From Agarophyton chilense (Eukaryota; Rhodophyta; Florideophyceae; Gracilariales; Gracilariaceae), in the NCBI GenBank assembly GCA_030374765.1, contig JARGXX010000068.1:4030001-4094000 (forward strand): a stretch of 64,000 bases of DNA, in the 5' to 3' direction. Of the stretch, positions 1 to 64,000 are shown one piece after another (position 1 is the first letter of the stretch; every line of letters begins with the position of its first letter). Under the pieces are notes generated by a model that made no database searches, was not told the DNA's origin, and was given only the letters and a program-made list of their open reading frames with translations. The position numbers were made by a program, and so were the translations under genes.

Positions 1-1130
1 TAGACGACCTGCGCATTTCATTTACACGTACTCAGTCGCCGTAGGCCCATGAGATAGGAATGACTTGAACACACGTAGCAAGAAAGGTTAAGAAGTGGCT
101 GCCAGCATTGCTGGATATTTTAGATATTTACCTTAATTTTTTATACTTATGCAGGCCGATGTACTACAATACCTAGTACTATTTTGTGCCTCGGCGAATT
201 CGCCAGCCGATCAAGTAAACTTCTGATCCAAGGGTTCTTGGCTTCAGACTTGTTCGCCTTCGCCATTACTCACACCACCGAAAGGATAGCCGCCGCAACT
301 GGCGACCTTTCTATCCCTTGTCTTTCAACTGGTGTTACACTGGAACTGTCGGAGGCTCGTTATAAACATCTTCTTTTGATTCTAAACCCACTACTGAGTT
401 TCTTCCTCTCTTTCTCATTCTCTAATTTCCCCTTTATTCTACCCTCACTCTAGTGGTTTCTGTTGCTCTTTTTGTCAGTATTTTTTTTGATGCCCTCGTG
501 ACTTTAGGCTTTCGACACCTTGTTGTTGCTGTAATCTACACAGTGGAATCTTGACCTCTCCGGAAAATACACTACGCAGGTTTTATGGTTTCTACTTTTT
601 CTTTTTAATTATCCTCTTTTTGCGTGAAGTTAAGACTCTAACTGAAACACAGAATTAGCTTTGCTCAGCTAATAAGGCTCCGCCCGCTGATTTACATTGT
701 TGAGAAAAAGATCCGGTAGTCGGTTTATCTCGAGGCATCGCACCTAAAAGACATCCTATGCTATCCAGAGACAAATGGTTTTCAGATTACTAATGAAGTT
801 CCAAACGATGGAGAGCTGCTTCCTGTTACGTATGGAGATGAAATTTAGACTAATACTAGTTCAAGCATTCTTACTATGACAGGCAGGAATACACTAAACT
901 CTTTGGTGAGAGTTAATTAGACCAGATGGGCAAGGCAAAATGTGTCCCTGTCTTTGAATGGTCCAATGCATATGCAGCAGTGAAAAGAGAGGGGACCGGT
1001 TGGGATTTTTATCCTGGTTTCGAGTGGTTCCTTGGCACCTTCTCCGTTCCAGTTATTTATTTAGATGTTTTCTGTTGCTCATATAGGAAAAGTATTCAAT
1101 CCACCGACTTTTGGTTAGAAGGTGAAGATC
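1..1130. other. No recognisable gene
   Basis: Only short open frames occur here and none has a recognisable domain. A pyrimidine-rich stretch lies near 370-470. This interval ends at the TAAA duplication that marks the left edge of the transposon starting at 1135. Confidence 0.5.
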
Positions 1131-1146
1131 TAAACCCAGTGGAAAT
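1131..1146 (+). repeat. Element A left target duplication and terminal inverted repeat
   Basis: TAAA (1131-1134) is followed by CCCAGTGGAAAT, which is repeated in reverse complement at the right end. Closing the two TAAA copies gives a plausible empty site. Confidence 0.85.
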
Positions 1147-1259
1147 CTGAGATAGAGGTATGATATAAGTTTGATATAAACTCAGAGATATAATTTGGAT
1201 ATATTTCACCGACGTGTTTCAGATAAAGGGTATATATAGATTTGATATGTTTAAGTTCC

Positions 1260-4100
1260 TTAACAGATTTGTTTTTAATGTTTGTTTGATAAATTTCGGA
1301 TACCCCTGGGATTTTTTTAAGAGAAAGGCCAGATGTCGTTCTACTATTACAAAGATAGAGGCCAGTAATCGCATCGAGATTTCTCCGTGGAGACAAAAGG
1401 GCAAAATTGATGCGGTTATGATGAGCGCTGAAACAACTTTGGATAGGGCGGTTATTTTTACTTATAAGCAGGACAGACCTGCATTATCGGGAGCTAGTCC
1501 AAAATAATAGCAGGGTATGATAACGAAAACCCTGTAGCACCTAGTGGGTGCATCTGATTATTCCTATTTTTCCACCACACCACTCTGCTTCGTATCGACG
1601 ACGACTTGATGCTCACCCTTCCACAACACGGCGCCGCACTTATTCACTGACCGCACATGAAGTTTCCACCACCCGTACTGTACTTTCTTGCATCGTGCCG
1701 CGCTTAGACCACTTTCCTCCCATGTTCAAGAACCATAGTGTTGTGCACTTTAAACTGCGGCACGTCGAACCCCAGGAACGAGGACGCGCCACCGAACGCC
1801 AGCCCTACCTAGTTGTATACAATGGATACCATCAGAGATCAGGAATCCCAATGTATGAAATTCATTTCATTCAGCAAAACGGTCCAAGCGCATCGTCTGG
1901 ACATCAAATGCGGCGAGCTCTCTCTCGAAATAGTTGGAGATAATGGAAATTTCAATGGCTCCGCTACATGAGATTCATGATCTAAAGTTTCTGAGCACCC
2001 ACGGCTTCCCTCACAATTTCGCAGTGAAACCGGTGTTGCGCTGTGCGTCTGAGAAAGGTACTTACAGAGCCTAAGACACTCGAGTTGTCGTCTGGAACTT
2101 CACCAATGAAAAGCTTGCCATTTGAGAGAATGGACGACGATGGATTAGATGAAGCTTGGAAGCGCGTTCTGCAGTGACCGACGGTGCACTTTGGACCGAG
2201 GACGTCGTCAACTGGACGAGGAGCCCATAAACATGGGGATAACACATATGATAAGGGCGATTCCTCATCGTCGGAAAGGGGTTTTGGCGGGAAGCCGCTG
2301 CGTACTGGGAGAGTAACGGAGGATGTCGGTGCATAGAAGAGCACAGTTGAAAAGGTCAGAAGCATGCATATGGGGATGGTGGGAGAGGGAGAACGTACTC
2401 GATGCCGCACGTAAATGAGCTTTTGGCGATCCGAAAATGAGGGCTGGGTCGACCGGATAGTCCGAGTCGCCCTAGATGGAACGCACTCGTAGCTTCAGTG
2501 GGACCAGCGCAGCAATAAGAACGGGTGGGTGGAGAGCTGGTTGCAGTTGGGGTTCGGACGGGGAAGAATGTCAAAGGTTAAGGAGGGCACCCTGGGGGCA
2601 AGTGTGTATGTGACAGTGGCATGCCACAGCGAAGGGGTGGGGTTGGGGAGCGATGCAGCAGATGCTGACGCTTGGCCCTGACTGCTGTTCGGCGTTCCTG
2701 TTATTATAGCCGAATCTGGAAATGGTGAGGTCCTTTGTGCTGGGCGCCTTGAAGCGCGCAGAGTCTCTCCTGAAAGCTGCTATCTTGACCATGAGCTATT
2801 CCGTCATGCCTCCACACCACCAGTCCCAAGTACGTCTTGTACCTACGTGCGTACATCCTCCACCGCTTCCTTCCCTGCCCTCAGCTCTGCCTAGTCCATG
2901 GCCTTTGGGGCAGTTGTACGTTATTCTTGGTCATCATGCCCACTCTTTAGAGAACGCCGCCGCCGGCCAAAATGGCCAAAAGGCCCGAGCTCAAAGCCCC
3001 TCCGTCGCTGCAAACCACCCCATCATACGGTGCACCCAATGTCAGATTAAATAGAACTCTACCAGCGCAAAGTGAAGTATTGCACTGAGGGGAGAATGCA
3101 TCATGGTGAAACAGTGCGTCTATCACGTGAAACAGATCCATAAACTGCGGCGTACAAGATACATGTACTCAAGAAACGAACAGGTGCGTTCAGCAAAGGA
3201 AGCCCGTGCATTCGCGAGACAAATCCGATACATTAGAGAGAAGGTGCCATGCATTTGCAATACGAAGTGTAGCGCAAACGAGGGGAGCCATGTGCCAAGG
3301 TGTCAGATGGAGAAACCGACGAGTGGTGTCCTGTGAAAAATCGCAGCCCGTTGAACGAGGAGAGGGCCGCTGGACAAAGTAGGGAGGTTTGATTGAGAGA
3401 GAGGTAGCAGGAACGGAGGCAAGCGGCGTCGCTCGGAAATTTCGAAGCCAGACAAGCAAGGATGCGGATGGTTGGTCGGACGACAGGGGCAACCAACAGG
3501 GGCACCCAACAGGGATGGCTCTTTTGGAGTCCGAGAAACTTCAAACCCCCTTTCCTTTCAAGATGTCGGAAGCAAGCGGCGCCATTACTTTCAAGCGAGT
3601 TCATCAAATGCTCGCATACGTGTACAATGTGTGCCGAGAAAGCCTACTCGTTAAAAGTGGTATTGCGCACTGTTTACCTTGCTCCAAAAGGACAACTCCA
3701 GGCTCACATTGAGAAAAGCTCTGGAAAATTGTTCCTATCCAAACAGCCCAACAAGTGTTGCGGAGCTGTTTGACCTCCGGCAGTTTCTGCGACCAAGTCG
3801 TTTTCATTCTTTTGCCTATATCTTGGAATGGATAACGAGCATCAATGTAATACGAAGGGCTTCGCTCTTTCCTCTTCATCTCTAACAACCATTGTGTCAT
3901 GTGGAACGCCAACACACACACAACACCGAAAGGGAGATTGTTTTCCAAAGGCATGTTACCAATCAACATTGCTTCTCTTCGCTCACCTTAGTTTTGTCTT
4001 GCAATTTGTTGGTGCCCACATTCTAAGTAGCGTAGTAGTCGCGGTGGAACCAGCCTGCGCAAATGAAGATGGTATGCTCCGCAATGACGTTTCAAACAAT
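1260..4100. other. Unassigned cargo region of element A
   Basis: This 2.8 kb lies inside the transposon, downstream of its transposase. It is less AT-rich than the subterminal regions and holds several 90-175 residue open frames on both strands. One minus-strand frame (2410-1982, 142 residues) starts with a hydrophobic stretch that could be a signal or anchor, followed by Ser/Pro-rich sequence. I recognise no family in it. It may be captured host sequence, like the SPOUT1 fragment at the other end of the element, but nothing here proves that. Confidence 0.35.
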
Positions 4101-4107
4101 TTAAATC

Positions 4108-7100
4108 TCAACAACTTCCTTGAATACGTACAGTACTATCCTCAAATACACTTCTCTGCAGTTCAAATAGAAAATACCGCTGCCCACCATGATCAAAGTA
4201 TCCAATCTTTCGATCAACAGACGATATCTGCTCAAATGTTTTGTAAGTGTCCAAGATTTTTCTCTTTCGTACATTTGAGCCAAGTTTTGTGGAGACAGTC
4301 TCGTACTTTCGGCTTACGCGAAGTCCATTCTGCCATTGGATACGAACTAACTTGAAGCAAGCATTCTTTTTGGCTCTGGTGGTAGCGTGTTCAACGTAGA
4401 ATTCAACCTCATATATATCCAGAACGCTTCCATAGTATGTTTCGATGACCTCGCTCTCAAGTTCAGAGGCATAGTTAGCAGCTATCCAATGCCTTTGGCG
4501 AGCCATGAATCCTTTCCTTGACTGCTTGGCATCTCTTTTCTGATAGTGTGAAAGAACTTCAATCGCAAAACCATTGTGCTCATCTTTAGTTATAGCGCGT
4601 TGATATGAGTGTACCGATACAATATGCAAAAGATTGTAGTCAAGGGAAAGAAATTTCTCAACACAGTCCACCAACTGTTTGGGAACTTCCCCAGTGACAG
4701 AATTTCCTCTTGGTACGGCAAAAATCCACATTGATTCATCACCCCAACCAGCTGCCCTTAGCGAATACATGTTCGACGATCCCTTCAGACAACTGTCGGA
4801 CTCGCTCTCGTCATATTCTTCCACGTCAGATTCTTCTGTGCTGTTCTTTGGATCAAGTTCGTCACGAATCTCTTCAGTAGACGACGAAGAAGTAGTGTGG
4901 TTATCAGTAGGTTTTATTCCTTGACGAACTCCTCCAAGCAGCATTCCAGTGGCAAATCGAGACAGATAGCCGTTCAAAAGATTTGTTTCGAGGAGTGTGG
5001 ATGATTTAGCATACCGAACTAGCTCTCCAATTACACGCTCCGGAAGAAGCTGTGAAGTATTCAGAAGTGGGCCATTCTCTTCCAACATTTCAGGAAGGTG
5101 AAGAAAAGCATGTATTGTTGGAGTGAAAACGAAAGAATGGTACTCGTCAACGAAAAAATTCTTTGCATACAGCGCATGAAGCTTTTGAAATAGATATGTG
5201 AGAGTCTGAACTGACTCAGGCCGAGGAGTGGGATCCAGAACGATGAAAGGCACTCTGCGCAGCGTGACCCACACATCGATCATATGTAGATCTCATCTGG
5301 TGTGTGACAAAATAGGGAGAACATAATGAAGAGCGAATATCTTGAGAGTCTCAGCCTTGAAGGAAGAGAACTGCTCTAAAGCGAGAGGAAACCGCCCCCA
5401 GTCAGTGGGGAATCCGGACGCACAACGCTCCAGAGAGCGGTTGATTCGTGTTATATGAACATCCGATAGAACAAAAGAAGACTCTGAACAAAGCCTATCA
5501 TGCATTCCAAATGTCAAACGTGTCAATGTCGATACAAGCCCACTCAAATATAAATGCACTGTGTCGTAAAGGAACGAGTTCGCAAAGTCAGGAAGAATGG
5601 TTGAGACTAACGGCGTACGCTTAATTCCAGTTTCCCGCATGATTCTAGAAATTGTACCGCGAGCCTGTCCGCTGCGCGCCCTGATGAGCCTGTCCCATGT
5701 GTGTCGAATACTCTTGTTTGTCCTTGGATTGTGGCACTCTGATTGAATCCATCCGAAGTAGTTGCTCCCTCTGATTGCACGGTTTCGGCATTGCACACTT
5801 CCAGATGGCCTCAACGCATTACTGACCGCTGTCTTCTCGCTGTAACGACAAGAAAGTATTCCCTTGTGCCCAAGAAACTCTCCTATCTTGGTGGCGGCGG
5901 GCCAATCCGCTGTATCAAACAGGACAAAAACGGACACTCGTCTATCAAAACCATCCCAACAGCTCATTTCAATACCCCGCTGCAATTCTTCCAAGTCGTC
6001 AAATATAGGCTGAAAGAATGTTTCAAAGACATCGCTGTCAGGAGTACCTGGTACTATAGCCGGGATAAGAACATTGCATGCTCTGAATCTGTAGGACACA
6101 TCGAGATTGAGAACATTAAGCATGATGGGCCAGCAGGATCGCATCGAAGGGAGTCTATTCTTTCCTATATCGACGCCATCCGTACTCAACGCGACGAAAA
6201 TGATCAGTTCTTTTTCTACGTTCCAAGTCTGGAGTCTCTCCTTGTTTTGTCGTGCAAAGAATTAACCGTGAAAGTAGTCAAACAAGTGAGATGTCTCTTC
6301 TGTTCTCATGGCATTTTGAGCTCGTCGACAGCCTTCGAAAAGTTCACGAAATGAATTCTCCTCCATACACATTGCCTGGAAAAGGTGTATTGGCTTCAAT
6401 TACGCGAAACGCCGTGCCTTAATAAGAGGTTTATTGAAACCCTGAACAATGCAGTACTCATGATTCTTGTACAGACCAGTTGCAGCCATGTGTCCATCAG
6501 GACAGCCTTTAGTTGACTGCACATGAACTCCAGTTCGTTGTATGATGTAACTCTTCATACTGCCATAAGTTCGATGAGATTCACCGCAAGTTAGGCGAAA
6601 GATTCTGCGACAGTCCTCACGAGAGCAAGCACTGTGCTGCAAGACGTCAAACAGATACACCAGACCTTTTGCCTCCGTTTCTAGTCGAGAAATGCGGCCG
6701 AAAATTGTTTCCTGGATTAACAGTGCACGCTCAAGACGTACGGAAGCTTCTTGGCTCTCATTCCCACGGTCGGGAAAATCCAAGAGATGAGGCACATTAC
6801 CGAAATGGTCTTGTGGATGTAATGAAGATATACCGTCCACTTCCTTTGATTTTAAATGGTCATTGTTAGGCAAATGAGGCTCAACAAATGCATCTCTTGA
6901 ACTTCTCTGCCGAAGTTGTCGCCATAAAGGAGTCTTCTGTCATTTACGGGGTCTCCAAACCCCTTCGTTCACCGCTACGAAGTGTTCATCGCTTTTTGGA
7001 GACGGAGATATAGACACAAAGCTCTTTCTAGAGGAGATCATATTGTCTTGATCGCATAGCAAGGACCCGAATTCTGGTGAATTAGGAGTTAAAGATGTAG

Positions 7101-7371
7101 AGCTGTTCTGAAAGGAGATGCTTTCTTCCTGATCGAACGAAAAAGAGCCAACATCTGGGGATTCAGGGGTAAAAGATGGGGTGGGAGACAACAAAGGCTT
7201 TTCTGAGAACGGCATGACAGGACTTCCATGTGTAGTAAACGAATGAATTAGGATGTTGGAAGAACAGATGAAGGAGTATAAGTGAAGATATAAACCTTGT
7301 GTTGGTTGATTGACATCTTCAGTCGGCAGGGCGTATCTGCTTGAATCATGAACCGAAAATTTCATCCACAT
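4108..7371 (-). pseudogene. Tnp2-family (CACTA/Plavaka-like) transposase, four in-frame stops
   Basis: One minus-strand reading frame runs the whole length without a frameshift but is cut by TGA (6940-6942), TAA (6400-6402), TAA (6262-6264) and TGA (5293-5295). The first part has a Cys-rich region (CSREDC followed by CGESH and CPDGH) that could bind zinc. The next part (6189-5293) has the STDG start of a Tnp2 catalytic core, then SCWP and a PGTPDSD...PIFDDLEEL segment typical of Tnp2 transposases. The last part (5283-4108) carries the LPER-VIGEL helical domain found downstream of the core in these proteins. Such enzymes cut and paste the element by a DDE mechanism in the nucleus. As it stands the gene cannot give a full protein unless stops are read through. 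It is transcribed divergently from the gene at 7598; the two start regions are only about 230 bp apart and must share a promoter region. Confidence 0.8.
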
Positions 7372-7597
7372 TTCACTTCAAATTCGATAAAATCACCGTT
7401 CCCACCCAGGCTGATACATTTCTTCCTTCTTGGTGAGGGAGCGAAGCTCCTGTGTAATAACTCTTGCTTTGCTCTTGCGACGGTGCACGGCTGCGATTGA
7501 CTTTCCCCTATGCTTGGCATTCTTCTTTGGTCTATTTGGCTCCTCTCCTTCGTGTCTCTTTATGGTTCTTCCTAGCGTTTTTTGTATTCTTTCCACA

Positions 7598-8785
7598 ATG
7601 GCACCGCCGCGTCAGGATCAAAATTCAAATATCACGAATCATGTGTTGCCAGCCGAGGTCCGCATCCACAAAGAGGCGGCCGTCTTGGTGTACCCATGTG
7701 CCTCTATTCGTCGCCGTAAGAACGGAGGACGCAGTCAACGCTCAGCGGCGGATAATTTCAATCGGGCACATGCGGAATGGAAGAATGTGGCGTACAGTCC
7801 GTCGTACATCATCGTCTCGAAAGATAGGGCTCTTGGTATCCGCTTGAGAATGCGCAAAACGCTTTATACGGGATCTTTTGAGAACAATTGGAGCATTAAG
7901 AAAGGACTTCTTACGTACGAAGAGGCAGAGAATCATTTCCATAATCATTTGCAGGCGGTTCGAAGAGAACAGAATGCGACTTTCAGCTTCTCGCAAATAG
8001 CAAAGGATTACCGGGCGGCGGATATGTTTCTCCAAGAGGTGTTCAAGACCAGCAAGAAATATAAAAAGGCTCCAAAAGGTTGGGTTCATCCCAGTAATAG
8101 GGGCAAACGTGGAGGGAAGGGCAACACTTCGGGCGATGGAGATGATGATGACATCTTTGACGCAGAGCAAGAGGGGTTTGCAAGGGATTCTGCTCCGCCA
8201 GAGGCTATGACGAAGCATCACTTTCATAGAAATTCGTCACAAGACGACGAAACTCATTTGAGTGCATTACACAAGCAAAGAACTTCGTTAGCGTCTCGGC
8301 TAAATGATATGTCGCATAACATTTCTGATGCTGGTGAACTTGATTGTGATGCCATAAATGGTTGAGATACTTGCAATGAAAGCGATGAAGACAGCGAGGT
8401 TACCCTGATGTTCCACGTAGGAGAGAGTGAAGGAAGCAGAATCGTTGGAAACAATCACAACTCAAAGAACGTCAACAATGAAGAAGAAGTTGAGATTACA
8501 CCGGTGTTTGGAAAGAAAAACAAACGGCTTGCTAGATTTTCCCAGAAGAATGAACGAGTGGTGGCTAAGAGACGCTCTAAGAAGCGCAGAGCGGCGTCAA
8601 ACAACATTTGTGCACTCCAAGGCTGCTACTTGCTCGGCCCATCCGCTCATAACTCTCAGAATTGCCGTGCGTCGATGCATAACCTCTGCGGACAGCGAGT
8701 CCTTGGCGAAGCGCACATCGAAGGACAGTACTTTTGCTCTCTAAAGTGTCTGTCAGGTGTCATGCGTCAGTTGAGTGCTTCTTAA
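7598..8785 (+). pseudogene. Accessory protein of element A with C-terminal Cys/His cluster, one in-frame TGA
   Basis: I start the gene at 7598 because the context CACAATGGC is a good eukaryotic start. A single frame runs 396 codons to 8785 and is interrupted only by TGA at 8363-8365; the open frame resumes at once. The N-terminal half is basic (KKYKKAPKGW region), the middle acidic (GDGDDDD), then comes a second basic stretch (KKNKRLARF, KRRSKKRR). The C-terminus has paired Cys/His residues: CALQGC, then NCRASMHNLC, then FCSLKC, a likely zinc-binding domain. Second genes with such clusters accompany Tnp2/KDZ-type transposases and are thought to bind DNA; that role is inference here. Confidence 0.6.
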
Positions 8786-9012
8786 ATAATGAAGATAGCG
8801 ATAAACAGGGTGTTGAGAAGGCTAAAGAGGTGATTCTCCATTTTGTGAACACTGACTGGGTGCCGCAGCTATGTGTTGCACAGAATGGTGTTAAGGTTTC
8901 GAGTATTAATCACTCATGTCGGAGCAATGCGCCTTCTTAGATGCAAACCCAGATGCCAAGAAAGAGCAATCGAAGCTGCATGTGCAGATTACGCTGTGCT
9001 CGGGGCCTTGCA

Positions 9013-9857
9013 CTAGGCCAAACACAGTGAGAAGATCGTTACCAGGGGGGGGGGGGGGCCGTATTTGGCTGGAAAGAGTCGATTGGGGGTGCTGGGCTCC
9101 GAGCTTCCGATGACCAGATCGTACTTGTCGCACACGACGCTTTTGGTGAACACATCGGACAAGCACGTTCCTGTGCAGACCTGATAGCCCCAGTACGTGT
9201 GTTCTGCTCGTGTGCGGTTGCGAGACACTAGGCGTCCGAAAAGGTACTTGTCAAGAATGTTTTGATAGTCATCGGCGGACGGTTTCATATCGATGCTGAC
9301 ACGGGTGATCGGGAAGACGGCGCGATGAACCTCGACCAGACGTGGTAGACCGACATCGATATACCTTGTGGGTGGCATGCTGGCAGCAGGGCCCTGTCGG
9401 AAGATTTAGAGACAGCGATTTCTTCGCGAAACGGCATGCAATCGCCGTGAGCTACGTGATTGGCAAGTGCGAGCGGATTGAGCAGGCCAACGAATCTGAG
9501 CTCAGCACACACGAGGAAAGGAAGCATCTACAGGCAAGCCGTGCTACCACGGAGAGAACTCGTACGGGTGCTCGTCAAAGATGATCCCCTCGTGCACGCG
9601 GAGGTTGGGCGCGGCGAGCGCAACCTACACGGTCATTAGATGCGGAGCTCGGATGAATGTGCGTTACGGAAGACAGAGGACGGCAGAGCGATGGAGATGG
9701 AGCGCTGTGGCCAGGACATCGCGGCGGCGTACATGGGGGCGACAGGCGCGAATTGCAGCGGCGTTGGGAGGCGGTGGGGCGCGGATGGCGGACAAGCCGA
9801 GTCAGTGTCACGAATCAATCCTTGAAAAGCAGCTATCCTGTATCTCTCTGGTATCAT
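9013..9857 (-). pseudogene. SPOUT1/C9orf114-like RNA methyltransferase gene fragment, decayed
   Basis: Three successive minus-strand pieces in different frames match consecutive parts of the SPOUT1 family (SPOUT-fold methyltransferases linked to RNA modification and spindle function). At about 9720-9640: ISIALPSSVFRNAHSSELR. At about 9600-9545: VHEGIIFDEHPYEF. At about 9520-9430: AELRFVGLLNPLALANHV and FREEIAV. At about 9200-9085: YWGYQVCTGTCLSDVFTK and YDLVIGSSE, the conserved nucleotide-binding part. At least two frameshifts and an in-frame stop make it dead, and it breaks off at a run of 14 G. It lies wholly inside element A, so it looks like a host gene fragment picked up by the transposon. 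Confidence 0.75.
9045..9058 (+). repeat. Run of 14 G
   Basis: A homopolymer of 14 G (14 C on the other strand) sits where the SPOUT1-like frame ends. It may be real, but it is also a typical place for a sequencing or assembly error. Confidence 0.9.
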
Positions 9858-10142
9858 TATTGTATCAGAATTAACTCATATCCATCGCAAATCGAAAGGG
9901 CATCTAACTCATATCACGCGTACCTTTATCCAACGCATATCGAACGGGGACCTTCATCAAAACTATAATATATTTATATCAGAAAACCAGATATGCTCAA
10001 AGTTATATCTACACTGCATCGATTCTGTATTTTCCGTTCAAACCCTTAATCGCACTTTATACTAAAATTATATCTATTAGTTGTAAAATATATATCCAAA
10101 AAACTTGTTTTATATCGGACTCATATCTATCTTATATCTCCC

Positions 10143-10158
10143 ATTTCCACTGGGTAAA
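10143..10158 (-). repeat. Element A right terminal inverted repeat and target duplication
   Basis: ATTTCCACTGGG is the reverse complement of the left end and is followed by TAAA at 10155-10158, matching the left duplication. Confidence 0.85.
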
Positions 10159-12600
10159 GCCGACTAATGGCGGTCAAATATTGGAGTTTTTCGGTGGGAT
10201 GGTCTTAATGACTCGCTTCGAATTCTCAAATCGATGATCGCTATGATTCAAGGACACTCCTTCTAAAGTCATCTACAATCCAAAACTCGGAAGTATTATG
10301 TCACAATGAGTTTGAACAGATAAGACGGTGCATTTTCTTCGGTAGCTGTAACAACAATCAGAAGTAAAATTAAAACAAATTATCACGAGTTTCAGACTTT
10401 TTGGAATCCAAAAACGACAATAGAAATTTTTTTGTTACTCTGTTACACACATTGTGTGTAAATGTGAATGAAAGCAGGTCATGGTGGTGTTCAGCCGAAA
10501 CTAGATTGGATTCGGCCTTCTATACTACAGTATTCTTGATAGAAAGCCTGGGAGTATTTTTGAATTTATGACCATTTGTTAGATAGGAAGTAGATTAAAT
10601 CTCAAAATAGAGATAATCATGACATCTACCGAACCCACTATCTTATATTTTGAAACTGTAGATGCACATAGAATAGCAGCTTAATTGAGACTGGAAAGGA
10701 GGTCGCAACTGATCACATTGTCTAAGTTGATTTTGAATATATTAAAACTGCCAAAAATCTTCTGAGAAAAAGAGTGACATTTATTAAAATCGTAAAAACA
10801 GCTCCCAAAAGTCTTACTATGTAATATCTTTCAGAAGTTGAAACGAAGTCACGAGGCTAGCACGTCTCAATGGTTGATAATCTCTCTGAAATAGATCGAT
10901 TAACTTCTGTGCTCTTCGTGAATTGAAAAAGATGCTATACTATCAAAACGTGCAGCAACAATGCGCTCGAAACTATAGTACTTCATGTAACATGAGAATC
11001 ACCAACGTAATAAAAAAAAATCTATTTTTCATTTCAATTCGAAAGGTTTTCCAAGAATTCTACTCATAGTGTTAAAAAATTAATAACATTATTTAAAAAT
11101 GGACAACAAGTTTAAAGTTAAGGTTTTTTTAAAATGAATAAGTTTTATCTATAAATTTGCTTGATTAACGCAAAACTCTTTGCAAAGGTGCATTTAGTAA
11201 CAAAAAATCTTTAAAAACGAATAATTTGTATTGATGTCTTGCAGATGGACTAATTCAAAAGAGGTGGGAGAATATCAGAACAATGAAAAGAACATATAAA
11301 GGAGAAAATAAAATAGATTCTGAGCAATTGGCTGATACCGGCATTTCTTTGACCAAAACAGACCATAAATGCAGAAAATTAGATATTTAAAAACTTCGAA
11401 ATACAAAAAAATTATTGAACACTATGCAAAAATACATACAAATCAAAAAGTTTTTGTTCAGAGTGCAGAAAAAAACAATATAGTTGTCTACTTATGCTAA
11501 ACTGGCACTGTTTGCGATTTTTTTAAATATCCTTTGCACGGTTTTCGTCACAACTACCTTTAGCATTATTCAACATCACTGATTACAGTATGTCAATTTA
11601 TTTTGTTATGCCTTTTGCAGGCAGTGGTTAATGTTTTAAGCAAAATTTAAATATAAATTTCTCTCCGTAAAAACGAAACTCGAAACATTAAACCCATTAA
11701 ATATAATACAGTCTGTTGTAAAGTAGTTTTTTTTACCAGGTTTCAATGTATTCTTTTTTTTGTTCAAGAAAAAGCAAATTTGTTCTTAGATATTAAAAAT
11801 TTTAGAATGATTAAAGCGCTTGAAGATGTTTTTGTGATAAAATTAACTTAACAAGGTTTGGAAAGTTTTTTATTAGTCTTCGAACGATTGTAAAACCACT
11901 AAGCTGGTGTAACTGAAGATAGCAAAAATGTACGTTAAAGAAGGTACAAATTGATTAGAATTTTTTATTTCTTAGAAAATAGAATATGGGGCTACAGTCT
12001 CGAAACAAGCGTTTTTTTCTTTTTCCAAAAAAAAGATTGGCTTTATATGAGCCCAGGATTTTTTCATAGGAGGCCAATTCTCCGGACACATGGACACGAG
12101 AGTTGAGTTTAATAAGCGTCTAAAAGTTGAGGTGCTTTAAAGAATTCGTTCTGGCTTGTAAGAGACCATTGTAGAACGCAATACTGTCTCGAGTTCAATC
12201 AACAAAAAGAAAAGTAATTTTGGGGCTTTCTGAAGTTTTTTGGGTATTACTGTACTTACATTTGGGTATAGGATTGACTCGATATCCCAAATTTTGTCCT
12301 CCCAATAGGCCTCTGCGACAGTTACCTATAAATTGCGCAGAAAACCCATCACACTACATAATTAATACAGTAAATTAGGTGCAAATGCGTTACACATATG
12401 AAATAAACACAACAAATCTTTTAATGTAGATAAATATAAATAAAAAACGCAAATTATAATACTCACAATGAGTATAAACTATTGAATAGTTGATTAGGTA
12501 TTGCAGGGGTCAATGGTTTAATCATCTGATCCAAGACGGCCAAACTTGGCGTTTATACGCCTCTGGCGCTTTTCTTTATACTTCCTCAGCTTCAGACGGC
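10159..12600. other. AT-rich gene desert
   Basis: About 2.4 kb with no open frame of 60 codons, many poly-A and poly-T runs and no recognisable element ends. It lies between element A and the first Harbinger-like transposase. I see no gene or RNA in it. Confidence 0.6.
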
Positions 12601-12604
12601 GTTT

Positions 12605-14783
12605 CTACCCTATTCCTTCCGCAATAGAGTGTAGACGATTTTTATAACGATTATAAAAATCCAAATCTTCAGCTCTCAAAGGATTCCATATTGCATGAGC
12701 ACTAGTCATGGAAAGACAAAAGCAGAATATATTCTCATAGAAAATTTTCGACCACCGATATTTATTAGATAAAACTCCCCATAAACCACAAAGCCGTCCG
12801 AAATAAATTTCTACAATTATTCGATCAGACGAATTTTTACAGTTCTTCGTCTCTTCGCTTCGAGACAAATTCCCTAATTTTGGTTTCTTCTTAGGATGAA
12901 TTGCACGCACGTGTTCCATTGCGCCCTGATATCCTTTGTCCATTACAACTCCCCATTGAATAAAGTATTATTTTTCAAATAGAAAATCAGAGTCTAAAAT
13001 ATTTGATTCATCATCCCGTTTTTCTAAACCTCTCGTATGAAAATCGATATTTGAAACAAATATCTCTATGTCTGCAACTGAGCCAGGATGAGGTACAGAG
13101 CAACCAATAGCAATTCTATTTGGTAAAACAGATACTTCTGTAGAGTAACGCCCAGCTAGAGTATACTTGAAGATGCAACTCATAGAATGAGGATTGAACC
13201 CTCCGAGGGTTATGACTATGATCCCCTCTAAGGTGTGCTGAGGTGGCACTGTTTTCTGGTTAGAGTTCGCCTATGAAGTGACAATTCGGATGGCCCATGG
13301 TTGGATTGGCCCCGTGATACACGTGGCCTAATTTTGGCACCAATTTTCGGATATTTGTTAGAACGTTGGACTTTTGGGCCCTGGCAGTGGGATCTCCACG
13401 TGTGTGGCCCTGAGCAGGTGTGCACTACTGTACAGTTTAGTTAGTGGGCCCTACTAAGGGAGACGAGATCTGACAGTCCGAAGCTCAGAGTAAAATGGGA
13501 ACCAAGGTTGGTCTTCGATACCTTAAGAGGTTCTTCGTCGCCATTGTTTCGGCCTTACAACCCGGAACGGGCTCTGGTTAGCAACGCCTGCGTAGGGACA
13601 CGACTCCACTTGGAGAGTGCCCACGTTTGGGTTCCGTGCAACCACCCCCTTGGGACCGCTCAGACGACCTGCGTGCACGATACCCCGTGGGGGTTCTGCT
13701 TACTTGTTGCGTGCTTTTTGTGTTTCCTTTGGAGGACAGGTTTTCGCCCCTGTATTGGGTTTCTTTTGTTGTTTCGCTCCTTTTCTGGTTCTCAGGTCCG
13801 GTGCCTGTTAGTGTGTTAGTGCCCGACCCTCGCCCCGTTTTTCTTCTTCGCCGGATTTTCCCCCATTCTTTGGGATACCCATACCCATTCCCGATCCAAC
13901 GGTTTCTACCCCTCACCTCCGTCGGTATTGCCGGAATCCCCCGTGGGAGTTACACCCCACACTACGGGTGGAACGGAGGGCTATGTCTCTGAGTCTGCCT
14001 CCCCCCCGGGAGCAAGGCTTCGAACACCTTGAGAGCACTTCCCGTCGCCGGGTTTTGCTCCACAACTTCTACTTAAAAGCCATACAATTTTTGCTTTCTA
14101 CTGTAATAATTCTTTTTTTAGCAATATTTCCAGCCGGTCAAAAACTTTGTTGAACTGTAACATCGGTTGCATAGCGAACAAATTTAAAATTCTTAAAAGT
14201 GCAGTTCTTGAGCTTCATCCTCTTCATCGGATATTCCCCATCTGCACTAGTCACAAAACTATTATAATTTCTGTGGCTATTGTCTGTATAAAATTAATAA
14301 TGACACGTTCAAATGAAGAGCCCTTGACGTTTAATATGTTTGCTAAAAAATCACCAGACCTCAGTGTTTGAGCACAGTCAAAACCAATGACGAAAACATC
14401 CCTAGGTTTGAAAGAATTTTTTTTCCGCGACCAACATTCCATGAGTTTGCAACAGTTTCCCGGATATTGCGCCAAATACTATTAATTTCTTTGCGAAAAA
14501 GATTGGTAACTATGAAAAATGCCGCAGATCTACCTTCGTTGTAAAAACTGTCCGAAATTGGGCAGTCAGAATCTGTTTCTTCGTCTGGATCAGAGCATTC
14601 ATCCTCGAAAGAATACTTTTTAAACTCTTCTACGCGCTCCATAGATGAATTTTGTAGAATATCCAGACCGTTAGTGAGATGATTAGGAGTAATGGAATTC
14701 ATTGTGATGGATGGTGTGAACGTGTGGGAGAATGCACAAAAGAAGTTGTTTCCATTACAAGTAAAAAGATTGTTGATATACAC
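12605..14783 (-). pseudogene. Harbinger-like (DDE_Tnp_4) transposase, split by an insertion
   Basis: The N-terminal part (14783 to about 14070) has an acidic leader (DPDEETDSD) and, near 14170, the FVRYATDVT motif with the first catalytic Asp. The sequence is then interrupted by the 901-bp insertion 13169-14069. Downstream, 13168-12605 gives TEVSVLPN, then WGVVMDKGYQG with the second catalytic Asp, then SSDRIIVEIYFGRL with the catalytic Glu, then a conserved WNPLRAEDLDFY tail. Removing the insertion and one copy of its TACTT duplication restores the frame across the junction. There are also a stop before TDVTVQQ's continuation, a TAA between the two C-terminal pieces and a frameshift in the N-terminal part, so the gene was probably dying already. 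In the family the protein excises and reinserts its element. Confidence 0.75.
13169..14069. mobile_element. 901-bp non-coding insertion with TACTT target duplication
   Basis: TACTT occurs at 13164-13168 and 14070-14074, directly flanking this block, and splitting there interrupts a conserved transposase codon run. The block is much richer in G and C than its host. Its ends share only GAAG as a short inverted match (GAAGATG at the left, CAACTTC at the right), with no TG..CA ends, so a solo LTR is not well supported. No frame encodes a recognisable protein. It could be a MITE, a SINE-like or a short retroelement remnant. Confidence 0.65.
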
Positions 14784-15229
14784 TTAAAAAGATTACTTGG
14801 TTTTTGCATGGAGACCGAGTAATTGCGTAGTACCCTAGTCATCTACAATGGAGAAAAGTATCAACGTAGGTACTGTCTAATTGTTCCTACAGTAGGCCTG
14901 TAAACCAAATACTACCAAATTCCGCAAATAAAAATTCATATCACGAAGGCTGAGTGAATTCCAAAAAAGCTGTGTTCTCAGTGAACTAAGTTACAAATTG
15001 GTTTTGAAATGACGGTATTCAAATAAAGTGGCCTATTTACTGAAAACCCCTTGTTTTTTTTGAAAAGTTCGACAAAAAGCAACCATTTGGTTTGCAACAA
15101 ATTATGTAACAGTTGATCAACAAATTGATAGCCACATGCGGTAAGTTGGGCTTCGAGAAGGTTTTTCCTTGCGGCGCGACCAGAGACACAGTCGCGTTCA
15201 CCGCGCGATCCATCATTCAACTCTAACGT

Positions 15230-16300
15230 TCACGCTGTGTTTTTGACGCTGCCTTTCTCGCCACCCACGTCCACGACGTTCGCGCGCGAATCTTGCTGGA
15301 CTTGGATAAGCAGCAGCCGCTTTTGTGTACGAACACAAGATGACAAGGTAGCAGATGCGCTCTTGCAGGAGCTTATAGTCGAAGCTGCCCCCGTCCGTCA
15401 TGTGTTCCTCCCGCGCAATCACATCACGGGCGAGCATTTTCGCTACGGCTCTTGTGAGTTTTACACCTCGCTAGACGCTTTGTACGCCTCAAAGGTGCTC
15501 AATCTTGTCCAGATTTATTCCAAATAAATTTGCATCTCTCAGTCTACAGTAGATCGTCGCAACCAAATCGTCGGCTCAAACCTTTTCATTGGCAATTTGG
15601 TAGTCGACGAGAAATTATCGCATGACGCTTTTTAAGCGTTTTGTCTCTTTGTAGAAGCGCCATTTACCACGCGGGACCCGAACTCCAACCAATCGAAGCG
15701 ATATGGTTTCGTTAAGTACTTCTGCTTCGAGCACTCCGATGCTGCTATCGCAGCAATGAATGGTCAATGCTTTTGCAACACTTCTGTCACTGTTCAATAC
15801 GCTTTTAAAAAGGATTCGGAGAAACGGTAGAGACATGGTTCGCACGCAGATCGAATTTTGAAGGCTAAAGGGGCGGAAGCCCGTCGAGCTGCTTACCTGG
15901 GAAAACATATACACCCCAACACTCTATTTTCGGACAAGCCTTCAAGCCGCGTTCACGCCCCGCACCCTCTTCCGCCTCATACAACCCCAACTTATCCACC
16001 AAATGCGCTTACTCCAATGTACCAACCACCGTCATATGATTATGCGGTGCAACTCCGCGTCCCAAACTGGTCGGGTGTAGTGGCTTCCTCCCACCATATA
16101 CTCAAGGCCTTTCCGTGAACCACTATCCGCCCCCGAACGTTGTGGTACCATCGCAAATTGGACTAACCCAAAACCGTCGCTTTGGTGCCGTTAACCGGAG
16201 CATCATATCTTCTGCCTATCCACCAAAACCAATGCCAACCGCAGGGCCGCCTCGACCCGTCCCTGATGAAACGGCTTTGCAATGCAGGAAACTAACCTGA
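15230..16300 (+). pseudogene. SF3B4 (SAP49) splicing factor pseudogene
   Basis: SF3B4 is the U2 snRNP SF3b subunit with two RRM domains and a Pro-rich tail. The first RRM is visible at about 15333-15525: LLQELIVEAAPVRHVFLPR, then ITGEHFRYGSCEF with a degraded RNP1, then LNLVQIYSK. The second RRM follows in another frame at about 15560-15830: NLFIGNLVVDEKL, then YGFVKYF, then AAIAAMNGQCFCN and VQYAFKKDS, a near-exact match to the family. The remnant continues through RHGSHADRIL into a Pro-rich C-terminal region (YPPKPMPTAGPPRPVP near 16225-16265). It has several frameshifts and internal stops and no visible intron, so it is a decayed copy, perhaps processed. It is flanked by two dead Harbinger-like transposases. 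A functional SF3B4 must exist elsewhere. Confidence 0.85.
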
Positions 16301-18400
16301 AAAACAAACCTTCCTTTGAAACTTTCCTTCGGAGATCACTGTAGTAATTTTGTGCGAGGATGCCACTCATAGCTGATGCGGTTGTGACTGTTGCTAATGC
16401 AAAGCAGATGTGCTTTACCCCTCCCCATGTTCCTTGGTTTTGTGGGCACTGGGCCTGCTTGATCGCCGAAACGCCATGTGCTCCCGTAATAGGCGGACTC
16501 GGCCGCACCCAAAAAGCAACTCGCTGCAAAGCCAGGGTTTATTGTGTCGATCAGTGCAGGAAGCGGGTTTGAAAAACGAACAAAAAAGTTAACATTAGAA
16601 AACAAGAGTTGGACAGCGATCAACATCCTCATCGCACATCTTTGGAATATGGGGCACTTGCAATTGATCCGAACGTCATTGAGGCGAGCGGCCTGTTTTT
16701 GCCTTGCGGTTTTGGTGTGTGATTTGCAAGCCAGATTGTTAGAGCAAATCTGGAGGATTTTGGCAACAGTGTCAGCGCTACATCCTCTCTTTTGGAGTCT
16801 TCTTCGGCAAGAAGGACAAGCGTCCACAGTACGATTGAAATAAACACACTGAGGGAGAAATTGCGGCTGTTTGCGATGCATTCACTTTTCTTCGCGCGCT
16901 GGGGGAGTGATATGCTTGAGATAATCCAAGTTTCAGCTTATTTTGTCCTTCCACAGTAGCAAATCTCACTGATCGGAAAATCCCCAATCTCGCTGACCTG
17001 CAAATGGTAGGTTGCGAAACAGCTACTGGCGGCAGCTCATGGTAATTGATTCAAAGAGCTCGCTCGACCTGTCCATAATTGTACTCGGGGGCGTGAGGAG
17101 CATGCTTTCTGCGCTCAATACGGTCTTTTCCGAGATTGGAAACTCTTTTTCAGGTACAATATCTTGATATCTTTTTGACGTTTCTTCCTCTCCCAACAAT
17201 TTGGAATGGAACAAAACAGTACAACTGTATTTTCAGCCCAGGGTTTACGATTCACGGCACATGGTCCATAATTTGCGATTTACGACGTACGCTGATGGTT
17301 CCTTGTCTGCCTTTTTCCCCTCACCATAACCGTGGGTTTTACCTTCTCTCCCGTTGTTCTCTCACGGCCAGGAGCTACAGACAGGGGATTGTGCTTGTCA
17401 TTGGTCAACCGTCAATGCGCCACGAGGACTTTCAGAAGAAAAGAAAGCCCTTTGATATAGTAAGTCAACTGAATTGTCGCCCTCTCCAATTCATGAGAGT
17501 AGAGCTCATTTGGCTTTCGAAACCACTCCCTTCTGTTATCTATTTAGAGGCAGTGGCTCGCCCTTCTTCCGACTTTCCTCTCCCCACCCATCGAAGGCGA
17601 GCAGCATCCACATCTGTTCCATCTTTGAGTGCTCCAGGCCGGGAAAGTTTCCGCCCATTCATTTGAAATTTTAGTTGTTGCTCTGTATCATTTTGGATAT
17701 TGATAATCTTCTTGGCATTGAGAAAATCATTCCATCCGGCAACGTTGTAAACATTGGTATTTATTGAGACGGAAACCAGCAGGAACTGGGCGGCTACTCA
17801 CGTGAAATCTACCGACGGCCAGGGCATGCGCCCCTCGATTTCGGGGGCTGTTGGTCACACCGCCCAAGTTCCCAATGCTTGGTTTGTCCCAGATCCTTCG
17901 ACAGTCAAGGGCCCGATGGTCATTCCGGGCAGAAGCGTTGACCTAGCAACAACCGGTGTCATTGATCCCATAAACCATGATGGGAACCCTCCGTTGCTTG
18001 GGATGGGGTGACAATCCATCCAGATCAGCCACCATAACGAAACCGTTGTGCTGCCAGGCGTGAGTGGGGTTTTCGGCGGCTCTCATCTTGATGTGCACTC
18101 TATGTTTCGAAGCTTCACGCCGACAGTTCACTTCAGCTTTGGAAACGGCTATGGCGCGAGCTCGACGCCAAATCTTGGTGAGGAGCCGGCAGACGTGGGC
18201 CACTTGCAGAAAGGAATACGCGGGTCCGGTTGTCGTTTTATTATGGCATCTATTTTAGCTCTCGGCTACGATGGGGTAATTCAATTCATGAGGCTTCGGT
18301 TTAAGCAGCATCTGGATCATTTATCAAGAGTTCTCGCTGCGAAGTGTACGTTAAGATCAAACTTTTCGAACTATCAACGATGCCTCTAATTCTAAAAGCT
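16301..18400. other. Decaying coding-like sequence, unidentified
   Basis: Composition is gene-like (about balanced GC), unlike the AT-rich desert upstream, and several 90-180 residue frames occur. One plus-strand frame continues from 17754 to 18389 with a single TGA near 18009 and has a protein-like make-up (Gly/Ser/His-rich, e.g. VSGVFGGSHLDVHSMF). A minus-strand frame covers 16881-16336. I cannot match any of these to a family. Given the SF3B4 remnant beside it, this is probably more decayed host-gene sequence. Confidence 0.3.
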
Positions 18401-18406
18401 GCTCCT

Positions 18407-19564
18407 TTAATTAAATTCCCTCCAGATCGGCGTTGGGATACGAATGACGGTGGTCACGAGCAGCTGAAATGGATCGAAAATCCACCTCGAGGCGACGCTT
18501 TTTCGCTCACAGTAGAGTCTTTGCGACGTTTTGCGCTTCTCTACTATTTCATCGACAATTGAATAAAGACGAGATTGGTACTTACCGTAGAACCCAGCGT
18601 CCTCGGTGCGAAGCGGATGCCATTTCACGTGCCTGTTGGTCAGAAGAACGGCCAGGTGAAAAAAGTTGTCGTAGTATTTCGACGAAACGACCGACCTCAA
18701 AGAGCAACAACTCCCGAAAAAGTTCTCGACGATGATTCCGTCACTCGAGATATCTCGATTATCGCCTCGGTCTAGCGTAGTTAAGCTTCTATTTCAGGTT
18801 TTCTTTTTTGGATTAATTGCTCGTACCATTTCAATGGTACTAATTGACCCAGGCATATGTTTTGTGCAGTTTGTAGTGATTCCATTCGGCAAAACACTAA
18901 ATTCAATCTTAAAGCCACACAGTTTGTGTTTGCCACTGTAGTATAATTTGGCTTACTGTATATTTCTAGATGGTCTATTCGTTTGTTGAAAAGTAACATC
19001 AGTAGCATACAGAGCGTACGGATAAAAATTGAATGGTTGATTCTTTTCATATAAAAGATCGATAGTATATATCTTTGTCAATTCCTTCACAAACGGTCCA
19101 TAACAATGCTCTAAAATTAATTTAACGAACGAAATGATAGGCACTTTATCCCGAATACTTCCGACATATTGCCCCATTAACCGGCATATTTTAGAATTGA
19201 TAATTTCATAAAGAACATATATTTTTCGCCATAGTTACATTTTTTACCTCGCTTGACATTCCAATTTTTGTGAATGTGTATGACGATAAATCTAAAAATT
19301 CGTTGGAATTCAACACTAGTAAAAATTTTCATACTTTATATGCTTTGATTACCACCGTTGTTTTAAAATGAATCAAACACGGGAAAAACGCTGTCTTTTA
19401 AAAACGCTGTCTTCTTCTTCACCAGTGCTCTCCGCAGTTTTGTAATTTTCAATTTCAGCACTTTGCTCGGCTGCCTTGTCAGCTAGCATTGGCAGGGCAG
19501 TGGTTGTCTCATCGGGATTCAGTACCATGATGAAGCGAAAGCATACAAGTCTTGAGATTGGCAT
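18407..19564 (-). pseudogene. Second Harbinger-like transposase, internally deleted
   Basis: Fragments read in order on the minus strand. An acidic N-terminal leader lies at 19564-19373. Near 19015 is YPYALYATDVTFQQTNRPS with the first catalytic Asp. Near 18940-18830 are YYSGKHKLCGFKIEFSVLPN and the KHMPGSIS segment. At 18750-18407 are ISSDGIIVENFFG with the catalytic Glu and the HPLRTEDAGFY tail. The tail matches that of the copy at 12605-14783 (WNPLRAEDLDFY), so the two are related. The segment that should hold the second catalytic Asp (the DKGYQG region of the other copy) is missing between 18830 and 18760, and frameshifts separate the pieces. Not functional. Confidence 0.7.
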
Positions 19565-20523
19565 CTCTGAAGAAGACTATGTTTCTGTAAATGAATGTGT
19601 GTTTTATTGGGTTCAGAGTGTTTTGGCAACGATTTGTTTCGCGCCCTTTTTTGAATAACTGTTGAAAACATGTTTGGATAATTTACTGTTCTGTTTTTTG
19701 GAAATGCTTTGGTAACTGTTCTGCGACAGCCTTTCTTCTAATTACAATAACTCACTATTAAATTGTTGTGATCAACTAATTTGGAAGTCAACGACTGACA
19801 GAAAGGTCCAGTGATGATTTTGACGCATCATCGCTAAACTAGATAATTTGCTGACGTCAGTTGATTTTTAGGTCAACTGCACAGCCACCTATGCCTCGTT
19901 GGACCGGCATAGGTGGTAAATTAAAATATGCAACTGCATAGTTTGGCATAATTTTCGTAAGAGCTCTAATGGAAGAACTTGCAATAAAAAATATCCACGT
20001 CTGTGGAGAAGTATGATTTATATCAAAAACCTGGTGCAGATATCGGAGCACGAGAGGAACAAATATCGGTTCCGAGCCTACGGCTCCAATTTTGTCTTCG
20101 AGTGACGCTATCGCTGTAACGTTATCGTTAGAACAACAGGCCTGATTGTAATCACACCGCCATCACAGTCGAAAGATCGCTGAGTAATCATTCTCGTTGC
20201 AGTGCGCTTAGATTCGAAGTACATTGGAAACGAAGTCGAGAAAAAGCGATCGTTCGCCAGAAACTGGCACATCACATTGCCTATGTTTTTTAAGTAAGAA
20301 ACCAATGGATCGGTTCGCACAATGACAAAACTGACATACACCTTGTACTAAAGACTGTTTCGATTTGCATTGAAGAGCACATATATATTGCGGTTACTCT
20401 AAGAAGCTCTCAACTTTTTACACGAAGATTGACAAAAAAAATAAATGCATATTGTTCTGACTGGGGACCTCCCTTGTGATCCAACCCCAGCACAATAGAC
20501 TTTAAGAAGCACGTGTAGTAGTA
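19565..20523. other. No recognisable gene
   Basis: AT-rich spacer downstream of the pyruvyltransferase fusion gene. Two short minus-strand frames (20341-20108 and 20051-19857) have no recognisable domain. Confidence 0.4.
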
Positions 20524-22959
20524 TCAGCACATCGTACTGATTTCCTCCGCATGTCCTGAAAGGCGGAGTCCGTATCGTCGAAATACTTCTTTGTACATCT
20601 TGGCTATACTGCAGCGATTTGAATCAAACTCTTTTCCAGAAAACCCAACATCGGTGAAAAGCTTGGCTACATCCAGATCTTCTTTTAGTCGCGCGTCATA
20701 TATGGTCGTGTGCGGGACTTTCATGCGTTCAACAAGCTCAAGCACGCGATGGTCCGGTGCGATGACAAACCCGGGAATTCCAGCGCCCAAGGCGATCATG
20801 TTGCCATGAATCCTTGCGCCGAAGGCTACGTCCATTTCTCGTAGACTTTCCATCCATTCTTCTGCATCGCTGATGAACTTGATGCGGTTAAATGGAATTC
20901 CAGCCTTCTTCATCTGATTTAGATCATCAAGAGTTTGAGCATACATGTAGCTGTTCGGATAGTTGTTGAGCAGGCCCACAAAAATCTTTGTGAGCTTTAG
21001 CTGTGGCTTCATGTTGAAGGCAATTTTGAGACTACGGTCCCCGATTCTGTTCCTCAGGGCCTCATATTTTGTGGCCAAGGACCGTCCTAGAAGAACGTCG
21101 CGATTGATAAACAGACTTGGACATCCTGTGGAAATACCGTATTCATACCCAGCGTGCTTGGTAGCTTCCAAGGTGAACTGACCCCGGACAAACATCGGCA
21201 TCTTGTACTTTTGCAAGGTGCTGAGCATTTTCATTGCATCTTCGGTGAATTTGAAATTCTTCGGGGTGGTTCGAATATGCTCTCCGGGATTCAAATCATC
21301 AATCTTGATATCTGGTTGAAAAAACTGTTGGATGCCAATGCCAACAAACAGCAATACATCTCCGTCCCTTTCCACTATAAGGCGTTCGTAGGCGAACGTC
21401 ATCGTATTTGTCAGATCGAAAATATTTGCGATGGGTCTATAGAACATCATTTGCCTCTCCCCCAAGTCGGATCTCTCGGTCTGACAAGTCATCCTTGTGT
21501 TGTTACAGGTTGTAACAGAAGTGAAATCGACTAATCTATTCATTGTCGCAAATTGCCAGACCAGGTTTCCATGGTTCTTGCCAGTATCCTTTAGAGCATC
21601 CTCGTAGTTATCGTATTCAATATGTGCGTTTGGATACGAAACGAGGTTCGCGATAACGTACTCATTGCTCGCATTTCTCTTAGATGCTGAAATTTCAACT
21701 GGCGATGGTCGTTTCTCCAATTTCGGGACCATCGACCCAGCCCAACTAGTTGGTGCATCAACAACTTTGGAACTGGACTGCCATGGAGCTAAAGACGAGA
21801 AAAAGGGCAACGACTGGGTGGAAACGGGTAGAGTGGATTTTTTCTCGCTTGTGTCAAACCATGACGTGCCAATAGTGTCACGGTCCGAACCCGTCATGGA
21901 TGGTTTTCGAATAACATCTACACAAGAGGAGGAAATGACAGCAATAAGAATGCATATCTGAATAAAAGCGAACGCCCTCATTCGTCTCTTCTTGTTCTTT
22001 GCTGCATCAGTTTCTTTGCCAAGCATGTATAATGGGAATCCAAACGCAGCCATCGTCAAGCCGATAAAGTGCAATAGGCTAAAAGGATCACCAAGAGCCA
22101 CGGCAGACACAAGAATACCAGTAAAGCGCTTCAGAGTGTTAAGAAGTGAATGTGTCAGCGCATCCATTCGTTCTAAAAGAGCTATGCTTGCAAACTGATA
22201 CGAATTGAAAAGAACAGCGTTTCGAATGAGATAAGGAAAAGACGGCAATTGCAGACCATAAAAAATAAACTTGTAGCTGAGAATCACAAGGGCAAAGGGA
22301 AGACTTGATGCTTGCAACAAAAAGTAACGCTGCTCGGTGGTGTGGTGGATGGTGCTATCCCTTTGATCCTTCTTGATCAACATATTGCGCATCGGAAAAC
22401 AAAGATTAGCGAGAACGATAGGCGATACAGAGAGAACAGTGAAGGAGTTTGCGGAGGACACCAACACACCTGTTAGTACCATGATCATTCCAAACACGGA
22501 AAGTATTGGTGTGGATTCACGCAGCACCAACCATTTTAGTACCAATGCTGCGAGTGGTTCGGTAAGCTTCCACATAAGAGTTGAAGTAGAGCCCAGAAGT
22601 TTATACGACGAGTTTGTCATAACAGAACCGAGTAAATGGAAGAGGCCAATTGCAAGTGATGAGTACTGGACGGAGCGCATAGAGAAGAGCGGGCTGCTTT
22701 GATGCTCTTTGAGAACATTCGCTTGAAATGCAGGTTTAGACATGGATAACAGGCTGGCCATAGCCATACCGACAAGGATTTGCGCTACGGACAGGTCGAT
22801 AAAGAGCAACTCCGACGAAAACTTGGTGAGCAGAATCTGAGCATCGATGGCGTAGATGTTGTTGCAAGCCCACCATACCAGAAGTAAGAAACCAGCGGTG
22901 GGGAAATTTGAGAGAAAGGCGGTTGCACCAGATGTGGATGACCCCGAGAGATTTGTCAT
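20524..22959 (-). CDS. Sugar/PEP-phosphate-translocator-like membrane domain fused to polysaccharide pyruvyltransferase
   Basis: An uninterrupted 811-residue protein. Residues about 20-315 are a multi-span membrane domain of roughly ten hydrophobic segments, resembling the triose-phosphate/nucleotide-sugar translocator (TPT/EamA) type. Residues 322-350 are KNKKRRMR followed by a further hydrophobic segment, exactly the layout of a type II Golgi signal anchor, then a Ser/Pro-rich stem to about 430. Residues about 430-800 are a polysaccharide pyruvyl transferase domain: MPMFVRGQFTLEATKHAG (588-604), GCPSLFI (612-618) and the diagnostic GARIHGNMIALGAGIPGF (714-731). Such enzymes move pyruvate from phosphoenolpyruvate (PEP) onto galactose or other sugars as a ketal. 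PEP/phosphate translocators belong to the TPT family, so the fused transporter may bring the donor into the Golgi lumen; that coupling is inference. No introns are seen. The start at 22959 is the first Met of the frame. Confidence 0.85.
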   Translation of the reverse strand: MTNLSGSSTSGATAFLSNFPTAGFLLLVWWACNNIYAIDAQILLTKFSSELLFIDLSVAQILVGMAMASLLSMSKPAFQANVLKEHQSSPLFSMRSVQYSSLAIGLFHLLGSVMTNSSYKLLGSTSTLMWKLTEPLAALVLKWLVLRESTPILSVFGMIMVLTGVLVSSANSFTVLSVSPIVLANLCFPMRNMLIKKDQRDSTIHHTTEQRYFLLQASSLPFALVILSYKFIFYGLQLPSFPYLIRNAVLFNSYQFASIALLERMDALTHSLLNTLKRFTGILVSAVALGDPFSLLHFIGLTMAAFGFPLYMLGKETDAAKNKKRRMRAFAFIQICILIAVISSSCVDVIRKPSMTGSDRDTIGTSWFDTSEKKSTLPVSTQSLPFFSSLAPWQSSSKVVDAPTSWAGSMVPKLEKRPSPVEISASKRNASNEYVIANLVSYPNAHIEYDNYEDALKDTGKNHGNLVWQFATMNRLVDFTSVTTCNNTRMTCQTERSDLGERQMMFYRPIANIFDLTNTMTFAYERLIVERDGDVLLFVGIGIQQFFQPDIKIDDLNPGEHIRTTPKNFKFTEDAMKMLSTLQKYKMPMFVRGQFTLEATKHAGYEYGISTGCPSLFINRDVLLGRSLATKYEALRNRIGDRSLKIAFNMKPQLKLTKIFVGLLNNYPNSYMYAQTLDDLNQMKKAGIPFNRIKFISDAEEWMESLREMDVAFGARIHGNMIALGAGIPGFVIAPDHRVLELVERMKVPHTTIYDARLKEDLDVAKLFTDVGFSGKEFDSNRCSIAKMYKEVFRRYGLRLSGHAEEISTMC

Positions 22960-25900
22960 GATGCGTTAAACGCCGGGAGGAAGAACGAGGTCTGGGAAGC
23001 GAATTGAGGGTTTGGAAAGGTTTAGCAGATTTGTAGCATTGAAGTAGATGACAAGGGGTCTCACACTGGGTGAGATAGATGGTGGTAGGTATATGTATTG
23101 CAGTGTTGAGACTGTCAAGAAAAGAGAAAAGTGGTATACGCTGTGAGCGCGTCCGGAGTGATAGGGCTGTCACGCACGCGGTAAGAGCAAAGTTGCACGG
23201 GGGGAGACACGATAAAGTTACGTTGAGCAACAGCCGACGGTTACTGAATTGAACCGTCGCCACGGCGCTTTGTGGAGCACTCGCTGCGTCACGCTGCTCA
23301 ATTCAGCCCATCACGCAAGACGGTGACGTGCGTGACGGTGTGCTCTCAGCTCACACGTGCCCGCACCGCGCTTGCTGCGCTCTGCAGCCCACCCTGGGCC
23401 GCACACATCTCTCGAGTTTCTTTCGTCATCTGGCTTAGATTATACCGTGTCACCCGGCAGCAATTTCGCGTGCGACTGTATCGATTCTACCTTTGTAATA
23501 CACATATCCTGCAGCTTCACATGATGGCACATCGGCTCGCCATCTTTGCTGTGCTTGAAGACTGTTCTCGACGGATGCGAACGACGTCGATGCTGTACAA
23601 GCCACACAAGCATACCCTCGATACTCCGGTGCTGTTTGGCGTGTCATCTTTTTCATCCTTGTGTCACAGCATTTTATCTAAATGTATCGCTTCCTGCCTT
23701 CTCACCACTCTATTGAATCCCCACTCCCAGCTCCCCATCTCGACACAATACTTTTGCGCATTGTAATTCTCCCGCGCGTCCTTCAAATATTGATTCGAGC
23801 ACTTGACAGTGTCATTGGACAACGAATCTTCACTTCACCTGAGCGAAATCTGATATTCCACATAATCCGGGTCTCCTGATAAAGCAGATATCTCACTTGA
23901 TTCGATAATTCTGCATTTCCTGCCAAAAGTCGAGCTTACCTCCGAAAATATCGTACCCAGCTGACTCCCATAAAAATTCAAAATCTGTTTCCACTTTATT
24001 GTACATTACACATGTGAAGCATCATCTGGGCTTTGAAAACAACGTGCGTTTTCTTGTTCATACGTATCAGGCCCTATCGCTCTTTGATTCGCCAAGCAAA
24101 GCATTCTTCCACGAAACATTACCCCTTTGTTGAGTGTACTGTACCTGTAGGTTATGTAGGTTTGCTATTGCTAACCCTCTTACCTTGAGGGCTAAGGGGC
24201 AAGAGTTACATCAAGAAGGATACTGACGACAGAATTTGAATTTCAAGGTTTTCTTTTCACGTTGTGATACTTCATTCCCGACTTCAAAACAGCCAGGAAA
24301 CAACCTCTAATTTTCTTCTAAAGAGACTCTCTTCTTTGGAAGAAGGTGGGCAACCATACCTTTTTTCTAATTTGAACCACACCTGATCAGAGATCTTATG
24401 TGCTGTCTCATGCTGCTTCATAAATGTTTATCATGTAGATTTTCTATCTTGTTTGGCGGATACCTGGGTACATTTACGAACAAATGCTTCGGGTGAAGAC
24501 TCAAGTAGTAAATGCCCTTAGCATACCATTTCTCTTCTACTTTACTATGCTGTATGTGCGACATGGTTACCAAACCATTTTCTCTTTTCATGCTCTTAAG
24601 AAAAGTTTATACGCGTTACTGAGTGAATTTTCATTTCAAAACAGCCAGAAAGCCATCTCATATCTCTCGAGTTGAAGGGGGACCTTCTCTCTCCAATGCT
24701 CCTTAGCTATCCACGACCATAACTCATGTTTTGTTTCTTTTTGTGGCGGCACCTCCGCACGGCGACAGGATCTGACTGACGGGTACCGACAAAGAACGGA
24801 TGTCCATCTTTCTCCACATTTGCTCCACATTCGCCGTGCTTCATGCAGCTGAAAACTGTACAGATGGAAACTTCTGTATTCATCAAGTCGCATCCACGGG
24901 GAAAACGCGTGAGAGAAATAGAGAAGCTATGGTTTAGAAACGGAATGATACCGACACCACACGCACAGCTCCGTTCTTTCTTTTAGTCGTATGCAATTGT
25001 GCTGCCTGGCGCTTGGGGTTCGCATCAAACTCATTATCCTCACTTTTGTATTATTTTTTGTTTAAATTCTTTCCCATAATCTTTGCATGAAAGAGTTTCT
25101 AGTTTTTCGAATCAGTTATATGAAACTATTCGTGGTTCAAAACCAATTGGAACATCTTCAAAAAAGCGCTTTGGCCCAGTAGGTTGAGGTTGTTGAGAGA
25201 AGAGCGCGTGACAAAGATACTCGTACTGTCGCTATCTACAGTACAAGATCATCTGCTGTAAATACGGACTGTACGCATCCGAGAATTCTCGAACGTCTCC
25301 ATTTGTTCGAAATTGAAAAACAACAAATATTGTGAAGCATCTGTCGAATTCCGATTGTCACACCTTGCGTTGATCAACTACAACCGTTGGCAACTTTTCT
25401 TATGGTGCGATGTATCCCTATAGCACTCAAAGCAGAAAATACTGTTTGGGATAAACTTGCCCTGATCTCTGAGCAGTTTCGACCTTCCAAGATGTCGACA
25501 AAAAACACGCAGGTATTAAGCGCACTCAGACAATGGACACCAGTCCAAAATCCAATTCATAGAAACGTTGAGGGGAGAACAATTGCAGATAATGACACAA
25601 GCCGATTGCTTTGACAGCTTACCAATGAGCCAAGAATTCTGCCGAAAGAAGAAAGCAAACAGAGATCGTCCAGCTGGTGGTGGCCATGTGACTACGCGTG
25701 GTAGTTACTACGATGGATGTTGTGATGCTTTCGGGCTCGGTTTCCAAAAAACGGACCAAGCTCGCGTCCAGCTCTTCAGCACGGCGATTGCTATGAGTAT
25801 ACACTGCTATGCGATATCGCATTCAAATTAATCGGAAGGCCAGAGCTTGCGGAACAAGTGGTACAGAGAGGGGGGGATGAGATCGAATCTTCAGCCAGAG

Positions 25901-27330
25901 TACAGACCTGGGTCCTTTTCCTTCTTTCTTTTGCTCGGTCTCTGCAGTACGGCACAGATGTATCATAGACAGGAACGCATCGAAAACCAACGATGCAACG
26001 CTGACGACACATAGTTTCGTTTCTTCTCATCCTTCACAAAAGAGCACTCACTAAGGGTTAATTCTTTTTTCAGAGATAACCTTCTTTGAGAGTGGGCTAA
26101 CAAGTAGCTAGACCCTCCAGTTTTCCCAAGGGAGATTTGAGGAACGAAAAGCGGGTCTCTCAGATTCCTGTAACGACTGACTGTGTTTTCCGTATCCGTC
26201 GGAATGACTACCGTAACATTTTCTTCAAGAGCTGTAAACCCGTTTTCGACTGTTCTGGAGGATTGGACTCCCTATGGAAGCGAAATTATGGCTAATGACC
26301 GAGCAGTATCGGGAAGCAGCCGGTCACGATCACACCCCTGGGTTCTCTCTGCGTACCACCACATCATGTGGCAACACATGGGTTGCCATCAGAAATGCGT
26401 CTTTACAATAGATTCAACGGAGTCCCAGTCACTGTGGACAATAGTCGCCAAAAGTGATCCGCAAGCAGAAGGAACATTTTGGCAAGCTTAACTTCTTCCC
26501 GGGTATCGTCATTGTCATTGTGTCATCAGATTCCTTAGGTCTTCATTATCATTATTACATCATTGTGATTCGCAGTTGCGCTCACCGCGGCGGTCATTCA
26601 AACAACCCTTAGATTCTACTCAGCCACTATGGTGGATCTAGTTTTGGAAAGACTTTCGGCGCCGAAGCCGCGTGAGTTGACTCGTTTCTCAAGTTGGTGT
26701 TTGCGTGATAATGATGGAGTCTGTGTTCACTGTCAAAAACCTCCAACTCAACTCAACCTCGAGATGAAAATGACCACATCCCGCTGAAGAGACAGGACTG
26801 GAAGTGGTTTTATTCATGTAGCATGATGTTGTTTCCAAATCTTAGTCCCAAACAAAGCTTAACAGCTCGACCTGTTCCTTTCCTTGAATAACCTATCTGG
26901 TATAACTGTCTGTTCTTCTGGCCCAACCTGGCGCTTGCGTTTCAGTTCTGGCGCAGACACCAATTCGTCCCAGTTGCGCTAACCTATATCGACCCCCGAA
27001 CATGCCCATCAGATTAGGCCTGCTTTGGCCCAGAATATAATGCGCGTGCTCTTAACGCACATCCTTCGCCCCTACGTAAGCCATGCTTTTATTCGCATAG
27101 CGAGAGAAGCTACTCTGAATCGATGAAGTCCGAATGCCCGAGATTTGCCGAGAGAAATTACGTCCGGGCAGCATCCCATTTCAACTGTCGCCGTTAGCCA
27201 GCAGTCTCCCGAATCGAATGTCATCTGTTGACGATGGCTCGTTAAAGACAGACGCTGCTGTGCGTCTCTAGGTTTCGCCGTTTTTAAAACGGACGGAAGT
27301 TCTTTCCCTCCCTAAGACTCACGCGTCCTT
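22960..27330. other. Long intergenic region without identifiable genes
   Basis: Starts with the upstream region of the pyruvyltransferase fusion gene and ends with that of the secreted protein at 27374. Scattered frames of 60-165 residues (for example 23272-23766 plus, 25387-25614 plus, 26183-26491 plus) show no domain, no signal and no continuation in neighbouring frames. A short frame near 26630-26785 encodes a Cys pair (CVHC) but is too short to judge. No RNA gene or element ends were seen. Confidence 0.4.
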
Positions 27331-27373
27331 TTTGTTCCTCTCCAATTCAAGTCATCTGGAACCATATTTGACC

Positions 27374-28783
27374 ATGGCTCGCGTGCATGCTCTGATGTAT
27401 TCAATACTTGCACTACTGCTTGCCTTCACCTGTGTGTTCGCCAAGCGTGATGATTGGGACACGGCTTCGAATGTAGCACCCATCGAGATCCGTCAGCCGT
27501 CGATGGTGCTCATATCAATTGACTCTACTGATGTAGTGAAGATTGTCAAACAGCTGCATTCAGTTGTTACGGAGGTCGTCAGAGACTTCCGTGAAATGAT
27601 GAGTTTAGAGCCATCGGCAGAAAGTGAGGAAATCCTCGATGAGTCGGCCTCAGAAGAAGCGCCTGAACTCACATATGAACCTGGAGATGAGATTGTGACG
27701 GCCTCCTCAACACCCTCGGCCTCTGCAGCCCCGTCACCTACGCTTGCTAGCACTCCTCCAGCTGCAGTTGCACTCCGGGCAAGACATTGGGGCAGCGCAG
27801 CGAGATCATCAATGCATTCGTATGAAGAAGAGTCTGAAGCAACTTCTGAACTTGAGGAAGAAGGTTCTTTTGAGGCTACTGCCGTTGAGGAGGTAGCGAT
27901 GGAGGAAACCGTCGGAAAGGAAACTGTAGTGAAGGAAACTGTTGTGGAGGAAACCGCAGTGGAGGAAATTTCTATCGAGGTGACTGCCGTTCAGGAAGTT
28001 TCCACCGAGAAAGCCAAGGAAGAGATCTTTGAAGCTTCCCCAACTCCGAAATACAGATCAGCAGTTGACGCCCCCCTTCCTCCTAAACAATCTCCAAAAC
28101 CGTCGATTTCGCCCTCACCCTCCGCTTCATTATCATCTTCACCCCGACCTTCGCCATCCCCGAAAGAGAAACCTCTACGCACATTAACTTTTGGGTACAA
28201 GGGTTATACAGATTCTGTAGTGCTACTTTTACCTGATTCAGGCGAGACTGTGGAGGAGATGGAATCCTTTGTGGATCAGCTCCGCGAAGCAGGCTTCCTT
28301 AGAACCAAATTTATCGCTGTGCAACCCAATGATATCTGGATTCGCAGTAAGAAAGAGAAAGAACCTTCGTGGTTTGACGCATCGGACGAAACACTGGGGC
28401 CTCTTCGTGAGGCTCAAATACTCCGCGCGACAAAGAGGGTCATGAAGGTCCTGCGCAGTCGTCGCCCAACCATAATTGGCTTTGGTCAAGGTGGAGCGAT
28501 AGCCCTAACCGCGTACATGAGATACGGGGTAGACGGGGTAGTTAGCTCTTGTGGTGGACTACCTTTGCTGTCTACGTACCCTAGAGAAATGACGGATGAC
28601 AGCAAGCATAGCATGGGATTGATCGTTGGAGGAGACCATTTACTCAGCGGAGTAGAGCGCATGGAGAATTCGGGCCGAGAGGTTGTGTTTTTGAGAACGA
28701 ACCAGCCGAAGGAAAATGGCCGCTTTAAGGACGAGGTCATCGGCTACGTGATTGGCGTTCTTAACCGTGCTATTGCCACATAA
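27374..28783 (+). CDS. Secreted protein with acyl-protein-thioesterase-like domain lacking its catalytic serine
   Basis: I choose the ATG at 27374 (context GACCATGGC) over the in-frame upstream one at 27332, giving 469 residues. Residues 1-23 are a clear signal peptide (ALMYSILALLLAFTCVFA core). Residues about 70-215 are acidic and contain degenerate VVEETAVEE-type repeats. Residues 223-265 are a Pro/Ser linker. Residues about 270-465 resemble the phospholipase/carboxylesterase (acyl-protein thioesterase) alpha/beta hydrolase fold: SWFD at 332-335 and IIGFGQGGAIALTAY at 367-381. In active members that motif is GFSQGG; here the nucleophile Ser is Gly (370). The usual C-terminal catalytic His segment is also not recognisable. 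It is therefore probably a secreted, non-catalytic binding or structural protein of the cell surface. The fold assignment is fairly sure, the role unknown. Confidence 0.75.
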   Translation: MARVHALMYSILALLLAFTCVFAKRDDWDTASNVAPIEIRQPSMVLISIDSTDVVKIVKQLHSVVTEVVRDFREMMSLEPSAESEEILDESASEEAPELTYEPGDEIVTASSTPSASAAPSPTLASTPPAAVALRARHWGSAARSSMHSYEEESEATSELEEEGSFEATAVEEVAMEETVGKETVVKETVVEETAVEEISIEVTAVQEVSTEKAKEEIFEASPTPKYRSAVDAPLPPKQSPKPSISPSPSASLSSSPRPSPSPKEKPLRTLTFGYKGYTDSVVLLLPDSGETVEEMESFVDQLREAGFLRTKFIAVQPNDIWIRSKKEKEPSWFDASDETLGPLREAQILRATKRVMKVLRSRRPTIIGFGQGGAIALTAYMRYGVDGVVSSCGGLPLLSTYPREMTDDSKHSMGLIVGGDHLLSGVERMENSGREVVFLRTNQPKENGRFKDEVIGYVIGVLNRAIAT

Positions 28784-29967
28784 GCTGTGGAACCATTTGG
28801 ACAAAGTTGTGAATCTTTCCTATCCTCAAACAGTTTTGTTTAGTAAGCATTCTTGGTCCTTATACTGAAACTAAACGTTTCCCTGTAACAAAAGCAAACG
28901 GACACCCCCGTTGATTTTTGCGTCATAATGGGCCTACCGCTTGAAGATGAGGATGGGCTGGGTGACCGCGACAAATCTGCAAAAAGGCCGGCAAACCCTC
29001 GCTTTCCAAATCACGTTTGATAGGAAGCACAATAGCTCTTCTCTTAAACAGAAAAATATACTTACACCTAGAAGTAGCATGGTTAGAGCCTGAAAGCGGA
29101 GCTCGTTTTTGTTGGAATTGATAGTTTGATACTTGAAGTATCGCATTCGTCGGATGTGATGTGAATGGTGATACCTGCGAACTATTCAAAAACGTAGTGA
29201 AAATGAAACTAGCCCATAGCAACATGATAAAAAACAAGCGAGAAAGAGCTTCGTTGTCCGACACTCCCGTTGGACAGTTTCCGCCTACCATATCCGGCTG
29301 AACTTCTTATATGCTTTCTCAAAAGCTGGTTACCTCTCATGTGCTTGAAGAAATCATGTGGCTTCTATGGCCCTCGATTAAAAACGAAGTGCTTGAGTAT
29401 CTGGAGAATCACGTCGAAGCGCATTTTCCAATCCTTCACGGTGTGCTTCATTCCTCCTGTCCTATGAGCTGGCGAGGGCACCAGCAAGGAAAATGTTTGC
29501 TGACGTTTTGTGAGTGGAGAAGCTACTTGATCAAAGGAAGAGTCGCAAAGAATGCAAGCAAACGCATAGCTGAATCGCACAGCTAGCTCATCGCTGTCGC
29601 TGCTTTATTTTGGATTTCCATGAAAAGTAGATTCAAGGATTGCGTCTTGTCACAACTGTTTCACATGGATTAAAAGAGATACAGAGCAGGCAATAGCTAT
29701 TTTCAAAGACGATCAACGAAGCAATCTCAGACCTATCAGCAACTGGTTTCCGATGGTTGTGTATTTTTAATATTATGCAATGTTTCTCTCTTTATCTCTA
29801 TCCTCCTTTGCGATATTCGGTGTTTCTGTTCCACGGGAGATTACAAACGCATAATATTCTTTGCGTAAGGGATTTCATAGACGCTGACGCTATCTAAAGC
29901 AAACGACTAAAATCCTCAAAACGAGAAAAGATCACATGAGGCTTCTATGTCCTATGTGACAATGAGA
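28784..29967. other. Intergenic; possible minus-strand fragments
   Basis: Contains frames on the minus strand (29291-28923, 122 residues, with a hydrophobic segment; and 29580-29365) that could be exons of an unrecognised gene, and an overlapping plus-strand frame (29311-29586). No domain or convincing splice pattern could be fixed. Confidence 0.3.
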
Positions 29968-30881
29968 CTATTCCACTTTGGTGCCAACAGCCCAATGGTA
30001 TATAAACGTAGCATGGGTTGTGAAATCATCAGGGTGTGTCCAAGTTTTCCCCTTCTCAAAAACTTTGCTGATATGGGGATCAATACTGCTGACCTGAAAT
30101 CCAGCGGATCGAATAAGATTGAAAAGTAACTGTCGATTCCACGTGTAAAGATGTTGATTAGTATCATCCTTATTGACACTTCCAGCGTACTGCACTCCTT
30201 CATTCTTGACGCCGATCATCTGCATGATTATTCGCCGGACATAGACACAGAGAGGTAAGTATCTATTGCTTGTGGGCAATTTAAAAAAGAAAAAGATGTA
30301 CGTACCACACGACCACCTTTCCGAACTTTTCTTGCCATTTCTCGAAGTTCAGTGAGAGGACACTCGAAATGTTCTATGGCGCTTGTTGAAAACAGAAAAT
30401 CGACACTGTTATCAGGGACGTCTTCAGGATAAGAAAATGTCTCCACCTTACCAGGATAGTTTTTGTGTATGGAACCTCTGGCGATCGGATTGATCTCAAC
30501 TGCAATGCGACGGGAAACGTTTAGAGAAGCCAAAATATGACCACCACCAGCTCCAAGGTCTGCCACGGTGTCAGTAGGCTTCACGTCCAAAAACTTGTTC
30601 CAATCCTTTGAGGAAGCTTTTTCTCGGCCCAGTTGAGTCTGCCACTGAAAGTAATTATTATCATAATGCGTAGTTACCTGATCTACCTTTCCAGTGACAG
30701 GTAATCGACATCCTGGCCCGCAACAGATTTTTGACAAGTCCCGTGGACGTGCCATGGATAGAATGAGAGTCGGGGAGTAAAGTGCCACGGTGCCATTGAG
30801 TGCGAGGAGAACAAAGGGGAGTAAAGCGATTGTTGTAAAAAATCGCAGGCGACGCCTGTGAGCTGGTGAGGGTTTGGTCAT
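29968..30881 (-). CDS. Signal-anchored class I SAM-dependent methyltransferase, one intron
   Basis: I start at 30881 (G at -3), the first Met before a type II signal anchor: RRRLRF then a hydrophobic stretch at residues 15-35. A more upstream in-frame Met at 31034 is possible. The catalytic domain has motif I VADLGAGGGHI (105-115), an acidic residue after strand 2 (AVEINP, 127-132) and VDFLFSTSAIEHF (160-172). The frame would end in a few codons unless an 86-bp intron is removed: 30305-30220, donor GTACGT, acceptor ATGCAG, phase 0. Exon 2 (30219-29968) then supplies HLYTWNRQLLFNLIRSAGF, a normal C-terminal part of this fold. Total is about 275 residues. The anchor suggests the Golgi lumen and a polysaccharide or lipid substrate; the substrate is not visible. 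Other acceptors are possible but give the wrong phase. Confidence 0.7.
30220..30305 (-). other. Intron of the methyltransferase gene
   Basis: Begins GTACGT right after the GGRV codons and ends ATGCAG. Removing it joins two methyltransferase-like reading frames in phase 0. It is pyrimidine-rich near its 5' half. The inference rests on protein continuity only. Confidence 0.55.
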
Positions 30882-31105
30882 GACGGGCGTTACGAAGAAC
30901 AGAAAAATGTGTTTGCAGCAGGATGCTGCCTTGCTTGAAGGGCAAGGCTGACAGCGGCTGTGTTGGACTTGACGGGTGTGACTGAACTCGCACTTGAAGG
31001 ACGATAGATCATGAGTAGAGGCTGTTGAAGTCACAGCAAGGCCTGGCTGAATTGTATCGCTAGCAAGCTATGAACGGGAAACCAGTGTCTACACGCCCGG
31101 AGGAT

Positions 31106-31483
31106 TGGCCTCACTTGAGGCCAGCTTGGCCTCATATGAGGCCAGAATTTCTCTTAAAAAGAAACTGAAATTCATTCAAGATATGAATTTTCAAATTTAG
31201 AGCAAAAAGGAAGAAAACAAAAATAAAAACCAGATACTTTTGGTGTAGCAAACTTAAGTAGTCGCAAAAAAACAACCAAATATTTTTGGCCTCAAACGAT
31301 CCAAAAAAAATCGAAAGGAAATACCTCTTTCAATCATCTAGTAATGCATACTTCAAATGTTGAAGCCATCAAATGAAGAGTATTCAGCAATATGTTTCAG
31401 TTATGCAGAGCTTGTAGATTGCATTTATTGCTTAAATACAAAAAAAGGCCTCATATGAGGCCAATTGACCTCACATGAGGCCA
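31106..31483. mobile_element. 378-bp non-coding inverted-repeat element (MITE-like)
   Basis: The left end (31106-31144) has two consecutive GGCCTCANNTGAGGCC palindromes, and the right end (31447-31483) has the same pair in inverted order; the inner palindrome GGCCTCATATGAGGCC is perfect at both ends. The AT-rich interior has no open frame. No target duplication is obvious. It sits about 70-225 bp upstream of the methyltransferase start, so it could affect that promoter. Confidence 0.65.
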
Positions 31484-33940
31484 TCGGCCGTATAGGCACT
31501 AAAAACAAGGAGTGAAAATAGACAACGTACACGTCGTATAAAAATTACACGGATAGTAAACTTTTCGTCATCTTTCATTTCCATTTCCCACATACTTCGA
31601 AATTCATAATATTAAAAAGTTCTTTCTCCGGTTGAGCTGGTTGAGACGGTTTCTACAGATCAAAAGCCATGAAATGCCAGTTACCACGACCTTCGATATC
31701 TAAGTTCAAACACTTCCTGAGGCCTGTTCTTAACAAGCGGGACTTCACTGTGAATCACGCGTGAATAACACATTTAGCGATGAGATTGGTTGTCTACAAA
31801 AAATCCCTTTCTGTTTTTAAAAGAACCTATCTAAATGCATTTGGGACGTGTTTTTAGACCCCGCTTCAAATATTTTGGACCAAATCTGGACTAAGTTTAA
31901 GCTGTGCATGCAAGGATACTACACGTATTCAGTACCAATCAGAGTGCGGGTGAGCTTTCGGAGAGCGTGAGAAACGTAAAATCGTCGCAATATAGCGTTT
32001 GATCCACGCCACAACAAACTGCTTTGTCAACAGCACTTGAATAATGCCCGACCCTAATACATCATCGTTGAAATCGCAATTTGCAGCCTCTGTATTGTCG
32101 CTAGGGACACTTTCGTGCCCGAACGCATCCACAAAAGTTTAAGTCGAACCCATCGCTTTATGCTCTAACCCGATATTACCACAGAATCTAAACAAAAAAT
32201 AACCGTCGTCATGTACTACGACAAATAAGTCTTATCTACAATGCAGCCTACGAATTTCTAAGTTAATGAAAGACAAAATGAAAAACAAATCCCAAAACAA
32301 AGCAACTTCCGTAACAACGAAAAATGTTCAACAGAACCCAAGCAATCTTTACTACACAACTTCAACTTTGAAGATCTTAACCGGGCAGAAAGGTTCAAAT
32401 CTTTTCTTTAGGACGGAAAAGTGAAAATGCTACAGCAGATAAGCAAAGATTGGAAACAAAAAATATGTAATAAATCTAAATCTGAACTGGTTTCCAAGAT
32501 GATGTGACATGTTTGCATACAGACCCACAACGGAACGATTTACACTTGTTTGTTCAACGGAAACAAGGAAATTAATGAATAATTTCGTTGGGAGAAGGAT
32601 GCGATGTAAGGTTTTCAAATGCGATGTTCTTGCCGAAATATGTTCTTTGATTCAGAATGTCGCTGATTTGGAGAGAGCCGTAATAATGCAGAATATTTTT
32701 CTAGCGATCCAAAGGGTTTCCATTGTGAATGTCGATAAACGAGGGGCATCGAAGCCGGACTTTCGTTTGAACGAATTTGCGCGCCTGGTTGTTTTACTGA
32801 ACAGACAACGAGCTATGACGATATGCTCTACTGAAAGCATCTGGTGTGAAGCTCAGTCGAGTTGAACTTGATGCACTCGTATCTTGTGAGAAATTTTGGT
32901 CTGTAATTGAAACCTGATTGAACAATAAGCATGTGGACTCACGCAAATGTTCCAAAGGGTTTTAGAATGATGTTGATTCTAACCATCCGGCATTGTTTCA
33001 CAGAACCGCTTCCGTACTGACGAACCAGTTCTTCCAGGTATAGAGAAGATTTATAAAGGTGAGGGAAAAGTGGGCAGCGCCAGGACAAAGTGATCCTAAG
33101 AGAATCAACAGGTTCTTACAAATAACTTCCGCGGGAGATCTAACAATGGATCCGATGCGGGTTCTAGTGTTTTTATTCTGGGGAAGGTAGGTACAACAGA
33201 GGGGCATGTGGATCTGCTGCAGGCTGTTTCGAAGTTAACCGAGGATGGAAAGGGTGAAAGCGAAGAAGGTGTAGCGGGAATTGATAAGGATGATGATAAA
33301 TACAATTCCATTGGTCAGAAGAGCCGAAATTCTGGACGCAAGAGTGAAGACGATAAGAGCATTTCATCATAGATAATGGATTCATTTCAGATGAGTATGA
33401 AGGAATCACTCGAAATGCAAAACGCCCAGCATAGTGCAAACACAGAGAAAAACAATTGAGTCTCGGAACAGGCAGAGGAGGAAGCTAAGATGATGGAAAA
33501 CGTTATGAAAAGCGCGCAGCGTTATGAGAAAGCATTAGAGTTCGACGATGAAATCCAGGAGTTCGGGCGATTTCTTCTTGAGCGTAACAAAAACCGTTTT
33601 AAGACATATTACGAAAGATGAATTGACGGTGAGAGCGCATCTAGATCCACCGAATCGAAGGGAGATGGCTAAGCTGTTTCTTTTCTCTTTCTGCTTTTCA
33701 AGTGATCGTTGTAAGACCGAGCTTATAGTATATACTGTGATCATGGTGAAGTTCTATGATACGTCACCGGGTGGTGGTGAGAAAAGATCACAAAACCGTG
33801 GTGCTTACATGAATATATCTGCAGAAAATACGTGCCTTAATTTTTCAAACCGTTAGAGACGTTTCACGGCAACTTTTCAATCTCCGGGTTTCTCCTGCAA
33901 CCAGTCGGTCAAGATCGCTCTCAACCATTCCATCTAGCTT
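31484..33940. other. No identifiable gene
   Basis: Short frames only, none with a domain. Plus-strand frames at 32509-32865 and 33548-33856 look coding-like but match nothing I know, and they may be exons or remnants. Confidence 0.35.
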
Positions 33941-34228
33941 TCCTGCCGTCAAGCCATCCAGCTCCTTGCAGCCAGTCAATCAAGCTCGCCTTCAGCCAGT
34001 CCATCCAGCTCCCCTGCAGGCAGTCAATCGAGCTCTACGGAACCAACTCCGGCACCATCTGCAACCCCATGTGTTTGTCCCAACTGCTTCAGTTGTGCAG
34101 GCGTTGATGACGATGAAAACTCCATGTGCAATCTTGAACAATCGACAAATGACGCAGAATTCGATCCATGCGAAGAAGGAGGAAATAGTTTCTGGCAAGC
34201 TGCTGGACTTTTTAATGATTTCCAATGA
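33941..34228 (+). pseudogene. Ser/Pro-rich, Cys-containing protein fragment
   Basis: A frame opening after a TAG near 33936 and ending at TGA 34226-34228 gives ASPSSSPAGSQSSS-type repeats followed by CVCPNCFSCAG and a short acidic C-terminus. The underlying DNA shows degenerate repeats of about 30 bp (CAGCCAGTC... units). There is no start codon in frame before the repeats, so it is either a 3' exon or a truncated gene of a secreted, cell-wall-type protein. Confidence 0.35.
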
Positions 34229-34338
34229 TGCTCGCCCACTTCAAACTGCAAGGCAGTTTTTATCCCCACTCGTTTTGGAGTGCCTTAGGAATCCCACGAA
34301 ATGACGTTCATTTGTTCAACGAAATGCGGCACTTCTTG

Positions 34339-35103
34339 TTATGAAATCAGGTACGCTGACGGGAAAAGTAACGTTTGTTCCCTATTATTGGAACAGTCCT
34401 TTAATGATGACGGCGATCCAGACACCGACGACTTGTTCTGAAAATCTGGCCGTTTTGTGGTGTTGGGGCAGTGATCAAGGTCCAGGTATGAAGGCTCAGT
34501 GTGAACCAGTGTTGCGATTGCAAGCTCTCGACCAGTGGCAGTGAATTCCACTATTTGAACACCCACAGAGGTATGTGAATCGATGATTGTATTGTCGGAG
34601 AGCGCGGATGAAACAGATGTATCTTTGCTGTCGAAAGAAAGTTGATGAACGATTCGTCTTATACGAAGGTCAATGAAAATTGCACTTGTCTGTCCAGAAT
34701 CGAGAATGAGGCCATCCGATGGTTCTTTAGCATGGTAAGGTGGCAGTAGTCTTGCTACAGCGGTGCGGTGAATGAACTTGCTATGTACCAGTTCAAGTTC
34801 GTCCATGGTTGTATTGAAGCGATAGCTGTGACCTTCAAAAGACAGGATGTACACTGGCATTCCTCGCATGGTTCAATTGCTGACGATCATCAACTTATTG
34901 TGATACGTAAACACTGCATCTTCAGTAAGCGCGTCGAAAAAGGTCACAGTGCCATCAATCGTGGAGACTATCAGCAATTGAAGACGTACCGTAGACGTCT
35001 GCAATGCGGCAGAGTTGGAACCAGATGTTGGAGATTTTGAGAACGTTTGCGCGTGCGCACATGGTAAGATTCTGTCGATGAGATTAAGGGCATAGAGAAC
35101 CAA
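34339..35103 (-). pseudogene. Possible WD40-like beta-propeller protein with in-frame TGA
   Basis: Two minus-strand open stretches (35103-34873 and 34869-34339) lie in the same frame, separated only by TGA at 34873-34875. The first includes LLIVSTIDGTVTFFDA, which looks like a WD-repeat blade; the second contains ILSFEGHSYRF and repeated strand-like segments. The family assignment is weak. It may be a decayed or intron-containing host gene. Confidence 0.35.
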
Positions 35104-36069
35104 GAAAAGGTTCAGAAGCTACAGTTTAAGACTTCACTGCATGACAAAGGAATAAGACAAAAGGGCTGTAACACCGCAAACGAAAGTATAAAGCTCAGGG
35201 TTGAAACGTGGGGAGCTGCAGAAACGTCACAGCAACTTGGTCGCAGCATATGCTAAAGTTCATGCAGACGCGGGGAATCGATAGAGGACGGTGATGGAAT
35301 GCTAAATGTGGCACGGGAGGGCGCCGACGACTCGAAGCGCATACATATGCTTATACATTCCCACTTGCCAGAGAGGTGGCTCAGTGCTCTCTGCTTCAGG
35401 TCACTCTGGTCAACAGTTCACGGCAGCGGCACACGCTCAAAGCGGTCTACGAGTTGGCTTGGCGCACTGCACCATGTCTGCAGGCAGTACGTGTGTTTCC
35501 CTGCTCCGTTTTGGGCGCTGCTTGCCAAATGATTGCTTTTGGTCAGCGCTGGTGATCCGAGCGGTGTGCAGCCCTCCATTTTGGAGCAGGTAGAAGGAGC
35601 AGATACTATTCCAGAGGGAAGAGCGCTTGCCTTCATTGCCACTTTCTTCTTCCTCTTCACTTGTATAATATCAATTTAGAGAAGAAGAAATCTTGGCGAC
35701 CTTCTGCGGACACATTTGACCCCGGCACGCCATGGCGGTCATCACCGACATCATGCAATAGTGTGTGTGCTCTAAAAACCTCCATCGCCCCGTTATCATT
35801 CTTCATCTTTGTGCTCTTTTTCGACGCCACCTTACCCTTGGCTCTTCCCCTGATCTCTGCAGATAATTTTGATCACAAATCCAGCCATGAACAGCGGCAG
35901 GGTGAAAAATCTCTCATGGACTCGTCTTCTTTCGCTGCCCGAGGTATCGCCTGCTGTTCTTGATTCCATCCTCTCACAGAATATCAAGACTTATGTTCAT
36001 CTCGTCGCCACCACTCTCATGGATCAGAAACTTCGTTCCCTTCAAAACTGGCGCGTTGAAACGTGCTCC
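35104..36069. other. Spacer and truncated open frame
   Basis: No complete gene. A plus-strand frame from 35887 (SWTRLLSLPEVSPAVLDSIL) reads to the junction with the Gag fragment at about 36070 and then runs into antisense sequence, so it looks cut by the rearrangement. Its family is unknown. Confidence 0.35.
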
Positions 36070-36915
36070 TTAGAACCCAAGTTGTACGTGCTCGCATTTC
36101 TCGTTTCGAACAAAAACCTTGCGGGGCGGAAAGGGAGAATACATGGGCGTGGGTGGTCCAGTGGTCCCTGTAGTTCCTTGGGAGGTATATGATGGGGGCG
36201 CAGACGAAGGAGCACTGAAATTGACCGCGAGGACATCTTCCGAGTCGGCATAATGGAGTGATGATTCCATGTGCGATTCCGTGGAGCTAACCAAATGGGC
36301 TTGGTTGAGTTTACGCAATGGAGTTGCGTATCCTATGGATAAGTCAGCATTCCGCCTGGAAGTCCTGTAAGTTTTGCCGTAACCACTGCCATAAGTAAGG
36401 AGCTGTTGGAAGGAGTATTGTGGGTTTTCCGTGTGGTAATTGAGGACATGTGTCCGAATGGCAGGGATTAATCCCGTGATGAAGTGACGTTTGAGCCGTC
36501 CTTTGGAGAATACGTTTCCAAATCGGTAAGCCTTCTTCCATAGGTCGTCTATGAAAGCCGATTCGGTCATATTGGAGCTCTGCCTAAAGGAAATTACTTC
36601 CTGGTGGGCATCCATGATGAATTCTTCCGTGGCATAAGTTTCCAAGACGTAATGAACAACCTGAGGGTATGACCTGAGGAGCTTCCGGTCTTGAGCATCC
36701 ACGAGGTCAGTTGTGCCAGATATCTTCGAAACCACTCGGTCACGCGCCTTTCATGTAAGGAAGAATTGAAAAAGGTACAGAGCGGCGCCCTCGTGGACAC
36801 CGTTCTGATCGCAGGCCGTACGGAACAAACTGAGAAACCTAAGGAAAGCAATGGGATCGGAACCCGAGAACTTGTCCGTATTGGTTAGTTGCATCCGTTT
36901 GGCCCACTTGACGAC
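36070..36915 (-). pseudogene. Retrotransposon Gag fragment
   Basis: The minus-strand frame holds a Retrotrans_gag-like domain: FSGSDPIAFLRFLSLF, then DLVDAQDRKLLRSYPQVVHYVL, then FGNVFSKGRLKRHFITGL. An in-frame TGA lies near 36753. The C-terminal part is Pro/Thr-rich, without a recognisable zinc knuckle before the frame ends at 36070. It is joined head to head with an RT fragment on the plus strand at about 36915, so it is no longer part of an intact element. Confidence 0.7.
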
Positions 36916-37217
36916 TCTTCGAGCAACCAGTCCGAATGGGCAAGTCTTCTTGTCCTCTTGGGGAAGATAGATGGCGCCGTCAGGTTCTGTGTTGACTACA
37001 GGAAGCTGAATGCAGTAACCAAGAGGGACTCATACCCGATACCCTGCATGGATGACTGCCTGGATTACTTAGGCGAAGCTGTCGTATTTCCTACACTGTA
37101 CGCTAACTCTGGATATTTTCAAATCCCTTTGGCCGAAGATGAGAGAGCGCTGACAACCCTCACCTCCCATGAAGGTCTGTTCAGACTTACTCGCATGCTC
37201 TTTGGTTTAAAGAATGC
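36916..37217 (+). pseudogene. Ty3/gypsy reverse transcriptase fragment
   Basis: Encodes the start of a gypsy RT: SEWASLLVLL, VRFCVDYRKLNAVTKRDSYP, YANSGYFQIPLAEDE and RMLFGLKNA. It matches the same region of the gypsy element at 62.8-63.1 kb (VDYRKLNAVTVRD). The match stops abruptly at about 37217 before the catalytic YxDD; the frame then continues to 37629 in unrelated Arg/Pro-rich sequence. Confidence 0.75.
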
Positions 37218-37963
37218 ACTAAAGCCTCAAAGACCGTCAGAAGAGAAGAAGCCAATGGACCGTCTCGGCAACGCGACGCGAGGAATGCGCCGGCGATGCA
37301 CCTATGGCCAGCGCTCACAGCGCGTGGGCGTTTCAGTCCTTCGGCAAACTAATTGTCCTCCTGCGCCAGTGGTCAGCTCACGCTTCCCCGCATCCCCGCA
37401 GGCGATGAAGACTCGACGTCCCGTCGCGCCCAATTGTACCGGCAGCAACGAATTGCTCGCGTCCCCTCGTTCAATCATGAAGCCATCTAGACTTCGCCGT
37501 GACGGCCGAATCCTGAGAAGGGAGATATGTGAAAGAACGATGACAACGGTTGAGCTCTGTAAGCCGCCGGGCCCTGAAGGATCTTACAGACGACATGTGG
37601 ACGGGCTGACTTCGGCTGGGCTCATTTAGATTATTAATTTATTTTAATTAGTGTAATAGATTAGCATTACAGTGCCAGGGAGATCCCATCGCCTCACCAG
37701 TACTATTTACATGTCTCGAGTGCCGCTTCTCCCTTAGAGTAAGGTAGGCACCGTTAGGATACTAAATAACCCTCTTTGTTATATTAGTTCTACCAGTCGG
37801 TCTTCAAGCCATCGTTTCCGTAGCTCTAACCTGTAGGACTACGCAGTAAACGCCAGCCCATTGCAACAAGTACTCTGGGAGTGCCGCCGTTAAGGATTAG
37901 AACCTTAGGACCCGCTCTACCACGCTACCACCGATCGAGACTCGTACGCTGACCCACCCGTCA
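37218..37963. other. Unassigned sequence upstream of the DIRS-like frame
   Basis: Begins with GC-rich sequence that stays open in the frame of the broken RT (to 37629) but shows no domain. Then follows about 330 bp of non-coding sequence including a tRNA-like promoter motif at 37894-37927. It may be the 5' end of the retroelement that follows. Confidence 0.3.
37894..37927 (-). promoter_or_regulatory. tRNA-like A-box and B-box pair
   Basis: On the minus strand TAGCGTGGTAGAGC (37927-37914) resembles an RNA polymerase III A box, and GGTTCTAATCC (37904-37894) matches the B-box consensus; the latter sits in a perfect 5-bp stem with a 7-nt loop. The spacing is too short for a whole tRNA (no anticodon arm), so it is a tRNA-derived remnant or chance. 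Confidence 0.3.
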
Positions 37964-40184
37964 TTGCGTTACAAGACTCCCCAAACTCTTCCCCCTTCCT
38001 CTACAAAACTCCATCAACCCAAATGCCTTGGTCGCGCCCGCGATCAGTCATCTCAACTACCTGTTCGAATCACGCAGCACACATCCCCTCCCTCCCTTCC
38101 CACCTGCAAACGTAAACAACAAAAATTCAGCACTCTACCCACCTCAAGCACAACAAGCGTGTCTGCTTTCAATTCAAACGATACTTCTCCCTTTGGCGAC
38201 TTTGGTCGGGACCACGCTTGAGAAAAACATCGCTAACACTGCCTCGCTTAGCCCCCTGCAGCAAGTTACAAATGTGTATGCAGCCTTTGACTCCGAAATC
38301 CTCCTCCCACTATCCGAGCCTGGCGCGTTTGTGCACGTGGACCCAGACCTCCTCGACCTTCCCGAACATCCTTCTGAGACCAAACAATACTCATGCGTGC
38401 ACAAACGGCCCTCGGAATCGCAGAAATTATTCCTCTCAGATCAAGTGAGAACTTTCCTCTTACCCCTGAAGAAAGCCCTGATATCAACAATCCCACCCAA
38501 GCCACGAATATACAGCTCAGAAACAAACTACTCACGCCTTCTGCATCAAATGCATAATATTGGCCTCCTCTCATGGTCACTAGTCTCTATAGAGTCCGAA
38601 GCAGACAAGAAACTATGGGACTTTTTGATCCTTACCATCTTTGCCATCACGAAGTCAGAGATAAAACAGAGACTCATCAGCTGGCCACGTCTCCAGAATA
38701 CCTTCATGCCAGACCCGCCTTATACACCCATGCCGACCCCAAACCTCTTCAAAACCATACGCCAAACGAAAAAGCCCCTCGCGTCCATCTTTCTTGACAT
38801 TGCAAACATGTTCCACACCATACGTCTTCCCCCATGGCTTGCAAAACTTTTCCCACTTCGGCCATTATGTTTCGAAAACTTGCCTGGCCCCCTCCAGAGG
38901 AAAATCGAGGCATCACTCCGAAAGAGACCAAAACAAATACATCTCGTCCGACCGATGCAACGAACGCTTCCTATGGGGTTAAAATGGGTTGTGCATATCA
39001 CACATTACCTCGTAGCTTCCGCATTACGAGATGCGTACTCAAGTGTCTGCCCGCGTCTTCCGCCTTCTTATCCCCGATATATTCCTTCGCTCTCACCCTC
39101 GCACACGGCAAACATCCTGTCTAAGCACTCCGTACTCCTCCTTCACATTATAGACGACGTGAACATTATTTTCGCAGGATAGGACCCCCTTCTAGTACAA
39201 GAGGTGCATTCAGAAACCCTCCTTTTTCTGCAACGTCGTTATCTTCCTCTGAAATGGGCAAAATCGTCTCCCCTTGGACAGCTCAAAGTCAGAAAAACTA
39301 AATGCATCGGATGGATCTGGAACCCCCAAACAGGGCTCATCGCCCCACCACAACACAAATTGGCCGACACAGTACTTTCCCTGAAGAGAGCATACACTGC
39401 GTTGAGAAGCGAACCGATGCCACCCATTCCAGCGCATACACTTTCCGCTCTTCAGCGGATTATCGGGAAGGCCGTTTGGCTCGCTATGGAAAGCCGCCCT
39501 ATACTGTCCACACTCTTCAATACCTTCAACCTTCTGAACCCCCAAGCGCAAAGGCAGCTACCACACAAAGCCGCGGAAGAACTGTGGCATCTTTCTAACC
39601 TACTCCCACTCTCCCGTTTTTCAATGTAAATGCAGTGGACCCCCTTAGTCGTCACTTTGGATGCCTCGAAGTAGAATTTTGCTGTTGTGTATGCTACGGT
39701 GGACCCCAAGATCATCGAACAGTTATGGGATTCCTGCCTACGGAATAAGGACTTCAAAGCGAATAAAGGCTTTGCAATACCTGACAAAATATTGGAAAGA
39801 GACGCGAACGACGACGCGCGGAACGAATCAGTAGGAAACAAACTACGAAATCCGCACGTTGAAAGCTTCCTCAAATATTCAAATTGGAATGCAGCTTTTT
39901 CCCACCGATGGCGGCACGACGAGCAAATTAACATCTTCGAAGGGTGTACAGATCTTTTGGCACTACGGTGGTTAATACCTCGCTGTTTGATGGGACAAAT
40001 AGTGCTCATCTTTTCCAACTCCACTGCAGTCGTTGGCCCCCTAACCAAAGGCCGTTCTGCGAACGCGACGCTTAATCACATCGCAAGGAAATTCGGCGCA
40101 GCAGGCATGGCGGCCGACGTAAATCCCATATTGGCTTTCATCCACACATCAACAAACCCCGCCGATGCACCATCACGATCATAG
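37964..40184 (+). pseudogene. DIRS/Ngaro-like reverse transcriptase-RNase H, three in-frame stops
   Basis: One plus-strand frame runs unbroken in phase with stops only at TAG 39180-39182, TAA 39627-39629 and TAG 39672-39674. RT motifs: SIFLDIANMFHTIRLP, MGLKWVVHITHYL and the catalytic IIDDVNIIFAG. Then KCIGWIWNPQTGLI and the connection region, then RNase H: VVTLDASK, TDLLALRWLIPR, IFSNSTAVVGPLTKG and FIHTSTNPADAPSRS. The layout and the NPADAPSR ending resemble the RT-RNase H of tyrosine-recombinase retroelements, not gypsy. No recombinase or integrase was found nearby, so the element is incomplete. Stops make it inactive. Confidence 0.65.
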
Positions 40185-41143
40185 ACCAAAACGCCAAAGT
40201 GCTACTCCACTGAAAACTGTATAGGTCTTGGTTCAGTGGGTATCCACAGAAATAATCGCGAAGAGCCCGTGTCACCTTGCGAGCGACAATTCTTAGAAAA
40301 GAAGAGAGTGTGCGGAAAGCAGCCAGGTGTGCCTGAACATTGAGGATAATACGTGTATTCACGAGGCGGATGTCCAGATGCGACAGTACGTGATGCACAC
40401 TAGATCGGCTCTATAACCCTTGTGACAACACAATAACCAGGTAACAGTAGAGAAAACAACACAAACATACAGAAAGCTGTAGAAAACGGGCGGTAATTGC
40501 GCAACAGTAGAGGGTATCCTCGGAACAAGAGCTATAGCTCAGAACGGTTAAAAACTGATACTATAGGCGCCTCTTTGTGGTAAACCACTTTAGGAGTTTT
40601 AGGACTGACCAAGATGGTGTTTAGGTTGGTTGGTTGTTGGTTGGCCTTTGCCGTCCTCACCTGGGCCTTGCGCCCTTTAATGTTCCAAGGGGCAAAGCAA
40701 CTACTGTACAGTAAGGTATACACGTGGCATGCCACTACATAGTTATCTAAATAATACCAAATAAAATATTTGGTGATGGCATCTCACAGTGTACACTAAA
40801 AACAGTACTTCCTAATTAAATTTCTCCTGTCCTAATCTTTCCATGAAATAATTCTTCTCATAACTTCTCGTAATCGAGTATAGCCCAAGCAATAGCTTAT
40901 GAATGCCGTATCGCTACTTCGTAGTATTTTTGAACGGTCGAACTCAGGTGCATCCAGAATGCTACATATCCCCCCCGTTAAGAGCGGAGCCCCCGCGACA
41001 CATTGTCTGTAAAAACAATCGCAGCGCGCTTCTCGGACGTTCCCATTCTTCTTTTCGTATCAAAACCTTGTGTTTTCCCACTCCACCTTGCGGTCATCTC
41101 GCTATTCCATCCTTCAAGCTTTTCTTGTATCCGACATCTCGCG
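40185..41143. other. Non-coding, possible retroelement terminal sequence
   Basis: No domain-bearing frame. Contains TG-rich simple sequence (GGTTGGTTGGTTGTTGGTTGG near 40625) and AT-rich sequence up to 40900. It could be a long terminal repeat or leader, but no matching copy lies in this window to define its edges. Confidence 0.3.
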
Positions 41144-42002
41144 ATGAGCAACCTTCCGTCTCACGTGGTCAATCAACCCACGTCCTATGATGATCTCGAC
41201 AACCCTCGGTTTCAGCAGACTTCTGCGCCGCCTAGAGGTTCCACTCCACTCTCCCGAACTGTCCCTTTGCCGCAATCGGCTTCCAGTCCTGGTCCTGCAT
41301 ACCTTTCCTCCAGAGCAGCTGTTCTGCAACCTGCGTCCTCCTCAGTTCAGAGGTTCCCACATTACGCGGACTTCGTCGGCCAAGACCCCCTGCAGCACTC
41401 TGCATTATACGGGCGAGCACCTTGGGTTTTCCCTGCGGCGGTCCGCGACGAAGCTCTGATGATCATTATGTGGTCGCCGGTCGCCTTCCCGATAGTATCC
41501 CATGGCATGCGTTGTTTACAACAGATTCGTTGAGCCATTGAACCGTCCCAAACAATGCGATCAGTCGCTTGGGAAACTAGAGCTTGCTCGAGGCGCGCGA
41601 ACGGTTCACCCGTCTGGTGTACCAGCGATTACGCCGCATCATCGGCTGGGTGCCTCTCAATGAGGATTAGCAATTCGATACCTGGTGTGCCAGAACAAAT
41701 GGAGAGGTTTACTCGTATGTCGAGAACCTAGCGGCTTTGGATGTCCAAAGGTGGCGCGGTGTTCGTGGAGTATCCAACGGGGTCCTCTGTTACGATAATA
41801 CTCAATTACGCGCGGAATTCCGCTATCTCCGTAAACGGGATAATCCGTATTGGGAATTCCCCCGGTGGGAACGCCGTACCAGATCTTGACTGGAATACTT
41901 GGTTCCATACAAGATGCTCAAAGTGGACAGAATTCGGTATAACTCGCGTGTCAGGCGCTACGTCTGTGTTCTCGGAATGCTCGATAAGTGTGCTAGATAG
42001 CT
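41144..42002 (+). pseudogene. Unidentified decayed gene left of the giant element
   Basis: A frame from ATG 41144 gives a Pro/Ser-rich N-terminus (SSPGPAYLSSRAA) and ends at TGA 41531. After a frameshift a second coding-like frame runs from about 41581 to 42000 with TAG near 41668 and TGA near 41887, rich in Arg/Tyr/Trp (for example EFRYLRKRDNPYWEFPRWE). Together they look like one broken gene of about 280 residues. I do not recognise the family; a retroelement Gag is possible. Confidence 0.35.
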
Positions 42003-42215
42003 AGTTTTGCAAATAAAAAGCCAAAAAATCAAAGATTTTTGCAGATTGCGCTAGTTCGGCACCTGAACAAAAAGATTTTTGGAAATAAGAACTCCATGCA
42101 TCTTAGTGTTTTGACCACTTAATGCAGTTTAATCTGCATTTGCAGTTTACTGGTCACTTTTGACCGCTCTAGGTGGAGATCCATACCAAGGCAGTCGTCA
42201 GTGCCTTCTACCTCA

Positions 42216-42716
42216 TTACTGGCCCTTTTGCTTACTAGGCTCCAGCGTTCCACCGGGAGGATATTTGAGGTTGAAGAAGTCCACCACCGCATTCTCAACC
42301 TCGTCCACCTCCCCACTGCTCAAGTTCCTCACACCCGGCTGCCCCACCACACACACATTCCCACCCTTCTTCTCCACATCCTTACCAACCCTCCTCTTCT
42401 TCAGCCGACTCTCTCCGACTCCTACCCCTTTCCATTCCTCTCTCCCCTTCTTCATCCCAGCCGGCTCCCCGCGTCTCCCTGGCGTCACCGGCGACCCTTT
42501 CGCTCTCCCCCTCTCCTCTCCTACCTCCTTCAACACCTTCCGCGCACCCCAAATCTCCCCCACCCCTTCCATGTGCACTTCCAACACCTTCACACGCCTC
42601 TTCAGTTCCTCATTCTCCCTCCACAGCTTCCCCATCTCCGGCCCCATGGGGATCCGCTCGATATCGCCAACGCCCGCGAAAGCTATCGACAAGAGCCACC
42701 GCAAGCGCAAGCGCAC
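42216..42716 (-). CDS. Small basic coiled-coil protein
   Basis: A 166-residue minus-strand frame, uninterrupted, Gly/Lys/Arg-rich. Residues about 28-65 form a heptad-like segment (LWRENEELKRRVKVLEVHM) typical of a leucine-zipper coiled coil. The C-terminus (EVDEVENAVVDFFNLKYPP) is acidic and then aromatic. The opposite strand also stays open here because of the strong strand bias; I prefer this frame because of the coiled coil. The start at 42716 is uncertain. Function unknown; a DNA-binding or structural partner of the element's other proteins is conceivable. Confidence 0.4.
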   Translation of the reverse strand: MRLRLRWLLSIAFAGVGDIERIPMGPEMGKLWRENEELKRRVKVLEVHMEGVGEIWGARKVLKEVGEERGRAKGSPVTPGRRGEPAGMKKGREEWKGVGVGESRLKKRRVGKDVEKKGGNVCVVGQPGVRNLSSGEVDEVENAVVDFFNLKYPPGGTLEPSKQKGQ

Positions 42717-43259
42717 TCACCTTAGTGCGGCCAGTAGTACCCGCAGCCTCCCACACAGCACCCCCCCTCGAAAATCCTCTCGCCCACCTCCGGCCTTTTA
42801 TCTCCTTTTTTTTGACCCGCTTTTCGCGCGCGCTCGCCCAATTTCAGTACCCTCGTACACCCCTGCATCTACGCTCCGGATGCCCTTCACCCCACTCATT
42901 GCTCACTCACACACTACCATCCATATTCCTACACCTTCTATCATGTTCAGCGCTCCCTCACTACTCTCAATTTCATAGCCTTCTCATTTATAATAAATCA
43001 CACTCATTCGTAACACAAACCGCCGATTACTCATAAGCCCTCTTTCCCGTTATGACTTCCATAACAACACACAATCCTACACTTTTAACACGATAAACCC
43101 CATTCAATATCATAAATCTAACCTCCTTCCCAAAAACCCCTAACACCCATTCCTCCACAACCATACTCCTTCTCTATTTAATCACATCTCCACATTCGCC
43201 ACCCCCACCACTTCTTCAATTCCAAGCACACCGCACTCCAAACACCTTTCGCAATCAAC
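42717..43259. other. Leader region between divergent genes
   Basis: Pyrimidine-rich plus strand without a convincing gene. It must contain the promoters of the leftward coiled-coil gene and the rightward gene at 43260. Confidence 0.4.
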
Positions 43260-44084
43260 ATGACTGACTCTCTCACTGCCATCCCTTGCACCTCCGACCC
43301 AGCCGTTATTGTCGGCAGAGGCCGAATCGGCACTTTGCTTCGCAACAACGGCACCCCACAAGATGCTTTTCTCTCAACTCAAGAATTCATTTCCGCGCAA
43401 TACATCCCCGACGGCCCCATTTTCTTCTGCGGCAGAAATCATTCACTCGAAGACGTCATTCAATTCTGCCCTTCCTCCCGCAGAGAGGATCTGGTCTTCC
43501 TTCAGAACGGAAACATTCTCCCTCTTCTTTCAACCTATGGGCTCCAAAACTGCACCAAAGCCGTTCTCTTCCTCGCCGTCCCCTCCCTTAACACACCCCC
43601 CGAGGACGGTGTCACCCTCCTCAGTTCCCATGGTCTCACAACTGCCACCTGCAAATAGGCTTCCGCACTCGCCAATCGCCTCAGTACCGCAGGCCTCACT
43701 TGTCATGTCGTCGACCAGCCCTCCTTCTTTAAAGCTTACTACGAAAAACTCGTATGGATATCAGCTTTTAATCTCGTCGGCTCCTCTTATGGCTTTATCA
43801 CAATGCACGAAGTTGCAGTACAACACCGCACAGTCGTTTGAACCATAATGAAAGAGCTCCTCGCCATCGTCACATCCGAAACAGGAATCGCCTACAATAC
43901 AACAGAAACACTCCAAAAACTTCTGGCCCACGGAAAAACACTTACACAGTTCCCCACCTCGTTCTCAGACTTTGAGTTCCGGAACGTCTACTTCTACAAC
44001 GTTTCTAACGCCCAAAAATCCATTGGAAACCGTGACCCCGCCCCTTTCCATACGAACTTCTTGAACGTCCTCCTCAATGGGTAG
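43260..44084 (+). pseudogene. Ketopantoate-reductase-like (ApbA/PanE) Rossmann protein, two in-frame stops
   Basis: One frame of 275 codons from ATG 43260 (context AACATGAC) to TAG 44082, cut by TAG 43656-43658 and TGA 43839-43841 with no frameshift. The N-terminus has a dinucleotide-binding turn, AVIVGRGRIGTLL. After the first stop, FFKAYYEKLVWISAFNLVGS resembles the Lys...Asn helix of the ketopantoate reductase C-terminal domain. In the family these enzymes use NADPH to reduce ketopantoate; many distant members have unknown substrates. Such a metabolic oxidoreductase is unexpected as transposon cargo. Assignment is moderate. Confidence 0.5.
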
Positions 44085-44499
44085 TACTTCATTCATATAC
44101 CCCTTCCAATAAAAACAAGTCCTCCTTTCTAAAGCATATGTCCATCTCCTTCGCTGCCTCTATAAAGACTGCTATCCGCACGACACCACGTCAGAATATA
44201 TGAAACGATATTAAGATTTGCTTCGCACATCACAAATCATCACTACAACCACTCTTCATAAATCTTCCAGCTTTGCAATTAACTCTGTACCCAATAACCG
44301 CTCCTACAGCCTATCAAAGGTTTTCATTCATAACAATTATTCATACTCCGCAACAGAGATGCGGCAACAACCTAACAACTACTTTGATCACTACATATAT
44401 ATATCCACCGATGACCACCCTACTTCATTGCGCTCAACATACTGTATCCAGTCCCTCACAAATACCTTTCTACACAACACTCTCCTCTCCTTCTCAAGC

Positions 44500-44844
44500 A
44501 TGCAGCGCTACGAAGCACGTCTTTCCCTACCACCTGGTTCTTCTGTCCAATTCTCAGCAGCTGTGGATATTCTTCCACAACGAACGGTTATCACCATCGA
44601 CGAAGTCCTTCAAATCAAACTTCCAACCACCCAGAATGTGGTCGAAGTCAGAGGGTTCCAGAATCATATCACCAACGAGCTCATGGACGAGATTCGTGAC
44701 ATTTGTACGACCACCAGGAGGCTCCCCACTCGCAACTCCCTACAGCAGCAAGATACTCTGAAACAACTGTTCAAAGAGCGGTATCATATCGTTACCTATG
44801 TGCAGCGTACAAGGAAGACTAGCAAACCGGAACGCCTTTACTAA
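44500..44844 (+). CDS. Hypothetical protein, 114 residues
   Basis: I start at ATG 44500 since upstream codons of the longer frame (from 44218) look non-coding and a TATA-like run (ATATATATAT) lies near 44395. The protein has an alternating strand pattern at the start (RTVITIDEVLQIKLPTTQNV) and a charged helical end. No known domain. It lies between the ketopantoate-reductase-like gene and the membrane protein, all on the plus strand. Confidence 0.4.
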   Translation: MQRYEARLSLPPGSSVQFSAAVDILPQRTVITIDEVLQIKLPTTQNVVEVRGFQNHITNELMDEIRDICTTTRRLPTRNSLQQQDTLKQLFKERYHIVTYVQRTRKTSKPERLY

Positions 44845-44989
44845 GATGTTCAGTTAGCAAACACTCCTCACATCGACCTTAACGTTCACAATCACACTAA
44901 CTACACTCTTCGGAGTTAGAGACCCAGCTCTGCAATATACACTTCCATTCAGATTCAACTCTCTCCTTCGGTTCATTCTCATAACGCTA

Positions 44990-45685
44990 TTGAGATGTTC
45001 TATCCAAAGCCTGCTACACATTCTCATAATCAAAGGAGGCGTACAATGTATAAACGCGTTATACGGGTCTCTACAAACTACGCCGTTCAATCCAAACCAG
45101 CGATATACCTGGAAGAAACGAGCCTTTCTAGAATTCGGGGCTCTACTCCTTACTCTACTCACCCCCCTCAACGCCATACTTTTCCTCGTTCACCGCTTCA
45201 TTCCAGTCAGCGGTACCCTTTCATCAGACTTGAAGACAAATTGTATCGCCTTCTCCACAGGAGGGGCCGCAGTTGGCGCTTTGGCATATCTTCTCCAGCT
45301 TGTTTCTATATCCTTCTTTCCAGAGTCCTATCTTAACACAAAGTTCACAATGACCCCGGAACCACGGAGAACCTCTTTTATGAACCTCGTGCTTGGCGCC
45401 CTCTCCCACTCTTTTCAACAGGCTTTATTCATATCCAGTCCGGATGTAACCTTCCGACTACTCGGTATGAGGCTATCGGCATGCACTTTCGCTGCACTCT
45501 CTGCAACCGCCCTCTCCACCTCTCGCATTGAGGGACCTGGTGTTCCTATACTGATTGGTAACACAGTGGATGTCGTAATCCTGATATCTTCGACAGTTGT
45601 CATTCACTATAAAAAAGAGAAAGCAAGTGCTATTCTCACGCGTTTCAATCCAGTTGTTCAGGAGTTTCTACTGAAAGACGACTGA
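44990..45685 (+). CDS. Hypothetical membrane protein
   Basis: 231 residues, uninterrupted. Hydrophobic segments occur at about residues 48-68 (FGALLLTLLTPLNAILFLV), 88-108 (STGGAAVGALAYLLQLVSI) and 185-205 (PILIGNTVDVVILISSTVVI), with weaker ones between. The C-terminus is charged (KKEKASAILTRF). I do not recognise the family. The stop lies about 80 bp from the end of the convergent gene at 45767. Confidence 0.45.
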   Translation: MRCSIQSLLHILIIKGGVQCINALYGSLQTTPFNPNQRYTWKKRAFLEFGALLLTLLTPLNAILFLVHRFIPVSGTLSSDLKTNCIAFSTGGAAVGALAYLLQLVSISFFPESYLNTKFTMTPEPRRTSFMNLVLGALSHSFQQALFISSPDVTFRLLGMRLSACTFAALSATALSTSRIEGPGVPILIGNTVDVVILISSTVVIHYKKEKASAILTRFNPVVQEFLLKDD

Positions 45686-45766
45686 TCACTATTACAAGAA
45701 AAGGGGACTACTCCACATATTACCTCAAATTGTAGTCTTTATTGTTCAATAGGTAACAGATACTAT

Positions 45767-48700
45767 CTAGTCGTCGTCGTCATCCATTATCATACCGCCG
45801 TCTTCATAGTCTCCATCTGTGTTAGCCGAGTTGAGATCCATCCCAGGTTCATCATCCTCTTCTTCATACTCCTCTTCCCCACTTTCAACAACTTCCATTT
45901 TATAATCTTCATCCAACTCCTCATCTTCATCTACCTGGACGTCTTCATCATCACCCTTGTTGGAATCATCCTCTTCGAACTTAGGCCGAAATGCTGGTTG
46001 CCTATGCACTGCGTCCGGTAGCTTGTACCCATCCGGTACCAAGTACATGTGATACCTCATGCAAACTTCCTTAACCAATGCATCCTCGTATCCAGCTCCA
46101 GCATGAAACACATCTCCTCTTCCAATAAAAATGGAGTACGGCGGAATCCTGAACTTCCTCACTACCATCGTTCGAGACAGCCGCTTCAAGCTCCTGTCGT
46201 TGGGCACGTACATGTTATGTGACCTCTCACAAACCCAAAGCATAAACGAACTCGCTCCCGACGCCATCATGAAGAACCCTGGAACCTCTCCGACGTTCTT
46301 CTCGGCATCGGTCAGTCCTCAAAAGTCCGTATGTAACACCTGCCTTGGACAGCCCTCCGCCGTACACAGCACTCGCCCCCCTGTTTCAGGGGCATACATC
46401 CTCTTCTTCCCCGACCTGTTGTTGTACAACCGAAGAGTGGCCGCAATCGGTCCAAACCTCGCATCCAACAATGCCCTTTTCCTCACCATTAAAACGTTGT
46501 TCTCGTCCCCCTCCACAGAATCCACAATCCCCACCTTCGTCGTAATGTACCGCCCAACTCCCTTCATTCTATCTCCAGCGTCTCTCTCCTCACCAGCGTT
46601 GATTATAGGGTCCCATTTCTTTCTATTCCCTTCAATCGTCAAGTCCGGCTGGTTCAAGAAATCCGTCTGGAAGAACTCTAGCAAAGTTACAGTCACATCC
46701 CCATCGAAGTTTACCCTCCTCTTCTTCGCCTCATCCGCCATCCCCTCGTCCGTGGCAAACTCTTCCAGCACACAAAATCCTTTCTCCATCAGCTCACTTC
46801 TCTTAGTCGCGAAGTACTCGCAGGCCAAGTCATCCCTCTCCATTGCTGCCATCCATATCGCCTGCTCTTCATTCACACGGTGGTCCTTCGTCGGTAGAAT
46901 CACCCCAAGAACCGGTTCTTTCGTGGAACCCAGTTCCTTGTGCCTGTTATGAGCAGCACGCCAATAAACCGCATGGTGCACACTTTTCAAGTCTTCTACC
47001 CTCAAGCACTCCGCCCTGTGCTTGTTCCGTAGGTAAATCATCTGCATCCAGAGGTGCTGATGCTTCACTCCATTTTCACCCGCCGGCCACTTGCTCGGAA
47101 GTGCATTCACCAAGTACACCCACGACATACCCGACCCCCCCGCATACGGTCCCGCCCTCTTCAGCCCCTTTGGAACACCCTCCGGATTATTGTCTTCAAA
47201 GCCACGCATTTGCACACCTTCCTCCTCTTCGTCCCCTACAAATGCACCCTGCCCCCCGTCATCATCCAGTTCATCCTCACTCGATGAGAAAACATTGAGT
47301 ACATGTTCCTTCAAAAAGCGCTTCAGCTCTTTCCTGCTCATCTTCTTGAACACATCCACCACGTCAGCCGGTATTTGAGCCGCAGATGTGCCCACCGTCT
47401 TTCTCCTCTTCCTCTTCCGCTTTAAAGGCTGTTCATACTCGCGTTCATCATCACTAATGACCACAGCCTTTCTCTTCCCCTTTCTCTGTCTAGGTTCCAT
47501 CACCCTCTCACCCGCAGCATCCAGCCCGCGCTCAGTACCTTTTCTAGTTCGTGTGATGCGTCTGGGAACCACGGTTTCCTGGTGGGGTACAGACTCCCCA
47601 GCACTAGACGAAGGAACATTCACAGAAGGTGGAACCTCCACCACATCCTTCTCCGCACTTGGGGACGCCAGACTCACTTTCAGACCGCCTTCAATCCGCC
47701 TTTGTGCGATTTTCATCCTCTTCGACACCAACCCCGGCCACAACCTCTTCGGACCACTGAGCTCCATCTTCGCCGTTTGCATGCAAAGGTACTCCCTTAA
47801 AGACACCTCGTTCTTTCCCATCACAATTGTGCTGTCTAGAACCTTCCCCGCCGTCAGACCCTTCTCCTTTCCCGCCCTTTCGCATAGTTGGAACATTCCT
47901 ATGGCGCATTGGAAGAACTGCTTTCGCGTCTCCTGGAAACGTCCCATATTCCCCGTAGAACCCATCCTCACCCTCACATGTAGCTGCAAACAACGGATTG
48001 CTAAACGGAATATTTCGTCTTCGAGTCCTAACAACAAGTCACTCGACACATGCGCAAGCGTTAGCACTGGACCCTCCTTGCATACGTTCTCAAAGAACTC
48101 CAGGAGACCTTCGCTCCTGACGAATTTCAACCCAAGAGTCGCATAGCGATTCAAGTGGCGCAAGCTGTAGATTTCTATAGCTTTGCTCGTCTTCAGCGCC
48201 CCAGCTATCCGTGTCGGAGTAAGGTCAGCCAACTTGGTTCTCTTATCGTCAATCAAGTTGCAAATGAAGGACACTGTTGAATGAACCTTGTCGGCGAAAC
48301 TCATCTTCAACACATTTGAACTCATTTCATTGAGTACATTACCAAGACCGAGCACTTCGTTCAGCGATAAAGGCTTCCGGTCCTTTCGTCTCCAAAGAAC
48401 GACATCAAGAGACCGCACAATTTCCAACCACTTTCTCCCTTCAGAGGGATCATTCTTCATATCTCGCAGAACCAAGACGCGGTGATGACCGTCAATGAGT
48501 ATGACAGGCACCACTACCCTCCCATTGTGAACAATTTCACTGAAATCTAATTCCATTCCCCCGACGATGGCAACAGCAATCGACCCTGCCGACGCAAGCC
48601 AGCCAAACGTTTTGCACTTTGCCATCGTCGCCGCCTTGTGTTCCGCATTCACACTTCTGACAGTCTTCTCGGGGATTTGTATGTCATCTATGTCCACAAT

Positions 48701-49453
48701 CAAGCGGCACTGGTCATAGTCTGAAGCAGAGATCTTCTTTTCCACGAGAGTCCTATCCACTTCCTGCGAAGGAACGGCATCGCCGTCATCGAACAACTCC
48801 AACTCGGGACCGGTGTGCGAATCCCCGCGTACATTCACCGCTGACCCCACCTCCACAACATCTTCATCAGAATCATCCACTATCGTCACCCTCTTTTTCG
48901 GCTTGACGGGTTGCTTCATGGCCGGCGGCACTGTTGTTGGCTGTGCCCTCTTCCCCCTCAAAGGCGTAGCAGACTCCTTCGAGGGGGTCGCGCTTTTGGG
49001 AGTCTCCGGCCGAGGAGGCCCTGGAGTCAGCACAGAGGAGGCGCGTGTCATCATCGAGGTATCCCATGCGTATATGCCTGCCGACACCATATCCTTCAGC
49101 AACTCCGGCGGCTCCTCTGCTCCCTTGAAGGAGTACGGATACTTGGAGTTGATCCCCTCCTTAATTTCAGTCCTCCAGATGGCCACCAAGTCCTCTCCCG
49201 GCTTCGCAGACTCGCGCAACGAATGGCCATGCATCGCTCTGCAAAGCGCCTTCCCGGCCGCTCCACTGCCCCCAACACCTCTCAACTCCGCAGTGCCAAC
49301 CATAGTACCCTTCTTCTTCCCTGTCCCATCCGCCAGGAACAACGCCACCCTATCCCCACGGGCCAGATTGTTTCCCGATGTAGCTTTTCGCGGAGTGGCG
49401 CGTGGAGTACCCCGCGGAGTACCCCTCGCTTTCGCTTTGCCTCGAGTCATCAT
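45767..49453 (-). pseudogene. ParB-like and 2-oxoglutarate/Fe(II) dioxygenase protein, one in-frame TGA
   Basis: A single frame of about 1228 codons, broken only by TGA at 46319-46321. It starts with a Lys/Arg/Pro-rich N-terminus (residues 1-25, AT-hook-like repeats of GTPRGTPRATPRK) and has acidic and basic linkers. Residues about 245-350 contain VVPVILIDGHHRVLVL (314-329), the core motif of ParB/sulfiredoxin-like domains. A long helical region follows. The last 190 residues form a double-stranded beta-helix dioxygenase: HTD (1041-1043) as the HxD iron ligands, GFFMMASG, SFMLWVCERSH, then IPPYSIFIGRGDVFHAGAGY with the distal His (about 1117) and CMRYHMYL with the Arg that would bind 2-oxoglutarate (about 1133). 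The tail is Asp/Glu-rich. The TGA falls two codons after HTD. TET/JBP-like dioxygenases oxidise modified bases in DNA, and a DNA target is my inference from the neighbouring DNA methyltransferase. It is divergent from the gene at 50402. Confidence 0.65.
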
Positions 49454-49598
49454 TTGAATCGGATCGTAGTCGGTCGAGGTTGCAAATGGTCGCAGAGCCT
49501 TTTGAGCCTTTTATGGTATACAGACTAAGACGTATTAGATCGAGCTCCTTTGGTGGCGACTATCCGGAACACTCCCGAGAGCAGTTCGTTGCAATCAG

Positions 49599-49676
49599 CC
49601 TGAACTACGTCCGCTTAGTTTCAACCTGAGCTACGTCCGCTTAGTTTCAACCTGAGCTACGTCCGCTTAGTTTCAA
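49599..49676 (+). repeat. Three tandem copies of a 26-bp repeat
   Basis: CCTGAGCTACGTCCGCTTAG plus TTTCAA, copies at 49599, 49625 and 49651, the first with one mismatch. They lie in the divergent promoter region next to the hairpin array and could be protein-binding iterons. Confidence 0.85.
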
Positions 49677-49769
49677 ACTCAAGAAACTCCTTGTCTCTTT
49701 CCATCACAAACACGCCTATTGGCTTGGTAGGCGATACAAGAAAATAAAATTAAAAAATTAAAAATATCC

Positions 49770-50232
49770 TGACGGCCGACAGAGGTGCGCTCCGACTTCA
49801 TCGGGGGTCCCGATGAAGTCCCCGCGCACCTCTGTCGGCCGACATAATACATATAATTTTGTAATTTTTGGAACGCTCAGGTGTACACGGTGCACTCTGT
49901 CGGCCGACAGAGGTGCGCTCCAACTTCATCGGGGGTCCCGATGAAGTCCCCGCGCACCTCTGTCGGCCGACATAATACATATAATTTTGTAATTTTTGGA
50001 ACGCTCAGGTGTACACGGTGCACTCTGTCGGCCGAGAGAGGTGCGCTCCAACTTCATCGGGGGTCCCGATGAAGTCCCTGCGCACCTCTGTCAGCCGACA
50101 TAATACATATAATTTTGTAATTTTTGGAACGCTCAGGTGTACACGGTGCACTCTGTCGGCCGACAGAGGTGCGCAGGGACTTCATCGGGACCCCCGATGA
50201 AGTCGGAGCGCACCTCTGACGGCCGACAGAAT
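49770..50232. repeat. Array of four large hairpins, 128-bp period
   Basis: Near-perfect inverted repeats of about 75 bp lie at 49770-49845, 49898-49973, 50026-50101 and 50154-50232. Each is built on GTCGGCCGACAGAGGTGCGC, a stem through ACTTCATCGGG, a 3-nt centre and the reverse arm. The spacers are identical (AATACATATAATTTTGTAAT...GTGTACACGGTGCACTC). The inner core of the fourth unit is inverted relative to the first, so the array as a whole is itself roughly palindromic. It separates divergent genes (start codons at 49453 and 50402). Possible roles are replication origin, transposase or partition (ParB-type) binding site, or bidirectional promoter. Confidence 0.9.
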
Positions 50233-50401
50233 GCAACCAGGATAGCTCCGAAGTCGTTCCGCAACAACCGTTCTTCCGTGCGCGCTCCTCAACCGTACTC
50301 ACAATCTTTCCGTACCCACCCGCACCCACCCGCACTCGCTGCTCTCTTTCACTCAGGCTCTCGTGACGACCGCCCGTGAGGTTGTTTGAACATGTACATA
50401 A

Positions 50402-53400
50402 ATGGCTCCAGAACCCACGAGAACTTCTTCATCGCCTGCGGCAGACACCTTCGAAATGGGTAAACTGTTTGGTACGGGGGATGAAGTTATCAGGGCGTGT
50501 CTGGATTTGTGTGATCGTTACGAATTAACGAGGCGGGAGGAAGATGAGCCGCGAAAAGTGGGGCACACTGCATTCATCGATTTCACAATTGCCAATCGCC
50601 ACATCCTACCGGAGACCGCGAAGTTTTTTTATACTCTCCTAGGTCCCGACCACACCAATTACACAGAAGATGAGCTCCGAGTTGTAGGAATGAGGGGCTC
50701 GAACTGTCAGAATTATTTCTCGGCGAGGTTGCTGGATATAAGGGATGGGGACCCAGATAGGCGCGTGAGGGACTTTTGGAACGCGTACGAAGCGGTGGAG
50801 TTCAAGGGCATCCCGAAGTATGTCACTTTGACAGAGTTCTTCAAAGGTCTGGATACAACCCGAAAGAAGGCGAGCAAAAGCCGGGCTCCATTCGCGACCG
50901 ACTTCCCGACAATGTTCCAGAGGTTTCTGTTCCTCATTTGTATTCAGTCGGTCTCTACGGAGAAGAAAAGAGTCTCCCGTAAGCGAAGAAAGCGGGACAG
51001 AACCTGCATTACGCCATTTTCGAAGGTGGCGATTTATGACAAACCAGTAGCTCAGCGTGTGGGCTTTGGTGTGCAGCTCGTCAATAACGCTTGGGACAGC
51101 TTCGCCCAGTATTTGGGATTCCCTGGCGTGGAATTCATGGTTTTGCCCTTTATCCATCTACGATATTCTGATATGCAGTTCCAGGCAATCGGAAACAGAA
51201 GGGATGGGTTCTCTCACAAGGACATGGCCCAACGACTCCTTCCTGGTAGAAACCGTACTTTATTGGAGGAGGATGTCGTCCCATGGGCGTGGAACCTGCC
51301 GGAGTACGTTCACACTCCACTTCGTATGTTGGCCAAAGAGTTTCTCGCTGACCTGCACAAAGTGGTAGTGAATGAGCAGCTTTACTCTATATCAGCTCCG
51401 GAAAGATGGGACGCTCTAAAACCGTTTACATACACTTTGCCTAGAGTATTTGCGGAGAGATTCGACTGCTTCTCGAACTCTCTTATCTCTACCATCTCGG
51501 AATACATATCGCCACTAAAGCTGCGAGGGAGTGTGGAGGTGGAAGTGGTGGCTGCGACAAAGGCGGAACCTACTATGGTTATGGAAGAAGACGAGATAGA
51601 AGTTGTACCCCCTGAGAAAGATTCGGAGGCTCCAGCGGTGGAGAGTGGAGAGGAAGTGGAGGGTGGGACCGGGAATGAGGAAGAGAACATGGGTGTTGGT
51701 CAGCATTCTTCCACAGCTGGACCAAGGTCGGTCGAATCTGAGTCGGTGGATATTCTGCCGCCCCACGACCTTACCTCTCTGGATGATATAATGTCTCTCC
51801 AAAAGTGCGAGTAGGAGATGGATAAGCACTGTCGAATGTACAATTGTACTTTCGAGAACCTGGTGGAGATTGACGAGACATTACGCAGAAATGGGGTCTC
51901 TCCGATAGGGAAAGTGCAGTTGGTTCTCACGGACCCGCCGTATAATATACGTGCGAAGAAGAACAGGAAAAACAGCTGGTACGACGATCTTAACCGGCAA
52001 GACATGGTGAAGACGGCGAAGCTCATCTCTCAACTTCTGCGTCCGGGAGGGCATTTCGTTATATTCTGCGCGATTGAGCAGGTGAACGAATGGAAAGAAG
52101 TGTTGGGTCGAATCGGTGCAAAGGATGAGAATGGACAGAAGAGCAGGTCGTTTGTCGTGGAAAAGGTCCAGCTGCACTTCATTCGCTCTCAAGGCAATCC
52201 GATGCGTAATCCCGGACGTAGTTCGTGCTCCCTGTTTCCCGGAACAGAGTACGCCATTCATGGAGTTCGCAGCGGGTTGTCCTACGCCGAACAACATGGC
52301 ATGGTGAACTATGAGAACTTCAGCTATGTACCATCGCGATATCCGGGTTACCATAGCGTGATTGACCAAGTGCCTCCCATGTCGAATGGTGAAACACTTC
52401 TATGGAGAAGGAAGAATGCCAAAGGAGCAGTTACGTATCAGAAAGTGCGGGCGGAACAGAAGTCACGCGCTTTGCTGAAGGAGCTCATCAGCAGGTTTTC
52501 TCAGCCGGGAGACAAAGTGGTGGACCTCTTCGCCGGAACATTTTCAACGGCCATGGCATGAATGGAACTGGAAAAGCACCGTCAGTTTCTAGGGTGTGAG
52601 CCAGATCCGCAGTGCTTTGCTCATGCGAAGCACGCCGCTACACTGAAATTTGCGTCATGCATGCGGAACAACGAGACGGACATTCATATAACGCAAGATG
52701 TTCGGAACGCTGTGACTCGAGTGACATGCTTGTTTCCGGACGTCGTCATAAAGCGTTCGAAGTCCTGGAAAACACCTACCGGATTTCCCGAGCATCAGAT
52801 GTTTCCACCCCATATCGTGGATTTTCTCTCCTCCATGTGGCAGCATAAAAATATACCGGAGATTGGGCGACGGCAGGCGCTGTATGAGTGGCCAAGAAGT
52901 TTTCAAGGAAAGATGTCACTCTTGGATTGGAATGCTATTCTGGCAGTTGAGGCGACAGTATGTGGTTGTCGGATTGCAAAGTCGACGATAAGGCACCCGA
53001 ATGCTGGAGTTGGTGTGTACACAACACGCCGGGTGGTACAAGGTGAGACTGTTTGTTACTTTTACGGGACTTTGGTGTACCATAATCTTTCAAAGCAGAA
53101 GGAAGTTCATAAGGCATACGGAGGGGGGCTATTGAAAGCGACTGCTGATCGTTTTCGGCAGTACGCGATCGAGATAAGCGTCCGAGGGGAAGTGTTTCAC
53201 AAGCTACCAGGAAGAATTAGTGGGGTATCTCTTATTCCGGTGTGGATTGTCCCTGCTCCATTTTGCTCGGGGGGAACAATTAACGACCCCAAGTATGTGG
53301 AAGGGGATAGGGACAGGGATGCGGTTGAAGACGGGTTAATGAGACGCCGAACTGCAAAAGTTCGGGTCATCAGAACTCCCGGGACGGGGCGGACCCCATT

Positions 53401-53533
53401 TCAGTTGAGAGACTATAGATTGCTTTCTGTGCAAGCAATTCGAGATATAGAAATAGGAGAGGAGCTGTTCGCGGATTATGGGACACAGTATATCTGGAGT
53501 ATGAATAACACGCCAGTCATAGTAATCGATTAA
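50402..53533 (+). pseudogene. Large protein: unknown N-terminus, beta-class DNA amino-methyltransferase, SET domain; two in-frame stops
   Basis: One continuous frame of 1044 codons from ATG 50402, with TAG 51812-51814 and TGA 52559-52561 as the only breaks. Codons 1-470 have no known domain; they end in an acidic tail. From 51818 comes a DNA N6-adenine or N4-cytosine methyltransferase: catalytic TDPPYNI (motif IV) first and VVDLFAGTFSTAMA (motif I, SAM binding) later, the order of the beta class, then GCEPDP (motif II) just after the TGA. From about 52980 a SET domain follows: GVGVYTTRRVVQGETVCYFY, an INDPKY segment in place of the usual NHS motif, and the terminal IGEELFADYG. SET domains methylate lysines. 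I read the three ORFs as one gene because phase is kept and the TGA splits the methyltransferase fold itself; three separate proteins is the alternative. Confidence 0.7.
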
Positions 53534-53857
53534 AAGTGCATCGCTTTTGTTACTTTACTTCATTGTAGTGTACCAGATATTGTGGGCTTTTACTATGTTT
53601 GTCGCTACATATAACGTCAAAGCGTGACGTAGTACATATGCTAAAGGAAAGTCATGTACACCGAAGGAGAAGACTTTCCCAATATCTGGTGCGTTCGAGC
53701 GCATAATTAAAATATGTGAAAAATTTGGGGGGTTTCTGAGAACACGAAAAGGGTGGAGGTATATTTTTGAAAGCAGAATGTTTCGAAGCTTCTCTCCCAT
53801 CCATCGCATTGCAACGCGTGGAAGACCATACCACGATCGCTCTCTCTCTCTTCAACT
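53534..53857. promoter_or_regulatory. Intergenic region before the Arg/Glu-rich gene
   Basis: About 320 bp, AT-rich compared with its neighbours, no open frame of note. It should hold the terminator of the methyltransferase-SET gene and the promoter of the gene at 53858. Confidence 0.4.
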
Positions 53858-56491
53858 ATGGCTCCGAAGCGCAAATCGAGAAGCGAGAACACTAGCGGGC
53901 GCGGTACAAAATCACGGCGGCATGGAGGGGATGCGGAGGGCGGAAGGGACAAGGGGCGTAGGCTCCAGGGCGCGAGTGGAGAGAAGGGAGGCGTGCGCCT
54001 GAGAGGTAGATCAAGGCAAGATGGTGGGGAAGGAGAGGCGAGTGGGGGCAAAGAAAAGGCTGTTCGTGCAAAGGAGACGGTGACGGAGGAGAGTGCGGAG
54101 CAAATCACGTCGCCTACGGGAGAAATGGTGCGGAGCGGCGATGGAAAACGGGATGGCGTGGGAAGCAACCGCACGCGTGTACCTAGAGGTGGATTGCGGG
54201 GGAGGGCGAGCAGAGCTCCAGGGAGGACAAGGAGAGGGGATGCATCCGAGCGGACTCTAAGTGCTGTACTCACGTCTTCAGCTGATGTGGAGCCGGTAAA
54301 TCCATGCTCTGCACCTGAAAGAGGTGAAGAGATTCCGAATGAGAGGACGAAGGGGCGTAAGGAGGGAGAGAGAATGATCGTAGAACGTGGATCCCGCCTC
54401 AGAGGCGTTGAAGAAGCAGGGGCATCGTTTACGGGTATGAGGGAAGAGGACGGTGATGATGAGATACAGAAACGGAGAATAGAGAGTAGCTGTGGTGGGG
54501 AGGGTAGAATAGGTGGATCCAGTAGTGGTCTAATCGCGGGCGCAAGAGTCGTTCGAGAGAGAACAGAAGGAGAGAGTGTTGGAGTTACCGCGGGGGAACA
54601 GGCGGAAAGATGAGAGAGGGCGAACTTGGATTACGTGGAAGAAAGGAGAGAGCGTGCAAGGGAAAGAATGGGGAGTGTTCGAGTTACAGGAAGAAGAGCG
54701 ATAGACGAAAGGGAAAGCAGAGAAGTGCATGTGAGTGAGGGGGGGAGAAGGGGGTTGGCTGGAGGGAGAACACGTGGTTCAGGGGAGGAAGGCGATGGAA
54801 GAGCAGCAGTTCTTTCTCATCAGGGAGAAGATGTAGAGCGTTTGCCACCGAGAAGAGGGGTGGGTTTGGGAGTTGAAGGGTTTGAGGTGAACGCAAGGCG
54901 AAGGACGCCGGAAGGTATGCGAGTAAGGAGAAACATTGTATTCACAAGGAATAATGATAACGCGGAGAATGCGAATTTAAATGTCGTGGAGAACGCCGTC
55001 CGTATAGTGGAAGATGAAGCAAATGATGATAACATAGGTTTGTTGCCGCGGTCGATGCTAATTGAGAAGATGAATGTGTTGAAGGGACAAATGGGACGTA
55101 TGAAGGAAGGCAGCTACAGTGTGATGGTGAGTTTGAAAATGACCCAAACGGAGCTGGATCGGGCGAGGGAGGAAATGAAGCAGCAGAATGTGCTGATTGA
55201 GAGTTTGAGGGAGGCGTTGAAAAGTAGAATCGCTGGGGAAGGGAGGGGGGAGGGAGGCATGACGCGGCGACGAAAGTATGACATTGGAGTGCAGGAATGC
55301 TTTTATGGATTTGCACGTCGTGTGTATGATAGGATTCTTCATTGTGCAAAACTGAAGGCATCGGAACTTTGCTTCGACACCGAGAATGTGGATCGAAGCT
55401 GGAAGAATAGAAGTGAGGCGGTTGGGGAGAGTAGGGAGGAAATTATGTTTGTGGTGGGAGAGAAGGAAATGGTTCCGAGATGTCCAATTGAGGTTGCATA
55501 GGAGATGAGACCGTATACGCCGTCGACAGAGGGCGGGAGCCATTTGTTGTTGAAGCACGTGGTAGAGACTGAGTTAACGGGAGAGAAATGGGAGTCGATA
55601 AGGGAAGCGGGGAGGAGAGAGGAGTGCGTGGAAAATGTAAGTGCGGATAGGTGCTTGAGACAGAGGATGAAGCAGACATTAAGCGATGTGGTTGGGGTGC
55701 GGAAGCGAGCAGCGCGTGATAAGCTGTTTTCCATGCTTGGATATGATTTGATCGCGAAAAGAGCTAAGGTGACTGAAGGGACGGAGCTTTAGGCGGAGTT
55801 GAAGAAGCAGATTGAGGAGGAGCAGGAGAAGTTGATGGGGTCGGGGGAGGATGGGAGAGGTAAGCTGTGTGCGTGGAGAACGAGTGCGATTGAAGATATT
55901 ACTTATTCTGGATCGAAGGTGTCTGAGAACTTGGAGGACTTTGGTGAGGCAGATATGTATTTTCGAAGTCAGGTGTCGTTGAAAGTGTTGGAGGAGTTTA
56001 TGGGCTACGCGGTAGAGAGTCACAGAAATGGAGAAAGGCAGTATGTGGATGGGACGGTGATGCATCTTGCGCGACTTGATGCATGGATTGGATGTGTGGA
56101 GACCACGATGGATAGAGACGTTGGGCGGGGAGGCCAAAGGCAACTTTTGTTCTCGACGCTGTTTGGGAGGTTTCTGCCACTGGCTGTTGAGGACATATTG
56201 AGGGTTGCCTGAAACATGGTGAAGGATGAGTATGCTGAGGAGTTTGAGAATGATGGATTCTGTGGAGGGAATCGTAGAGATGTGAGTGGGAATAAGGAGA
56301 GAATCGCGACGGTTGGGCTATGGATACCGTCGAGAGAGAAAATCTATCTGGCGATAAGGGAGCAGTTTTTCATGGAGAATCTCACGAGAAGACTTGGAGC
56401 GGTGTTAGATTGCTATATAGCGTCATGTGGACCAGAAGAACCACGGTTCAAGCGCTTAGCGTTGGGGAGTAGGCAAGGAGTGGGAGAGTGA
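53858..56491 (+). pseudogene. Large Arg/Glu/Gly-rich coiled-coil protein, four in-frame stops
   Basis: ATG 53858 has a good context (ACTATGGCT). One frame of 878 codons is broken by TGA 54611-54613, TAG 55499-55501, TAG 55790-55792 and TGA 56210-56212, without any frameshift. The first about 350 residues are disordered and very rich in Arg, Glu and Gly, with basic clusters (RGLRGRASRAPGRTRR type). Residues about 405-460 are a likely coiled coil (IEKMNVLKGQMGRMKEG, EEMKQQNVLIESLREALK). The C-terminal third is mixed helical with conserved-looking motifs (GVQECFYGFARRVYDRIL). No family recognised. It is large, basic and in tandem with the methyltransferase gene, so nucleic-acid binding is plausible but unproven. 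Confidence 0.5.
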
Positions 56492-56578
56492 TAAGGTACG
56501 GGGGGATAAGGGGGTAAGGAGGTGGAGCAAGATGGGGGTCGGCTATGGAAGAAAAGCAGCGGTGACTATTTTATTAGA

Positions 56579-59294
56579 TCATGTGCCTTGGGAGGTATTA
56601 TTATGGGTGCCACCCAGTGGTGGTGTTGTGCCACCAGTGGTGGTGTTGGAGAAATAGGGCTTGGCAGTTGGGTCTCGGTGGAATCTTTTGAGGTAAAATC
56701 GATGGGAGCGCCAGTGCAATCGAGGGGTGAAGGGGGGTGCGGGGTAGTTTTGGCGAAGCACATGAACGGGGCCGAGAATGGAAGAGGATGGTACGAGGCC
56801 GAACCAGGTGGAGACGTTGTCGGAGTTGGAAGTGTTTGAGATAGGAAGGGGGTAGGCGGTGTGGTTTTGTGCGTCGTCTGTTGCCCATCGGAGGCAGATG
56901 CAATTGAGAGAGACATCGACTTGATCCTGGGGTGGAACGAGTTCGAGGAACTGAACGAAGGCGAACTCGTTATGAATGGAAGGGGAAGGAGGGGTGGTGA
57001 AGCGAAGAAGAGAGTTGAGCTTGCAGACCCAGGCGGTGGGAGTGGGGTTGGAGAAGCTGGAACCGGCAACGAGGATGTGGGAGAACTTTGGGGTTTTAGA
57101 GGGACCGAAAGACGGAGCAGCGAAGATACGTTGAATGAGTGGGAGAGGGGGATCTTTGACGGCGAGCTCGTTTCGATCGGCGATGTAGTCGTCTAGGGTT
57201 GGGGTGAAGCCGCCGACGACGTATGCGGAATTGACGAATGTGACACGGGTTTGGCGGAGAGTGGGGGACTCCTGGTTGAGAGCTAGTGTTTCGAGTGTGA
57301 GTGTGACGAAGGAGGGGAGTTCGAGGGTTCCAATCTGTCAGATGATGGCGATAGTGTCTGGGGAGAAGAGGTCCTGAAGGGAAGAGATTGTTGAGTGGGG
57401 GTTGGCTCGAAGGAATTTCTGAGAGGTGATGAGATCGGAAAAGGAGGTGTGCTTGCCATCACGGACGAAACCTGGTTTGCGGGATTGGAAGGGAGGAGGA
57501 GGGGCATGGGAGGATGAGGTGACGGAAGGATCAGCGGAGAGAGAAATCCAATTGTTGACGGCATCGGAGCGTTCGATGGCACGGATGGTTTGGTTGTGCA
57601 CGGTGGGTCTGCGCTTGGAGGTTCGAGAGTAATGTGCTTTGAAGAGGGTATGGGCTTGTTCGAAGATGCCTGCCTCGTTGAAGTGGAGACCCCCAAAGCG
57701 TCGAATGTCGTCTACGATGTGATCGAGGAGGTGGAATTTGAGGGTGCCAAGGTTGGAGGTATGGTATGGACCGAGAACATCGACAGCTCTGTGCTTGAAG
57801 GAATGGATTTGGGAGGCGAGTTTGGCAAGACGAGAAGTGGTCCACCCAGGGACGGAGTTGTAGCACATGGAGGTGAGGAGGAGGTCTGTGTACTTGGAGA
57901 AGACAATTGTGATGGGAGCGGAATTGGCTTCGTCACAGCAGCGGTCGAAAAAGGCGCCGATGAAGGGGAAGACCCATGTCGAGGGCGCGGTAGTCTTTTG
58001 CTTCTAGCATGCCACGGACGCCGTCAGTTGTGAAGAACCCGTTGAGGGACTGCCCGCTTTCGGAAGTAGAGAAGTCGATGTGGAGGCCAGTAGCTGGGGA
58101 ATGATTTTCGGTGGCGGTGAGGATGAAGTTGTAGTGCTTGAGGATGGAAGTGCGGACGGAGTGGAAGGAACGGCGGGAGTTTGTAAAGCTGATGGTGGTG
58201 AAGAGGTGTTCTGATCTGAGACGTTCGATGGCAGCGAGCTTGATGAGTTTGGAAACGCCGAGGTGGAAGTTGTGGAGGGGTTCGAAGGGGAAGATGTTGT
58301 ATGGGGTGAGGAGGGGGGTGATGTTGAAAAAGGGGTAAGACTCGAAGAGGGAGGGGTATTTTGCGAGGGAGAGGGAGTGGAGTGCTTGGAGAGCTTGTTC
58401 CTTGAAGTTGCGCGAGACTCTTGGCTTGCGGGCGAGGAGAGCTGCTTCGGAGTCCTTGAGGGGGGAGAAGTGTTTGTTGCGGGCTGCAAGGATGAGGGGA
58501 AGAGATCGAGGGGGATGGGCGTGAGAGTGTTGGTGGAGTTGTGAGCGATGGACCGAGCATCTGTGGCAGGGGTGCTGGGGGCGGGTGCCGTGGGAGATGG
58601 CGAGAATATCCTTTGCCTCGGGAATGTCTGCGCAGTAGCTGGCGATGATGGGGTGGCATTGACGAAGAACGCCGTCTGCGTCGCGGAAGGGGAAACCGGG
58701 GAGGGCGGAAGAGAAGAGAGGTTGAAGGAGGGAGGAGATGGTCTACTGTATGAGTTCCATTTTTGTTTGGCGGGGGATGGAGGAGGAATGAGTGATGATA
58801 TCTGCATCTGGAGAAGGAGTGATTGGGGTGAAGGGGGTGGGAAGATAGCCGAAGAGTGTGAGATTGTCGGAGATGCATTTGCGGCGAAAGGAGTCGGAGA
58901 AGTTGAGAAGGGTGATGTGGAGGGGGTAGGAGGTGATGGGAGAAGATTTGAGAGAGGTAGAGGACTTGTCGGAGAAGATTTGGACGAGGCCGATGAAGGA
59001 GTCGATACCGGTGGAGTGAGGGAGATGCCAGACGATGTTATCTTTTGTGGACTGCATGATGGCGGTCTTTAGTGCGGGGACGACTTTTGAGCCGAGGGTG
59101 GCTGCCATGGGGTGTGCGACGGCGGGGGAGCCGGAGGCAGATGTTTGGGAGATGGGGTGGAAAAAGGTGTTCTTGAAGTGTGCGAGGGCGAGCTGTTGTT
59201 TGAGGACATGGATTGCGTCTTTCTGGAAGAGGGTTGCGGAGAAGCGTTTGTGGGGATCAAAGATGGTGGAGGGGGCGAAACCAATGGACCTAAA
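56579..59294 (-). pseudogene. Tnp2/Plavaka-like transposase of the giant element
   Basis: The minus-strand frame opens at 59294-59312, possibly through a splice acceptor (TTTCTGTCGCCGCAG), and the first Met is 59108. The catalytic core starts with SFIGLVQIFSDKSST and FGYLPTPF. After TAG 58743-58745 it continues with ADGVLRQCHPIIASYCADIP and PCHRCSVHRS (zinc-like Cys/His), then FPFEPLHNFHLGVSKL. A one-base insertion in a C run near 57966 shifts the frame. The following part has GPYHTSNLGTLKFHLLDHIV and the FGGLHFNEAGIFEQAH helix found in these transposases. After TGA 57338-57340 about 250 more residues follow to TGA 56579. The enzyme would mobilise the element by a DDE mechanism; this copy is dead. 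The 5' exon is not identified. Confidence 0.75.
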
Positions 59295-59312
59295 CTGCGG
59301 CGACAGAAAGAT

Positions 59313-59490
59313 TCACGCTAGTTTTACCTCCATCAAAACTAGAAAAACTGCAGATATGTGCTAGTTTTCCTTTCCATACAAACTAGCACTAATGAACGAA
59401 TGAAAATATTTTCGGAAATTAACACCTCCAAATTTGGATAAATTCACGGGTTTTTCGGTCATTTCAATTCGTCCTTTTTTGACCACTGAA
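59313..59490. repeat. Subterminal CTAGTTTT repeats
   Basis: CTAGTTTT or its reverse occurs at 59319, 59331, 59360 and 59382 in both orientations; related CTAGTT motifs occur at 42001 and 42054 at the other end. This is the pattern of transposase-binding subterminal repeats. Confidence 0.5.
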
Positions 59491-62400
59491 CTAGCATTCC
59501 GAGAACACTGACGCATGATCTAGAATGCGTTCGATGATACATTCCATCTCCTCAGTTGCGGAATCCTTACTCGGGGTGACACTCCTGTCAACAGGTTCCG
59601 TAGCGTTCGCCATGGCGTTCGGAATCGTGTCATCACGTTCTGTCGTCTCATCCACATCCGGGGCTCTCAAAGCCAGTCGTCTGGTTTCCTTATATCTTTC
59701 CGGTCTGGCCGGTGCTTCCAACTTCCTTCTCGGTTTTGCCGAACCTCGCGTCGAAAACGCGACTTTAGTTGCCACTGTACGCCTTAGGCTTGCCTCGTTG
59801 GGCTTCTTCTCTCCGGGATTTAAGGTGTCCGGATGTTCTGGGTGTCGGCCCAAATGCTCGGTATCCGCCGCACATGGGTCAGCCGATAAATTCATACTGT
59901 CTCCATGTGGGGTCTCCACAACTGCGGTGTTCCTTGCGGACTTCTTCTTTTCTTGAGACCTGCTGCGCTCCTCAGGGAGAGTTACGCTCTTCAACCCGTT
60001 TTGCGGAATTGACTTTCTGATCTCATCTTCGGCCCTTTCGCATTCTACGCCCAATGGAGATTCTGTTCTGACATCAGGACTCCCTGTAGAGCCTTCAGGA
60101 CTTCTGATATGTGAGGTTTCATCCTCAATTTCTTTCGCGTCCACCGCGTGGTCTGAGGGAGAGACTGCAGTTTGCTGCGCGCTCACAGTGCGGATCGCCG
60201 TGTCTCCTCTCACTGCTACAGTGGGAGCTAGGATTATGTCATGGGCGGATGCGCCGTTTGTCGCAGAAATATTGTTCAGCGCTGTAAGTCGGATCATAGA
60301 ACTCTTTTCACCACGTGGCAGTTTTGGAATTATTTTGCCCTCCGGCGGTACGTCTGCAAGCTTCTGTACAACTAGTGGCTGTGTTGGCTCCTGCACCTCA
60401 ATATCTCCACGTGTGGACTCCTCTTGCTGTACGTCAGCTTCTCGATCTGGCCCACCAACTACTCGGTCGCGAGATATGGGCTCCACCTCAGTACCTCTCC
60501 GTATTAACACGATAGATTAGTCGAATTCCACAACTTCATGCGGTTCTGTAGCTATCGGCGCTAACTTATGACGGCGTTTCCGTTCCTTTTCCTCTCCGGT
60601 CTTCAGGCTATCTTTCCTTTCCACTCTCACGAAAACGTGTACTCCGACTCAGATATCCGGGAGTGCCCGTCGCATTGACGCGTCGTAAATACGCTTGTAG
60701 CGCGCTTGGGCCTTTCCCATCTCTTTTGCAGCCTGTGTAGTGCGTTTGCGCAACTCATTCCTTCAGCGTAGGTGAAACGGAGCCGGCTTCGGCACTGACT
60801 TTTCTTTGGTTCTGTCCGAATCTACCTTAATTGGCAATGCCGCTGGTCGGCGAGACATTATCAATTCAAAGGGTGTTAGCTTTGTCGTCGAATGCACTTG
60901 CGTATTGTACGCGTAGAAAAGCGTGTCTGTATACAGATGGCAGTCGTTCGGGTGTTCTCTGATGTAGTGCCGAATTGCGGCGAGTAGTGTACGGTTGTAC
61001 CGTTCCACCTGCCCGTTACACTACGAAGGATACGTCGTGGTGAACACGTTCTTAACTCCAATTATCCTGCATACATCTTGAAAGAAGCGTGCAACTAATT
61101 GCTTGCCATTATCTGAGAGCAGAGTACCAGGTGGTCCGTAGTAATAAACCCAATGGGGAATAAACGCTCGTGCTATCACGGAAGCAGAAATCCGTTTATG
61201 CCGAACAGTCTTAACCAGCTTAGAGAAGCGGTAAATTACTACCAAAAGGTATCTGTTTCCCGGCTTCAGGCGGATCAATTCCCCAAGTATGTCAATACTG
61301 ACATACTGTAGAAGTGCAATTGCTGGGAACAGCTTCAGTGCCTTCTTCTTTTTCCAGAGCTTCAATCTATTCCTCGCGCACGTTACGCACACCTTAGCTG
61401 TCGCATGACAATCCATTGCAAAAGTTGGCCAATAGAAGTCCCTTCTGAGGGTTAGATACAGCTCCGTACCTCCTGGAAGACCAGACACTTGCGAATAATG
61501 TGCCAAATGCAGTACTCTGCTCTTGAGAGCGTGTGGTATCACGATTTGCTCATTCGATTCAACAGTTCGAACAAAGATTCCTCGATCGTCGAGACGAAAA
61601 GGCAACACCTCCTCTCCCGTTAAGACGAGAGCGGTTAGCCGCGCAGAAGGCATCTGTGACTTCTTCACGTAATAGCTCTTCAAGCGAGATTCGTTCGAGT
61701 TGATCTTCTGGATCAGTGTCCGTAATCTGGGCTACCAGTAATTCTATTTGATAATCCTTTTCTTCTAGTTCTTCTTGTTCTTCTTCTTTCATTCTTGAAT
61801 TTTCGGTTACCAAACATGGTATATCGTCATCGATTTCCACTTGGGTTTCTCCCGAGGTTTCGAGTGGCGATAACGCGTCGGCGTATACGTTCGAAGTTCC
61901 CTTCTTGTAGTTCATTGTGAAATCAAATTCTGAAAGGCGCAGACGCCATCGCATTAAGCGTCCCGACGGGTCGGTAATCGACATGAGCCATCTGAGGCAT
62001 GAATGATCAGTGTTGACCGTAAAGTGAGCACACTGTAGGTAAGGTCTGAGGGTCGTGAGAGCCCAAACCATAGCAAGGCATCCCTTTTCTGACACAGAGG
62101 AGTTCTTTTCTGCCTGGTGCAGTGTTCTCGACCAGTATCCAATAGGATGTCGTATGCTGTCTTCGTGCGTTTGGAAAAGGGCACACCCTATCTGATAATC
62201 GCTAGCGTCCGTATCGACGAAGTAAGAAAGATCCGTTTTCGGAAGAGATAACACAGGAGCTGTGGTCAGCCCGTGTTTTAGCTTTGCGATAACTTCCGTT
62301 TCGGCTTCCCCGAATTCCTTCAATTAAACGGGTTGTCCCTTCTTCAATAAAGCTTGAAGAGGTGCAGCGATATGCGAATAGCCCGGCACAAATCGCCTGT

Positions 62401-64000
62401 AAAAGTTACAAAGTCCTAGAAAGAATCTCAACTGCGTCTGCGTTCACGGAGGTTTGAACTCACGAATCGCGGCGGTCTGCATTTCTTCCATTTCCAGTTT
62501 CCCTGGCTTTATCCTTTGTCCCAGGTATTTCACTTGGTCCGGGAACCATTCACACTTCTTGATCTTCAAGGTAATTCCAGCTTGCTGTAACTTCTCGAGG
62601 ATTCCCTCAACATTACCGAAACGGTCTTCCATATTCTTACTGAAAATGTTGATGTCATCCAAGTAAAAAAGACATGTTTTCCACTTGTACTGTGATATTA
62701 TTATATCGATAGCACGCTGAAAAGTCGCAAGGGCGTTGGTCAAACCAAATGGCATTCGCTTAAGGCGATACAGTCCTGCGTGACACGCAAATGTAGTCTT
62801 ATCTTGGTCCTCTGGGGCGACTGGTATCTTCCAGTATCCCTAATTTGCGTCAAGCATAGTAAAAACATTGGCTTCTCCAAGAGAATCGATGCATTCATCC
62901 ATATGCGGTAATGGGTACGTATCCCTCACAGTTACTGCATTCAGTTTTCTGTAGTCAACGCAAAAGCGTAAAGAACTATCTCTTTTGAGAACAAGGACCA
63001 CTGGGGACGCCCAATCTGATTGAGCTGGCTCAATGACTTCCTTCTCCAACATGGATTCGACGTGTTCTTGCTCGATCTGGCGAGTTCGCAGGCGTGTCCG
63101 ATACAGTAATCGGGCGATTGGTCCTGTACCTGGTACAACGTCAATAGGCTGTTCTGTAGCCGCGATCTGGCCAATGTGTCCACTCCACATATGTGAAAAC
63201 TTCAGCAGCCATCTGCGCAATCTTCCTTTATACTCCTCAGGAACGTGTTCCATCTTAACGCCCTCGAGGGCTTCTTCCATCTCTTCTTCAGAGACATTCT
63301 CTTCCTTCATGTTCTTCATGTTCTCGACCGCTTCTGGCGCTGTCGACTTTTGCTCGCCTGTAGACGTTACTCCTAAGACGTCTGTCGTCATTATGTGTCT
63401 CGGTATCACAACTGAAGGGTGTGGCAGCGCCATGTCCAAGAGCTAATGCATGTGTAAGCGACGCTCTTCAGAGCCAACATTGCTCACTAATATCCTGAAA
63501 GCGATCTTCGGGATCACCTGTGCGATGCCGTTAGCGACTAGCAATTCCCTAATATGATACAATGCCGCGTTCGGCTGAATAACGATAAGTCCGTGCTTCT
63601 CAGTAACAACTGATACCCATGTTTGACTGTTTGGGGGTATCACCGTTAGTTTACACACCCGAATCTTCGGAGATGTTCTGCCCAGTGGGGCTTCGTATTC
63701 CAATGACGGTGGTAATGGTGCAAATGAAGCGGATCGCCGCAGAGGTCTGCGCACAATTGGCACTGTGGAGCCATCGTCCAGCTCCACTTCCCGATTCTTC
63801 CGACGAATCGATTCGACAAACTTGCCACAGTAGTCACAACCAAGCAAAACTGATCCAGCCAATGTGATACACACAATAAACGTTAACATGACAACATGAT
63901 TTCCCAATCGAACGACAAGCCGTATTGTTCCAATAGACCTTTTCCGTCTCTTGTTCGCATCCCGGATATTCGGTATCTGTGCCCGCTGTATTCGAGCTCG
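59491..64000 (-). pseudogene. Ty3/gypsy retrotransposon pol, partial at window end
   Basis: Reads right to left and stays open to the window edge. Protease end: SVLLGCDYCGKFVESI (63850). RT: SDWASPVVLVLKRD, FCVDYRKLNAVTVRDTYP, RMPFGLTNA and the catalytic CLFYLDDINIFSKN (62665). RNase H: YFVDTDASDYQIGCALFQ (62230). Integrase: an HLAHYSQVSG...CVTC zinc finger (61520-61390), then SIDILG and LSDNGKQ of the DDE core and GQVERYN. A Ser/Thr-rich C-terminal extension (60510-59491) follows. One frameshift near 61640 and single in-frame stops at 63443 TAG, 62837 TAG, 62444 TGA, 62324 TAA, 61021 TAG, 60763 TGA and two more before 60510. No chromodomain is seen. The downstream LTR is not recognisable, because the frame ends inside the presumed terminal repeat of the neighbouring giant element. 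Confidence 0.8.

Follow-up and report, generated by a model that had tools for sequence, protein, structure and literature searches.

Does a single mobile element of a red alga carry its own machinery for marking DNA and chromatin, and if so, on which DNA would this machinery act? The question is raised by the interval 41963..59512 of the window (the whole stretch of 64,000 nt analysed here), which the original prediction described, from its letters alone, as one transposon of an algal-type host. The host is indeed a red alga, as judged from a search for phycobilisome linkers, which led us to discard a fungal host, and positions 41961-59513 form a single DNA transposon, hereafter element A, with ends within 2 bases of the coordinates first given. 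It is bounded by terminal inverted repeats of 30 nt each, one at 41961..41990 (plus strand; the left terminus reads CGTCT) and one at 59484..59513 (minus strand; the right terminus reads TGACG), which show 87% complementarity in the window copy. We picked 10 further copies in the same 79.8 Mb genome from 45 listed rows, 8 of them for a stop-free dioxygenase-like frame. All can be aligned along the element, internal gaps excepted, and they share its termini: the left end is common to 10/10 copies, and the right end to all six whose stretch extends there (C99, C105a, C12, C105b, C135, and C25). Target duplications of 2 bp were observed in six of the seven copies with both ends available, the window copy being the one that has no matching duplication. 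A genome-wide search with the left-end pattern (up to 3 mismatches) returned 106 + 105 places, and none with the reversed control; at least one of these places resembles the right end. That several unrelated, nested insertions mimic one element, which would have undone the prediction, is scarcely credible: ten copies have the left end, the gene order, and the central array in common, and 6/6 the right end. For the two genes flanking the array, the coiled-coil gene, and the transposase, nesting is already refuted.

At about 16-19 kb, element A is a giant; its terminal inverted repeats, its 2-bp duplications, and the profile match of its transposase (56580..59291, minus strand; PF18759, E = 1.4e-22) mark it as a cut-and-paste transposon of the Plavaka type (CMC/EnSpm). 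The Plavaka-like transposase initially proposed thus stands, whereas the suggested link to KDZ transposons does not: Pfam matches Plavaka alone, with no KDZ match, and the duplications are of 2 bp rather than of 7 to 8 bp. The window transposase contains internal stops and misses about 700 nt at its N-terminal end, a loss that had not been seen; in other copies the gene is a frame of 1137 codons. For the two Plavaka motifs between the second D and the last E, C(2)C and H(3-4)H, this protein has possible counterparts in a CHRC (476) and in candidate H pairs. Four long intronless frames are found in other copies, encoding the transposase, a methyltransferase-SET fusion, a ParB-like/dioxygenase-like protein, and a coiled-coil-like protein; in the window copy several of them are broken and have stops inside. 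We considered that the collinear frames broken by TAG or TGA might reflect reassigned stop codons or selenocysteine. Both stops of the methyltransferase-SET gene (51812 and 52559) are absent in the 10 other copies; we therefore reject reassignment for them and regard the window copy as decayed. An Rfam search of the window gave no match, and no relatives in viral contigs were confirmed.

A 166-aa frame near the left end (42216..42716, minus strand), labeled by eye as a possible coiled-coil protein, is open over its full length in the window and in 5 of the 10 fetched copies, and is shortened, shifted, or, in C105b, interrupted by a stop in the other five. The ketopantoate-reductase-like gene that had been proposed lies at 43260..44084 (plus strand); its frame is broken in the window, its sole profile match, ApbA_C, lies below the cut-off (E = 0.038-0.055), and it is deleted in 3/10 fetched copies, so that it appears dispensable. 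A possible membrane protein (44858..45685, plus strand; 275 codons), also labeled by eye and without a Pfam match, is absent in C135 and partly absent in C25. To the right of the array, a charged, possible coiled-coil protein (53858..56491, plus strand) is broken in the window and corresponds to a frame of 915 codons in copy C99.

What is newly found is a divergent pair of genes around an inverted-repeat array, recurring in an unlike element of the same genome. The array of element A (49746..50235) lies between the two genes and is built of 128-bp units with inverted-repeat arms of 43 to 106 nt and GTCGGCCGAC palindromes; a 26-bp tandem repeat of 3.2 copies (49595..49676) adjoins it. All 11 copies, the window copy included, have the array; allowing up to 1 mismatch, it contains 4-20 palindromes per copy, and within the window the exact palindromic 10-mer is confined to it. 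The second carrier, element B (contig C103), is of a different type and carries an OrsD-helicase protein. It has the dioxygenase-like and methyltransferase-SET genes in the same divergent order, and between them an array of 773-bp repeats with inverted arms of 57 to 64 nt and TGCCTGCAGGCA palindromes, in which a search for the palindrome of A found none. The two elements share 35% identity in the methyltransferase-SET protein (1067 columns), 32% in the ParB-like part, and 57% over 155 residues of the dioxygenase-like core, where HTDF, GDVFHAG, and RYHMY are kept. Over 1012 aligned codons, identity at positions 1, 2, and 3 is 0.49, 0.61, and 0.30; the third positions are near saturation with the first and second conserved, as selection at the protein level produces. 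Since it recurs in a second, different element, the pair has the look of a portable module that selection maintains.

The plus-strand member of the pair (50402..53533) consists, by profile, of an N-terminal domain of no named family, a DPPY DNA methyltransferase, and a SET domain. The predicted fusion of a DNA amino-methyltransferase with SET was borne out by both profiles and by a single 1043-aa frame in other copies. The methyltransferase profile matches in element A (E = 3.4e-18) and also in B; the SET profile reaches E = 8.2e-5 in A (23.4 bits, cut-off 22.4) and 1.3e-5 in B, in both barely above the cut-off. Together with the N6_N4 profile, motif IV (DPPY) preceding motif I (FxG, here FAG) identifies a beta-class amino-methyltransferase, and DPPY is usual for adenine methylation. 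The best PDB sequence matches of this part are DpnA and CcrMI (E = 9.1e-10 and 1.9e-5), adenine methyltransferases that likewise have DPPY ahead of FAG; these are bacterial stand-alone enzymes, whereas that of element A is fused to SET. A phage search with the fusion protein returned 54 records, none spanning 80% of it, and the best six listed matches are confined to the methyltransferase domain. The SET domain of A keeps EELFADYG (the ELxxDY motif), and both elements have IND where the NH motif is expected. NH is usual at that position and is part of the cofactor pocket; because IND replaces it, the SET domain may be inactive. Genome-wide, a PF01555 search gave 116 matches from 121 candidates. 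Six further such places were inspected: one belongs to A (C17), four to B or B-like elements (C103, C21, C4, and C22), and one is a broken older relative (C79). The methyltransferase (writer) gene of the element A family has at least 44 copies in the genome, open as well as decayed.

The minus-strand member (45767..49453) would combine a ParB-like region with a 2OG-Fe(II)-dioxygenase-like C-terminal end, names that derive from motifs and conservation. The window copy has an in-frame stop at 46319-46321; other copies have an open frame of 1247 aa, with a stop count biased by our picking of 8/10 stop-free copies. A putative iron/cosubstrate motif (HxD...H...R) is formed by HTDF at 1060, GDVFH at 1132, and RYH at 1152, all kept between A and B, although the distal H is missing in one of two decayed relatives. 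In the ParB-like region, DG[HL]HR is conserved between the two elements and hints at ParB/Srx. Neither part has a significant match in Pfam, PHROG, or PADLOC, or a meaningful one in PDB; the sub-threshold hits are to unrelated families (Peptidase_C93, 0.028-0.19; OLF, 0.01). No candidate for the ParB_N profile (PF02195) turned up anywhere in the genome, although the same search was positive in 10 of 14 controls, and a phage search with the dioxygenase-like protein found no relatives. The dioxygenase-like domain alone, searched at the level of HMMER, matched no TET/JBP model in Pfam (E up to 10, with Peptidase_C93 at 0.028 as the only entry) or in PHROGs, and a single-sequence fold prediction of this region was worthless (mean pLDDT 30.5). 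For the ParB-like protein with a TET/JBP-style dioxygenase fold originally predicted, there are candidate motifs conserved between A and B and no profile support, ParB_N included. According to the available text of one report, PE-type TET/JBP proteins are so distant that HHpred and predicted structures were needed to recognize them (PMC12730594); missing HMMER matches are therefore compatible with TET/JBP kinship.

In the four long genes, changes found in a single copy only are near neutral (omega 0.85-1.15; the lowest value, 0.85, belongs to the dioxygenase-like gene and is biased by the way copies were chosen); the sole low omega with some counts, 0.32, comes from 19 shared transposase changes. 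Host-level selection on the present copies is thus unsupported, most changes being private and, after insertion, near neutral. A search for C5-cytosine methyltransferases (PF00145) gave 0 candidates in the host genome and was positive in 10 of 14 control genomes (prokaryotes). This makes reversal of 5mC an unlikely purpose of the pair, and self-addressed marking of the adenine or N4-cytosine type a likelier one. The accessible part of one report (PMC8566409) puts the methylome of Gracilariopsis chorda, a red alga, at about 8%; if this species is a close relative of the host, that conflicts with a lack of 5mC. GATC avoidance, considered as a footprint of the methyltransferase, is weak (observed/expected 0.57 in A and 0.68 in B, versus 0.80 in the flanks).

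We therefore suggest that the pair may be a self-addressing two-gene modification cassette within a giant Plavaka transposon, a proposal to which, taken as the whole explanation, we give an even chance, and whose biochemical steps we infer throughout. The ParB-like part would recognize the palindromic array of the element, by putative binding, and so address the cassette to element DNA, on which the methyltransferase would write N6-adenine (or N4-cytosine) marks; the dioxygenase-like end might oxidize or remove base marks, and SET might modify a histone or another protein. The cassette would thereby set a heritable, element-specific chromatin state controlling the expression of the element and the timing of its movement. 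That the element controls itself through its own marks, as had been suggested, is plausible, with each biochemical step conditional, and the idea is strengthened because a second element carries the same pair. A further-reaching version, which we regard as unlikely, is a mobile epigenetic operon: the ParB-like/dioxygenase protein would load on the element-owned palindromic array, a eukaryotic analogue of parS, and the methyltransferase-SET protein would couple non-5mC and histone-type marks in a host that lacks C5-methyltransferases. Such an operon would have moved between element types, each of which has an array of its own, and the Plavaka array would also be a replication origin, to which the GC-skew reversal centered on it, independent of the genes, would point.

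Could the cassette instead act against the host? As an anti-silencing kit, a reading that we find possible if doubtful, its dioxygenase-like protein would oxidize marks laid by the host, and SET or the methyltransferase would lay active or masking ones. The same role has been proposed, in the available part of PMC12730594, for transposon-borne TET/JBP proteins of fungi, and the occurrence of the cassette in two different elements of one host is what a shared counter-defence predicts. However, with no C5-methyltransferase found in the host the usual target mark may be missing, and the cassette brings a writer of its own, superfluous for pure anti-silencing. It is very unlikely that the accessory genes were acquired by chance and are merely carried along. 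The loss of the reductase-like gene from 3/10 fetched copies would agree with this, as would the complete or partial loss of the membrane gene in two and the near-neutral single-copy changes in the four long genes, but such a reading suits the left-end genes only: two different elements have retained the pair, at 32-57% identity and with codon positions 1 and 2 conserved.

The array might also be mainly a replication origin or a parS-like partition site, with the cassette controlling the copying of an excised form, which we consider quite unlikely. Among the fetched copies of element A, the 7 whose left arm is complete have a GC skew of -0.45 to -0.47 in its outer third and of +0.53 to +0.54 in the outer third of the right arm, and the skew crosses zero at the array. 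In 12 stretches of host DNA, each of 3 kb (window 1-36000), it departs from zero by no more than 0.08. The skew is independent of coding direction, fourfold sites of the minus-strand transposase having C 427 : G 13. Nevertheless, all A copies come from one recent burst and amount to one observation; window 37-40 kb, beyond the element, is also skewed (-0.22 to -0.26); in B the skew keeps one direction along almost the whole element, with no flip; the skew gets stronger nearer the ends, and an origin by itself does not explain this; and the profile matches include no polymerase or Rep protein.

Several published systems resemble parts of element A. Plavaka elements bearing TET/JBP genes are published for fungi (PMC12730594): PlavakaB of Agaricales, with a PE-type TET/JBP dioxygenase (Kojima 2025, PMC12730594), shares the Plavaka transposase, the 2-bp duplications, and a dioxygenase-like gene, and its termini (CATCA..TGATG) are close, although not identical, to the CGTCT and TGACG of A. 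Its host, however, is a fungus, and in the available text no methyltransferase or SET is described beside the dioxygenase and ParB is unmentioned. The same partial text includes SET-bearing HarbingerS and MuDR families of Phytophthora, which resemble A in the transposon-borne SET; a fusion to a DNA methyltransferase is unmentioned there. Proteins with ParB and methyltransferase domains are published for giant algal DNA transposons (PMC12477816, available in part), and these share with A the ParB-like and amino-methyltransferase functions and a proposed self-marking; there both domains lie on one protein, whereas in A two divergent genes flank the array, ParB-like joined with dioxygenase-like and methyltransferase with SET. 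The giant Plavaka repeats of Amoebidium (PMC11244446) resemble A in that a Plavaka transposase is part of a long cluster of genes with few introns, and some of their genes match solely distant lineages, red algae among them; the accessory genes named in the accessible part are tyrosine recombinases, and no such cassette is named. As far as these texts go, the full combination of Plavaka, methyltransferase-SET, and ParB-like/dioxygenase-like protein was not found in the literature searched, so that the novelty first claimed may hold for the combination, and neighboring cases were already published (PMC12730594, PMC12477816).

If our proposal is true, some eukaryotic transposons would own a complete, portable system to write and perhaps erase DNA marks of its own, which would be tied to an enzyme of histone type and would not depend on cytosine methylation by the host. 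Such elements would offer a natural test case for the long-debated function of adenine (or N4-cytosine) DNA methylation in eukaryotes, in which the writer-gene copies, at least 44 in number and open beside decayed, would serve as built-in controls.

Element A, the Plavaka-type transposon of the window, is bounded by inverted repeats at 41961-41990 (left) and 59484-59513 (right). The window covers C68:4030001-4094000 of the Agarophyton chilense genome (79.8 Mb, 135 contigs), and we compared its element with ten further copies from that genome, picked from 45 rows, eight of them for a dioxygenase-like frame without stops. All ten aligned collinearly with the window element except for internal gaps; the left end was common to 10 of 10, and the right end to all six whose retrieved stretch extends that far (the stretches on contigs C10, C117, C86, and C116 end before it). 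Seven copies, counting that of the window, have both ends available, and six of these show matching 2-bp flanks, the window copy being the mismatch. The original prediction of a single 17.5-kb transposon is thus borne out by the inverted repeats and by other genomic copies with common termini. The left-end pattern, allowing up to three mismatches, occurs at 106 plus 105 places genome-wide (0 for the reversed control pattern); copy numbers of A are lower bounds, because only 44 of 333 candidates were scored. Sequence changes among the copies are mostly private (in the transposase, 322 private versus 19 shared), a star-like distribution as expected after a recent burst.

The window copy of A is decayed, and open copies are present elsewhere in the genome. 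Its methyltransferase-SET gene has stops at 51812 and 52559, its dioxygenase-like gene a stop at 46319-46321, and its coiled-coil-like gene and transposase several each; it also lacks ∼840-920 bp at 59291 that are present in nine of the ten other copies (the C116 stretch ends earlier). Elsewhere in the window, a flanking host gene at 20524-22959 joins a triose-phosphate-type transporter and a polysaccharide pyruvyl transferase in a single intronless frame. A Transposase_21 (tnp2) match at 5293-6189 (E = 1.9e-7) points to a further CACTA-like element, and a short frame at 60763-61020 resembles, by eye, the end of a Ty3/gypsy integrase. GC content is low at 10000-13000 (0.31-0.32 in 2-kb windows, versus 0.43-0.51 beyond).

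Four long intronless frames are open in other copies of A: the ParB-like/dioxygenase-like protein (1247 codons), a single 1043-aa frame joining an N-terminal domain of unknown kind to a DPPY methyltransferase and a SET domain, the transposase (1137 codons), and a charged coiled-coil-like protein (915 codons in C99). Pfam profiles support both the predicted fusion of an amino-methyltransferase to SET (N6_N4_Mtase, 3.4e-18; SET, 8.2e-5) and the Plavaka-type transposase (Plavaka, 1.4e-22). Among solved structures, DpnA and CcrMI come closest to the methyltransferase part. Compared with these four frames, the small genes at the left end are on less firm ground. For the proposed ketopantoate-reductase-like enzyme, the sole match, to ApbA_C, falls under the cut-off, and C105a, C25, and C135 lack the region (window 42533-44752 or 42649-45544).

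For the predicted ParB-like protein with a TET/JBP-style dioxygenase fold, a motif series that favors a dioxygenase (HTDF, FIGRGDVFHAG, and RYHMY, at residues 1060, 1132, and 1152) is kept in element B, the second element carrying the same gene pair, but profile searches with either part gave only sub-threshold matches, all to unrelated families, such as OLF (0.01 with the element B protein). PDB searches with the protein returned no meaningful match, and single-sequence fold prediction of the dioxygenase-like region reached a pLDDT of only 30.5. The dioxygenase-like core is 57% identical between A and B, the ParB-like part 32%; the ParB likeness consists of overall conservation and a DG[HL]HR stretch. 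HTD and YHMY are also retained in both of two older relatives that have partly decayed, and the distal H in just one of them. We use "dioxygenase-like" and "ParB-like" as descriptive names and assign neither the TET/JBP nor the ParB class. Genome-wide, the core gave 119 matches from 125 candidates, forming at least three groups: B-like (92%-99% identical to the query), A (57%-62%), and older (mostly 33%-51%). Several copies of the older families each contain three to four in-frame TAG codons, for example those on C7, C68, C77, C16, and C135. Overall, the observation behind the original prediction is sound, and richer than first described, and its interpretation is supported in part.

Searching the genome with the methyltransferase profile yielded 116 matches out of 121 candidates, which include, beside family A, the 1130- to 1141-aa methyltransferase-SET frames of family B. 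As read on C103:1-22500, element B includes, in order, a dioxygenase-like gene on the minus strand (broken here, with 1316-aa open frames elsewhere), a repeat array, a methyltransferase-SET gene (plus strand, 1141 codons), and a frame of 1880 codons with matches to OrsD (PF12013, 1.4e-7) and DEAD/Helicase_C (9.4e-13, 9.9e-11), the middle of which resembles, by eye, a tyrosine recombinase. No Plavaka match was found among the scanned frames of at least 250 codons in this stretch. The methyltransferase-SET proteins of A and B are 35% identical over 1067 columns (N-terminal part 26%, methyltransferase 53%, SET part 38%), with identities of 0.49/0.61/0.30 at the three codon positions over 1012 codons. 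This pattern shows that selection at the protein level has acted on the fusion ever since A and B split, amid differing neighbor genes. On C10, C117, C135, C103, C116, C4, C25, and C22, genes of family B (or B-like ones) are found no more than ∼14 kb from a contig end; other B-like copies sit 44-69 kb from an end (a second copy on C103, and copies on C68 and C21) or deep within C4. This clustering could reflect either a subtelomeric location or an effect of assembly. Repeats of CCCCTAAA lie at about C103:19069-19307.

The divergent genes of A are separated by an array of 128-bp units with long inverted arms, one of which structures folds as a DNA hairpin (z = -12.4). The array is present in 11 of 11 copies (window counted), with four to 20 palindromic cores each at up to one mismatch, and an array 20-mer, likewise at up to one mismatch, occurs at no fewer than 250 places per strand genome-wide (control, 0). 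In B, the units filling the corresponding gap measure 773 bp, their inverted arms are 57-64 nt long, and the palindrome is unlike that of A. Equal position and type of structure with unlike sequence is what would be expected if the putative DNA-binding protein of each element were evolving in step with its target site.

In the seven copies of A with complete left arms, GC skew is -0.45 to -0.47 in the outer third of the left arm and +0.53 to +0.54 in that of the right arm; left skew is -0.29 to -0.41 in C105a, C25, and C135, which have left-arm deletions. The sign flips at the array, and the magnitude grows toward both ends. Twelve host 3-kb stretches (window 1-36000) are within 0.08 of zero, but the interval at 37-40 kb of the window, which likewise belongs to no part of the element, is skewed by -0.22 to -0.26. 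Fourfold sites show C 427 versus G 13 in the transposase (minus strand, right arm), a skew of -0.24 in the membrane gene (plus strand, left arm), and +0.50 on its own strand in the dioxygenase-like gene (minus strand, left arm), so the skew is not a coding effect. An origin-like array would account for the sign flip but not for the rise toward the ends; in element B, the skew runs in one direction almost throughout. GATC is the scarcest 4-mer of A among those with an expectation above eight (32 seen versus 56 expected in copy C10), and it is also mildly scarce in the flanks.

A genome-wide search for C5-cytosine methyltransferase (PF00145) gave 0 candidates, with 10 of 14 controls (prokaryotes) positive; a gene split by introns could escape it. 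For another red alga, Gracilariopsis chorda, a review reports ∼8% methylation (PMC8566409). The phycobilisome-linker profile (PF00427) gave 13 matches, one each on the large contigs C88, C10, C68, C16, C1, and C80 and seven on C39, Synechococcus alone being positive among 14 control genomes; six of the C39 matches are paired 185.7 kb apart, as for a doubled plastid contig. These matches point to a red algal host. If upheld, the absence of a C5-cytosine methyltransferase would make removal of 5mC an unlikely purpose of a dioxygenase on the element, and the natural partner of the predicted enzyme would be the mark written by the neighboring methyltransferase.

Related elements are described in several sources: fungal transposons, PlavakaB among them, that carry TET/JBP genes, and SET in HarbingerS and MuDR (Kojima 2025; PMC12730594); an Ectocarpus Sola1 element that encodes a protein with ParB and DNA methyltransferase parts, similar proteins being stated to occur in transposons of green and red algae (PMC12477816); giant Plavaka repeats in Amoebidium (PMC11244446); and EnSpm-Plavaka elements in a green alga (PMC12633428). 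The texts consulted in our literature search mention no transposon with a methyltransferase-SET fusion and a ParB-like/dioxygenase-like partner, although Petroll et al. (2025), the source for red algae, may already show part of this. The finding is of interest mainly because the pair, together with its arrays, looks portable.
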